Source: Porphyromonadaceae bacterium W3.11
GTDB lineage: Bacteria > Bacteroidota > Bacteroidia > Bacteroidales > Porphyromonadaceae
Reading direction: 5' to 3'
Assembly: GCA_030434245.1 (NCBI GenBank)
Contig: JAUISX010000007.1
Coordinates: forward strand, 1 to 45,018
DNA length: 45,018 nt
A program made the position numbers and the translations under genes. Positions 1 to 45,018 of the stretch are shown in pieces; within the stretch, counting starts at the first letter, position 1, and each line of letters begins with the position of its first letter. Under the pieces are notes generated by a model. It worked only from the letters and a program-made list of their open reading frames with translations, was not told the DNA's origin and made no database searches.

Positions 1-236
1 GTGGAGCATTTTTGATGAAATCTGCAGCAGAGCAAGGTGCTGATATTTTCATCACAGGAGAGGCAAAGTATAATGATTATTATGATGCTCAAGACTTGCT
101 TACATTAATGGTTATTGGGCATTTTGAGTCAGAAGAATTGACAAAAACTTTGCTTTATAATGTTTTATGCCAAAAAAAAGGTAACTTTGTCGTCCGTTGT
201 TCGAGCAATTGCAAGAACCCAGTAAAATACATCTGA
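1..236 (+). CDS. Nif3-like dinuclear metal-centre protein, C-terminal part
   Basis: This is the 3' end of a gene that enters from the left edge. The frame is open from the first bases, so the ATG at 15 is not the true start. The visible ~78 residues contain GADIFITGEAKYNDYYDA and a GHFESE segment. In the Nif3/YbgI family these correspond to the conserved TGE and GH..E metal-binding regions near the C-terminus. Family members form hexamers or toroids with a dinuclear metal site and have no settled function. The next gene, a zinc-ribbon coiled-coil protein, starts 8 nt after the stop, and this pairing is common in Bacteroidota. Only the end of the protein is visible. Confidence 0.85.
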   Translation, partial: GAFLMKSAAEQGADIFITGEAKYNDYYDAQDLLTLMVIGHFESEELTKTLLYNVLCQKKGNFVVRCSSNCKNPVKYI

Positions 237-243
237 AGTAAGA

Positions 244-1020
244 ATGGCTAAGAAGATAGAAAATGAATTATCCATAGAGGATCGTCTAAAGGCTCTCTAT
301 GAACTACAAGTAGTATCGTCAGAAATTGATAGAATCCGTACATTGCGTGGGGAATTACCACTAGAGGTACAAGAGTTAGAAGATCAAATTGAAGGACGTA
401 ATACCCGTCTTCAGAAGATCGATGGCGAGATCAAGAAGCTTAAGGGGTATATTGAGCAAAGTCGCGAACGTATCCGTATTGCTCAGAATATGACTCAGAA
501 GTATCAGGAGCAGCTTAACTCTGTACGTAATGATAGGGAATACGATGCCCTTAATAAGGAGCTTGAGAATCAATCTTTGGATATTCAACTATTTGAGAAG
601 AATATCAGAGAGGATCAAGAGCGTATTCAGGAGCTAAAAGATAGTACAGAGGCTATCGTTGCAGAGATTGACGAACTTAAAGAAGAGTATAATATCAAGA
701 GTACCGAACTTGACGAAATTATCTCTGAAACAAGGCAAGAGGAAGAAAAGCTCAGAATGACCGCTAAGGAGCTTGAGGAGGTTATAGAGCCTCGAGTACT
801 TAAAGCCTTCAAACGAACTAGAAAGTCATCTCACAATGGTTTGGCTGTTGCTTCCATTGATCGGGGTGCATGTATGGGTTGTTTTAATAAGATACCACCA
901 CAGCGAGTTCTTGACGTTAATGCTCGCAAGAAAGTCATTGCCTGTGAGTATTGTGGTCGCGTACTTGTAGATAACGAACTCGCCCAAGAGGTTGAAAGCA
1001 AACTGGATATAAAGAAGTAA
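244..1020 (+). CDS. Zinc-ribbon coiled-coil protein (CT398/zf-RING_7 type)
   Basis: A 258-residue protein. Residues ~10-185 are rich in Glu, Lys, Arg and Leu heptads and almost certainly form a long coiled coil. The C-terminal ~60 residues carry two CxxC pairs (CMGC and CEYC), which make a zinc ribbon. This layout matches the CT398-like family often annotated as a C4-type zinc ribbon domain protein. It probably binds nucleic acid or a protein partner, but the molecular role is not established. It sits 8 nt after the Nif3-like gene and is probably co-transcribed with it. A perfect 23-bp hairpin 28 nt after the stop may end the transcript. Confidence 0.9.
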   Translation: MAKKIENELSIEDRLKALYELQVVSSEIDRIRTLRGELPLEVQELEDQIEGRNTRLQKIDGEIKKLKGYIEQSRERIRIAQNMTQKYQEQLNSVRNDREYDALNKELENQSLDIQLFEKNIREDQERIQELKDSTEAIVAEIDELKEEYNIKSTELDEIISETRQEEEKLRMTAKELEEVIEPRVLKAFKRTRKSSHNGLAVASIDRGACMGCFNKIPPQRVLDVNARKKVIACEYCGRVLVDNELAQEVESKLDIKK

Positions 1021-1047
1021 TCTCTTTATTCCCATTTTAAAGATAAT

Positions 1048-1100
1048 TGCTGTCCGATAAAAGTTATTTTGGAGAAGAAAATAACTTTTATCGGACAGCA
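1048..1100. repeat. Perfect 23-bp inverted repeat, MITE-like, possible terminator
   Basis: The arms at 1048-1070 and 1078-1100 are exact reverse complements around a 7-nt loop, and a short T run follows. Each outer end reads GCTGTCCGATAAAAGTT, nearly the same as the inverted repeats of the IS4-type element at 35024-36450 (GCTGTCCGGTAAAAGTTT). It therefore looks like a minimal non-autonomous derivative of that element. It may also act as a transcription terminator for the gene ending at 1020. Confidence 0.7.
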
Positions 1101-1373
1101 TTTTAATGTCAATATAAGTTTTAAGAAAACCATACTAGAAATCGAATGATCAGCAATCATTATCTCATACGAACAATTCTTATAGATTTCACATAGCACA
1201 TTAAAGGAAATACAATCAATGTACTGCTTGGCTCTCGCAGATAAAAACTTTCGTCCAAGTGCAATAAAGCAAGAAACAATTGTGTTGTTTATTTATATTT
1301 ATTAGATTTGCTTGTTAATATTATCAAAACACATTTACTATATTACAATAGGACTATATTCTTGTAGTTTATC
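1101..1373. other. AT-rich intergenic region
   Basis: This lies between the MITE-like hairpin and the fimbrillin-like gene. It is strongly AT-rich and contains a small hairpin (AATGAT...ATCATT, about 1143-1160). I see no ORF with credible coding features and no clear TAnnTTTG promoter. It presumably holds the promoter and leader of the gene at 1374. Confidence 0.4.
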
Positions 1374-2909
1374 ATGAAAAATCTTAAGTTGTTAATAGCG
1401 ATTACCACTGTGTTTGTACTTAGTGGTTGTGTACAGCGTGTTTCTCTTGATGTTGAAGAAAATAATATTGCCGAAAAGGAGCAAATGGAGATCTTATTAA
1501 CCGCTTCCTTTTCTGATGTGGTAACACGGGCATACCCTTCCTCGGTTGATGAAATGAGAAAAGCGAGAATTAATTTCGAGGGTTTAAGGATTGTTTTCTA
1601 CCAACTTGATTCTGACATAAAGTCTTCAACTGTTGCTTATACCTATGATTGTGATATAAATGCTCATAAAGGAGTTCTAAGTGGAAAAGACTTTATACAA
1701 AGTGATAACACAGACTCAAAATTTAGGATTAAAATCCCATTTAAAATAAATAGGGGACAATATCATATTTACATTATAGCAGGTGCTACCGAAGCCATTA
1801 AGAGTGCTACATCTGTAGGTCAGCCATTCAAGCTGATGCAATCTGCAATAGTAAGAGATGAGAAAGAGTTTTACACCAAAGGATATCTTAAGAATAGTAT
1901 ATATATAAATTCTAACCCCCTCATTATTTCAGAGAAAGAACCGAGCATATCCACGTTGTCTGACCATACATATGCTCTCGATGAGTGTGTCTTAGCTCCA
2001 ATTAATGCTTTTGCATCAGTTAACTGGTCTCCTGTGATCCATGATAATAGATTCGTTATCTCTAATAATAGCATTCTTGTTTTTGCAGACGTTCTAAATA
2101 AGAAGTTTATTCTGTTGCCAAAATATGATCAGCAAGTCAAGACAGAACTAGGCATTGATTTCCCTATTGATCCAAACTATTCGAACTTCGGGTCTAAAGA
2201 AATGGATTTATTAGAGCCTGATTTTTTGTACCATCCCTTTTATAATCAAGACGGGAGTGAAAAGTTCACGTTTTATTATTCATCGAAAGATGATAGGGAA
2301 AATAGTTATTTGATTATCCCTGAAAATACAATGGATGCTAAGGACTATTGGGGAACGGTGGTTACGCGATTAATAGTCATGGCTATGATATACCCCAAGG
2401 ATATTAATTTAGGTGATGCAGATATTAATTCCATTAGAGATAGAAGCAAACTACCTTCCTGGGTCTATTTCAAGGATAAAGGATTTTCCGAAGCAGAGTT
2501 TGATGCCCTTTACAAAAAAAGCAATGAGTCAGAGACTAAAACAGATGAGGATATTGATATAATTACAGCGTACCGTGAATTAAAAGGTAGTAGTGATCAA
2601 TACCCAAAGAATGGCTATCAAAGTAAGTCAATCAGATATTACAAGCATGGAACTAGCTTTTTCTCAATTCCAATACAACACTTTACAGAAGAACAATTAA
2701 AGGAAAAAAGTGCTATCCCAGGATTATATGCTGTTGTAAGAAATACACACTATAATATCGTGATCAAATTTTTTCAGGGTGTAGGAGCCGCTTCGATGGA
2801 ATCCTTATCGAAGGATTTAAATTACAAAGATATTATGAATGCGACCACTGGAGACATACAAATTGTAGATGCCAATGTGATTGACAATATTATCGACACC
2901 TTATATTAA
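1374..2909 (+). CDS. Mfa1/FimA-type fimbrillin-like lipoprotein
   Basis: A 511-residue protein with a lipoprotein signal peptide (lipobox LSGC, Cys19). In the family, mature fimbrillins are lipidated, exported and trimmed by an Arg-specific protease. A candidate site is the Arg in DVVTRAYP around residue 52, by analogy only. The C-terminal third has the Mfa1-like pattern: KHGTSFFSIPIQHF followed by GLYAVVRNTHYNIVIKFFQGVG. The length is a little under that of Mfa1. It stands alone, without the anchor and tip subunit genes usual in a fim or mfa operon. It could be a solitary fimbrillin or a tip-like adhesin. I infer surface location and adhesion. Confidence 0.7.
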   Translation: MKNLKLLIAITTVFVLSGCVQRVSLDVEENNIAEKEQMEILLTASFSDVVTRAYPSSVDEMRKARINFEGLRIVFYQLDSDIKSSTVAYTYDCDINAHKGVLSGKDFIQSDNTDSKFRIKIPFKINRGQYHIYIIAGATEAIKSATSVGQPFKLMQSAIVRDEKEFYTKGYLKNSIYINSNPLIISEKEPSISTLSDHTYALDECVLAPINAFASVNWSPVIHDNRFVISNNSILVFADVLNKKFILLPKYDQQVKTELGIDFPIDPNYSNFGSKEMDLLEPDFLYHPFYNQDGSEKFTFYYSSKDDRENSYLIIPENTMDAKDYWGTVVTRLIVMAMIYPKDINLGDADINSIRDRSKLPSWVYFKDKGFSEAEFDALYKKSNESETKTDEDIDIITAYRELKGSSDQYPKNGYQSKSIRYYKHGTSFFSIPIQHFTEEQLKEKSAIPGLYAVVRNTHYNIVIKFFQGVGAASMESLSKDLNYKDIMNATTGDIQIVDANVIDNIIDTLY

Positions 2910-2969
2910 CACTATCAGAGGGAAGACTATTTTCACCCATAAACAAGTTGTTATATCACCATAATAGAT

Positions 2970-2977
2970 TATATTTG
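2970..2977 (+). promoter_or_regulatory. Candidate -7 box for the glutaminase gene
   Basis: TATATTTG matches the Bacteroidota TAnnTTTG -7 consensus, 63 nt upstream of the glutaminase start. The -33 box is weak, so this is tentative. Confidence 0.35.
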
Positions 2978-3040
2978 TCTGAAGAAATAAAACAAATACT
3001 ATTTGTCTAAAAAGCCATTAATTTATTCCTGTACAGATCT

Positions 3041-3961
3041 ATGACAATGAACTATAATGATATATTCAAAGAAATATATACCGAACTATCTAGTTTAGAG
3101 AATAAAGGGGAAGTCGCGAGCTATATACCAGAACTATCAAAAGTTAATCCCGATAAATTTGGAGTACAGCTTACAACTGTAGATGGAGAAAAGTTTGCCT
3201 ACGGAGATGCTGATGAACGATTTTCGATCCAAAGTATATCTAAGGTATTTTCATATGTGATGGCATACTCTCATCTCAAAAGTGATATATGGGATCGTGT
3301 GGGTATTGAGCCAAGTGGAACTGCATTTAACTCCCTTGTTCAGCTCGAAAGCGACAAAGGGATTCCCAGAAACCCATTTATTAATGCCGGAGCTATCGTA
3401 ATCTGTGATATTTTAGTAAGTGAACTTACTTCTCCTAAAGAAGAAGTTCTCCACTTCATTAGAGAATTAGCTGGTAGTGATGACATTAACTTTAACCATC
3501 GTGTCGCTGAATCTGAGAGATCAACAGGTTTTACCAATATGGCACTAGTATATTTCATGAAGTCTTTTGGAAACATTCATAATGATATAGATAAAGTAAT
3601 GGATCTATACTTTCATATATGCTCCATAGAGATGAGTTGTGCCGAACTATCAAAGAGTTTCCTATTCCTTGCTAATAACGGTGTTGTACCTTACTGTGGC
3701 AAGCGAATATTATCTCCTAGTCGTACTAAACGAGCAAATGCACTTATGCAATCCTGTGGCTTTTATGATGAGTCGGGACAATTCACATTCAAAGTGGGTT
3801 TACCTGGAAAAAGTGGTGTAGGAGGGGGCATCGTGGCTGTTCATCCTCATAAGTACTGCATTACTGTATGGAGTCCACCGCTTAATAAGAAAGGAAACTC
3901 GTACAGAGGTATTCAATTTTTAGAGGAATTTACTACGCGGACAGAACTCTCTATTTTTTGA
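3041..3961 (+). CDS. glsA: Glutaminase A
   Basis: A 306-residue protein, the usual length for the serine-dependent glutaminase family. It hydrolyses L-glutamine to L-glutamate and ammonia in the cytoplasm. It has the beta-lactamase-like S-x-x-K motif in FSIQSISKVF (Ser65 and Lys68), the family signature GIPRNPFINAGAI, and the C-terminal GLPGKSGVGGGI loop. There is no signal peptide. ATG codons occur at 3041 and 3047, and the first was chosen by length. The neighbours are unrelated lipoproteins, so it is probably a single-gene unit. In Porphyromonas-like amino-acid fermenters glutamine deamidation would feed glutamate catabolism, which is inferred from lifestyle. Confidence 0.95.
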   Translation: MTMNYNDIFKEIYTELSSLENKGEVASYIPELSKVNPDKFGVQLTTVDGEKFAYGDADERFSIQSISKVFSYVMAYSHLKSDIWDRVGIEPSGTAFNSLVQLESDKGIPRNPFINAGAIVICDILVSELTSPKEEVLHFIRELAGSDDINFNHRVAESERSTGFTNMALVYFMKSFGNIHNDIDKVMDLYFHICSIEMSCAELSKSFLFLANNGVVPYCGKRILSPSRTKRANALMQSCGFYDESGQFTFKVGLPGKSGVGGGIVAVHPHKYCITVWSPPLNKKGNSYRGIQFLEEFTTRTELSIF

Positions 3962-4035
3962 CATCAGTAACAATTGAGTGAAGTAATTATTTATAATGTC
4001 GATAAAACCAAATAAACTTAACAAAAACTACTATA

Positions 4036-4623
4036 ATGAAGATATTTAAACTAAAAAGTTACATTGGTCTAGCGTTGTTACTTTTCCTTTGTCTGTTCAG
4101 TTTTACAAGTTGTAATAAGGATAAGCCAACATTTTCTCAGGCTCAAACTAAAGAAATGCTTAAGCAAATAGAAGGCAACTATCATGGTTCGGTAGATGTT
4201 GCCTATTATCAGGGTAAAAGTATTTCAAAAATAAAAGATGGCATAGGAGTATCTAGTGATGTGCTGACCTTTAAGATGTCTCTCCTTCCAATGGCTGAAA
4301 GCATAATTGACGAAAGTATAGCTATGACCTTACGTAATATAAATAGCATAGAGGTAAAGGCTGAATATAAATTCACACAAAGAGATAATGGACTTATCCA
4401 TTTCAAATTACTTCCTCAGGATGTGACAATTCTGGGAGGCTATGGAGCTCCTCCAACTATTAAAATTATTTTTTGTCAGAACTTTGGAGGAGATGCTGAG
4501 ACAGCAATGCCAAATAAAAACATGATGTTTAATATCTCTCCAAAAGAACTTTGGATTAATGGAGAAAGATATAAGGACTTCAAGCAATTGGTTTATCATT
4601 TTGAAGGAAGTATTCACAACTAA
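4036..4623 (+). CDS. DUF4840-type lipoprotein
   Basis: A 195-residue protein with a hydrophobic signal peptide and a lipobox ending at Cys26 (FTSCNKD). The mature part fits the Bacteroidota DUF4840 family: a GNYHGSVDVAYY segment near the start and a C-terminal WINGERY motif. The family has no known activity and is expected on the outer membrane or in the periplasm. It lies 75 nt after glsA and upstream of tmRNA, with no obvious operon partner. Confidence 0.75.
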   Translation: MKIFKLKSYIGLALLLFLCLFSFTSCNKDKPTFSQAQTKEMLKQIEGNYHGSVDVAYYQGKSISKIKDGIGVSSDVLTFKMSLLPMAESIIDESIAMTLRNINSIEVKAEYKFTQRDNGLIHFKLLPQDVTILGGYGAPPTIKIIFCQNFGGDAETAMPNKNMMFNISPKELWINGERYKDFKQLVYHFEGSIHN

Positions 4624-4974
4624 GGATAACCTCGACTATCAATGAAGAAGTTTTAAATCGGAAATTATTAGTTTCAACAGATGAGGTTAAAACTATGAGA
4701 AGACTAAGTCTCGAACTTTTTTAAGAAAGTCTTCATTTGACATTATTGAGGATTCTCCAAGGAGAAGATCTAATCATGATAAGATTTATAAGTTTTTATA
4801 CTTCCACATTAATATAAGCTTAAGCCTCACACAAAGAACCAATGCTGATAATCGCGACTAAATGACAACGAAACAATTGCTTCAATAGCAAAAAATGTCA
4901 GTCCAGTGAGCTATGAGACGATATATTTGAACATTACAAAATAAAATAGTACATTTGTAAACTAGAATCCTAGC
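4624..4974. other. Intergenic region upstream of tmRNA
   Basis: No credible ORF is seen. The only feature I can support is the tmRNA promoter at its right end. Confidence 0.5.
4926..4957 (+). promoter_or_regulatory. Promoter of tmRNA
   Basis: A -33 box TTTG at 4926-4929 and a -7 box TACATTTG at 4950-4957 are separated by 20 nt. This fits the Bacteroidota primary sigma-factor consensus. The -7 box ends 17 nt before the 5' end of mature tmRNA. Confidence 0.75.
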
Positions 4975-5378
4975 GGGGATGACAGGTTTTGACAGCACGT
5001 AGAGGTGGTCTGTAAGCACGTAGTGCATTGTTGTACTGGCACTTAAATCTTAGGCTTCGACCAATTTAACTGGCGAAAATAATTACGCTCTTGCAGCTTA
5101 ATCGAATAAAGTAGATTAATGCTCTTTCGCTTGAGCCATATGGCTCGCGGCAAGACATCACCCAGATACCGGGATCCCGAGGTGGTCTGAACTGGTGGTG
5201 TAGATATATCGGGAAGGGTTAGTAACTGACCTCTTGTTGCTAACGACAGTCACAGAGGATAAGCGTTTGGGACGGTAGCTTTGGCCCCACCCATATGCCG
5301 ACAATTAAAGCAAAGATAAACGTGTAGAAAGCGGATTAGTTCCGTGTTTGGACGAGGGTTCAAATCCCTCCATCTCCA
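4975..5378 (+). ncRNA. ssrA: Transfer-messenger RNA (tmRNA)
   Basis: The molecule rescues stalled ribosomes together with SmpB and adds a degradation tag. Its 5' end GGGGATG pairs with the 3' end CATCTCC to form the acceptor stem, followed by A at 5378. CCA is not fully encoded (ACT). The T arm GGTTCAAATCC is clear near the 3' end. The tag frame at 5072-5101 reads GENNYALAA and then a stop, which I recall as the Porphyromonas-type tag. The length of 404 nt is normal. The 3' end is the probable attachment site of the downstream ICE, and integration has kept the tmRNA sequence intact. Confidence 0.95.
5072..5101 (+). other. tmRNA tag reading frame
   Basis: The resume codon GGC starts the peptide GENNYALAA, which ends at TAA. 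The hydrophobic ALAA end is the normal protease-recognition tail. Confidence 0.9.
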
Positions 5379-5660
5379 CTTTGTGGCATTTTTGAGTTTC
5401 ATCTGAGTAGTCAGATGAATATTCAAAACAGAGGAAAAATCGTTGTAGAGCCCTGCTTTACAGCGATTTTTCTTGTTTCAGTGACTACCGCTGAATACCA
5501 AAACAGATATTTGGTAGTTAGCAATAGACCACTTTTCTGCTACAGAAATTGCTACAACTTTTAATTGGCTGAAAAATTGTAGCAATGACTACCAAATGAC
5601 CACCATATTGAATACCGTAATATGCTCATATTCAGAAACTTTATTGTGAACTTTGTGGCA
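5378..5660. repeat. 11-bp direct repeat at the ICE/tmRNA junction
   Basis: ACTTTGTGGCA occurs at 5378-5388, beginning at the last base of tmRNA, and again at 5650-5660 upstream of the integrase. Between them lies the inverted pair ATTGCTACAA / TTGTAGCAAT. These could be part of an attachment site and integrase arm-binding sites. The far ICE end is not in the window, so the att core cannot be confirmed. Confidence 0.4.
5435..5475 (+). terminator. Terminator downstream of tmRNA
   Basis: A 13-bp stem (AAAAATCGTTGTA with TACAGCGATTTTT, one G-T pair) encloses an 11-nt loop and runs into T-rich sequence. It lies 57 nt after the tmRNA end, so it probably ends that transcript and separates it from the integrase. 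Confidence 0.65.
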
Positions 5661-5730
5661 GTATTTTGTGTACAAACATTTGAAAAAAGTGTAGCAATAT
5701 AAAATGATGCCACTAAAAAGATTTTAGAGT

Positions 5731-6978
5731 ATGAAGAAGCAATTCAAGGTGTCCTACTACCTACGCTCAAATTATGAGAACAAAGAAGGAAAAAATCCAA
5801 TCATGGTCCGTATCATCTTAGATGGTGAAATGGTTAATCTTGGCTCTAGCCAGCTATCTGTAAAGAAAGCCCTTTGGAGTAATTCCACAAGCAGAGCTAA
5901 AGGTAGAACGGCAGATGCTATAGCATTAAATGCTTCCCTTGATGCCCTTACAGCCTCATTGTATGAACTATTTAGAAAACATGAGTTTGAAGACTATCTC
6001 ACTGCAGAGTCATTCAAAACGTTGTTCCTAGGAGAAGAAAAAGAGTTCTCTACTATTCTCCCTGTCTTTGACAAATACATTGAGAGTATTAAGGAGAAGG
6101 TCGGTGTAAGCTTGAGAAAAGGAAGTTTCCAAAAGTACACTATCATTAGACGCGACTTTGTAGAGTTTCTAGAGACCAAGTATAAGAGAAAAGACTTAGG
6201 ATTACTTGAGTTTAATTCTGTCGTACTGAAAGACTTTGAATTATTCTTAGTCACAGAGAAAAACATCTCTCATAATACTGCTCAGAAAAAACTAAAGGGC
6301 ATAAAGACAATGGTGATATATGCTCAGAAGCGTGGGATTATTCAACACGATCCATTTATGGACATTCGCTTTCATTACAAACCTGTTGATCGGGGCTTTC
6401 TTACTGAGGAAGAAGTAATAAAAATTTCAGACAAAGATCTGTCAAGTCTTCCAAGGCTGGAGCTTGTAAGGGATATATTCCTTTTTTCTTGTTTTACAGG
6501 TCTTGCTTACATTGATGTTTCTAACCTTACTCCCGAACATATTGTATCTCTTGATGGCAATGATTGGATTATGACCAAACGGCAGAAGACTTCGACCACA
6601 TCTAATGTGCTTCTTTTGGATATACCTAAAAGCATCATCCAAAAGTACGTGGGACAAACTAAGAGAAAAGGTAAACTCTTCCCTATTCTCAGCAATCAAA
6701 AGATGAATTCATATCTCAAAGAGATTGCTGACATTTGTGGCATAAAGAAGAACCTAACCTTTCATATTGCCCGTCATACTTTTGCTACTCTTTGCCTGAG
6801 CAAAGGAGTCCCTGTAGAGTCCGTTTCCAAAATCCTAGGACACACAAACATTAAGACAACACAGATTTATGCACGCATTACTAATAAGAAGATTGAGAAG
6901 GATATGATGGAACTTGCGGATAAGATTGGCGACTTTTCATTGAACAATGTACCACCTTTAGAGGCTGCAACAAGATGA
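5731..6978 (+). CDS. Tyrosine recombinase (ICE integrase)
   Basis: A 415-residue site-specific recombinase of the Bacteroidota type, with an N-terminal arm-binding domain, a SAM-like core-binding domain (~105-200) and a C-terminal catalytic domain. Visible catalytic residues are Lys286, His345-x-x-Arg348, His371 and the nucleophile Tyr380. The first catalytic arginine position reads FTGLAYID, so it is Ala259. IntDOT of CTnDOT also lacks this arginine. It lies 353 nt after tmRNA and points away from it, the usual arrangement for an ICE integrated at a tmRNA 3' end. It overlaps the next ORF by 4 nt (ATGA), so the two are translationally coupled. Confidence 0.92.
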   Translation: MKKQFKVSYYLRSNYENKEGKNPIMVRIILDGEMVNLGSSQLSVKKALWSNSTSRAKGRTADAIALNASLDALTASLYELFRKHEFEDYLTAESFKTLFLGEEKEFSTILPVFDKYIESIKEKVGVSLRKGSFQKYTIIRRDFVEFLETKYKRKDLGLLEFNSVVLKDFELFLVTEKNISHNTAQKKLKGIKTMVIYAQKRGIIQHDPFMDIRFHYKPVDRGFLTEEEVIKISDKDLSSLPRLELVRDIFLFSCFTGLAYIDVSNLTPEHIVSLDGNDWIMTKRQKTSTTSNVLLLDIPKSIIQKYVGQTKRKGKLFPILSNQKMNSYLKEIADICGIKKNLTFHIARHTFATLCLSKGVPVESVSKILGHTNIKTTQIYARITNKKIEKDMMELADKIGDFSLNNVPPLEAATR

Positions 6979-7496
6979 ATACGAATGTAGAGATTGATGT
7001 AATTCAAAGTAAAATCTTTGATGTGAGAGGACAGAGGGTAATGCTTGATTATCACCTAGCAGAGCTTTACGAAGTACAAACCAAGGTGTTAAAGCAAGCG
7101 GTTAAACGCAATATTGAGAGATTTCCAGAGGACTTTATGTTTGTACTCTCAGAATATGAGTTTTCTCAACTGGTCACAAATTGTGACCGGTTCCCAGAAG
7201 CCCTAAAACACAGCTCTGTTTTGCCGATGGTTTTCACGGAGCATGGCGTAGCAATGCTATCATCTGTATTGCGTAGTCAAAGAGCGATTGATATGAATAT
7301 AGCCATCATTAGAGCATTTGTGGCATTAAGACAAATGGCGATAGGTTATGAAGAACTAAAACGAAGAATTGATGAGCTGGAGCTATCCACAAACTCTCAG
7401 TTTAGCGAGCTTTACAAGGTGCTGACTCAGCTCTTTGAACAGAAGTCTAAGCCTCGTAAGGCAATAGGATATGTAACTACTGATAAAGAAGAATGA
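6975..7496 (+). CDS. ORF6N-domain protein
   Basis: A 173-residue protein whose N-terminal ~115 residues match the ORF6N domain: IFDVRGQRVMLDYHLAELY, then KRNIERFPEDFMF and FTEHGVAMLSSVL. The C-terminal part is predicted helical or coiled coil (~125-160). ORF6N and KilA-N domains are DNA-binding modules of phage antirepressors and mobile-element regulators, and this gene is often next to integrases in Bacteroidales elements. Its start overlaps the integrase stop, so it is co-expressed with it. I infer a regulatory role for the ICE; the target is unknown. Confidence 0.85.
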   Translation: MNTNVEIDVIQSKIFDVRGQRVMLDYHLAELYEVQTKVLKQAVKRNIERFPEDFMFVLSEYEFSQLVTNCDRFPEALKHSSVLPMVFTEHGVAMLSSVLRSQRAIDMNIAIIRAFVALRQMAIGYEELKRRIDELELSTNSQFSELYKVLTQLFEQKSKPRKAIGYVTTDKEE

Positions 7497-7499
7497 ATT

Positions 7500-7952
7500 A
7501 TGAGACAGAAGAGACCACTATCGTACTTTCTCTTGAAGCTGGAGGAGTATTTGAATGATTATCATCCTGGGAAGTTACAGGATAAGGCTTTCACGAATGC
7601 TCGAGCAGAAGAGGCACTCACGGTCTATCTTGAAGCAATTGAGCAAGGACACGACCACTTGCAAGCGGAAGAACTAGCTTCAGAGACTATGTTTCGAGGA
7701 CTTCATTTCTCAGCAAATGATACAATTCGGACAGTCTTGGAGAATGAGTTCGAGGCTGAACTACCTGAACCACTGCCTGAAAAGCTTGCACCTATTCTAC
7801 TCGGCAGCCAGGCAGTCAAGGAGGTATTGCAGAAGTACGATCTTAACGATGAGTTTGACGGCACACCTGCGTATGAGTTGCTGTACACTGAACTGACTGG
7901 CACTATTGCTCTGCTGATAGAGGAGAGTAAGCTCCCAACGGTAGATGCATAG
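7500..7952 (+). CDS. DUF1896 family protein
   Basis: A 150-residue acidic, helical protein with no signal peptide or membrane segment. It resembles the DUF1896 family of Bacteroidota mobile elements, with the N-terminal SYFLLKLEEYLNDYHP segment and a central ASETMFRGLHFSANDT segment. The family has no known activity. It begins 3 nt after the ORF6N stop and probably belongs to the integrase transcript. Confidence 0.75.
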   Translation: MRQKRPLSYFLLKLEEYLNDYHPGKLQDKAFTNARAEEALTVYLEAIEQGHDHLQAEELASETMFRGLHFSANDTIRTVLENEFEAELPEPLPEKLAPILLGSQAVKEVLQKYDLNDEFDGTPAYELLYTELTGTIALLIEESKLPTVDA

Positions 7953-8074
7953 CGTGCGGAACTAAACATTAAACCATGGAGCTTCTATCGCTTCAAGAGC
8001 TAAGATATTCAAGCCGTGACACACGCCAATGAGCTTACTCTTGTCCGCTCTTGAAACCAATAGAGGCTCCAGTT

Positions 8075-8419
8075 ATGAATAAGATAGTTATGAATAAAGA
8101 CCCGCACGAACCAGCTTTTCTCCCTTTTGATAAGCAAGCTCCCAAAGCTCCGCCAGAGTCAGAATTAAGCAAGTCACAACTCATACGTTGGCGACTTCGA
8201 CAATTCTTTTGCATTGCCTTCGTCTTCTGCATCCTCTACGTAGGCTACCGACTTCTTGCTGAGACACTTACAACAGAAGCCCTCAATGTCGTTGCCATCA
8301 TCACAGGTTTTCTCGTCCTCCGCTGGATAATCCGCTTCATCCTCTGCATCGCTTCCACCATCTTTAACCTTGTCTTCTGGCTTGTTGTCATCTGTGCAGT
8401 CCTTCTTGTTGTCCTATAG
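8075..8419 (+). CDS. Small membrane protein of unknown function
   Basis: About 114 residues from the ATG at 8075, which is preferred over an upstream TTG at 8051 in the same frame. The N-terminal ~45 residues are soluble and proline-rich. Then follow two or three hydrophobic segments (FFCIAFVFCILYVGYRLL, VVAIITGFLVL, and a long C-terminal one). I do not recognise a family. Base composition changes along the gene: the 3' half is rich in C and T (many CTC and TTC codons). It converges with the gene ending at 8430, only 10 nt away. Confidence 0.55.
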   Translation: MNKIVMNKDPHEPAFLPFDKQAPKAPPESELSKSQLIRWRLRQFFCIAFVFCILYVGYRLLAETLTTEALNVVAIITGFLVLRWIIRFILCIASTIFNLVFWLVVICAVLLVVL

Positions 8420-8429
8420 TTTCAAAAAA

Positions 8430-9395
8430 CTAGTCATTTGAAGTCGCAATAGAGCCATCATTGAAGAACTGTTTGCCAGTTGCCATATCAGTTATTATTT
8501 GATCAAACGGTGAATCATGCTTCACACTCCATCTCCATTCAAAATCTCCGACACGAAAATCAGTTAGCCTAATACCTGTGGGACTAAAAAAGGCACTTGA
8601 TTCTCCATTGAAAATGGCAAATCCAGCACCATTATAATCTGCTTTACAATTGTCTATAGGGAAGTCAGTAAGACTGTCGCCTGTCTCTATATTAACTACA
8701 AATAAGTTGTCTTCTTCCGATACTAGAGCGAACCTGTAGTTTGGCCTTCCAATAGTAAGCACTTTATACTGAGGAAATCTTCTCTTAAACAATTCAACTA
8801 ATTGAAAGCATTCTCTAAATGAGTCATGAAACTTACTAGCATAGTCTAAATATCGCTCTGTTTTTCCTCCAAACAAACTTGTAGTAAACTCGTGAACTAT
8901 AGCATCTTCTTCATCTTCGCCATAATTTAGCCAAGCTTCAAAATCTGCATACTCATCACCTAATTTGCAATTCCAAGAATGGTAATCATCACAAACCCAT
9001 CCTTCAGAAAAGCCTAAGACTCTTGCAGCATTAAAACAATCGTAACGTGCCCATAATATAGGATTCCCATTTTGATCTATAGCAAACGGCCAGAAATAAT
9101 GGTAATACCTTGCATTTGTCCACACTTCCCAGTAACCTTGCTTCATGTAAAAAGTCACAGAAAGCAAAGGAATAGAAAAACTATAGTCAGGCATATCTTC
9201 TTCATAATTGCAACCAAACTCTTCCCACTCTTTAGAATCAGAATTGAATATTAATATATCAGTTACAAATTGTCTTCTACCTCCGAAAAATGAAGTAATT
9301 TTATCAATAGTATTGTTGAAAACATTTAGAGCATGTTTATTGTCCCTTAAGTCTTTGCAATCATTGGGTAAGATTAAATTTAAGTCAACTCCCAT
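8430..9395 (-). CDS. Uncharacterised 321-residue protein
   Basis: A soluble-looking protein without signal peptide, rich in aromatic residues (many Trp, Tyr and Phe) and acidic stretches such as GEDEEDAIVHEF. I do not recognise a family. The C-terminal ~110 residues have short, beta-rich, WG-repeat-like segments (FALVSEEDNLFVVNIETG, FAIFNGESSAFFSPTGIRL), but the match is weak. It is last in a leftward cluster with two small ORFs (9408-9521 and 9525-9878) and is AT-rich compared with the tra genes, as expected for recently acquired cargo. An immunity-like or SMI1/KNR4-like role is possible but unsupported. Confidence 0.7.
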   Translation of the reverse strand: MGVDLNLILPNDCKDLRDNKHALNVFNNTIDKITSFFGGRRQFVTDILIFNSDSKEWEEFGCNYEEDMPDYSFSIPLLSVTFYMKQGYWEVWTNARYYHYFWPFAIDQNGNPILWARYDCFNAARVLGFSEGWVCDDYHSWNCKLGDEYADFEAWLNYGEDEEDAIVHEFTTSLFGGKTERYLDYASKFHDSFRECFQLVELFKRRFPQYKVLTIGRPNYRFALVSEEDNLFVVNIETGDSLTDFPIDNCKADYNGAGFAIFNGESSAFFSPTGIRLTDFRVGDFEWRWSVKHDSPFDQIITDMATGKQFFNDGSIATSND

Positions 9396-9407
9396 AATTT
9401 TAACGTC

Positions 9408-9521
9408 TTAAATTGTTTTTACCTCCCAGTCCTCTGAGAAATCTCTAAGTGCAGGTTGAATATCAAACTCAATCCGATAGTCTCCCTTTATAGAGAGTGG
9501 CATCATACTCTGATCTTCCAT
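9408..9521 (-). CDS. Small ORF of 37 residues in the accessory cassette
   Basis: An ORF of 37 codons running from the ATG at 9521 to a TAA at 9410-9408. It starts 3 nt after the stop of the upstream gene and ends 12 nt before the next start. The peptide begins MEDQSMMPLSIKGDYRIEF and is acidic. The tight spacing suggests real translation. It could instead be the frameshifted tail of the preceding protein. No family is recognised. Confidence 0.4.
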   Translation of the reverse strand: MEDQSMMPLSIKGDYRIEFDIQPALRDFSEDWEVKTI

Positions 9522-9524
9522 TTC

Positions 9525-9878
9525 TTAGTAGCTCTCTTTTGCTGTCTCTATCCCTTCTAAAATGCTATTCTTTGCTTCCCTTATTGTTTTGCCATAACCA
9601 TAAGCACCTACATCTTCGGGACTATATGTGTAAACCCAAAAACCATCACTTCCATCTTCTATGTAGGCTCGAATTACGACACAGCAATCTGAATCGATAG
9701 CTTCTGCAATCTCATCACAATTTGCTCGATAAGGTGGTTCTCCTGAACTATCTAAGCCAGCAGTCTTCATTAGCATAGTCAATGTCCCCAAAGGAATCTC
9801 CGAGTCCTCTACATTTGGCATTGATAATGCCATACCTGCCTTGTTAAATAGGCTTCCTTCTTGATATTCTTGCTCCAT
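9525..9878 (-). CDS. HicB-like small protein
   Basis: A 117-residue acidic protein. Its second half has a HicB-antitoxin-like pattern: CCVVIRAYIEDGSDGFWVYTY, then GAYGYGKTIREAKNSILEGIE, corresponding to the strand-strand-GxGxT-helix layout of HicB. No HicA-like toxin (a ~60-80-residue dsRNA-binding fold) is adjacent. It could be an orphan HicB-fold protein, or the antitoxin of an unrecognised partner such as the 321-residue protein. It is first in a three-ORF leftward unit. The HicB assignment rests on pattern only. Confidence 0.5.
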   Translation of the reverse strand: MEQEYQEGSLFNKAGMALSMPNVEDSEIPLGTLTMLMKTAGLDSSGEPPYRANCDEIAEAIDSDCCVVIRAYIEDGSDGFWVYTYSPEDVGAYGYGKTIREAKNSILEGIETAKESY

Positions 9879-10201
9879 ACACGTCCATTCTTATTGGTTT
9901 AAAGCAAATATACCTATTTCTCTGTCTTCTGTAGATGAACACTTTCTCTTAACTCCCCATTTCGTTCCACATAGAGTTGCGTAGGTGGGAGCATTAGCTG
10001 TCCCCTTTTTCAGTGGCAAAGGTAGTATTGGGCATCGGCTTCTTCAAGGTCGGTGCCTTTCTGGTTTGTTGCAGAAATCTCCAGCCCCATTTGGGGTAGT
10101 ATTTCTGCACAAAACCTTGTATCAGCCTTAGCCCTCTACCTTTTCTCTGCCACAATAAGGGATCAGCATACTCCGACCGTTGAACGCAAAAAAATGTCAC
10201 T
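9879..10201. other. Region between the accessory cassette and the 10202 gene, with a strong stem-loop
   Basis: A perfect 9-bp outer stem (TGCAGAAAT at 10070-10078, ATTTCTGCA at 10101-10109) encloses a CCCCATTTGGGG hairpin. A minus-strand ORF of 68 codons (10200-9994) runs through it, with a peptide containing GFVQKYYPKWGWRFLQQTRK. I cannot decide between a small gene and a structured RNA. Confidence 0.4.
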
Positions 10202-10534
10202 ATGGATAAGATGAAAGAAAATAAGCAACTGACGATGAAAGAAAAAGGATATAGCTCCTCCTCTCATTACCGCATAAGTAACGACCTAATAGTAAGCGAG
10301 CAACCATTGGCGAGTAAGTTCGTGCAGTGGGACGTGAATCCATTGGAGAGCCTACAAGCGAGCAAGGTCTATCTCTTGCGTGTAAAACTGAATCGTGGCG
10401 AGCGAATAAGCCGAGAGGAAAAGGATTGGCTCTGTGAAGCAGTGAATAGCAACAGCTACTTCCGCACAGCCGTACCATTGATGGGCTATCGCTTCGACTT
10501 CTTTGATGTCCTCAAGAAGGATACTTGGATATGA
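10202..10534 (+). CDS. Conserved-looking hypothetical ICE protein
   Basis: A 110-residue protein, basic at the N-terminus, with a core VYLLRVKLNRGERISREEKDWL followed by SNSYFRTAVPLMGYRFDFFDVL. I believe similar short proteins are found near the tra cluster of Bacteroides conjugative transposons, but I know no function and cannot verify this here. No signal peptide or membrane segment is present. It is transcribed against its neighbours and ends 58 nt before the convergent Big_2 lipoprotein gene. A second ATG at 10211 is an alternative start. Confidence 0.6.
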   Translation: MDKMKENKQLTMKEKGYSSSSHYRISNDLIVSEQPLASKFVQWDVNPLESLQASKVYLLRVKLNRGERISREEKDWLCEAVNSNSYFRTAVPLMGYRFDFFDVLKKDTWI

Positions 10535-10591
10535 TTAAATAGCTTCTGGTGGTGTTTACTTATGTTGCTTATCTCCTATTAAGGATAGTGC

Positions 10592-11842
10592 CTAGTCAAA
10601 TAGGTGAGACATAATATCACTGGGTTCCTGTTTCTCTAAATAAAACTTACTACCATGTTCTGACTTTCTTAAAATATAGCGTGTATCTTTGTCATAAATA
10701 TGCATACGTAGAAATGGCTCATGTAGCTGTTCATATTTTAGATAAAATTCAAAACTATTTCCCTTGTCAGGCATTAATAGGGTAATAGGGTAATATTGAA
10801 TTAATAATGCAGATCCAGAATAACTTTCATCGGAAAGCAATTCAATATGTGAAATATAAATCTTCTTTTTGGCTCTATATGAAACAATAGTTCTAGCTTG
10901 TTTTGTCATCCACTCACCAGTTACAATCCATGAGTCGATAACTGATACGACATTAAAGAAAGAATAGAAAGCCTTGCCTGAAACTAGTATTTTGTCTTCA
11001 GTACTATTATCCTTAGCCCTTACTATAACCTCAGCACTTCCTTCTTTATGAGCCGTAACTATCCCAGTTTTATCTACAGAAACTACCGCCTCATTTGAAG
11101 AGAAAAAGTCAAACCCGATACCGTTTAGCTCCCCATCATAAACTATTTCTAGCATTGTTGAAGTCCCGATTTCAAGCTCAGTTGAAGACTCCTTGAATTT
11201 CACCTTAGGTTTTCTCTTAACAACGACAGGACACTCATCAGAAGCTTCTTGTAAGACAATACTTCTTAAATTAGGGTCGTACACATGGTCTTGAAAGGTT
11301 GCGGTAACAACTGCTGTGCCTTCTTGATTGGCCTTTAAAAGTCCATTTTCATCAACCTCTACTACCTCAGGCTTATTAGATCTAAAGGTCACAGTAGGAG
11401 AATATTGCAGGATTTCTTTCGGTTCTATGACTACTTCTAGCTGGAAAGTTTCGTCTTCTTTAATGATAACATTGTCATTTACCAATGAAAAACTTGCAAG
11501 GGGAATGTATTCTACTCGGACATTACACTCAATAGTCCCTAGGTTTGTTACGAGCGTGACAGTCGATTCACCTCTTGAAATAGCCTCTATGTAGCCTTTC
11601 TCATCGATTCTTACAACTGAATAATTGGAAGATTGCCATTCTATTAAATCATAGGTGCCTTTTTCAGGGTACTCTACCACCTCTAATTTTATTTTGTCTC
11701 CAACTTTCAAGGAAATATTAGTCTCCTTAAAGGTTAATTTGGTTGCCCTTAACTCTTGAATCTCACCTGATTTATTAGAGCAGGAGATGGAGCTAAAAAC
11801 AAATATGAAAAATGCAATTATCAAACTAAAATACTTCTTCAT
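10592..11842 (-). CDS. Lipoprotein with bacterial Ig-like (Big_2) repeats
   Basis: A 416-residue protein with a signal peptide and lipobox (SISCSNK, Cys21). The mature part begins with three Big_2-type domains: ~33-110 (LKVGDKIKLEVVEYPE ... SRGESTVTLV), ~112-200 (VVIEPKEIL ... NQEGTAVVTATF) and ~212-290 (LEIGTSTMLEIVY ... HKEGSAEVIVRA). A ~125-residue C-terminal domain of unknown fold follows. Such proteins are usually surface-exposed and act in adhesion. It lies just downstream of TraQ, in the same direction and 192 nt away, so it may be ICE cargo displayed on donor cells. Confidence 0.75.
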   Translation of the reverse strand: MKKYFSLIIAFFIFVFSSISCSNKSGEIQELRATKLTFKETNISLKVGDKIKLEVVEYPEKGTYDLIEWQSSNYSVVRIDEKGYIEAISRGESTVTLVTNLGTIECNVRVEYIPLASFSLVNDNVIIKEDETFQLEVVIEPKEILQYSPTVTFRSNKPEVVEVDENGLLKANQEGTAVVTATFQDHVYDPNLRSIVLQEASDECPVVVKRKPKVKFKESSTELEIGTSTMLEIVYDGELNGIGFDFFSSNEAVVSVDKTGIVTAHKEGSAEVIVRAKDNSTEDKILVSGKAFYSFFNVVSVIDSWIVTGEWMTKQARTIVSYRAKKKIYISHIELLSDESYSGSALLIQYYPITLLMPDKGNSFEFYLKYEQLHEPFLRMHIYDKDTRYILRKSEHGSKFYLEKQEPSDIMSHLFD

Positions 11843-12034
11843 AATTCGTGCATCAATTAGTTAAACTTTTAAAGGCAAAGAATATATTCTATAGGACAAA
11901 CTTACCAATAAATAACTATATTCACATCAGATACTTTTCGTTCTTTTTCAATAGTGCCTCATTTAACTCAATCAAGGCGACTGGCTATCATAGCCAATCG
12001 CCTTGCAATATATAATAAAAGCAACTACATGAAC

Positions 12035-12466
12035 CTAATCCTCTCTCTTACTATTGAAATCAAATGAAAACTGTTCCATTTGTCCGTGGTTGTTCTCGAC
12101 GTAGATGTCAATCGTCTGGCGGTCGGTGGAGAGTGAGGTGTAGTAGAGCCTGAACTCCTCTTTCGTGAGCGGATAGCGGTCGTTGGGTTGGAAGACCGTG
12201 CCGTTGTCCATTTTCAGCGTTCCTTTGCCATCGGACTGGAAGTAGCGGATGGTGTAGCGAGTGCCGGCAAAGTTGCCCTCGCGTTTGAGCGTGCAACGGA
12301 TTTCAGCGGTTTCTCCCTTTGCTATACTCTTTTGCACGGGCATCGCTTCGACAGTGAACGGATAAGACTGTCGCACATCCAAATCCCGATTGCAAGCAGA
12401 TAGACAAAACACGCCAAGGGCAAGTACACCCATTACCCATATTGAACTTAAAATCTTCTTTTTCAT
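12035..12466 (-). CDS. traQ: Conjugal transfer protein TraQ (DUF3872)
   Basis: A 143-residue lipoprotein (lipobox LSACN, Cys25). The mature domain fits the DUF3872/TraQ family of Bacteroidales conjugative transposons, with the motifs GETAEIRCTLKREGNFAGTR and a segment YPLTKEEFRLYYTS. TraQ is the last structural gene of the CTnDOT-type transfer operon, and its exact role in the mating apparatus is not defined. Here it starts 11 nt after TraO. TraP, which usually lies between TraO and TraQ, is absent. Confidence 0.85.
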   Translation of the reverse strand: MKKKILSSIWVMGVLALGVFCLSACNRDLDVRQSYPFTVEAMPVQKSIAKGETAEIRCTLKREGNFAGTRYTIRYFQSDGKGTLKMDNGTVFQPNDRYPLTKEEFRLYYTSLSTDRQTIDIYVENNHGQMEQFSFDFNSKRED

Positions 12467-12477
12467 CGTTATTAGTT

Positions 12478-13065
12478 TTAGAGGTTAAACTTGAAGCCTG
12501 CCGAGAGTGCAGGACGGAAATGATGCACATCTGAGCCAAAGAGCAACCGCCCTTGGGCTTTGAGGACGAAGAGGATATTATCCGTAAGGAATAGTTCCAC
12601 CGAGGTATGCAAGGCACCGCCATAGACGAAGCGTGAGCGGTCGAGCAGCGTTGCGCCATCGGGCAGTAACTTCTTGTCCTCGTTCAGTTCCTCATAACCG
12701 CAGAGTGCAGAAAGCCCCAAGTAGCCGAAGATATTCTTGCCCCTATCCGATAGAATCGGGTGCATATACCCGAGGTGCAACAAGGCATCACGCAGTGGAA
12801 CATTGTAAGAGCGATAAGTCAACCCTTGCTGCTCATATTCCGCCAAGAGAAAAGCGTAGTTCGCCCGCTTGAAGTAGTGTGCGAACTCAAGACCTGCCCC
12901 AAAACTCTCCTTTGCGAATAGTCTCTCCCCCTTGATAATCGGAATAGAGCCGACCAGCTCAACGCTATTTTGCCTAGGGATTAGTCGCTGTGCGTACGAT
13001 GGCATAGTAGCAACCATAGCCACCATCACGCAGACCATCATGGATAACCATCTCTTCATCACCAC
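12478..13065 (-). CDS. traO: Conjugal transfer protein TraO
   Basis: A 195-residue protein with an N-terminal signal peptide (cleaved after SYA, about residue 25). It has alternating hydrophobic segments typical of a small outer-membrane beta-barrel, ending in LSAGFKFNL. Length and order match TraO of Bacteroides conjugative transposons. Its start overlaps the end of TraN by 7 nt, and an alternative ATG lies at 13059. It is expected to be part of the outer-membrane portion of the mating channel, which is inferred from the barrel-like pattern. Confidence 0.87.
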   Translation of the reverse strand: MVMKRWLSMMVCVMVAMVATMPSYAQRLIPRQNSVELVGSIPIIKGERLFAKESFGAGLEFAHYFKRANYAFLLAEYEQQGLTYRSYNVPLRDALLHLGYMHPILSDRGKNIFGYLGLSALCGYEELNEDKKLLPDGATLLDRSRFVYGGALHTSVELFLTDNILFVLKAQGRLLFGSDVHHFRPALSAGFKFNL

Positions 13066-14012
13066 TTCAGTTTAAGGTTATCAATCTTCTTAGTGAGCAA
13101 AAGGTCTTCAGGCTCCACATAGAAAGTGAGTGTGCGACTGCCGTTTCGCTCGTAGAGCGTCACTTCAAGCTGCTTATCCTCCGATAGTGTGAACTGCTCC
13201 AAGGCAAAGACTATTCTCTCAGAGCGTCCCGCCCCAATCCACATCACCTGATGAAAGGCACGTAGTGGTTGTAGCATTCGCTCTTGTATAGCTGTATGCT
13301 TCGCCACCTTCTTGTCCACCACCTTGAACGTGATAAAGTCCACCTCATACGGCATATTAGACTCATTATCCATACGGACGTGGAAGTAAAGCAACCCATT
13401 GTGGGCATATAAGCCACGAAGTAAGAAGCGCATCCCGAATTGCTTCGCTCCAACATGCTTGATGGTTCGCTTATCATTTTGGTAGATGCTCTTCATAATC
13501 AGCTTAACCAATATGGGCGACTCACTTCCCAGCTCTTTGAAGTAGATGTCCGCACGATTGCTCGGCAGTCTTCCCTCCGTAGGAGATAGAAAGTCCTTCA
13601 TCTCAATACTGAGCATCTCAGGTTCATCTGCATACTTCACATTAAAACTATAGAAAGATCCATCATCGCAGATTACCGAGAGATTACTTTCTCTTTCAAA
13701 ATCCCTCACAGCTGCTTTCACCCTCAATACATTCTCAGCACCTCCCCCCTCATCTGCTTTCCCAGCTACCAAGGCATTACTGCCCAAGTCCACATAACGG
13801 ATAGGTGCAGGAAATATCAAGTGCACCGTCTTCTCAAAGCTCACTTCCAATCCATACGGCACCACCACACGTCCTGCAGGGATAGCACGGCTCATCCCTT
13901 GGTAAAGGTCACCCGTAGAGAGCATATAGCTCTGTCCATTATCTTGTGCCATAGCACCCAAGCTCATACCAAGAGCCAATACCCCCATTAACATTACTTT
14001 CTTCATATTCAT
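13059..14012 (-). CDS. traN: Conjugal transfer protein TraN
   Basis: A 317-residue protein with a signal peptide cleaved near residue 22 (GAMAQ). The sequence contains VHLIFPAPIRYVDLGS and an RVKAA segment, a VirB9-like beginning that recurs in TraN of Bacteroidales elements. By analogy it forms part of the periplasmic/outer-membrane core complex with TraM (VirB10-like) and TraO. It lies between TraM (15 nt upstream) and TraO (overlapping), so translation is probably coupled. The gene is complete. Confidence 0.88.
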   Translation of the reverse strand: MNMKKVMLMGVLALGMSLGAMAQDNGQSYMLSTGDLYQGMSRAIPAGRVVVPYGLEVSFEKTVHLIFPAPIRYVDLGSNALVAGKADEGGGAENVLRVKAAVRDFERESNLSVICDDGSFYSFNVKYADEPEMLSIEMKDFLSPTEGRLPSNRADIYFKELGSESPILVKLIMKSIYQNDKRTIKHVGAKQFGMRFLLRGLYAHNGLLYFHVRMDNESNMPYEVDFITFKVVDKKVAKHTAIQERMLQPLRAFHQVMWIGAGRSERIVFALEQFTLSEDKQLEVTLYERNGSRTLTFYVEPEDLLLTKKIDNLKLKW

Positions 14013-14027
14013 ATTTTTGATTAGTTA

Positions 14028-15332
14028 TTATTTCGATTGAACTAAGTAGAGCTGATGCCCACCCTTTAATCGCACCTTAATCTCACGAAGCTTCTTTTGT
14101 AGTAGCTGACTCGCCCCCTGCATTGCCCCTCTTGCCAGCTCTGATATGATCTGGTCTTTGGCAGAGGAAGCAAATGTGAAGGAAGTACCCATGGAGCCAC
14201 CAGCCGTTGCAGCGGTCTCCTTGAGTGCTTGCACCTCATCAATGCCAGGAATGGCGATACCCTCCTGACCATCAAGGTCAAAAGCTGAGAGTGAGACTGA
14301 GAAGATACGTCCACCCGTCTCCACCGACCGCACATGAAGCCTCATCCTATTCCCCTCTATTTTCGCTTGAGCCACTAGCGGAGCATTGCGAGAAAGCCGA
14401 ATACCTTGGAAGTGTGCATCCTCCGAGAGTCTAAGCACCACGAAGCTCCCCTCCTGTAAGGTAGTAGTCTTATCGACCACCACCTTTAGGGTGTTTCTGG
14501 GTACTACCTCCTTAGCCACGGTCCCGACAGAGAAAAATCCCAGATTTCGCTCACTTGCCCCATAGTCAGCGATAAATGCAGAGTCCGTCATCGGCTGTTC
14601 CAGCATAGAGATCACTGGCTTTCGCTCTGCCAATACCTCCATCTGAGGAAGATCAGTTGCAGGTGCATTTGTTGTCAAAGGTTCACTATTCACCGACTGC
14701 CCATCAACCAGAGGACGCCCATAGGCAAGAGTCTTATCAGCAGTCCCAACTGACGGCATATACTTCGCAGCCATTTGGTAGCTCTTTTCCATCAGAGCCA
14801 ACTGTCGCTCCTCCTCGCTTGCGATGTCCTGCTCTCGATTGTTCAGCTCCTCACGAAGACTCTCTATTTCTCCTCGGAGATAATCAATTTCTTCTTCGTA
14901 GTAGTTCTCCGCCTCATTAAAGGAAGCCAGCAACTGGTTATTTCTTTCATACTGCTGAACCGACCCCGCTATATCACCACCCCAAGCCTCTGAAGTGGAA
15001 GCTGAGTCTTCCCTTTGACCTTTTAGAGGGTATGGAGATGTATCCTCCTGATCAAAGTAATCTGAGAGCCGACCAATCTCCTTGCGTTGCTCTACTACAC
15101 TCTCCTCATAACTTGACAGTTCATAGGCTTTTAGCTTATTCTCTTCAAGTTGATCTACTGAAGCTTGCGGAACCATATCATTCAGCCCTGACTGCTCCAT
15201 AGCCAGCTCTCTCTCTGACGGCTTAAAAATAAACCACATTGAGAAAGCAAAGAAGAGCCCCAACCCCGAGAAAATAAGCCACTTTTTGACTTGCTCTTTT
15301 TGCTTCGTTGAAAGTCCTTTATTCTTATCCAT
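14028..15332 (-). CDS. traM: Conjugal transfer protein TraM
   Basis: A 434-residue protein with a short cytoplasmic N-terminus, one membrane segment (~16-36), a charged coiled-coil stretch (~125-185) and a C-terminal VirB10-like domain (~270-425). In that domain FSVGTVAKEVVPRNTLKVVVD and GQEGIAIPGIDEV are typical of TraM of CTnDOT-like elements. It is expected to span the periplasm as the scaffold of the mating channel. TraL ends 2 nt upstream and TraN starts 15 nt downstream. The gene looks intact. Confidence 0.9.
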   Translation of the reverse strand: MDKNKGLSTKQKEQVKKWLIFSGLGLFFAFSMWFIFKPSERELAMEQSGLNDMVPQASVDQLEENKLKAYELSSYEESVVEQRKEIGRLSDYFDQEDTSPYPLKGQREDSASTSEAWGGDIAGSVQQYERNNQLLASFNEAENYYEEEIDYLRGEIESLREELNNREQDIASEEERQLALMEKSYQMAAKYMPSVGTADKTLAYGRPLVDGQSVNSEPLTTNAPATDLPQMEVLAERKPVISMLEQPMTDSAFIADYGASERNLGFFSVGTVAKEVVPRNTLKVVVDKTTTLQEGSFVVLRLSEDAHFQGIRLSRNAPLVAQAKIEGNRMRLHVRSVETGGRIFSVSLSAFDLDGQEGIAIPGIDEVQALKETAATAGGSMGTSFTFASSAKDQIISELARGAMQGASQLLQKKLREIKVRLKGGHQLYLVQSK

Positions 15333-15334
15333 AG

Positions 15335-15613
15335 TTATTTATCTGCTAAATACTCCATCGATCCTATTATCAATAGTGAGTCCAATAGTATTTCCTCCAC
15401 TGGCGTCTCAATTATCGTATCCCTTGCCACAACGATCGGCTGCCAACTATTCTTGACTATAAAAGGCTTAATCAGCATATAAAGTGATAGAAGCAAGTAG
15501 ATGCCGCATACACTCCACAGAATCATCCTTCTTTGCTTTTGGGAAAGTTGTTCACATCCTTTATGGACAGATACCAAAACTCTTTTCCACCCTCTATTGA
15601 CCACACTATTCAT
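15335..15613 (-). CDS. traL: Conjugal transfer protein TraL (DUF3989)
   Basis: A 92-residue protein with one clear membrane segment (LWSVCGIYLLLSLYMLIK). It is basic on the N-terminal side, in agreement with an N-in topology. Size, membrane pattern and position between TraK and TraM identify it as TraL (DUF3989). The start overlaps the TraK stop by 4 nt, which implies translational coupling. Its role in the apparatus is not known in detail. Confidence 0.85.
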   Translation of the reverse strand: MNSVVNRGWKRVLVSVHKGCEQLSQKQRRMILWSVCGIYLLLSLYMLIKPFIVKNSWQPIVVARDTIIETPVEEILLDSLLIIGSMEYLADK

Positions 15614-16233
15614 CGTTTTATCGTCTGAATGTCTCTATTCTCACGCACCACGAACTGTTCCATCAGGAAACCCTGTGGGTTATTATCCGAACGCACCGAG
15701 TTTTGGAGCGTACAGCTCGTCACCAAGCTACGCTCAGTGATGTTGCTCTGCCGTACGATGTACTGTCGACCAAAGGTTACTACCTCATAGGGATAAACCT
15801 CAAAGTTGCACTGGATAGAATCCAAAACCACACGTTGATTGATGTTTCCCGAGATAATCCGATTGTAATAACCTTTCTCGGCAAGGTCTTTGTAGTAGTT
15901 AAATGCTGATTTATCGCACAGCATAAAGGCTCGTGACATATTCTCCTCGATGGACTCCTTGTCCGGAGCAACCGTAAAGAAGAGTTCGTGAAAGCGTCTC
16001 ACATGCTCCCTTGCCTCTACTGGTCTATTGGTAGCAGCATCCTGACTCAGTGCCAAGATGAGCGACTTCCCATTGTCCAGTACATACACCTTCTCACGCT
16101 GTTCACGCGCAAAGGAGTACGAGCTATAAACGACATACCCACACACTCCAAGACAAAAGACCACAAAGAGTATCGCATAGAGCCGTATCTGTTTGAACGA
16201 ACTCTCTATATTAGTTAATGACTTAAATTCCAT
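15610..16233 (-). CDS. traK: Conjugal transfer protein TraK
   Basis: A 207-residue protein with one N-terminal membrane helix (~18-38) and a periplasmic domain of the VirB8/NTF2-like kind. It starts MEFKSLTNIESSFKQIRLY, contains FELFFTVAPD-like and NQRVVLDSI segments, and ends in a basic tail. TraK of Bacteroides conjugative transposons has this size and layout. It is thought to be an inner-membrane assembly factor of the mating channel, by analogy with VirB8. It overlaps TraL by 4 nt and follows TraJ with a 51-nt gap. Confidence 0.9.
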   Translation of the reverse strand: MEFKSLTNIESSFKQIRLYAILFVVFCLGVCGYVVYSSYSFAREQREKVYVLDNGKSLILALSQDAATNRPVEAREHVRRFHELFFTVAPDKESIEENMSRAFMLCDKSAFNYYKDLAEKGYYNRIISGNINQRVVLDSIQCNFEVYPYEVVTFGRQYIVRQSNITERSLVTSCTLQNSVRSDNNPQGFLMEQFVVRENRDIQTIKR

Positions 16234-16284
16234 ATCTGTTTAGCTTGTTGTTATTTATTTCAAGCCCCCTCAGGGGTTGGAGGC

Positions 16285-17319
16285 TTACCTCTTTGTGAGT
16301 TTGGCTTTGATTCTTCCAGACATATTACCTATCGCAGCACCACCAGCCCCTGCCGCCTGCTTACCACCAGTATAAGCCTTTTGAGCCCCAACCTTTCCTG
16401 CTTGGTTGACATTACGGCCATAAGCACCGATACCGCCACCTGCCTCAATGATCCATCCTGCTACCGTAGGCACAGCCGTATAGCCGATGATACCGATGAG
16501 AAAAAATGCCATATAGTACCAGCTCCCCACTTCTGGGATAAAGGTTGGGTCAGCCAACTGAGCAATATCCTTTTGGAGCATCAAGACTTGTATCTTGGTC
16601 AAGAGGGCTGTAAGAATACTGCTCACGGGCAACCATAGATACACCGATATATAGCGGCTAAACCAAGCAGAGAGTGAGCCACCCAAACCATCCCAAACCG
16701 AAATACCAAAGACAATAGGTCCCAAAATCGATAGAACAATCAGTATAAAAGTGCGAAGGGTATCAATGATAAGGCTGACAGCATGGAAAAGGAACTCCAA
16801 TATATCTTGGATGGCCTTCATAATCCACTGCTTTGATCGATACGCAGCACGCTCCGCATACATCCCAGCAATGGTCACTGCATCTGACGGTCCGATAATA
16901 CCCATTTCTTCAATCTTTGCATCAAAGAGTTCATTGGAAACCAAGTATGCGGTCTCTGGGTCTCTAAGTAAAGCCTCCTCCTTCAGCTTATCTCTCTTCG
17001 CCCTTAGGGTCGTCACTTCCCCCTCCTGAACAGCTACCAATTGCTCTGTCCCCTTAACCACTGGCGAAAGTATAGTATTCATTGTTCCCAACACCAAGGA
17101 TGGGAAGAACATTATGCAGAAGCCTAAGGCAAAGGGGCGAAGCAAAGGGAAGAGGTCTATGGGCTCTGCCCTCGCCAATGAAGCCCACACCCTGATAGCT
17201 ATATAAAAGAGAGCCCCCAATCCCGAAATGCCCTTGGCAATACCCGTCATATGGCTACAGAGCGGCATCATCTCGTTATAGGTAGCACGGAGAAGCTCGT
17301 GTAAACTTGTGAAGTCCAT
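16285..17319 (-). CDS. traJ: Conjugal transfer protein TraJ
   Basis: A 344-residue polytopic inner-membrane protein with hydrophobic segments near residues 30-49, 67-88, 187-215, ~230-255 and ~270-295. The C-terminus is rich in Gly, Ala and Lys (IGAYGRNVNQAGKVGAQKAY). This fits TraJ, the VirB6-like channel component of CTnDOT-type systems. It lies 15 nt after TraI and 51 nt before TraK in the leftward transfer operon. The reading frame is complete. Confidence 0.9.
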   Translation of the reverse strand: MDFTSLHELLRATYNEMMPLCSHMTGIAKGISGLGALFYIAIRVWASLARAEPIDLFPLLRPFALGFCIMFFPSLVLGTMNTILSPVVKGTEQLVAVQEGEVTTLRAKRDKLKEEALLRDPETAYLVSNELFDAKIEEMGIIGPSDAVTIAGMYAERAAYRSKQWIMKAIQDILEFLFHAVSLIIDTLRTFILIVLSILGPIVFGISVWDGLGGSLSAWFSRYISVYLWLPVSSILTALLTKIQVLMLQKDIAQLADPTFIPEVGSWYYMAFFLIGIIGYTAVPTVAGWIIEAGGGIGAYGRNVNQAGKVGAQKAYTGGKQAAGAGGAAIGNMSGRIKAKLTKR

Positions 17320-17334
17320 ATCAAATAATCATCA

Positions 17335-17964
17335 TTACCAATAACGAGCATCACCCGTTCCATAGAGCGAGAGCATCTGATTCAGTTGCCCCTTTTGTTT
17401 CGCACGGATATAACTGACCGAGATATTCTTGCGGGTATAGTAGGAGACGATGGAGCGATACTCACGCACGGTATTGTAGATCTGGTCTATCATCTGCATC
17501 CGCTCGTGGTCATTCATCGAGAAGACATTGCTCTTAGCCACATTCTTTAGCTCTCGCAGGCTCTCGCCACTTAGCTCCAATAGCTTGGTATAACCCGAAG
17601 CCATAGCTGCCAATTCGGTCGGTCTAAAGTTGGGGTCATTGAGCATCTTTTTGAAGGAGGTGACATAAATCTCGGAGATATCTCCTACCATGAGGATGGT
17701 CTCCTTCACTTTGTAAGCATCGCCTATAAGATTATTCACCTTCTTGAGGGCATCGTAATACTGCTTACTCTCATTATAGAGTTTCTCCACTTCCTTAAAG
17801 TTATCCAAGGTGTTCTTGACCGTCTTACTTGCAGTCGTTATCTCCTTAATCGTATTGGCGATATTGCCAGCAAAATTGGTTGGATCTGTAACAACCCATT
17901 GCGCTTCTGCTCTAATCCCAAGGAATGCGACTGCACACATTAGTATCAATAACTTCTGTTTCAT
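17335..17964 (-). CDS. traI: Conjugal transfer protein TraI (DUF4141)
   Basis: A 209-residue protein with a signal peptide cleaved after AEA (about residue 21). The rest is a mostly helical mature domain: QWVVTDPTNFAGNIANTIKE, a long helix to ~75, then the C-terminal motif MLSLYGTGDARYW. It is a good match to TraI/DUF4141 of Bacteroides conjugative transposons. The periplasmic location and helical build recall VirB5-type proteins, although no function has been demonstrated. It starts 19 nt after the TraG remnant. Confidence 0.9.
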   Translation of the reverse strand: MKQKLLILMCAVAFLGIRAEAQWVVTDPTNFAGNIANTIKEITTASKTVKNTLDNFKEVEKLYNESKQYYDALKKVNNLIGDAYKVKETILMVGDISEIYVTSFKKMLNDPNFRPTELAAMASGYTKLLELSGESLRELKNVAKSNVFSMNDHERMQMIDQIYNTVREYRSIVSYYTRKNISVSYIRAKQKGQLNQMLSLYGTGDARYW

Positions 17965-17983
17965 TGCTTAAATCATTATTTTG

Positions 17984-19585
17984 TTAGTTCTTCTCTCTTT
18001 TCTCTTGTGCCAGCTGACGGATAGCTACTTCAATGTCACCACCCAATTGCTCTGCTCGTTTCATTACCTCAACCTTTTCCAACTCCTCAGTTGTATAAGT
18101 GAGGTACTCCTCCATGGAGACCTCTGTCGCATAGACTGCTGATTGTACACCACCAAGACCAATCCAAACCTCTTTATATAGTCGGTTGGGGTCGTTGTTC
18201 ATGTTGATGGAGAGAATCTGTCCTTTCTCTTTCTCCGAAAGCCCAAGCATCTCTTGAATACCATCAAACTTGGTCATGTACTTACGCTGGTCGAGGAGTA
18301 TCTTGCAGTCTGAGTTGTTGATTATACTCTCTTTGACGATGGGAGATTGAATGATGTCATCCACCTCCTGTGTTACCACAATGGCTTCTCCATAGAACTT
18401 TCGTACTGTCTTGTAGAGGTACTTGATGTAGTCTGCCATGCTAGCACTGGCAATTGCTTTCCAAGCCTCCTCTATGAGAATCATCTTGCGGATGCCCTTC
18501 AGTCGTCTCATCTTATTGATGAATGCCTCCATGATGATGATGGTTACCACAGGGAAGAGGTCTTTATTATCCTTCACTGCGTCAATTTCAAAGACGATAA
18601 ATCGCTTGGAGAGCAAATCAATGTTCTTATCCGAATTGAGCAGGAAGTCGTACCGACCGCCCTTGTAGTATTGCTTGAGCGTGGTCAAAAGGTTGTCCAC
18701 ATTAAAGTCCTCACGGGTCACCTTGATGTCTCTCTGATTCAACTCCTCTCGATAGCTGTCTCGTAGGAACTCGTAGAAGCCATTGAAGCATGGGGTATGA
18801 TTAGGAGACACCTTGATATATTCAATGTAAGCATTGACAGCTGAACCTAACTCGCCAGCCTCTGTTTTAGTAATCCGCTCATCAGAACTCTTCCATAGGG
18901 TCAGCAATAAGGTGCTAATACTCTCACGCTTCTCTACATCGAAGACGTTGTCATCGGTGTAGAAGGGATTAAAAGAGATAGGATGCTCATCGGTATAGGT
19001 GAAATAAATCCCATCCTTGCCTTTGGTCTTCTGGTGTATCAATGTACATAGCCCTTGATAAGAGTTACCCGTATCCACCAAGAGCACATGCGCCCCTTGC
19101 TCGTAGTACTGTCGTACCATATGATTGGTAAAAAATGATTTCCCGCTTCCAGATGGTCCGAGGATGAACTTATTGCGGTTGGTGGTAATCCCTTTCTTCA
19201 TCGGGAGATCTGAGATATCTAAGTGGATGGGCTTACCCGACAAGCGGTCGGCCATCTTTATCCCAAAGGGAGATAGAGAGTCTTTGTAATTGGTCTCTGC
19301 AGTGAAGAAGCAGAGAGCAGGCTCTATGAAGGTATAGAAACTTTCCTCGCTTGGGAAGTCTGCACTATTACCAGGCATACCTGCCCAGTAGAGGGTGGCG
19401 GTATCTATGGTATTGTGTCGTGGCTTGCACTCCATAAGAGCGAGAGCGGAGCCTACGTCATTCTTGATATGACGCAGCTCCTCGGGGTCATCACTCCAAG
19501 CGAATCCCAGCTTGGGTGCGAGTGATCTGCTCTTTTTCTGCCAATTCTGCCACTCTTGGGTCGTGCAGGTAGCACTTCGCCTCAA
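17984..19585 (-). pseudogene. traG: TraG (VirB4-type ATPase), N-terminally truncated
   Basis: The ORF is 533 codons, against roughly 830 in complete TraG. It keeps the ATPase domain: Walker A GPSGSGKS at 143-150, a Walker B-like MILIEEAWK, and a RKYMTKFDG segment near the C-terminus. TraG-like sequence begins at about residue 29 (AWSDDPEELRHIKND, ~19501). The first ~28 codons are cbiC sequence read in another frame. The N-terminal ~300 residues, needed for contacts with other channel proteins, are gone. The overlap with cobJ-cbiC (19491-20612) marks the breakpoint, around 19492-19505. TraG powers channel assembly and substrate transfer, so the system should be transfer-defective unless complemented. 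Confidence 0.9.
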
Positions 19586-20612
19586 TACCCATTCGGCTTA
19601 ATGCTCCCTTTCGGATGCCTGATACCACCATAGTTACGTCAGTGATGATATGCCTTACATTCTTAGATACAAAGGCTTCGTGTAATTTTTCTACCGCCCC
19701 CGAATCTACCTTTACTACTTGCTCCATTTCGAAGTCGGCAGTAGTGTGGATGGCATGCAGGAGAGCCCATTTTTTGCCCAATGGGATCTCTTTGTTTTGA
19801 AGCTCCCTCTCAATAGTCTTAAAGCTACGGATCATGATGTCCTGCCCCACTTTTTCAGATTCCTTCCCCACCGTACCATAATATCCGCGAGGCGTAATGA
19901 ATTTTCCATCCACGAATTTACTTTGGGAATTGCCTATCAGCACTATGGTGAACATATCAGCCACTTCAGGATCAAATTCGCTAAGTGTAGTAAGTGTGAT
20001 CTCTTGTTCCTCTCGGCCTGCCTGGCGTACGATGCCTACAGGGGTCTTTGCCGAACGCTCCATAAGGAAAAGCTCCTGTAATCGATAAAGTTGCCAAAAT
20101 CGGCCATGGCTCTTGGGATTATAAATCGCCGTAACGAAATCTGCCTGAGCTGCAGCGATTATTCTCCTTTCAATCTTGTCCCAAGGGGTTAAGAGATCGG
20201 AGAGGGAGATGATGCAGAAGTCGTGCCCAATAGGTGCTCCAAGGAGTGAAGCTGCTTTTTGGAACGCACTGATGCCCGGAAGTACTTCTACATCAATGTC
20301 GCTTCCTCGCTCCTCTAGCATCTCGTATATGAGCGGTGCCATTCCATAGATACCTGCATCACCAGAGCTGATGACACATACCGTCTTGCCCTTCTCGGCG
20401 TGAATAAATGCCTCCTCAGCTCTCTGACGCTCTTTCTTCATCCCCGTATCGATACACTCTGCATCCATTCGGATGGCGTCTGAAATAAACTGGAAGTAAT
20501 ATTTGTATCCTACGATTACATCTGAAGTGGCTACAGCTTCTTTAACCGCAGGTGTAATATCTTCTTTGGATCCCGGACCAATCCCGGCAACGATGATTTT
20601 TCCTATAGACAT
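19491..20612 (-). CDS. cobJ: CobJ-CbiC fusion, truncated in the CbiC domain
   Basis: A 373-residue ORF. Residues 1-~245 are precorrin-3B C17-methyltransferase (CobJ/CbiH): IIVAGIGPGSKEDITPAV at the N-terminus, the SAM-binding SSGDAGIYGMA loop and the VLIGNSQSKF segment. Residues ~265-370 are the first half of a precorrin-8X methylmutase (CbiC/CobH), with AIHTTADFEM, ITDVTMVVSGI and DPRVAELAEKEQITRTQAGI. The last ~90-100 residues of CbiC are missing, and the frame runs into traG DNA and stops at once. The CobJ activity may survive, whereas the methylmutase step of cobalamin ring synthesis is expected to be lost from this copy. No B12 riboswitch is seen upstream. Confidence 0.9.
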   Translation of the reverse strand: MSIGKIIVAGIGPGSKEDITPAVKEAVATSDVIVGYKYYFQFISDAIRMDAECIDTGMKKERQRAEEAFIHAEKGKTVCVISSGDAGIYGMAPLIYEMLEERGSDIDVEVLPGISAFQKAASLLGAPIGHDFCIISLSDLLTPWDKIERRIIAAAQADFVTAIYNPKSHGRFWQLYRLQELFLMERSAKTPVGIVRQAGREEQEITLTTLSEFDPEVADMFTIVLIGNSQSKFVDGKFITPRGYYGTVGKESEKVGQDIMIRSFKTIERELQNKEIPLGKKWALLHAIHTTADFEMEQVVKVDSGAVEKLHEAFVSKNVRHIITDVTMVVSGIRKGALSRMGIEAKCYLHDPRVAELAEKEQITRTQAGIRLE

Positions 20613-20741
20613 ATTGTTGTGTAATGAAATGGTTTTTACAAATAATCCCTAAGGTACTATCCCCCTTAATGGCAAAGTTATCAAATTTCAATGAGAAATC
20701 TCATCAAAAACCTGAATATTGCATTTAATTGAAGTTTTTAT

Positions 20742-20749
20742 TACTTTTG
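20742..20749 (+). promoter_or_regulatory. Candidate -7 box for the 20819 lipoprotein gene
   Basis: TACTTTTG fits TAnnTTTG, 69 nt before the start codon. A TTG-containing -33 region lies about 20 nt upstream. Confidence 0.4.
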
Positions 20750-20818
20750 GATTAATCTTTATGGAGTTCTGTGCGTCATAGTATCAGAAAATGGATATAA
20801 ACCAATTTACTTTGAGTT

Positions 20819-21331
20819 ATGAAAAGTTTGAATAAAATCGGTTTTTTCCTGTTGCTCACGTTGATGTTGAGTAGCTGTGGAATGGATGGGAGAGGAATTT
20901 TTGATCCTCATCCTACACGTAGAGGAAGAGTAATCATCACGGATCGAAGGTATGATGATCGAAGGTATGATAATCGAAGGTATGATTCGAGACGCCAAAG
21001 TTTATCGGGATCGGAATTTTCTAGACTGTACTACCGGTTAAGGATGACTTCTTCATCTAATTCTAGAAGAAGAATCATTAGGGAGATACCTAATTATATA
21101 ACACTGTCTAGAAGCCAAGCATCAGATATTCTTTATTTAGAGCGTAATGAGAAGGAAGCTATTAAGTTGTATAAGGAGATAGTGCCTCATTTTAGAAATA
21201 GAAGCGATGCGGAAAGTGTAGCCAGCTCTTTTATGAATCGTAAATATCGCGAAGAGGCATTTAAGATAGCACAACGGGTGCCAAGATATTCTTATGGAGG
21301 GTATTCGTACCCGTCTCGAAATAGATGGTAA
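20819..21331 (+). CDS. Small lipoprotein, DUF4476-like
   Basis: A 170-residue protein with a lipobox (MLSSCGM, Cys20). The N-terminal mature part is Arg- and Tyr-rich and contains three tandem RRYD units. The rest (~60-155) is helical and resembles DUF4476: FSRLYYRLRMTSSSNSRRR, then ITLSRSQASDILYLERNEKEAIKLYK. The domain is found in Bacteroidota envelope proteins of unknown role. The gene is a single unit, convergent with selD, and the two share a terminator hairpin at 21369-21419. Confidence 0.6.
   Translation: MKSLNKIGFFLLLTLMLSSCGMDGRGIFDPHPTRRGRVIITDRRYDDRRYDNRRYDSRRQSLSGSEFSRLYYRLRMTSSSNSRRRIIREIPNYITLSRSQASDILYLERNEKEAIKLYKEIVPHFRNRSDAESVASSFMNRKYREEAFKIAQRVPRYSYGGYSYPSRNRW
20942..20986. 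repeat. Three 15-bp tandem repeats inside the lipoprotein gene
   Basis: The unit GATCGAAGGTATGAT occurs at 20942-20956 and 20957-20971, and with one change at 20972-20986. It is a multiple of three, so copy-number change would lengthen or shorten the basic RRYD stretch without a frameshift. Confidence 0.85.
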
Positions 21332-21368
21332 TGTTTTGTTGATTAATTGTTTTTAATGTGTTGTTGTG

Positions 21369-21419
21369 GAGTGGTCATCCTATATCTAATATTTAGATAT
21401 TTGATGCCACTCTTTTTTT
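21369..21419. terminator. Terminator between convergent genes
   Basis: GAGTGG (21369-21374) pairs with CCACTC (21407-21412), and CATC with GATG inside. An inner TATATCTAA/TTTAGATA stem and a seven-T run (21413-21419) complete it. It serves the lipoprotein gene and may also end the selD transcript. Confidence 0.75.
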
Positions 21420-21422
21420 GAT

Positions 21423-22463
21423 CTAAATCCATCGGATTGAGGTGTTTTTTGGGGAGGCGTCCTCTATGTTGCCGATGATGGAGGCATAAGGGAATCCCGA
21501 ATGGTGAAGGTCATTGAGCACTTCTTGGCTCTTTTCGGGAGCGACGCTCATCAGGAGTCCACCAGAGGTTTGGGCATCACCTATGAGGTAATTGATGGAT
21601 GGATTGGTGTGGCGAAGGAGTTTATCACCTACATAGCGGAGATTACGAAAGGCAGCTCCAGGGATACAACCATTCTCCAACAGCTCGAGGGTGCCAGGCA
21701 ATACCGGCAGGGCATCAGCATCCAATTGGAGGACTACCTTAGAGGCTTCGGCTAGTTCTAATCCATGTCCAATTAATCCAAAGCCGGTTACATCAGTGGC
21801 CCCCTTGATACCATATCGCTGCATGACCTCCATCCCCTTTTGATTCAATTGACACATGGATTGGAGTGCCTTATCATAATCCTCGGGCTTTGTCAGCCCC
21901 AACCGATGTCCTGCAATGAGGGTACCTACCCCTAGTGGCTTCGTTAGGATTAATTGGTCGCCCACTATTGCACCGCTATTTGTGATGATGGCATCGGGAT
22001 GAATCGTGCCGACCACTGCTAGGCCGTATTGTGGGGTGTTATCCTCAATCGTGTGCCCACCTACCGTAAAAGCTCCGCACTCATCTATCGCACTCTGTCC
22101 ACCCATAAGGATTTGTTTCATGCCTTCTAGGGGCAGGCGGGAGGAGGGGTAATGCATCAAATTGAGGGATAGAAGTGGAGTGCCTCCCATGGCAAAAATA
22201 TCGCTGAGGGCATTGGTGGCAGCGATCCTACCAAATGTGTAGGGATCGGAAACCATTGGGGGAAAGAAGTCGGTGGTGAAGATAAGCGCTAGATCTTCAC
22301 GGAGTTTGTACACCCCCGCATCATCGTGAGTAGAGGTGCCCACCAGTAATTCGGGTGAGATGGGGAGCTTAATATCAGAGAGGAGGGCCTCCAGCTCGGC
22401 GGGATCCACTTTGGCTGAGCATCCACCGTAGGAACATTCTTGTAATAGGTCTATACTGTTCAT
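21423..22463 (-). CDS. selD: Selenide, water dikinase
   Basis: A 346-residue enzyme that makes selenophosphate from selenide and ATP. The N-terminus has GGCSAK, giving catalytic Cys15 and Lys18, so this is the Cys rather than the Sec form. The glycine-rich ATP-binding loop precedes it, and the downstream GATDVTGFGLIGHGLEL and DAQTSGGLL motifs are those of SelD. It is the third or fourth gene of a leftward selenium cluster, 9 nt after the DUF3343 gene. With mnmH and yedF next to it, the product is probably used for 2-selenouridine in tRNA. No selA, selB or selC is visible in the window. Confidence 0.96.
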   Translation of the reverse strand: MNSIDLLQECSYGGCSAKVDPAELEALLSDIKLPISPELLVGTSTHDDAGVYKLREDLALIFTTDFFPPMVSDPYTFGRIAATNALSDIFAMGGTPLLSLNLMHYPSSRLPLEGMKQILMGGQSAIDECGAFTVGGHTIEDNTPQYGLAVVGTIHPDAIITNSGAIVGDQLILTKPLGVGTLIAGHRLGLTKPEDYDKALQSMCQLNQKGMEVMQRYGIKGATDVTGFGLIGHGLELAEASKVVLQLDADALPVLPGTLELLENGCIPGAAFRNLRYVGDKLLRHTNPSINYLIGDAQTSGGLLMSVAPEKSQEVLNDLHHSGFPYASIIGNIEDASPKNTSIRWI

Positions 22464-22472
22464 ATTTATAAA

Positions 22473-22703
22473 TCATTCATCTGGAGCGGACATGTATATT
22501 AGATCTTCCCGCTCGGGAGGGAGCAGGGCTTCAACCTCCGTGCGAAGCTCACGAGAGAAGCGGAGGCACATACCGCATTGCTCATAGAGCTCTCGAGGTG
22601 TATTAATCACCTCGTGGGGTATGTCTTTGACGTACTTTTCCCCCTGTATGAAACCTCTCGTGGTGGCAAAGACCACAATAAAATGTTTATCGGTGTAGTT
22701 CAT
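22473..22703 (-). CDS. DUF3343 protein, putative Se/S carrier-like
   Basis: A 76-residue protein that fits DUF3343 (FIVVFATTRGFIQGEKYVKD ... CGMCLRFS). The family is often found beside selenium or Fe-S/cysteine-desulfurase genes and is sometimes called a putative Se/S carrier. The CGMC pair is the likely carrier site, which is inferred. Its start overlaps the end of the cysteine desulfurase gene by 17 nt, so translation is coupled. Confidence 0.85.
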   Translation of the reverse strand: MNYTDKHFIVVFATTRGFIQGEKYVKDIPHEVINTPRELYEQCGMCLRFSRELRTEVEALLPPEREDLIYMSAPDE

Positions 22704-23841
22704 AAAGGGCTGAATACAATTGATCCAAGTATTCTGGAGGAGTAAGAGCAGAGATAGAGATGCGAGTAGTGCCTAGGGGCATCGTTCCGATGGTTTTGTG
22801 GGCCAGAGGAGCACAATGGAGTCCGCTTCGACTAGAGATACGATACTGTAGAAGCAGAAGGTCTCCCAATTGTGATGGTGGGTACTTTTCCGAACAGATG
22901 GAGTAAACTGGTCCTTGGCACTCTGGGGAAGATGCTGAAAACACGTTTATCCCACTGATTGACCTAACCCTAGTGATGTGCTCTTGCCACATTTCCTTTG
23001 TGATCAATGAAGGGTGGGGCTTTGATAAGGCTGCGTACCAAGCTACCAAACCGAGCAGATTCATCGTGCCAGCCTCGAATCGATCGGGCATAAATGGGGA
23101 GATCTCTTGTAGTTCTGAACGGTAACCATTGCCTCCTCTTACCACAGGTGTAAGGGCATCGGGATGAGCGATAAAGAGAGCTCCTGTGCCAGTAGGACCA
23201 AGGCTCCCTTTGTGCCCTGTGATGGCGATAAAATCGGGTAGGGTGGATAGGGGAGGGATATATGGGAATGCTTGTGAAGCATCTAGCAGAATCTGGCACC
23301 TAGGTGCGAAGTCCCTGAGGAGCTGGATGATGTGTGCCATGGGTTGGATCACACCATTAACATTGCTCATCCCATTGAGGATTGCTAAGCGGAGGGGTGT
23401 TGATTTTGGATGATTAGTCAATAGCTCCTCCAAAAGATGGAGATCGACCATACCATCCTTGTGATGAGGCATCGTGAGGGGGGCTTTGGCCTGAAGTTTG
23501 GCATACAAGGGGCGAGTAACGGCATTGTGCTCCATTGGTGAGATCACTACCTCATCCGCCTGAAGAGGAGGCAATCCATTCAGCACTCGATTGATGCCAT
23601 CGGTAGCATTGTGCGTAAAGATGATATGGCTCCCCAATCTGTCTGCTCCAATCATTGTCGCCAGAAGGTCTCGCAAATCCTCAATGATACCCGAAGTTTG
23701 GATAGTATGAGGATCGCCACTCCTACCATACGAACCAATGGTGTGGTCGTAGAAGTGGGAGAGCGTATGAATTACTTCCACAGGTTTTGGATAACTTGTG
23801 GAGGCATTGTCGAGATATATGGTCTCTTCGGGAGTGAGCAT
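22687..23841 (-). CDS. Cysteine desulfurase (class V aminotransferase family)
   Basis: A 384-residue PLP enzyme expected to release sulfur from cysteine, or selenium from selenocysteine. Visible residues are the PLP lysine Lys211 in ITGHKGSLGPTGTGALF, Asp187 in LLDASQA, His105 in MEHNA, and the catalytic Cys343 in RSGLHCAP. The N-terminal YLDNASTSYPKP is typical of the family. Its place between yedF and selD suggests a selenium-delivery function (SelD substrate supply) rather than general Fe-S work. It overlaps the DUF3343 gene. Confidence 0.92.
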   Translation of the reverse strand: MLTPEETIYLDNASTSYPKPVEVIHTLSHFYDHTIGSYGRSGDPHTIQTSGIIEDLRDLLATMIGADRLGSHIIFTHNATDGINRVLNGLPPLQADEVVISPMEHNAVTRPLYAKLQAKAPLTMPHHKDGMVDLHLLEELLTNHPKSTPLRLAILNGMSNVNGVIQPMAHIIQLLRDFAPRCQILLDASQAFPYIPPLSTLPDFIAITGHKGSLGPTGTGALFIAHPDALTPVVRGGNGYRSELQEISPFMPDRFEAGTMNLLGLVAWYAALSKPHPSLITKEMWQEHITRVRSISGINVFSASSPECQGPVYSICSEKYPPSQLGDLLLLQYRISSRSGLHCAPLAHKTIGTMPLGTTRISISALTPPEYLDQLYSALYELHR

Positions 23842-23850
23842 TTGGGGAGA

Positions 23851-24468
23851 TTAGGGCTTGATAATCTTCTCTGCACTAGATAGATGCTCGTATATGGAGA
23901 GCATATTGGTGATCTGTCCAAGGGCTAATTCGCTCTTGATGCCAAAGTAATCTACGCAAGTGCCACAGAGGATTATTTTTACACCTTTCTTTTCGAGTTC
24001 GAGCAACTTCTCTGATGTGGTAGTACCCCTCAGAGCAAGCTGAACGCCCGAATTGTAGCAGATGATTTCTTTGGGAAGGGCATCACTACCTAGGAGTGCA
24101 TTGAGGAATGCTAGAATGAGTACTTCGCCAAGTTCGTCAGAGCCTTGTCCCATTTTGTTGCTAGATAATTGTATGGTGGCACCTCTGGATGATGGAGTAG
24201 AGGTAATTGAAGGAGTAGAATTAGTAGTCTGTGGAGTGATGTGGCTATTGGGAGTAACCTCAATCGAGAGGGATGTGTAACCTTCCATCTGCACCTCAGT
24301 ACATCCATATCCGTGGTCGTGGATGAAGTCCTTCAGGTTGCCACAAGAGGTGGGGTTGTCGGTGAGTACAGTGAAATGTGTTTCAGCAGGATTTGCTGCC
24401 ATACCCTGCTTTAGCATAATGAGAGGTAGTGGACAGAGCTTGCCTCGAGTGTCTATTTCTACGGACAT
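23851..24468 (-). CDS. yedF: Selenium metabolism protein YedF (TusA-DsrE fusion)
   Basis: A 205-residue, two-domain protein. Residues 1-~75 are TusA-like with the CPxP motif (Cys12-Pro-Leu-Pro15 in TRGKLCPLPLIML). Residues ~100-205 are DsrE/DsrF-like, with GEVLILAFLNALLGSD, a CYNSGVQLAL segment and CGTCVDYFGIK. This is the YedF architecture linked to selenium-using bacteria. It is first in the leftward cluster, 9 nt before the desulfurase gene. It probably carries a persulfide or perselenide between the desulfurase and SelD, by family inference. Confidence 0.9.
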   Translation of the reverse strand: MSVEIDTRGKLCPLPLIMLKQGMAANPAETHFTVLTDNPTSCGNLKDFIHDHGYGCTEVQMEGYTSLSIEVTPNSHITPQTTNSTPSITSTPSSRGATIQLSSNKMGQGSDELGEVLILAFLNALLGSDALPKEIICYNSGVQLALRGTTTSEKLLELEKKGVKIILCGTCVDYFGIKSELALGQITNMLSIYEHLSSAEKIIKP

Positions 24469-24509
24469 AATAATCTTAGTATTTGAAAAATAAATTTCCT
24501 TATTTGATG

Positions 24510-24517
24510 CAAATGTA
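24510..24517 (-). promoter_or_regulatory. -7 box of the selenium operon (leftward)
   Basis: On the minus strand the box reads TACATTTG, matching TAnnTTTG, 41 nt upstream of the yedF start. Confidence 0.5.
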
Positions 24518-24529
24518 CAAAAAACAACT

Positions 24530-24537
24530 TACCTTTG
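24530..24537 (+). promoter_or_regulatory. -7 box of mnmH (rightward)
   Basis: TACCTTTG matches TAnnTTTG. Transcription would start near 24543, which rules out the upstream TTG at 24539 as a start codon and favours the ATG at 24557 with a very short leader. Confidence 0.5.
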
Positions 24538-24556
24538 TTTGGTAAACCAAAGGATT

Positions 24557-25558
24557 ATGACGGATAAATCTGAAATATTGATAGACGTTCGTACCCCCAG
24601 TGAGTACCAAAAAGCCCATATCCCAGGTGCTTTGAATCTGCCACTTTTTTCCGATGAGGAGCGTGCTGCGGTAGGGACTACCTACGTGAAAGTGTCGCGT
24701 GAGGAAGCGATACTAGAAGGATTAGAATACGTGGGTCCTAGAATGAGTGATATGGTTCGGCAGGTGGTGGAGTGGCGGAATCAATATCAAGCCGAAAGGG
24801 TGCAATTCTATTGTGCGAGAGGTGGAATGAGAAGTGCTTCCGTGGCGTGGTTGATGGGGTTTTATGGAATGACAGCATCGATCTTGCCAGGAGGCTTCAA
24901 GCAATACAAAGCTCAATTACCTCAATTGTGCCGGAAGATCGAACAGTTGATTTTACTTGAAGCTCCTACTGGGAGCGGTAAGACCCTAGTGCTGAAGGCC
25001 TTGGAGGAGCAAGGGGCACAGGTGATCGACCTTGAGGGGATGGCTCAGCACCATGGTTCGGCGTTTGGGGCGTTACCGCATTTAGATGCTCAACGCTCCA
25101 ATGAGATGATTTCATGCCTTATCATCGAGACGCTATTATCCTTCGACCTTACTCAGCCTATATTCGTAGAATCGGAAAGTAAAAAAATAGGTTCCAGAGA
25201 GGTGCCAGAGCCCTTCTTTGAACTAATGAAAGAGGCCAAGCGAATAGAGCTGGAAACCCCCTTGGACTTGCGAATCCAGCTCATCCTGAAGGAGTACGGC
25301 AACCTTGATACCGAGTATTTACTCTCGGCATTTGAGAAGATAAGAAAGCGCTTGGGAGGTGAAGCATGCGATACCGCTAAAGATGCGGTCATAAGAGGAG
25401 ATCTAGCCACAGGGGTGAGTATCGCCTTGAAATACTACGATAAAGCTTACGCCTTATCTGGCTCCGAATTATGGAGCGACCAAATCCTTGGATACGTCCC
25501 ATTCAATGGTGATGCCTCCACTTCCGCCACAGAGATTATGAAGCTTGTAGGAGATTGA
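24557..25558 (+). CDS. mnmH: tRNA 2-selenouridine synthase
   Basis: A 333-residue enzyme (also called SelU/YbbB) that converts 2-thiouridine to 2-selenouridine at the wobble position of certain tRNAs, using selenophosphate. Residues 1-~125 form a rhodanese domain with active-site Cys86 in FYCARGGMRSASV. A P-loop follows at ~137-143 (PTGSGKT). Length is typical. It is divergent from the yedF-desulfurase-DUF3343-selD operon across an 88-nt shared promoter region, which ties selenophosphate production to tRNA modification. A TTG six codons upstream is open but overlaps the promoter. Confidence 0.94.
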   Translation: MTDKSEILIDVRTPSEYQKAHIPGALNLPLFSDEERAAVGTTYVKVSREEAILEGLEYVGPRMSDMVRQVVEWRNQYQAERVQFYCARGGMRSASVAWLMGFYGMTASILPGGFKQYKAQLPQLCRKIEQLILLEAPTGSGKTLVLKALEEQGAQVIDLEGMAQHHGSAFGALPHLDAQRSNEMISCLIIETLLSFDLTQPIFVESESKKIGSREVPEPFFELMKEAKRIELETPLDLRIQLILKEYGNLDTEYLLSAFEKIRKRLGGEACDTAKDAVIRGDLATGVSIALKYYDKAYALSGSELWSDQILGYVPFNGDASTSATEIMKLVGD

Positions 25559-25636
25559 CGTACATTCATTTTGGGAATGATAGAAAAGACGGTATCTTTG
25601 TGATTGAAAATAAATAGCGATGAATTATCCTAATTC

Positions 25637-26956
25637 GTGAAACAAATGGAAAGACAAACCCAACTAAATATCATTAAGATGGTGCACCGTGAAGTGTTGC
25701 CTGCTACGGGGTGCACAGAGCCGGTAGCTGTAGCTCTCACTACAGCGTATGCAGCACATCAGCTTACGGGCAACATCACTTCTGTTCGCTTAGATCTAAG
25801 TGCCAATATTCTAAAGAATGCCATGGGAGTAGGCATCCCAGGTACAGGGATGATCGGCTTGCCCATAGCGATAGCCCTCGGTGCTGTGATTGCGGCACCG
25901 GAGAAAGAGCTGACTGTGTTGGATCATTTTACAGATGAGCAGTTCGCTAAAGCGAGGCAGCTGATGGAGGATAATATCATCAAGATAGCCCTAAAGGAGG
26001 GTGATGTAGATAAGCTTTATATCGAAGCCACCTTGGTAGATGATGCTGGGCATACGGCGATAGCGATTATCGAGCGTGCCCATACAGCATTGAAGTCCTT
26101 GACCCTTGATGGAAAGGTAATAGAATTGAAAACAAGTACTTCGCCTACAGATGCTGAGAGTACGACTAATCCCAATGAAGGCCCCGAGGTTCCATTGACA
26201 TTTGATATGGTCTATGATTTTGCTACTCAAATGCCCATTGAGGAGATTGATTTTATATTAGAAGCTGCTCGACTCAATAGTAATGCAGCAGAGTACTCCC
26301 TAAAAGGCGAATATGGTCATAGAGTGGGGAAAATGATTCGTGGCTCATTAGGCAAAAAATATTTAGGGGATACTACTTATACCCGTTTGCTCTCCTATAC
26401 GAGTGCTGCTTGTGATGCTCGAATGGATGGTGCTCCAGTAACCGTGATGAGTAATTCTGGTAGCGGTAATCAAGGCATTACAGCTACATTGCCAGTTTTG
26501 AGTTTTGCTGAGGATGAGAAAGTATCGGAGGAGCAAAAGATACGTGCACTGATGCTCAGTAATCTAATGGTGATTTACATCAAGCAGAAGCTCGGTCGTC
26601 TCTCGGCTCTTTGTGGATGTGTGGTGGCCTCTACAGGAAGTGCGAGTGGTATCACTTACCTTATGGGGGGGAGTCGTGAGCAGATTGGCTACGCCATTAA
26701 GAATATGGTGGGTAATCTCACTGGGATGATTTGTGATGGAGCAAAACCCAGCTGTAGCCTAAAGGTTACAAGTGGAGTAAGCTCCGCAATGTTATCGTCT
26801 CTATTAGCGATGGAGCAGAAGGTGGTTACTAGCAACGAAGGAGTGGTAGATGATGATATCGACCGAAGCATTGATAACCTCACTAGCATTGGCCGTGATG
26901 CGATGACTGAGACCGATAAACACGTGCTACATATCATGACCCATAAAATGAATTAG
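25637..26956 (+). CDS. L-cysteine desulfidase / serine dehydratase alpha-like protein
   Basis: A 439-residue protein of the UPF0597/CyuA family. It has the signature EVLPATGCTEPVAVALT at the N-terminus, a GSGNQGITATLPV segment and clustered cysteines in SALCGCVVAST and MICDGAKPSCSLK. Related enzymes use an Fe-S cluster to break cysteine down to pyruvate, ammonia and sulfide. The GTG at 25637 and the ATG at 25646 are both possible starts. It follows mnmH by 78 nt in the same direction and may supply sulfide for the neighbouring sulfur/selenium chemistry, which is inference from position. Confidence 0.9.
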   Translation: MKQMERQTQLNIIKMVHREVLPATGCTEPVAVALTTAYAAHQLTGNITSVRLDLSANILKNAMGVGIPGTGMIGLPIAIALGAVIAAPEKELTVLDHFTDEQFAKARQLMEDNIIKIALKEGDVDKLYIEATLVDDAGHTAIAIIERAHTALKSLTLDGKVIELKTSTSPTDAESTTNPNEGPEVPLTFDMVYDFATQMPIEEIDFILEAARLNSNAAEYSLKGEYGHRVGKMIRGSLGKKYLGDTTYTRLLSYTSAACDARMDGAPVTVMSNSGSGNQGITATLPVLSFAEDEKVSEEQKIRALMLSNLMVIYIKQKLGRLSALCGCVVASTGSASGITYLMGGSREQIGYAIKNMVGNLTGMICDGAKPSCSLKVTSGVSSAMLSSLLAMEQKVVTSNEGVVDDDIDRSIDNLTSIGRDAMTETDKHVLHIMTHKMN

Positions 26957-27680
26957 TGTAGTACTCCCCTCTTTAGGCAATGGGGTTGGTGTTTTTTCTT
27001 TCACTGTAACTTACATTCTTATCCTCCTTATTATTGATGTCGACTTAGCCCAGCGGGACGCTGAGCTGAGGGCTGCTCAAAGGCTTGAGCAGTTTTTTCC
27101 TTAATCACCCTCATCCACCCAGTAATCTTGCTCGGGGGTTGACTTCGTATCGCTTCGCTAAACTATGTATCGTCTCCTCTCCTCTCAAACCAGCGAAAAC
27201 AACTTGTACCTAAACTATATTTACTTCTTCGTCCAGTAAATCTATCCCTCTGCCCCCTGAATTTGACTTTAAATGCTTTAGTTGTTCTCAAATATACTAC
27301 CCTAGCAGTTGTCTAGTTTAAGGGGAGTAGTATAAGCTTTTGAATATTCATTTTCGAGTAGGAGATCTCTATCAAATTGTTACTACTCTTCAATAAACGC
27401 TAAAAAGCAAGGTGTAAATATCAATTTTTATAGAAATTCATTATTTTACAAGTTTTTTTCGCTTGGTCTTTTTTTTAATTCGAGAAGTTGGAGTATATTA
27501 CCCTGGAATACAAGAAAGGAGTTGGTTTTTATTGTTTAATAAAAGGATAAGTGGTATAGAAGATCCATTTTGTTAGTCAATCTCTATTTCTTGTGGCGAA
27601 TTGGTTGTTCGCACTTTGGCGAACCTGCTCAGATTCGTCGTAACAATTTAACATTTAATAATTTAAGAAACATTACAATT
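26957..27680. other. 724-nt intergenic region with stem-loops
   Basis: No credible ORF is present. It contains an intrinsic terminator (27073-27098) and an inverted repeat TATACTACC.../...GGGAGTAGTATA at about 27293-27334. AT-rich sequence before 27681 presumably holds the promoter and leader of the BACON/protease operon. Confidence 0.5.
27073..27098 (+). terminator. Intrinsic terminator
   Basis: CTGCTCAA (27073-27080) pairs perfectly with TTGAGCAG (27085-27092) around a 4-nt loop, followed by six T. It lies 116 nt after the desulfidase-like gene. A second small hairpin (CAGCG/CGCTG) precedes it. Confidence 0.75.
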
Positions 27681-29411
27681 ATGAGAAAAATCAGACTTTT
27701 GTCCGTGTTTTGGGCAAGTTCACTTTTGCTTTTATTGGGGCTTGCAAGCTGTGTTCCTAATAAGGATGTGAGTGATGGAAAAGAAGAAATCACATTGAAT
27801 CTTGATAAAGAGGAGATTACTCTTGCCAATAGTGGCGGTCAAGAAAAAATCAGCGTGAATACCAATAGTTCGCAATGGGATTTCTACGTAAATACAAATG
27901 AAAGTTGGCTTCAAGTTTCCAAGGAAGGAAATGAGCTACTTGTATCGGTGGCTGCAAACCCCAATATGGAAAAGCGTACCGCTACTTTGGTTGTTTTTGC
28001 AGGAGGTGCCAGTGAGAAACTTAGCATCACTCAGTCCAGCGCCGATTTGGTATTTTCATTCTCTGAGGATGATAGCCTAGAGCTCCCTTCCCAAGGAGGT
28101 CTTAAGTTGGTGGAAATTAAATCCAATAGTAAATCATGGAAATTAAGTCCTTTGGATGCTTCTATTGATTGGCTCACTGTGAAGGGTGGTGATAATAGTG
28201 AGGTTTTTGTGCTAGAAGCAAAGCCTAATAGCAGTTTTGATGTCCGTACAGCTTCAATCGAGGTAGAGCTCAGTAATGGTGCTAAAAAGCTAATGACGAT
28301 TAACCAATTGGGTCAGGCAAAATTTTTACTTCCATTTGATCAAGAGTGGAGAGAATATTCTGAGTATAACCTGATTAAGTATGAGCAAAAGAGAGGCTCT
28401 ATCATGAATCAGTATATGTTCCCTCAAGTTGATACTTGGGGCGAAGCTACTCCTGGCAAGATTGTATTTAGCACCTCCAGTAGTGTGATGCCACTCATCA
28501 TCTATACCACATCCTTTAATGACCCAAAATATGGGCAGGCTGTATTGAAGCTGATGTATGCCGATCCTGAGAATAGGGTAGAGGTTGAAGAGTATGCTAA
28601 ATTTTTAACTGACAATAACTTTGTAGAAATCAGTCCGTCAAGTACTCCAGAAAAGACCCGAAATTTTGCTAGAATAGATGAAAAGGCAATCGTTATTATA
28701 GACTTTGACCCTGCCCACGCTGATTATGCTCTAGTAGGTTTTGTGCCTATTTATCCTCAGGAGCAGGAATATGCTACATTCCCAGCATTGCCAAGAGGAG
28801 CAAATGGAAAAGTATATGATCTTCTCAACAAAGAAGATAAAAAAATAGAAGATGTATTGGCATTAGAGGAGGCAACTGGAGGTATCGAAGATGGTAGAGT
28901 ATCAAATCAATTTGATGAGACTCAGGTGGCAAAAATTCTCTTTAATGAATCGCCTGTAAAGCCTGAGGACGAAGATATGAGACTCTATAGCTTTTATGTT
29001 TCTAGTTCTAAGAAAAACTTCCCTGATGAATACTTGGGATCTGTAAATGAAATCTTATTCTTCTTCAAGAATTACACACAGGCGGTGTACTTAAAACCAA
29101 AGAATAGTGGATGGGATACTACTAATGAGTTTTATGAACTCCTCGAAAAAGAAGGTTATCGTTATCAGGGAAAAAATGGAGAAACTCAGCTCTATATAAA
29201 GAGAGTCGATCCTGAGATTGTTGAGGTTCTTCACGTTACCTATGACCAAGATGAACAAATCCTTGGAGGTCATGGACGTGCCGAGATTGGCTATTTCCAA
29301 TTCTTTGATAATACTATAGAGGTTAAGTCATCTCCAAATAAGCTTAGCTCATTAAAGTATCAATTCAAGCTGAATAAAGAAGGCGAATATAGCTTGAAAG
29401 AGGTTCGCTAA
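27681..29411 (+). CDS. BACON-domain lipoprotein A of the protease operon
   Basis: A 576-residue protein from the ATG at 27681. The open frame extends upstream, but only this start gives a signal peptide. The lipobox is GLASCVP (Cys24). Two BACON-type domains follow: ~35-115 (ITLANSGGQEKISVNTNSSQ ... KLSITQSS) and ~117-212 (LELPSQGGLKLVEIKSN ... MTINQLGQ). The C-terminal ~360 residues form a domain I do not recognise, shared with the next protein (EQEYATFPALPRGANGKVYDLLN here). BACON domains are thought to bind glycans, mucin or proteins. It is first in a four-gene operon with a T9SS-type protease and a PorV/PorQ-like protein. Confidence 0.8.
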   Translation: MRKIRLLSVFWASSLLLLLGLASCVPNKDVSDGKEEITLNLDKEEITLANSGGQEKISVNTNSSQWDFYVNTNESWLQVSKEGNELLVSVAANPNMEKRTATLVVFAGGASEKLSITQSSADLVFSFSEDDSLELPSQGGLKLVEIKSNSKSWKLSPLDASIDWLTVKGGDNSEVFVLEAKPNSSFDVRTASIEVELSNGAKKLMTINQLGQAKFLLPFDQEWREYSEYNLIKYEQKRGSIMNQYMFPQVDTWGEATPGKIVFSTSSSVMPLIIYTTSFNDPKYGQAVLKLMYADPENRVEVEEYAKFLTDNNFVEISPSSTPEKTRNFARIDEKAIVIIDFDPAHADYALVGFVPIYPQEQEYATFPALPRGANGKVYDLLNKEDKKIEDVLALEEATGGIEDGRVSNQFDETQVAKILFNESPVKPEDEDMRLYSFYVSSSKKNFPDEYLGSVNEILFFFKNYTQAVYLKPKNSGWDTTNEFYELLEKEGYRYQGKNGETQLYIKRVDPEIVEVLHVTYDQDEQILGGHGRAEIGYFQFFDNTIEVKSSPNKLSSLKYQFKLNKEGEYSLKEVR

Positions 29412-29455
29412 TCTTTATTGCAAGGGTTTTACTATAACTTTAAATGAAATTCTAA

Positions 29456-31255
29456 ATGAAAAATAATATAATCCATTGGAGTACGCTCTTTTGTCTACTG
29501 GTCATCTTGGCTAGCTGTAAAAAGAGTACTACTGATGAGGTGATTGACCCCAATACTATTGAGGTATCTGCAGAAAGTATTTCATTAGGAAAAATGGATA
29601 CCGAAGCTGAGGTGACAGTTACTACATCAGCAAAAGAGTGGGATGCCTTCTTTTCTCCAGAAGTTACATGGGCATCTATCAAAAAGGATGGTGATAAAAT
29701 ACTTGTTCACTCAGAGCCTAATCTAACTGCTGAGGCTAGAAACACCGCAATCGTGGTGATGTCTCAGGGTGCGATGAAAAAGATTTCTGTGACTCAGAGC
29801 AGTGCAGATGCTGTCCTTAACGTGAGCGACACAGAGGTACATGCCCCTATCTCAGGAGGACTACTGTCTATAGAAATAAATACGAATACCAAAAATTGGG
29901 GCTTGAAAGCTCTACCAGAAGGGTGTGACTGGGTAGATGCGAAAGCTGATCGAAAGGCAAAGCTGATATTTCTTCAGGTAGCGCCTAATGAAAGTACATC
30001 TCCTAGAGAAGTGACCTTAGGCGTTGCGATGGATGGTGCTGACAAAGAGCTTTCCATTAAGATTATTCAAGCGAGTCAGCTGTCATATCCAATCCCTTTT
30101 GCTAAGAATCTACGAGTCTTTGATTCTGGTGCAATCATTAAACATGGGGTTGAAAATGGATACATCCTTGGATTTTACCAACCCTCTGAAGAAACTTGGT
30201 TAGGACCTTCAGACCATGTCTTTTTCTTCCTAACTGGGCTCAAAAAGACCCCGAGCATCACTTATACTAAGGGTGCAAAACACCCTCTAGCATACGAAAA
30301 GGCAGAAGTGCCTATTGAAGATGCAGCTGAGTTATTAAAAGGTGGTGAGTATAGAAAGTTTTTGGAGGCAAATGGCTTTAAGGAAAGGCACGACTCCACT
30401 GAAGATAATCCAAAACTTGAGAATGAGGATGGTTCACTATGGTTGAATCTTAAGAAGGTGAAAGATAAATTTGACTCTGATAAGATTATCGGGTACGTCG
30501 CAGAGTTTGTACCTCAGTTTATTCAAGAGCAAGCTTATGAAACATTCCCTCAAGTGCCTCTAGGTCCAGATGGATTGATGGATATGCTCAATAGCCCAAA
30601 ATACCATTGGAGTGATGTTAAGAAATATGAGGAGGAGCGCGAAAGCAATGTCTTATTGCAGGTATTGTGTAAGGATGCTGACCCAAATAAGGAGTACTAT
30701 AAAAATCCTGAAGAAATGCTCCAGATATTCTATAAGACTAAGAAGGCTGATAAGTATCAGGAGGATTATCGCGGTTCGCTGTACAATGTAACCTTCGTGG
30801 ATAAGTATGAGGAGCACAATGTAGCTCCAGAGTTTATCCAGTCCATGACTAAGTTGCAGCTCTGCTTTGTTGACTATACACTGGGTGTATTCCTTGTGGA
30901 TAAAAACATGTATAAGGTCACAAGAGAATTTAATGAGTTGCTGGTGAATAATGGATTTAAGTATCTTGGGATGAGACCAGAAGGAATTATGTATGTTAGA
31001 CCTTCTGATAATCTACAGCTTGCTGTTCAAATGGTGCTGGGTGATACTGCAAGAGGCATATTTGAAGGCAATGACAAGGTGATGCTACTTACATTTACTC
31101 GCCCTGAAGCTAGTATAGAAGCTGCAGCTGCTAAGGATGATCAAATGTTTTACGAGGCTGCAATGCGTGGTGAATATGTAGAACGTCATCACCTCAAGGA
31201 TGTGCTAAATTCAAAGCATACCTTCGAACCGATGAAAAAACTAATGAAATTTTGA
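29456..31255 (+). CDS. BACON-domain lipoprotein B of the protease operon
   Basis: A 599-residue paralogue of the preceding protein, 44 nt downstream. It has a lipobox (VILASCKK, Cys22), two BACON-like domains (~36-118, ending KKISVTQSSADAV, and ~119-205) and the same kind of C-terminal domain (EQAYETFPQVPLGPDGLMDML). The pair probably arose by tandem duplication. The end overlaps the upstream open frame of the protease gene, so translation may be coupled. The function is unknown. By analogy with protease-adjacent lipoproteins of Tannerella, it might control or hold the protease, but nothing in the sequence proves this. Confidence 0.8.
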   Translation: MKNNIIHWSTLFCLLVILASCKKSTTDEVIDPNTIEVSAESISLGKMDTEAEVTVTTSAKEWDAFFSPEVTWASIKKDGDKILVHSEPNLTAEARNTAIVVMSQGAMKKISVTQSSADAVLNVSDTEVHAPISGGLLSIEINTNTKNWGLKALPEGCDWVDAKADRKAKLIFLQVAPNESTSPREVTLGVAMDGADKELSIKIIQASQLSYPIPFAKNLRVFDSGAIIKHGVENGYILGFYQPSEETWLGPSDHVFFFLTGLKKTPSITYTKGAKHPLAYEKAEVPIEDAAELLKGGEYRKFLEANGFKERHDSTEDNPKLENEDGSLWLNLKKVKDKFDSDKIIGYVAEFVPQFIQEQAYETFPQVPLGPDGLMDMLNSPKYHWSDVKKYEEERESNVLLQVLCKDADPNKEYYKNPEEMLQIFYKTKKADKYQEDYRGSLYNVTFVDKYEEHNVAPEFIQSMTKLQLCFVDYTLGVFLVDKNMYKVTREFNELLVNNGFKYLGMRPEGIMYVRPSDNLQLAVQMVLGDTARGIFEGNDKVMLLTFTRPEASIEAAAAKDDQMFYEAAMRGEYVERHHLKDVLNSKHTFEPMKKLMKF

Positions 31256-31263
31256 TGCTGATT

Positions 31264-34020
31264 ATGAATAAAAGAGTGAATATATATACCCTATTACTTA
31301 TTCTATCCTTGATGATTCTCCAAGGCTGTACTCAGCATAGAGAGGATGTGATAGATCATAGCGAGGGTACTACAATAGATGGTAAAAAAGAGTTCGCCAA
31401 CCTTACAGAGGATGAGGAGATAGCTCTTAGGGCAAATAACATCCATAAAGGAACCCTCATCGTGAAGCTTTCAGAAGATGGATTACGAAGCTTGAATCCT
31501 GATAAGGATACTCCTGAAGTGCTGAACTTAAGAAGTTTTCAGGGTGAGACTCAAGCAGCTCTAAGAAGTATCGGGGCTAAGAAGATGACTCGACTATTCC
31601 CACATGGGGGTAGATTTGAAGAGCGTATGAGGAAAGAGGGACTTGACCGATGGATGATTCTTGACTTTGATGAAGAGCAAGGATTGCCAGAGACGAGAGC
31701 TTTGATTGGCGATTTTGAGGACTTTGAGTACGTAGAGTTTTCTTACGTTCAAACTCTTCCTACCACAAAGGCGGTGCCCGTATCGGCTGCTGAATTGGTA
31801 AATACTGAGGGTACTAATGCGAAGAGACCCTTTGATGACCCATTGCTGAAGCTCCAATGGCACTATTACAATGATGGCAGTCGCTTAAACTCAAAACCAA
31901 GAGCTGATATCAATCTTTTCGACGCATGGAAGGTAGAGAGTGGCTCTCCTAAGGTCAAGGTGTGCGTGGTAGATGGAGGTATTGATTTGACTCATGAAGA
32001 CCTTGCAGCTAATGTTGATGCTGAAAATAGTTTCAATTTCGTTCGTGACAAAAATGGGGAGTATTACGGAAAGGATGTCTTCCCAGATGAGGATGGTCAC
32101 GGTACACACGTAGCAGGTACAGTGGCTGCGGTGAATAATAATGGAATTGGTGTGTCGGGAGTAGCAGGTGGTAATGGTACTCCTGGAACTGGTATCAAAC
32201 TGATTAGTGCTCAGGTATATGGCTATTCAGGTCAAGTCCTACCTCCATCATCTATAGGTATCGTGCATGGTGCAAATCATGGTGCAGTGATTAGCCAAAA
32301 CTCATGGGGATATAGATATCCTGGTCCACGTGAATTATTAGCACACGATAAAGAGGCGATTGATTACTTTATCAAGCATGCTGGTTGTGACAATGAAGGT
32401 AATCAATTGCCAGACTCTCCTATGAAGGGAGGAGTAGTCATTTTTGCTGCTGGAAACGACTATGTGCAGTATGAAGCTTCACCCGCACTCTATTCGGAAG
32501 TCGTTGCTGTTTCATCAATGGCGATTGACTTTACAAAGTCTGAATTTACCAACTATGGTACTTGGGTAGATATCATGGCTCCAGGTGGTGACCAACAGAG
32601 GTTTGGCGAACTTGGGGGTGTCTTAAGTACATTGCCTAAAAATAAGTATGGATTCATGCAGGGTACCTCAATGGCTTGTCCTCATGTTTCTGGAATTGCA
32701 GCTTTGGTGGTATCAAAATATGGCGGACAGGGCTTTACTAATAATGATCTCAAGAAGATGCTGACTACAGCTCTTCGTCCGTATGATATTTATGCTCTTA
32801 ACCATCCTAATTATCAAGGAATGTTGGGAGTGGGTTACATTGATGCCGCAAGGGCATTGGATGAGATGCAACCTAATAATGTAGCTCCTGAAGCTCCAAC
32901 TTCGGTAGACGTAAAGGTTGATTTTTCATTCGTCCAAATGAGTTGGAATCCTTCCGTTGATAAGGATGCCCATGGCGGAATTGCTCAGTTCTATGAACTG
33001 TATATCTCTAAGGATGAAATTAAGGATGTGACATCTTTAGATCCTAAAACTGCTATTAAGGTGTTTGGAGAGAATCTTGAAAAGGGTAAGGTGGCTCATT
33101 CGATACCGGATTTGGCGAATGATCAGACTTATTATTATGCTCTTCGTGCTGTGGATAGGTGGGGTGCAATATCTAATTTTGTACAAGGTGAATTCCGAAC
33201 AAGCAAGAATGAAGCTCCTGAGATTATTAGCGGTATGAGTGAAACTCCATGGATTCTCCCAAGTAATTCTAAATTGGATTTTGATTTAAAAATTAAGGAC
33301 CCAGAAGGACATTCTTGGTATTTTGAGAAGGATGGTAACCTTAAAGGTGTAGTGATTAATCGTACATCTCCAGAGACCATTCATGTGACCATTTACCCAG
33401 AGCAACCAGAGGGAGATTATACCTTTACGATTAGGCTTATTGATCAGTATCAAAGGACAAAAGAGTATCCAATCACTTTTAGTGTCATTAAGTATGAAGA
33501 TCCACAATTTATTTTTGATGCCAAGGAGATTGTTATTGGGCTTAATGATAAGGATTTCAAGGTTAATCTACTCGACAAAGTACATGTAACTAAGGGTATT
33601 AATCCTACATTTAAGGTGTCCCATTCAAATTCAGAGTTAGATGCTCAGATAGAAGCTGGCGAATTAATTTTGAATCCTAAGGCTAAGGGTATATTCCCAA
33701 TAAATCTTGTATGCAACGATGGATTTGCAAGCTCAAAAATTACATTGAAGGTATTGGTGGTAGAGGATTCTGAGGCGATCGTTAATATTATTTATCCTGT
33801 CCCTGTTAAGACTAATCTTAATGTGGTACTTAATAGAGATATAAAATCTGCAACCTTTGTGGTATCATCCTTAAGAGGTGAGATACTTATTCGAGAAGAG
33901 AAAAACTCAGGAATGGGTAATAAAGTGTCTCTGGATGTACATAAATTGACACAAGGTACCTATACATTGACTGTGATGACCTCTAAGGGTCAATATCGCA
34001 CATCATTCCTCAAACATTAA
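31264..34020 (+). CDS. Subtilisin-family (S8) protease with T9SS C-terminal domain
   Basis: A 918-residue protein from the ATG at 31264 (an ATG at 31255 is the alternative). Order: signal peptide with a lipobox-like LQGC (Cys22); a ~150-residue propeptide; the S8 domain with Asp237 (CVVDGGID), His279 (DGHGTHVAG), Asn398 (FAAGND) and Ser469 (GTSMACPH); a fibronectin type III-like region (~540-650); Ig/cadherin-like segments; and a C-terminal ~80-residue T9SS type A sorting domain (IIYPVPVKTNLNVV ... GTYTLTV). All catalytic residues are present. It should be exported across the outer membrane by T9SS, and its substrate is unknown. It follows the BACON lipoproteins directly and precedes a PorV/PorQ-like gene. 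Confidence 0.92.
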   Translation: MNKRVNIYTLLLILSLMILQGCTQHREDVIDHSEGTTIDGKKEFANLTEDEEIALRANNIHKGTLIVKLSEDGLRSLNPDKDTPEVLNLRSFQGETQAALRSIGAKKMTRLFPHGGRFEERMRKEGLDRWMILDFDEEQGLPETRALIGDFEDFEYVEFSYVQTLPTTKAVPVSAAELVNTEGTNAKRPFDDPLLKLQWHYYNDGSRLNSKPRADINLFDAWKVESGSPKVKVCVVDGGIDLTHEDLAANVDAENSFNFVRDKNGEYYGKDVFPDEDGHGTHVAGTVAAVNNNGIGVSGVAGGNGTPGTGIKLISAQVYGYSGQVLPPSSIGIVHGANHGAVISQNSWGYRYPGPRELLAHDKEAIDYFIKHAGCDNEGNQLPDSPMKGGVVIFAAGNDYVQYEASPALYSEVVAVSSMAIDFTKSEFTNYGTWVDIMAPGGDQQRFGELGGVLSTLPKNKYGFMQGTSMACPHVSGIAALVVSKYGGQGFTNNDLKKMLTTALRPYDIYALNHPNYQGMLGVGYIDAARALDEMQPNNVAPEAPTSVDVKVDFSFVQMSWNPSVDKDAHGGIAQFYELYISKDEIKDVTSLDPKTAIKVFGENLEKGKVAHSIPDLANDQTYYYALRAVDRWGAISNFVQGEFRTSKNEAPEIISGMSETPWILPSNSKLDFDLKIKDPEGHSWYFEKDGNLKGVVINRTSPETIHVTIYPEQPEGDYTFTIRLIDQYQRTKEYPITFSVIKYEDPQFIFDAKEIVIGLNDKDFKVNLLDKVHVTKGINPTFKVSHSNSELDAQIEAGELILNPKAKGIFPINLVCNDGFASSKITLKVLVVEDSEAIVNIIYPVPVKTNLNVVLNRDIKSATFVVSSLRGEILIREEKNSGMGNKVSLDVHKLTQGTYTLTVMTSKGQYRTSFLKH

Positions 34021-34047
34021 TGATTAATATTGATAATGATTTATAAG

Positions 34048-35004
34048 ATGAAAATAAAATATATGCTATCGATAGTGCTTTCAATGGTGGCACTATCAGG
34101 ACTTTCTCAGGTTGGTCGTCCTATACCTGTCCTTCAGGGTAACCCCGACGCTCGGTCGGCTGCCATGGGAGGTGTGATGGGTGCAAAAACTGACCGTATG
34201 TATCTATTCGTGAGTCCAGGTTCGATATTTTTTCAGGATAAAAAGCTTCAAGTAGATTTGAGCTCAGAATTTTTCCCTAAGCTCGAGGGGATTGAAGGTC
34301 GAACTATGCAGTATAATTTTGCAGGAGCATACAATTTTGGTACCGATGCAGTATTCCTTGGATATAGGTATCAAGGTGGCACAAGGATTCCTTTGATTAG
34401 CGAGGGTATGGATAATAAGGAATTAATAGTCAAGCCCTTTGATTGGTCTCTTGATGCTGGATATGCGAAGAAGTTAGGAGATAACTTCTCTATCCATGCG
34501 TCTGCCAATTTAATTGCTTCATGGATAGGAAAGGGAGCATACACAGGTTCAATCACATTCGGATGGTATTATCAGAATGAAAAAAAGCTCGGGCGTACCC
34601 CAGCTATATTTAGCTTTGGAATGAGGTTAGCTGATTTGGGAGTTCCTGTCAAGTATAAATCTGTAGAGAATAGCATCGCAGTACCTTCTTCATTGCAAAT
34701 TGGTAGTGGGCTGGATATGCAGCTTTCTGCTAAGAGCCAATTGAATTTTGTAGGAGGTGCCCGCTATTTCGTACTACCAAAGGAGGCTTCGATGCTCTTA
34801 TTGGGTGTAGGTACAGAGTATGGCTTCAATGATATGCTCTTTGCCCGTGCGGGATTTGAGTATGGCCAGAGGTCGCAGTCCTTTGGTACATTTGGATTGG
34901 GGGCCAAATACCAAGGCTTCCATCTGGATGCAGCCTACAGATTATCTACATCTAGGGATTTCGGGCTAAATACGTTACTCATTTCCTTAGGATACAGTTT
35001 CTAA
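34048..35004 (+). CDS. PorV/PorQ-like outer-membrane protein
   Basis: A 318-residue protein from the ATG at 34048, which gives a clean signal peptide (ALSGLSQ); an upstream in-frame ATG at 34030 lengthens it. The mature protein starts GRPIPVLQGNPDARSAAMGGV, the hallmark of the PorV/PorQ FadL-like barrel family, and ends in ISLGYSF with a terminal aromatic. PorV shuttles T9SS cargo to the attachment complex, and PorQ belongs to the same complex. Co-transcription with a T9SS protease, 27 nt downstream, suggests a dedicated partner. It may alternatively be the organism's general PorQ paralogue. Confidence 0.8.
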   Translation: MKIKYMLSIVLSMVALSGLSQVGRPIPVLQGNPDARSAAMGGVMGAKTDRMYLFVSPGSIFFQDKKLQVDLSSEFFPKLEGIEGRTMQYNFAGAYNFGTDAVFLGYRYQGGTRIPLISEGMDNKELIVKPFDWSLDAGYAKKLGDNFSIHASANLIASWIGKGAYTGSITFGWYYQNEKKLGRTPAIFSFGMRLADLGVPVKYKSVENSIAVPSSLQIGSGLDMQLSAKSQLNFVGGARYFVLPKEASMLLLGVGTEYGFNDMLFARAGFEYGQRSQSFGTFGLGAKYQGFHLDAAYRLSTSRDFGLNTLLISLGYSF

Positions 35005-35129
35005 AGATTTGATTTTAATTATTGCTGTCCGGTAAAGTTTTATCGGGTATAAAAGTTAGGGGCTGTTTTCCATAATTGGAAATCAGCCCCTATTGTCTTA
35101 TCTTTAGTGTTCCAAAACAAATATAAGAC

Positions 35130-36351
35130 ATGAGCAAAAGTACATATTTTACCGGACAGCCGGTATTCGCACAAGTGTTAAAGTTGATAGATAGGGCAAA
35201 GGTCGAGCAAATAAGTAAAGACACGCCAGGTAGTGAAGTGTATGTCAAGAAGTTAGACGGATATACCCACCTGGTAACCATGCTCTTCGGGGGTTCTTCG
35301 TCATTATGACTCATTGCGGGAATTGGAGATTGGTCTGAAAGCAGAAGTCCATAAATTTCAGCACCTTGGAATAGACTATGTGGCGAAGCGTAATACTCTT
35401 TCAGAAGCGAATATGCGACGACCTCAAGAGTTCTTCGCACAGGTGTATGCTTACCTTCTGGAGCGTTACAAGCGATTTTTAGCGGACAGCCGAGCAAAAA
35501 GAGAAGAAAAGGATTGGGAGAGAATGCTATACCTGATGGACTCCACCACTATAACTCTCTTTGACAATATTTTAAAAGGTGTGGGCAGACACCCTAAGAG
35601 TGGCAAAAAGAAGGGAGGAATGAAAGTTCATACCCTCTTAAAGTCCCAAGTGGGTGTGCCTATGGTCGTCCAGCTGACGAGTGCAGCCAAGCATGACCAT
35701 TATCTGCTCAAGGAAGTTCATCTGCCCAAAGACAGCGTACTAGCGATGGACAGAGCATACATAGACTATGCCCAGTTCCAGCGACTTACAGAGGAGGGTG
35801 TCTGCTACGTCACGAAGATGAAGAAAAACCTCCGTTACACGGTACTTTCATCGGTTATCAGTGTCAATGAGTATGGGTTGGCAGAATGCAGGGATGAACG
35901 TATTCTCTTCGAAAAAGGGGAGTTAAAGCACGAATCTAGAAGGGTAGAGATCTGGAGCAAGGGGGCGAAGAAGTCTGTGGTACTTCTCACCAACAATTTT
36001 GAGCTCTCCACAGAGGATATTGCAGAGATTTATCGTAGAAGGTGGGCCATTGAGACCCTTTATAAGCAGTTGAAGCAGAACTTTCCGCTCCACTTCTTCT
36101 ATGGAGATAGCGTCAATGCCATCCAAATACAGACTTGGGTGGTGCTGATTGCCAACCTCCTCTCTACCATCATACAGCGTATGATTAAAAGGCACTGCTC
36201 TTTCTCACAAATCGTCGCCATGTTGCGTATCACACTCATGTACTACACCGATTTCCTCGGATTTATGGAGAATCCAAACAAAGAAGAGCAAATTATCATG
36301 GCAGAACGGGCTAATTCGCCACCCCAATACCCTCTTTTTCCCGAGCTGTAA
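35130..36351 (+). pseudogene. IS4-family transposase (DUF4372 + DDE domain), frameshifted
   Basis: The N-terminal part (35130-35309) reads MSKSTYFTGQPVFAQVLKL and on to LFGGSSSL, then stops. The remainder (35314-36351) reads on from RHYDSLRELEIGLKAE in another frame. Reading four rather than five G at 35289-35293 restores a continuous LFGVLRHYDSLREL. The cause is therefore a one-base insertion in a G run, a sequencing error, or possibly a frameshift site. The DDE part is intact, with LYLMDSTTITLFDN, VLAMDRAYIDY and YRRRWAIETLYKQLKQNFPL. The restored protein is about 407 residues, a normal length. The element is probably inactive as sequenced. Confidence 0.85.
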
Positions 36352-36357
36352 CAAAGG

Positions 36358-36396
36358 GGGGGGCTTGCTTTTTCAGTTTTAAAAGCAAACCCCCGA
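36358..36396 (+). terminator. Hairpin after the IS4-type transposase
   Basis: GGGGGCTTGCTTTT pairs with AAAAGCAAACCCCC with one mismatch. It lies directly after the transposase stop, inside the element. Confidence 0.5.
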
Positions 36397-36450
36397 TATT
36401 ACTATGCTATCTAACCTTCAAAAGGTCATTTTAAACTTTTACCGGACAGC

Positions 36451-36520
36451 AATATTTCCTTATTGACCGTGAATTGTGTTCGCTTCTCAAACACATTCAA
36501 TGCGAGAAACCTTTTCTGAT
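36451..36520 (-). pseudogene. DUF3408/TraB fragment between the two insertion sequences
   Basis: If the IS256-type element and one target copy are removed, the frame of the 38293 gene continues here without shift: EYQK is followed by RFLALNVFEKRTQFTVNKEI. It is then cut by the end of the IS4-type element. This 20-codon piece looks like the start of the DUF3408 core. The rest of the gene is missing. Confidence 0.65.
36513..36520. repeat. Target site duplication, left copy
   Basis: TTTCTGAT lies immediately left of the IS256-type element and is identical to 37958-37965. The two copies show that this insertion is a simple one. Confidence 0.85.
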
Positions 36521-37957
36521 GATACTGTCCCCAAAAAGTGTGTAAGTCCCAAGAATGTTATCTTTGAAAAGTTAAAAACAAAAGATAAACAAGAAGATGA
36601 GACTTACACAAATGCAATTTAAGGAAATTCTATCAAACGTGATGACAGAGCCAAATGGAGTTGGTCGTTTAATGGAGTTAATCATCGAAATAGCGATGCA
36701 AGGGGAGAGGGAACTGTATAAAGAAGATAGTGGCGATGTGAGCAATGGATACCGCCCCCGTCGCATCTTTGCGAGTGGTAATATGCTAGAATTACGAGTA
36801 CCCCGAACTCGGCAGCAGGGCTTCATGCCCTTGATTTTAGGCGTTCTCAAAGATCAAGAGAAAGAGATGGGAGAACTAGCAGGTTATCTATATAGCTGCG
36901 GTAATACGATGGAGGATATCTCTGGAGTATTCGAGCGTTTGTATGGTAAACGTTATAGTACGAGTCAAATCAATCGTCTCTCCTTATCAACCCAAGAAGC
37001 AGTAGAAGAGTGGCGTCAAAGACGTCTACCGAGGACTTTAGAGGCACTTGTTATCGATGCTACATATCTTCCTGTACGGAGAGGAGAAAGTGTGAGCAAG
37101 GAGGCATTCTTTGTGGTGATGAGTTTAGATAGCGAAGGACGTCGAGACATCGTTGGTGTCTATAATAATCCAACAGAGGGGAGTGGTATCTGGGGAGAGT
37201 TTTTTGAGGACCTAAAAAGCAGAGGATTAGAGGAGGTGGGATTGATTATTTCAGATGGTCTGAATAACATTGAAGAGGTTGCTCGAGAGCACTTTACAGA
37301 AGTAGACGTACAGCTTTGTACCGTTCATTTACAGCGAGAAATAACTCGAAAGATACGCCCTCGAGATAAGTCAGCCATCGCAAGTGATCTACAGGAGGTC
37401 TTTAGTAAAGACGGCTCAAGAAGCTCACCTTTAGATGGCCTAGAGAGCTTTAAAAACTTTGCGTTCAGATGGCGTAAGAGCTATCCTTTTCTCACAAAAA
37501 TAGCTAACGGTCAGAGGATAGAGTATTACTTCACATACCTAAAATACGACGTCAGTGTTCGCAAGTACATTCATAGTACTAACTGGATAGAACGCTTCAA
37601 TAGACAGGTAAAGAAAGGGGCTCGATATAAATGTGCATTACCTAGCGTAGAATCCGCTCTACACTTGATAGGTAGTATTGCAATCAATGCAACCTATCTG
37701 AAGAAAAGAATAGGAGATCTAACTCTTGGACTTAGGAAGAACAATGAAAAGTAAATAACAACAATGTGCTTTATTTTCCAACACAAAGATATCAACCTAA
37801 AAGAATACGGCAAGGCGGTGTCTCCGCGGTGCTACGACAGCCTTGCCTTAATTCTTTATTGGTCTATCTTTAATGTTTATGGAAAACAAAGCGAAAAAAT
37901 ATGTAGGTTTGCTTTTCAGAGACGCATTCTGGCGTACACACTTTTGGGGACACTACC
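36521..37957 (+). mobile_element. IS256-type insertion sequence
   Basis: A 1437-bp element. The ends (GATACTGTCCCCAAAAAGTG on the left; GGTAGTGTCCCCAAAAGTG read inward from the right) are inverted repeats sharing TGTCCCCAAAA and GTGTGTA. It is flanked by an exact 8-bp duplication TTTCTGAT (36513-36520 and 37958-37965), the size expected for IS256. It has inserted into the DUF3408/TraB gene of the ICE. A non-coding ~200-bp right part holds a GGCAAGGC/GCCTTGCC stem-loop (37797-37859). Confidence 0.9.
36597..37754 (+). CDS. IS256-family (Mutator-type) transposase
   Basis: A 385-residue transposase of normal length with a complete reading frame. The DDE residues are visible as Asp154 (LVIDATYLP), Asp220 (LIISDGLNNIEEV) and Glu332 (STNWIERFNRQVKKGARYK). 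The C-H-x-x motif QLCTVHLQREI follows the second Asp, as usual in the family. It starts 76 nt inside the left inverted repeat. With intact ends and a target duplication, the element is probably still mobile. Confidence 0.93.
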   Translation: MRLTQMQFKEILSNVMTEPNGVGRLMELIIEIAMQGERELYKEDSGDVSNGYRPRRIFASGNMLELRVPRTRQQGFMPLILGVLKDQEKEMGELAGYLYSCGNTMEDISGVFERLYGKRYSTSQINRLSLSTQEAVEEWRQRRLPRTLEALVIDATYLPVRRGESVSKEAFFVVMSLDSEGRRDIVGVYNNPTEGSGIWGEFFEDLKSRGLEEVGLIISDGLNNIEEVAREHFTEVDVQLCTVHLQREITRKIRPRDKSAIASDLQEVFSKDGSRSSPLDGLESFKNFAFRWRKSYPFLTKIANGQRIEYYFTYLKYDVSVRKYIHSTNWIERFNRQVKKGARYKCALPSVESALHLIGSIAINATYLKKRIGDLTLGLRKNNEK

Positions 37958-38293
37958 TTTCTGATACTCGGAAAAGTCTGCTTTTCTTTGAGTAACACTT
38001 CTCTTCAATTGAGGGGTCTTCTTTGTTTTCTCTTGAGCTATGGCATCAACACCTACTTCATCCTCCACTTCCTCTGGTATCCCAGTAGGAATCATGGAAT
38101 CCTCTATTCCTTCCTCAATGCTCAATGAAGAATTTACTGAGTCTTGTTGTTCATCTTGATATTTGAAAAACACTTCATTAGGCGGGTCAAAAAATGGGCT
38201 CTTATCAGTCGTGTGAGGACTACTACCCATCTCTCCCATTTCCTTCAATTTCCTTTCCAATAGAGCATCTCTTTCTTCTTTGATTGTTCCCAT
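37916..38293 (-). pseudogene. DUF3408/TraB-like conjugation protein, 3' end replaced by IS
   Basis: The ORF has 125 codons, of which the last ~13 (SVPKSVYARMRL and stop) come from the IS256-type end. The remaining N-terminal part is acidic and low in complexity, ending KRSVTQRKADFSEYQK. This is the usual variable region in front of the C-terminal DUF3408 domain. The gene begins 3 nt after TraA in the same direction, as TraB does in CTnDOT-type elements. Because the DUF3408 domain is missing, the protein is presumably non-functional. Confidence 0.7.
37958..37965. repeat. Target site duplication, right copy
   Basis: TTTCTGAT lies immediately right of the IS256-type element and matches 36513-36520. 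Confidence 0.85.
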
Positions 38294-38296
38294 AAA

Positions 38297-39097
38297 CTAT
38301 TCTGCACTCTTGGTGACTAATCCTATTCGTTGTAATAATTCAGGCACCCACTCATCGAGACCTGTACCAATACGCAGCTTGGGTTGAGGGGGAAGGTAAG
38401 AGCATCGAAAAACCTCTTTGACACCTGCCTGACCAAGCTCTCGACTGAATTTTACTGAACTATATAGCTGAGCATCAAAGAGAGACAATCCTATTTCTTT
38501 GACGTACTTTGTATATTCATCTATGATTAAGCTCCTAGCTCTACGATCCACCTTATTCCAGACGAGAATGATATCTTGAATGCGTACACTCGAAGTAGAC
38601 ACGCCAATGTCTCTAATCGTCTTGGCATAAGCGAGGGAAGAAGTCAATGATTGAACATCTGCTTCGATGGGACAGATGATAAAATCCATCTGAATGGAGA
38701 GTTCTAATAGCTCTTTGGTGCTGGAATGCCCAGGGAAGTCAAAGATGACCATGTCAGGAAGTGATGAGCCCATTCCGTTAAGGGTGCTATTCACTAACCT
38801 CAAAGCATCCTTGGGTTCTGCTGCGATAATTCGATACGATGGTCTCTGAAATCTTTCAAAGTGTGCATGAATGCTTTCGGCGATCTGGGGGTCTTCTTCA
38901 ATGAGGGCACGGTCTCTATCTCTCAATTTCTTAAACGATGTCTGAGTGCCATCACAATCAACCACAATAAGGTCAATACCCTTTTCGTAGTAAAGTATTG
39001 CGGCGAGTACTTCTGCTAATGTACTCTTGCCTACCCCTCCTTTTTGAGAGGCAAAACCAAGATAAATTGGTTTGTAGTACTTGTTCTCTTTCTCCAT
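38297..39097 (-). CDS. traA: ParA-family ATPase (TraA)
   Basis: A 266-residue Walker-type ATPase. It has the deviant Walker A motif KGGVGKST (19-26) and LIVVDCDGTQTS, and DMVIFDFPGHSSTKEL supplies the second aspartate region. In Bacteroidales ICEs the ParA-like TraA gene faces away from mobA, as here. It may work in ICE maintenance or positioning before transfer, though the role is not settled. The 600-bp space to mobA contains a repeated AT-rich motif that could be its partition site. The gene is intact. Confidence 0.9.
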   Translation of the reverse strand: MEKENKYYKPIYLGFASQKGGVGKSTLAEVLAAILYYEKGIDLIVVDCDGTQTSFKKLRDRDRALIEEDPQIAESIHAHFERFQRPSYRIIAAEPKDALRLVNSTLNGMGSSLPDMVIFDFPGHSSTKELLELSIQMDFIICPIEADVQSLTSSLAYAKTIRDIGVSTSSVRIQDIILVWNKVDRRARSLIIDEYTKYVKEIGLSLFDAQLYSSVKFSRELGQAGVKEVFRCSYLPPQPKLRIGTGLDEWVPELLQRIGLVTKSAE

Positions 39098-39700
39098 AAC
39101 TCCATGAATTCTATAAATGTTACGACTTACTTTGCATGTCTTGATTCTTATATACTCTAACTCGAGTTCTCGAGTTCTCGATTACTTAATTAAGTGCTTA
39201 AATAGTTAATCAATAGGCTAATTAGTTAATCACTTAGTTATTCAGCATATTAGTCAATGGGGCAATCAAGTTGGTAACAACCCCATGGGCTAATTGATGA
39301 AGTTCGTTATTGGTCAATCTATTCATCGGTTATTTAACCACTTAATTATTCCATCAAATCATTACTTGATGACTTAATTACACCACAAATTAAGCGACTA
39401 ATTAAGTAGCTATTTACTACTCGGGAGCTATAGGGAAGTAGCGAGAAAACTCGTGAAAGTAGTTAATATTGAATGGATTATTTATCCCTTGTACCTTTGT
39501 CACTACAAGGATTTGAGACCTATTGGAGGGAGCTGGAGCCCCCGAAGAGATTGCCCGCAAGGCAGACTCTTCATACCCCTATCATCTTGATATTGGCAAG
39601 GTGTGTTTTTGTCCGACAAACTCCCGTTTCGCCGACAAAAAACCTTGCCCCACAGGGGAGAGAAATCACTCCAAAGTCGTGATTAGAAGAGATAAGAGAT
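39098..39700. promoter_or_regulatory. Intergenic region with AT-rich repeats and probable oriT
   Basis: The left half (39161-39410) has a tandem CTCGAGTT repeat (39161-39180) and about six copies of a (C/G)ACTTAATTA-like motif in both orientations, near 39184, 39218, 39350, 39371, 39388 and 39399. Also present is an ATGGGG...CCCCAT inverted repeat (39257-39286). The right half has a long imperfect inverted repeat, GGCAAGGTGTG.../...AACCTTGCC (39595-39649), just before mobA. That is where oriT lies in related elements. A partition site plus oriT is the best reading. The short ORFs here look spurious. Confidence 0.55.
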
Positions 39701-40084
39701 ATGGAAAAGAAAAATGTAAGATGGGATCGCTGGGATACTCGTATCCTTGACCCAAAAGAGCAGCTAAAATTGATAGATATGTATCGTCGTTCGGGAGCTA
39801 AAACGAAGTCTGATTTCGTTAGGGCAAGACTCTTTGGTGAGGAGTTTAAGGTGGTCACAGTAGATAAATCTGCCGTGGATTATTATCGTAAACTCTCCGA
39901 ATTAACCTCTCAAATTCACAAGATTGGTGTGCTATATAATCAGGCTGTTCGGGCAATTAATAGCTACCATTCAGTCAAGACTGCCCAGATATTACTCGAA
40001 AAATTGGTGGAGCTATCGGGGCAGATTATTGCTTTGCAAGAGCAGACAGTAGAACTCACCATTGACTATCGGAAGAAGAGATGA
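39701..40084 (+). CDS. mobA: Mobilization protein MobA (relaxosome accessory)
   Basis: A 127-residue basic protein with an N-terminal ribbon-helix-helix-like region (KSDFVRARLFGEEFKV) and a helical C-terminus. It matches the MobA/MbpA class of Bacteroidales elements, which binds oriT and helps the relaxase. Its stop overlaps the start of mobB by 4 nt (ATGA), so translation is coupled. It lies directly downstream of the candidate oriT. Confidence 0.85.
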   Translation: MEKKNVRWDRWDTRILDPKEQLKLIDMYRRSGAKTKSDFVRARLFGEEFKVVTVDKSAVDYYRKLSELTSQIHKIGVLYNQAVRAINSYHSVKTAQILLEKLVELSGQIIALQEQTVELTIDYRKKR

Positions 40085-41361
40085 TTGCGAAGATTTCTGC
40101 AACAGCCAATCTCGGGGGTACACTTGGCTACAACTTTAGGAAAGTGGAGCAGATGGAGGCTACTGTACTATTGGCAAATGGACTCTATCAGCAGAGTGGT
40201 CAGCCCTACACGATGGAGCAGGTTTTGGAGGATATGCAGTTGGCTATTCCAGATAGGTGCAGAACGAAGAAGGTGGTCTTTCACTGTTCGCTCAATCCAC
40301 ACCCTGATGAGCATCTGGACGATGATACTTTGAGGGCGATTGCCCAGGAGTATATGGAGGAGCTGGGGTATGGGGAGCAACCTTATATCGTCTTCAAGCA
40401 CTCGGACATCGCTCGAGAGCATATCCACATCGTTTCACTTCGAGTGGATAGCGGGGGACAAAAGGTAAACGACAGATTTGAAAAGTGGCGAAGTAAGCGG
40501 ATTACTACTGCCTTAGAAGAGAAGTATAGTCTGATATCGAGCTCTAAGAAGTCAGTAAAAGAGGAGAAACCTGCATTGCCTATGGCGGTGGATATAAATC
40601 AAGGGGATATCAAGCAACAGATAGAGGGTGTGATGCAGTTTGTACTGAAGCATTACACTTTTCAATCGCTTGGTGAACTCAATGCAGCACTTGCCCCATA
40701 TCAACTGAGTGCTGAAGAGGTAAAGCGGGAGTATCGAGGCAAACAGTATGATGGCGTGGTTTATGCTCCAACAGATAGCAAGGGTAATAAAGTAGGAACA
40801 CCAATACATGCTTCAGAGATTGGGAGAGGTGTGGGGTATGATGCTCTAGAGAGGCGAATGGAGCAGTCTAAGTCTTTAATTGCTACACACCTTGGAACTG
40901 TGCGTGGTCGTCTCTTGGAGGTGATGCGCTCATCTCCTCAGACGATAGAGGAGCTTCAGAAAGGATTAAAGCAGGTCGGTTTGCGAGCTTTTATCCGAAA
41001 AAATGAGGGCGGACGGCTCTATGGCATCACCTGTATAGACGACAAGGAGGGTATTGTAGTCAATGGCTCACGCTTAGGAAAAGGCTACTCTGCTAATGTC
41101 TTTAATACTTACTTTGCTAATCCAGCTCTCAATCCTTTTCTCAATGAGACTCTATACCGCATTCCTTTAGCCCCTAACCCTCCTATGGAGGACTTAATCA
41201 ATGAAAATCCCCCTTTAGGGGGCTGGGAGGAGAGTGATGTAATAGGAGAACTAATTGATGAGCTACCAGTAAATAGAGGTAACGATGATTGGAAGGAGGC
41301 AGCTTGGCAACGCAAACTCCGCCGTCAGAATCGTCCTCGCTTAAAGGGTAAGAGAAGATAA
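40081..41361 (+). CDS. mobB: Relaxase MobB
   Basis: A 426-residue relaxase/mobilization nuclease. The N-terminal ~130 residues have the metal-binding histidine cluster HSDIAREHIHIVSLRVD (His107, His114, His116) and a possible nucleophilic Tyr17 in GGTLGYNF. It nicks oriT and stays attached to the transferred strand. The C-terminal part (~175-420) is of unknown fold. A short proline-rich segment (NPPMEDLINENPPLGGWEE) near residue 370 looks low-complexity. It is complete and lies between mobA and mobC. Confidence 0.9.
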   Translation: MIAKISATANLGGTLGYNFRKVEQMEATVLLANGLYQQSGQPYTMEQVLEDMQLAIPDRCRTKKVVFHCSLNPHPDEHLDDDTLRAIAQEYMEELGYGEQPYIVFKHSDIAREHIHIVSLRVDSGGQKVNDRFEKWRSKRITTALEEKYSLISSSKKSVKEEKPALPMAVDINQGDIKQQIEGVMQFVLKHYTFQSLGELNAALAPYQLSAEEVKREYRGKQYDGVVYAPTDSKGNKVGTPIHASEIGRGVGYDALERRMEQSKSLIATHLGTVRGRLLEVMRSSPQTIEELQKGLKQVGLRAFIRKNEGGRLYGITCIDDKEGIVVNGSRLGKGYSANVFNTYFANPALNPFLNETLYRIPLAPNPPMEDLINENPPLGGWEESDVIGELIDELPVNRGNDDWKEAAWQRKLRRQNRPRLKGKRR

Positions 41362-41503
41362 TGGTTTGTGCGTGCCTTGACATTGCAGAGCAGGTGCAGT
41401 GCAAGGCGATAAGAGTGAGGCTGAAGGGAGCATACAAAGGTATGTGACCAAAGTCAAATCTCGCAAGCAACGCAGTAATGTACCTGCTATACGATGTCAA
41501 GAT

Positions 41504-43507
41504 ATGGGACAAGAAGATGATTTGAGAGGCTTAGGCAAAGTGATGGACTTTATGAGGGGGATTTCTATTCTCTTCGTCATCATCAACTGCTACTGGTTTT
41601 GCTATGAGGCATTTCGCGAGTGGCACTTCACCATCAGTGTGGTAGATACCATTCTGATGAACTTTCAGAGGACGACGGGGCTATTCAACTCAATACTCTG
41701 GACGAAGCTCTTTAGTGTGCTGTTCCTTGGACTTTCATGCTTGGGAACACGAGGAGTTAAGGAGGAGAAAATTACTTGGGCTAAGATTTGGACGGTATTA
41801 GCCATTGGATTTGTATTCTTCTTCCTTAATTGGTGGCTATTAGCTCTGCTCTTTAGTAGTGTAGGGAATGCTTCACTTTATATCTTCACACTCTCTGTCG
41901 GATATATTTGCCTACTGATGGGTGGAGTCTGGATGAGCAGATTGCTAAAGAACAACCTAATGGACGATGTCTTCAACATCGAGAATGAGAGCTTTCAGCA
42001 GGAGACTAGGCTAATGACCAATGAGTATTCGGTCAATCTGCCCACTCGTTTCTATTACAAGAAGAAATGGAACAATGGTTGGATCAACATCGTTAACCCA
42101 TTTCGTGCTTCTATGGTGCTGGGGACTCCCGGGTCGGGTAAGTCGTATGCAATTGTCAATAACTACATCAAGCAACAGATTGAGAAAGGTTTTGCTATGT
42201 ATATCTACGACTATAAGTTCCCCGACCTTTCGGAGATTGCTTACAATCACCTGCTCAATCACATTGATGCTTACCCACTGAAACCGCAGTTCTTCGTGAT
42301 TAACTTCGATGACCCTCGCAAGTCGCATCGCTGCAATCCTATCAATCCTGCTTTTATGACGGACATCTCGGATGCGTATGAGAGTGCCTATACCATTATG
42401 CTTAACCTCAACCGAACTTGGATACAGAAGCAGGGAGACTTCTTTGTGGAGTCACCAATCATCCTACTCGCTGCTATCATCTGGTATCTGAAGATTTACG
42501 AGAATGGAAAGTACTGCACCTTTCCACACGCAATTGAGTTCCTCAATCGACCCTATGCTCAGATATTCCCGATACTGACTTCATACGATGAGCTTGCTAA
42601 CTACCTCTCTCCCTTTATGGACGCTTGGGAGGGTGGAGCTCAAGACCAGTTGCAAGGACAGATAGCCAGTGCCAAGATACCACTCTCTCGCATGATTTCT
42701 CCAGCACTCTACTGGGTGATGACTGGTGATGATTTCTCACTTGACATCAATAACCCAAAAGAGCCAAAAGTATTAGTGGTGGGTAATAATCCCGACCGTC
42801 AAAACATCTACTCTGCAGCTCTTGGTCTGTACAATAGCCGCATCGTAAAGCTCATCAATAAGAAGCACCAGCTGAAGAGTTCAGTGATTATAGATGAGTT
42901 GCCAACCATCTACTTTCGTGGACTGGATAACCTTATCGCCACAGCCCGAAGTAACAAAGTGGCAGTGTGTTTGGGATTTCAGGACTTCTCCCAGCTCACC
43001 CGTGACTATGGGGATAAGGAAAGCAAGGTGATACAAAACACGGTGGGCAATGTATTCAGTGGTCAAGTAGTAGGAGAAACAGCTAAGACTCTCTCAGAGC
43101 GTTTTGGTAAAGCACTCCAGAAACGCCAGTCTATGACCATCAACCGCAACGATAAGTCCACCTCTATCTCCACACAGATGGATAGCCTTATCCCTGCCTC
43201 CAAAATTAGTAACCTCACGCAAGGGATGTTTGTAGGTGCTGTCTCCGACAACTTTGATGAGCGTATAGAGCAGAAGATATTCCACGCTGAGATAGTGGTA
43301 GACTCCGCAAAGGTCTCTGCTGAAATGAAGCAATACCAGCCAATCCCCGAAATAGCCACTTTCCAAAACGAAGATGGCTCCGATAATCTCCAAGAGACCA
43401 TAGAAGCCAACTATAAGCGTGTCAAACAAGAAGTGCTATTCCTCGTTGACAGTGAAATTACCCGCATCAAATCCGACCCTTTACTCGCTCACCTCATCAA
43501 AGAGTAA
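41504..43507 (+). CDS. mobC: Type IV coupling protein MobC (TraD/TraG-like, YWFCY domain)
   Basis: A 668-residue protein from the ATG at 41504. An open upstream GTG adds 35 unlikely residues, whereas this start gives the usual MGQEDDLRGLGKVMDFMRG beginning. The N-terminal part has a YWFCY motif and about four membrane segments to ~140. The ATPase part has Walker A GTPGSGKS (207-214, Lys213) and the Walker B-like SSVIIDELPT. It carries the relaxase-DNA complex to the mating channel. It is the third gene of the mob operon and intact, so this part of the ICE may still be usable with another ICE's channel. Confidence 0.92.
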   Translation: MGQEDDLRGLGKVMDFMRGISILFVIINCYWFCYEAFREWHFTISVVDTILMNFQRTTGLFNSILWTKLFSVLFLGLSCLGTRGVKEEKITWAKIWTVLAIGFVFFFLNWWLLALLFSSVGNASLYIFTLSVGYICLLMGGVWMSRLLKNNLMDDVFNIENESFQQETRLMTNEYSVNLPTRFYYKKKWNNGWINIVNPFRASMVLGTPGSGKSYAIVNNYIKQQIEKGFAMYIYDYKFPDLSEIAYNHLLNHIDAYPLKPQFFVINFDDPRKSHRCNPINPAFMTDISDAYESAYTIMLNLNRTWIQKQGDFFVESPIILLAAIIWYLKIYENGKYCTFPHAIEFLNRPYAQIFPILTSYDELANYLSPFMDAWEGGAQDQLQGQIASAKIPLSRMISPALYWVMTGDDFSLDINNPKEPKVLVVGNNPDRQNIYSAALGLYNSRIVKLINKKHQLKSSVIIDELPTIYFRGLDNLIATARSNKVAVCLGFQDFSQLTRDYGDKESKVIQNTVGNVFSGQVVGETAKTLSERFGKALQKRQSMTINRNDKSTSISTQMDSLIPASKISNLTQGMFVGAVSDNFDERIEQKIFHAEIVVDSAKVSAEMKQYQPIPEIATFQNEDGSDNLQETIEANYKRVKQEVLFLVDSEITRIKSDPLLAHLIKE

Positions 43508-43535
43508 ATATGCAGTAAATGAAAACGAAATTAAT

Positions 43536-45018
43536 TTAGAGCTTTATTCCTTGTTCTTGGCTTTGCAGCACATTACCTATGCCTATTTTTTCCTTGGTAT
43601 GCTTACGAATAGTGTAGCGGAGAAGAATCCAAGGTCGGAAACCAAGGTCTGTCTGCCTATTCCAGTTGTAAGATTTGAAGGAGCCAGTCTCCGAGAAGGT
43701 TTCAGTCGTCAGAGCACCAGTAAAGTTTTGCAGAGCCACGGCAATATAAAAGTCAGGAGTGATATTATAATTAACCTGTAATTGTGCAAAGGTGGGTCTA
43801 AAATACTGAGTTCTAGACTGAGGAGTATAGCTATACTTTTGCCAGCTAATATCAGCACCAAACATCCACTTACCCTTGTACCACCACACACCAGCATTGA
43901 CTAGGGGCATAGTCTTTACCTCTTGCCCCTCAAAGTAGTAGCGATTTTGTCCACCTCCTACATAAGCGTAGCTCAAACCATCCCTAAAGTTATAGTTAAT
44001 GTTTGCTCCCCAATATAAGAAGTCAAACTTCCCGTCATTCTGATAAGTGTTGACCCGAACTCCTTGATCAATATAGGAGTATGGGGTAATCCTATCAGTA
44101 TAATGATTATAGGTAACGGTCAGAGGAGTGAGGAAGAATCGCCCCAATCTAAGCCTATAATTGAGCCCTACTGTATGCATCTGCTCAGGCATGAGCAGGT
44201 GATTACCTCGTGTAACTACTAGAGGGTCACTAGAAGTGTTGTAGGGATTAAGTTGTCCTACACTTGGGCTGGTATTAGTCAGATTATAATTGAGACGAAT
44301 AGTGTTCTTCTTATCAATCACATAGTTGCCAGAAACAGCAAACCTTGGTCTCCAGTAGCTGTTTTTCTCGCCACCCGCATCAAGCCAAATACCCTCCAAT
44401 CCAGCCGAAAGCATATAATTGAGCTTTCCTATTTTGCTTGAGAAAGAGGCGTAGAAGTATTCGTCAAATCGCCGATGATTAAAGATAGGCAATTGCTCAC
44501 TCACCTGCTCGATCTTATCATTGATCCACCGTGTATTACTTCCGATATCAATACTACTTCCACTTTCCAACTGCTTAGTGTAGTTGACCTCAAGATTCAT
44601 AGAGGAGCGCTGATTGTCGTATTCAAATAGGTACTTATTCTCTACCCCTCTACTATACGCCTCTATGTGGTCGCCATCAAGTTTATTACGATTCTTATTG
44701 TACCAGTATCTCGCCTGCAACTGAGATTTGTCCTTAAAGTCGTGCTGGTAAAATAGACCTCCCGTTAGGATATAGCTATTATCTACACTATTAGATGATA
44801 GAGTAAAAGGAGTTTCTACTGCTTGTCTTAGCGTTCCTGCTCCACTCATTTCACTCCAATCCTTCTTCTTATTGCCATAAAACTGGGCTGCCATATAGTC
44901 CCTCTCCCCAATCTGCCATTTGAGGATTAGGTCACCATTCACGCCACGGTTATTGACTAAAGAAGCGCCCTTGCTAGCTTTGTGAAAATCAGTATCCTCC
45001 TGCCATTGCTCATAGTCG
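43536..45018 (-). CDS. TonB-dependent-receptor-like outer-membrane barrel, 3' part
   Basis: The frame is open to the right edge, so the N-terminus (signal peptide, carboxypeptidase-like and plug domains) is outside. The GTG at 44942 is not the true start. About 490 residues of alternating beta strands are visible (NGDLILKWQIGERDYMAAQFYG, LSYAYVGGGQNRYYFEGQ), as in the outer-membrane beta-barrel family (PF14905 type). The C-terminus does not end in an aromatic residue: after PWILLRYTIRK comes a tail HTKEKIGIGNVLQSQEQG. It converges with mobC, 28 nt away. It is either ICE cargo or the first gene outside the ICE. Confidence 0.75.
   Translation of the reverse strand, partial: DYEQWQEDTDFHKASKGASLVNNRGVNGDLILKWQIGERDYMAAQFYGNKKKDWSEMSGAGTLRQAVETPFTLSSNSVDNSYILTGGLFYQHDFKDKSQLQARYWYNKNRNKLDGDHIEAYSRGVENKYLFEYDNQRSSMNLEVNYTKQLESGSSIDIGSNTRWINDKIEQVSEQLPIFNHRRFDEYFYASFSSKIGKLNYMLSAGLEGIWLDAGGEKNSYWRPRFAVSGNYVIDKKNTIRLNYNLTNTSPSVGQLNPYNTSSDPLVVTRGNHLLMPEQMHTVGLNYRLRLGRFFLTPLTVTYNHYTDRITPYSYIDQGVRVNTYQNDGKFDFLYWGANINYNFRDGLSYAYVGGGQNRYYFEGQEVKTMPLVNAGVWWYKGKWMFGADISWQKYSYTPQSRTQYFRPTFAQLQVNYNITPDFYIAVALQNFTGALTTETFSETGSFKSYNWNRQTDLGFRPWILLRYTIRKHTKEKIGIGNVLQSQEQGIKL

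What the first reader, a model, noticed from the sequence alone, without database searches (positions are those of the whole stretch)
5379..43507. One ICE cut in two by a chromosomal block, in collinear order
Left part: integrase ... TraQ-O-N-M-L-K-J-I-G, with traG cut at about codon 300. Right part: TraB-TraA leftward and mobA-B-C rightward. Laid end to end these give the normal CTnDOT-type order and strands, missing only the traG 5' end, TraE/TraF and the TraB 3' end. In their place is ~15.5 kb of housekeeping and envelope genes. Possible causes: an IS-assisted replacement; two rearrangements involving two ICE copies; or an assembly join. The result is a probably immobile ICE that could still be mobilised by another, carrying cobalamin, selenium and protease genes.
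Basis: partly seen in the sequence, partly recalled or inferred. Interest (0 to 1): 0.75.

Follow-up and report, generated by a model that had tools for sequence, protein, structure and literature searches.

The report
ICE with chromosomal block inside it
A bacterial mobile element has lost part of its DNA-transfer machinery, and in its place carries about 15 kb of ordinary chromosome genes that resemble but do not match the cell's own copies; it looks like a real, one-off rearrangement, not a new kind of system.

Summary
Window 5367-45018 is the left part of one CTnDOT/CTnPg1-type ICE inserted in the tmRNA gene. Its transfer operon is cut inside traG (residue 335 of 839) and traB. The 2.66 kb that a sister ICE of the same genome carries there is replaced by 15.5 kb of chromosome-type genes (cobJ-'cbiC, selD, desulfurase-like, yedF, mnmH, serine dehydratase, two BACON lipoproteins, a T9SS-tagged subtilase, a PorV-family protein) plus an IS. 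New here: the window is a whole contig of a 9-contig draft whose contig ends overlap by 127 bp; both att sites can be found (13-bp tmRNA-end repeat); a sister ICE with the uninterrupted genes sits at tRNA-Asp; the missing tra piece turned up nowhere else except in other ICEs, so this was replacement with loss. The block's cob, sel and sda genes duplicate genes elsewhere in the genome at only 66-76% DNA identity, so it is not a shuffled local piece; most likely it came from a related species not among the held genomes. Junctions: up to 6 bp microhomology (traG/cbiC) on the left, an IS end on the right. Best mechanism: IS-anchored replacement by incoming linear DNA, or a similar IS-plus-illegitimate event. 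Ordinary parts, unusual combination.

The parts
4975..5379 (+). tmRNA (ssrA) gene, the integration target
   Evidence: ARAGORN; Rfam RF00023
5367..5379 (+). attL core, 13-bp CCTCCATCTCCAC; same 13 bp at C1:15535-15547 taken as attR
5731..6978 (+). tyrosine integrase
   Evidence: PF00589/PF13102/PF17293
6975..11842 (.). left accessory genes (ORF6N, DUF1896, unknowns, Big_2 lipoprotein)
12035..17964 (-). TraQ, TraO, TraN, TraM, (K/L region, no Pfam hit), TraJ, TraI
   Evidence: the K/L names are recalled
17984..19501 (-). traG 3' part (residues 335-839 of the C2 copy), P-loop domain kept
19496..19501 (.). left junction; CCAAGC fits both traG and cbiC (up to 6 bp microhomology, donor side inferred from conserved residues)
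19502..35019 (.). inserted block of chromosome-type genes, 15,518 bp
19506..20612 (-). cobJ fused to cbiC, cbiC matching positions 1-112 of the 196 of the CbiC model
20819..21331 (+). small lipoprotein; a similar gene lies in the same place beside cobJ on C4, there cut by an IS256-family element
   Evidence: similarity by eye
21423..25558 (.). selD, cysteine desulfurase-like, yedF (leftward) and mnmH (rightward)
25637..26956 (+). serine dehydratase-type protein (PF03313)
27570..34020 (+). two BACON-domain proteins and a subtilase with T9SS sorting domain
34030..35004 (+). PorV/PorQ-family outer-membrane protein
   Evidence: NF033709 above cut-off
35020..36454 (+). DDE_Tnp_1 IS (PF01609), frameshifted transposase; forms the right junction; ends set by eye
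36455..36520 (-). 66 bp of traB, identical to the C2 copy
36521..37957 (+). IS256-family element (PF00872), target duplication TTTCTGAT at 36513-36520 and 37958-37965
37958..38293 (-). traB 5' part
38297..39097 (-). TraA (ParA-like ATPase; the name TraA is recalled)
39701..43507 (+). MobA, MobB relaxase, MobC coupling protein
38209..44890 (.). 6,682 bp without a difference from the sister ICE on C2; one difference at 44891, then the 127 bp shared with C2 and C8

Best explanation
A CTnDOT/CTnPg1-type ICE (here ICE-2) inserted in the 3' end of the tmRNA gene of a genome that also holds a sister ICE (ICE-1, at tRNA-Asp). Later, 15.5 kb of chromosomal DNA from another lineage, most likely a related species not among the held genomes, replaced 2.66 kb of its transfer operon. 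The likely route is incoming linear DNA (natural transformation or conjugal chromosome transfer) pairing at an IS copy on one side and joining illegitimately at a short microhomology inside traG/cbiC on the other. Shown: the structure in the assembly, the loss of traG 1-334, DUF4133, DUF4134, the 273-aa gene and the traB end, the IS at the right edge, both att repeats, the sister ICE. Inferred: foreign origin, direction and mechanism. ICE-2 should be unable to build its own transfer channel but keeps int, mob genes and att ends, so it could move only with help from ICE-1 or another ICE.
For: Uninterrupted sister copy on C2 defines what is missing. att repeats pair C7 with C1 and C2 with C3. 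Displaced tra piece found only in ICE-1 itself and, at 79%, in a third ICE (40 of 41 candidates scored). Block genes are 66-76% identical in DNA to the copies on C1 and C4 and 83% (SdaA) or 87% (CobJ-CbiC) in protein, so not a recent local duplication. Left junction with up to 6 bp shared; right junction at an IS end whose other side is traB. Precedents: P. gingivalis exchanges chromosomal DNA by competence and conjugation, and CTnPg1 transfer moved chromosomal genes too (PMC5907639, passages); Bacteroides fragilis ICE-linked chromosomal replacement (PMC5729914, abstract and passages); one-end homologous, one-end illegitimate joining (PMC3240628, abstract and outline).
Against: No donor was found: for gene-length matches the best DNA identity outside the own genome is 73% or less among 37 other family genomes (at E up to 1e-80 and 83 at E up to 1e-20, 7 candidates per genome scored at most). 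SdaA divergence does not say which of the two copies is native. GC differs little for two of the three gene groups compared. An IS copy in traB before the event is assumed, not seen; the only near-identical other copy of this IS in the genome lies elsewhere on C2 (22 of 22 candidates scored). No reads, so the joins rest on one assembly.
Confidence: 0.62

Rival explanations
1. Assembly join: the two ICE halves and the block were stitched together by the assembler and do not lie together in the cell.
For: Draft in 9 contigs; 6.7 kb at the right of the window and all of contig C8 are shared by two ICEs; the two copies of the right-edge IS share one exact 169-bp run (36179-36347), longer than the apparent k of 127; traG of the two ICEs shares exact runs of 152 and 128 bp ending 253 and 124 bp before the junction. 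Long repeats gave misassembled loci in P. gingivalis reference genomes, where CTnPg1 was found in two copies (PMC5771137, passages).
Against: At the left junction itself only 26 bp match the sister ICE exactly, and no held sequence has cbiC beside an ICE; no non-ACGT letters; the IS256 insertion next to the right edge has an exact 8-bp target duplication linking both traB pieces; C6-C7-C8 overlaps are consistent; both att ends found. A 169-bp repeat is normally resolved by read pairs (recalled).
Confidence: 0.15
2. Conservative rearrangement between two ICE copies or two IS copies (inversion or translocation) that moved a local chromosomal segment into the ICE.
For: Many IS copies: 32 further near-full-length IS256-family copies at 97-100% listed (40 of 86 candidates scored, so a lower bound); co-resident ICEs look as if they exchanged sequence (runs of 1,795 and 6,682 bp without a difference beside tracts at 92-99%).
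Against: The cob, sel and sda genes of the block still exist on C4 and C1 as open frames, in divergent form; the missing tra piece has no second home; att pairs are unmixed under the simplest reading.
Confidence: 0.1
3. The block is an old within-genome duplicate or the species' own second copy, captured by the ICE locally; no other species involved.
For: CobJ-CbiC of the block is closer to the C4 copy (87%) than to the three relatives compared (73-74%); the cobJ-lipoprotein neighbourhood looks the same as on C4.
Against: In none of the 11 other genus genomes searched did cobJ and sdaA matches lie side by side (several are drafts of 60-140 contigs); 67% DNA identity over selD-yedF is below the 70-72% that sdaA shows to other genus genomes; SdaA of the block is closer to a genome of another genus (87%) than to the C1 copy (83%).
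Confidence: 0.13

Closest known systems
CTnPg1 / CTnDOT-type conjugative transposons of Bacteroidota
   Same: Same tra gene families in the same order and strands, MobABC, tyrosine integrase, insertion beside an RNA gene
   Different: Transfer operon broken by a 15.5-kb block; tmRNA as target; no test of transfer
ICE-linked chromosomal replacement (Bacteroides fragilis tetQ2 segments; P. gingivalis CTnPg1-associated chromosomal transfer)
   Same: Chromosomal DNA arriving in a cell with ICEs and replacing resident DNA
   Different: In B. fragilis the new DNA replaced its homologue by homologous recombination; here it sits inside an ICE, away from its homologues, with at least one illegitimate join
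Homology-facilitated illegitimate recombination
   Same: One junction possibly homologous (IS), one with short microhomology, recipient DNA lost between
   Different: Homologous step inferred only; donor unknown
Integrative and mobilizable elements / helper-dependent islands
   Same: Keeps integrase, att sites and mob genes but lacks a complete channel
   Different: Arose by breakage of a full ICE; still has most tra genes; dependence not tested

Membership tests
CTnDOT/CTnPg1-type ICE | tyrosine integrase at one end next to the target RNA gene | tested here: met
CTnDOT/CTnPg1-type ICE | tra gene families in the standard order | tested here: met
   by comparison with C2; TraK/L not identified by a family hit
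CTnDOT/CTnPg1-type ICE | complete transfer apparatus | tested here: not met
   traG 5', DUF4133, DUF4134, 273-aa gene and traB 3' absent
CTnDOT/CTnPg1-type ICE | direct att repeats at both ends | tested here: met
   13 bp at window 5367-5379 and C1:15535-15547; chance expectation of the 19-mer with up to 3 mismatches in L032 0.01. Linking C7 to C1 is inferred from this match
CTnDOT/CTnPg1-type ICE | excision and transfer | not testable with these tools
   -
Integrative and mobilizable element | relaxase and integrase present, no complete channel | tested here: met
Integrative and mobilizable element | mobilised by a helper | not testable with these tools
   candidate helper ICE-1 has open frames across the tra region
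Homology-facilitated illegitimate recombination | one junction with short or no homology | tested here: met
   up to 6 bp; donor side inferred
Homology-facilitated illegitimate recombination | other junction in a homologous stretch shared by donor and recipient | tested here: inconclusive
   an IS lies there, donor unknown

The most novel reading that the evidence does not exclude
Foreign chromosomal DNA from another species has turned a self-transferring ICE into a helper-dependent island that can carry a ready set of core metabolic and surface genes (selenium, cobalamin, serine breakdown, T9SS protease with PorV-like partner) between cells, showing a route by which ICE breakage creates mobilizable islands with housekeeping cargo.
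Probability: 0.25. Interest if true: 0.55.

Novelty: new variant of a known kind. Interest (0 to 1): 0.36.

Why it matters
If the structure is real, it is a recent-looking snapshot (the whole tra genes that remain have open frames) of how an ICE loses autonomy in one step while gaining 15 kb of chromosomal genes, in a cell that still holds a likely helper. It would let one test whether broken ICEs move core genes between species. It is also a reminder that selenium and cobalamin genes inside an ICE need not be its cargo by design.

Tried and rejected
Recent local duplication of the block: rejected, 66-76% DNA identity to the C1 and C4 copies. Displaced fragment elsewhere in the genome: not found. 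Donor search: 11 other genus genomes for the whole block and 37 other family genomes for its two halves: no gene-length match above 73%, only short ones higher (up to 83% over 104 bp). The plasmid collection, searched only with window 9000-20500, gave 3 Prevotella records covering 5%. The genome-contig scan with the desulfurase gave 7 loci at 30-35% identity, no use. Empty tmRNA site: the sequence after tmRNA differs in the four relatives aligned, of ten with a tmRNA match, and the chromosome beyond attR on C1 matches a place far from tmRNA in the single-contig relative G002, so the empty site could not be shown by synteny. GC as proof of foreignness: weak. Species: not named by any search; 'Porphyromonas-like' is my recall from gene content. 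Papers: searches; no listing seemed to describe an ICE with this structure, but two queries returned nothing at all and supplements were not searched.
Full report
What the window is. The window equals contig C7 (45,018 bp) of a draft of 2,628,695 bases in 9 contigs, 99.98% complete. Contig ends overlap by exactly 127 bp: C6 end = C7 start; C7 end and C2 end = C8 start; C8 end = C1 start and C3 end, reverse. A constant 127-bp overlap looks like a de Bruijn graph with k=127 (recalled, not from a call). C8 thus has two entries (C7, C2) and two exits (C1, C3). C7 and C2 show no difference from 38209 to 44890 (6,682 bp) and one at 44891, just before the shared end. An assembler may hide rare differences between such near-identical copies, so the identity is that of the assembly.

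Two ICEs, told apart by their att sites. The tRNA-Asp gene on C2 (514294-514368) is followed by a 412-aa frame whose DNA is 69% like the window's integrase. The end of that tRNA gene is repeated on C3 at 406746-406764 with 3 mismatches in 19, the last 14 bp exact (chance expectation 0.00). The tmRNA end at window 5367-5379 is repeated as 13 bp on C1 at 15535-15547 (chance 0.01 for the 19-mer with up to 3 mismatches). Hence the simplest paths: ICE-2 = C7-C8-C1, about 67.1 kb, and ICE-1 = C2-C8-C3, about 55.4 kb (sums). Near both right ends lie a topoisomerase, a 1992-aa methylase/helicase-like protein, a 688-aa ATPase-like protein and an HTH protein (Pfam for the C1 copies; the C3 copies by equal length and by eye). 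This phasing is inferred from the att matches, not assembled.

The break. Against ICE-1, ICE-2 matches at 90% from traQ to traG (12029-19504; 96.4% over the last 2,980 columns) and again from 36455 on. The 2.66 kb between (C2:532601-535261) codes for traG 1-334, DUF4133, DUF4134, a 273-aa protein and the end of DUF3408 TraB. In ICE-2 its place is taken by 19502-36454. A search of the whole genome with the ICE-1 stretch found it only in ICE-1 and, at 79%, in a third ICE on C6 (40 of 41 candidates scored).

The block. 19502-35019 codes for cobJ with a cut cbiC, a small lipoprotein, selD, a desulfurase-like enzyme, yedF, mnmH, a PF03313 serine dehydratase, two BACON proteins, a subtilase with a T9SS sorting domain and a PorV-family protein. 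The genome has another cobJ-cbiC on C4, at the head of what look like further cobalamin genes (by eye; 76% DNA identity), and another selD/desulfurase/yedF, mnmH and sdaA run on C1 (67%, 66% and 74%). BACON-BACON-subtilase-PorV occurs in the same order in genome G004 at 65-68%. No genome of the 11 other genus members or 37 other family members showed a close copy. In the single-contig relative G002 the cobJ and sdaA matches lie about 419 kb apart. Whether the donor DNA was contiguous is unknown. Protein identities: SdaA block/C1 83.4%, block/G034 86.8%, C1/G034 82.2%; CobJ-CbiC block/C4 87.3%, block/three relatives 72.6-74.3%. GC: selD to mnmH 0.484 against 0.434 on C1; sdaA 0.458 against 0.451; cobJ 0.473 against 0.468. 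The divergence is clear; the direction of transfer is not proven.

The junctions. Left: CCAAGC at 19496-19501 fits traG (C2) and, read as cbiC codons for the conserved Arg-Leu-Ala, also the donor cbiC. Since the donor DNA is unknown, the shared length is 'up to 6 bp'. The exact match to C2 there runs from 19476 to 19501. Right: an IS with 26-bp inverted ends (88% complementary), transposase frameshifted, ends where traB begins. The only near-identical other copy found lies on C2 near the integrase, 97-98% identical with internal deletions; the longest exact match between the two is 169 bp, so a mispairing there is a small but real risk. An IS256-family element then splits traB with an 8-bp target duplication.

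Mechanism. A replacement with loss, one join at an IS and one at a few shared bases, is what IS-anchored uptake of linear DNA would leave. I put about 0.4 on that route given the structure, the rest on other IS-assisted or two-step illegitimate events. Literature seen: PMC5907639 (passages), PMC5729914 (abstract and passages), PMC3240628 (abstract and outline), PMC5771137 and PMC5347233 (passages).

Function. With traG's N-terminal part and the two small DUF4133/DUF4134 genes gone, self-transfer is very unlikely (inference; the need for these genes is recalled). int, mobABC and both att sites remain; the whole tra genes listed are open frames. ICE-1 has open frames for the genes that ICE-2 lacks and could help in trans. 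Nothing here tests it.

Verdict. Observation confirmed, interpretation partly supported, parts all of known kinds, the combination unusual.

Noticed in passing
G000 genome: The IS256-family element of window 36521-37957 has at least 32 further near-full-length copies at 97-100% identity (40 of 86 candidates scored); one cuts a lipoprotein gene beside cobJ on C4.
   Followed up: partly
C6:84473-105755 and C6:45845-57859: A third ICE of the same family beside a tRNA-Ser gene, and further partial ICE-like matches.
   Followed up: no
L032:1-2950 against L033:17051-20000: Right parts of ICE-1 and ICE-2 differ by up to 8% in 250-column windows, then run 1,795 bp without a difference: looks like sequence exchange between co-resident ICEs.
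   Followed up: partly
window 1114-2925: Fimbrillin-like gene region 97% identical to C1:99782-101583.
   Followed up: no
window 1045-1103: 59-bp near-perfect inverted repeat whose arms resemble (by eye) the ends of the IS at 35020-36454; a small derivative element perhaps.
   Followed up: no
window 27068-27335: Non-coding stretch matching several places in G004 and single places in G020 and G035 at 71-78%; no Rfam match in the window apart from tmRNA.
   Followed up: partly
G005:C37:24684-24767: Second copy of the tmRNA 3' end in a relative, suggesting tmRNA is a repeated integration site in this genus.
   Followed up: partly
C3:406622-406722 (L033 about 4385-4485): Beyond the ICE-1 right att repeat the sequence again resembles an ICE left end, as if a second element or remnant follows in tandem.
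   Followed up: no
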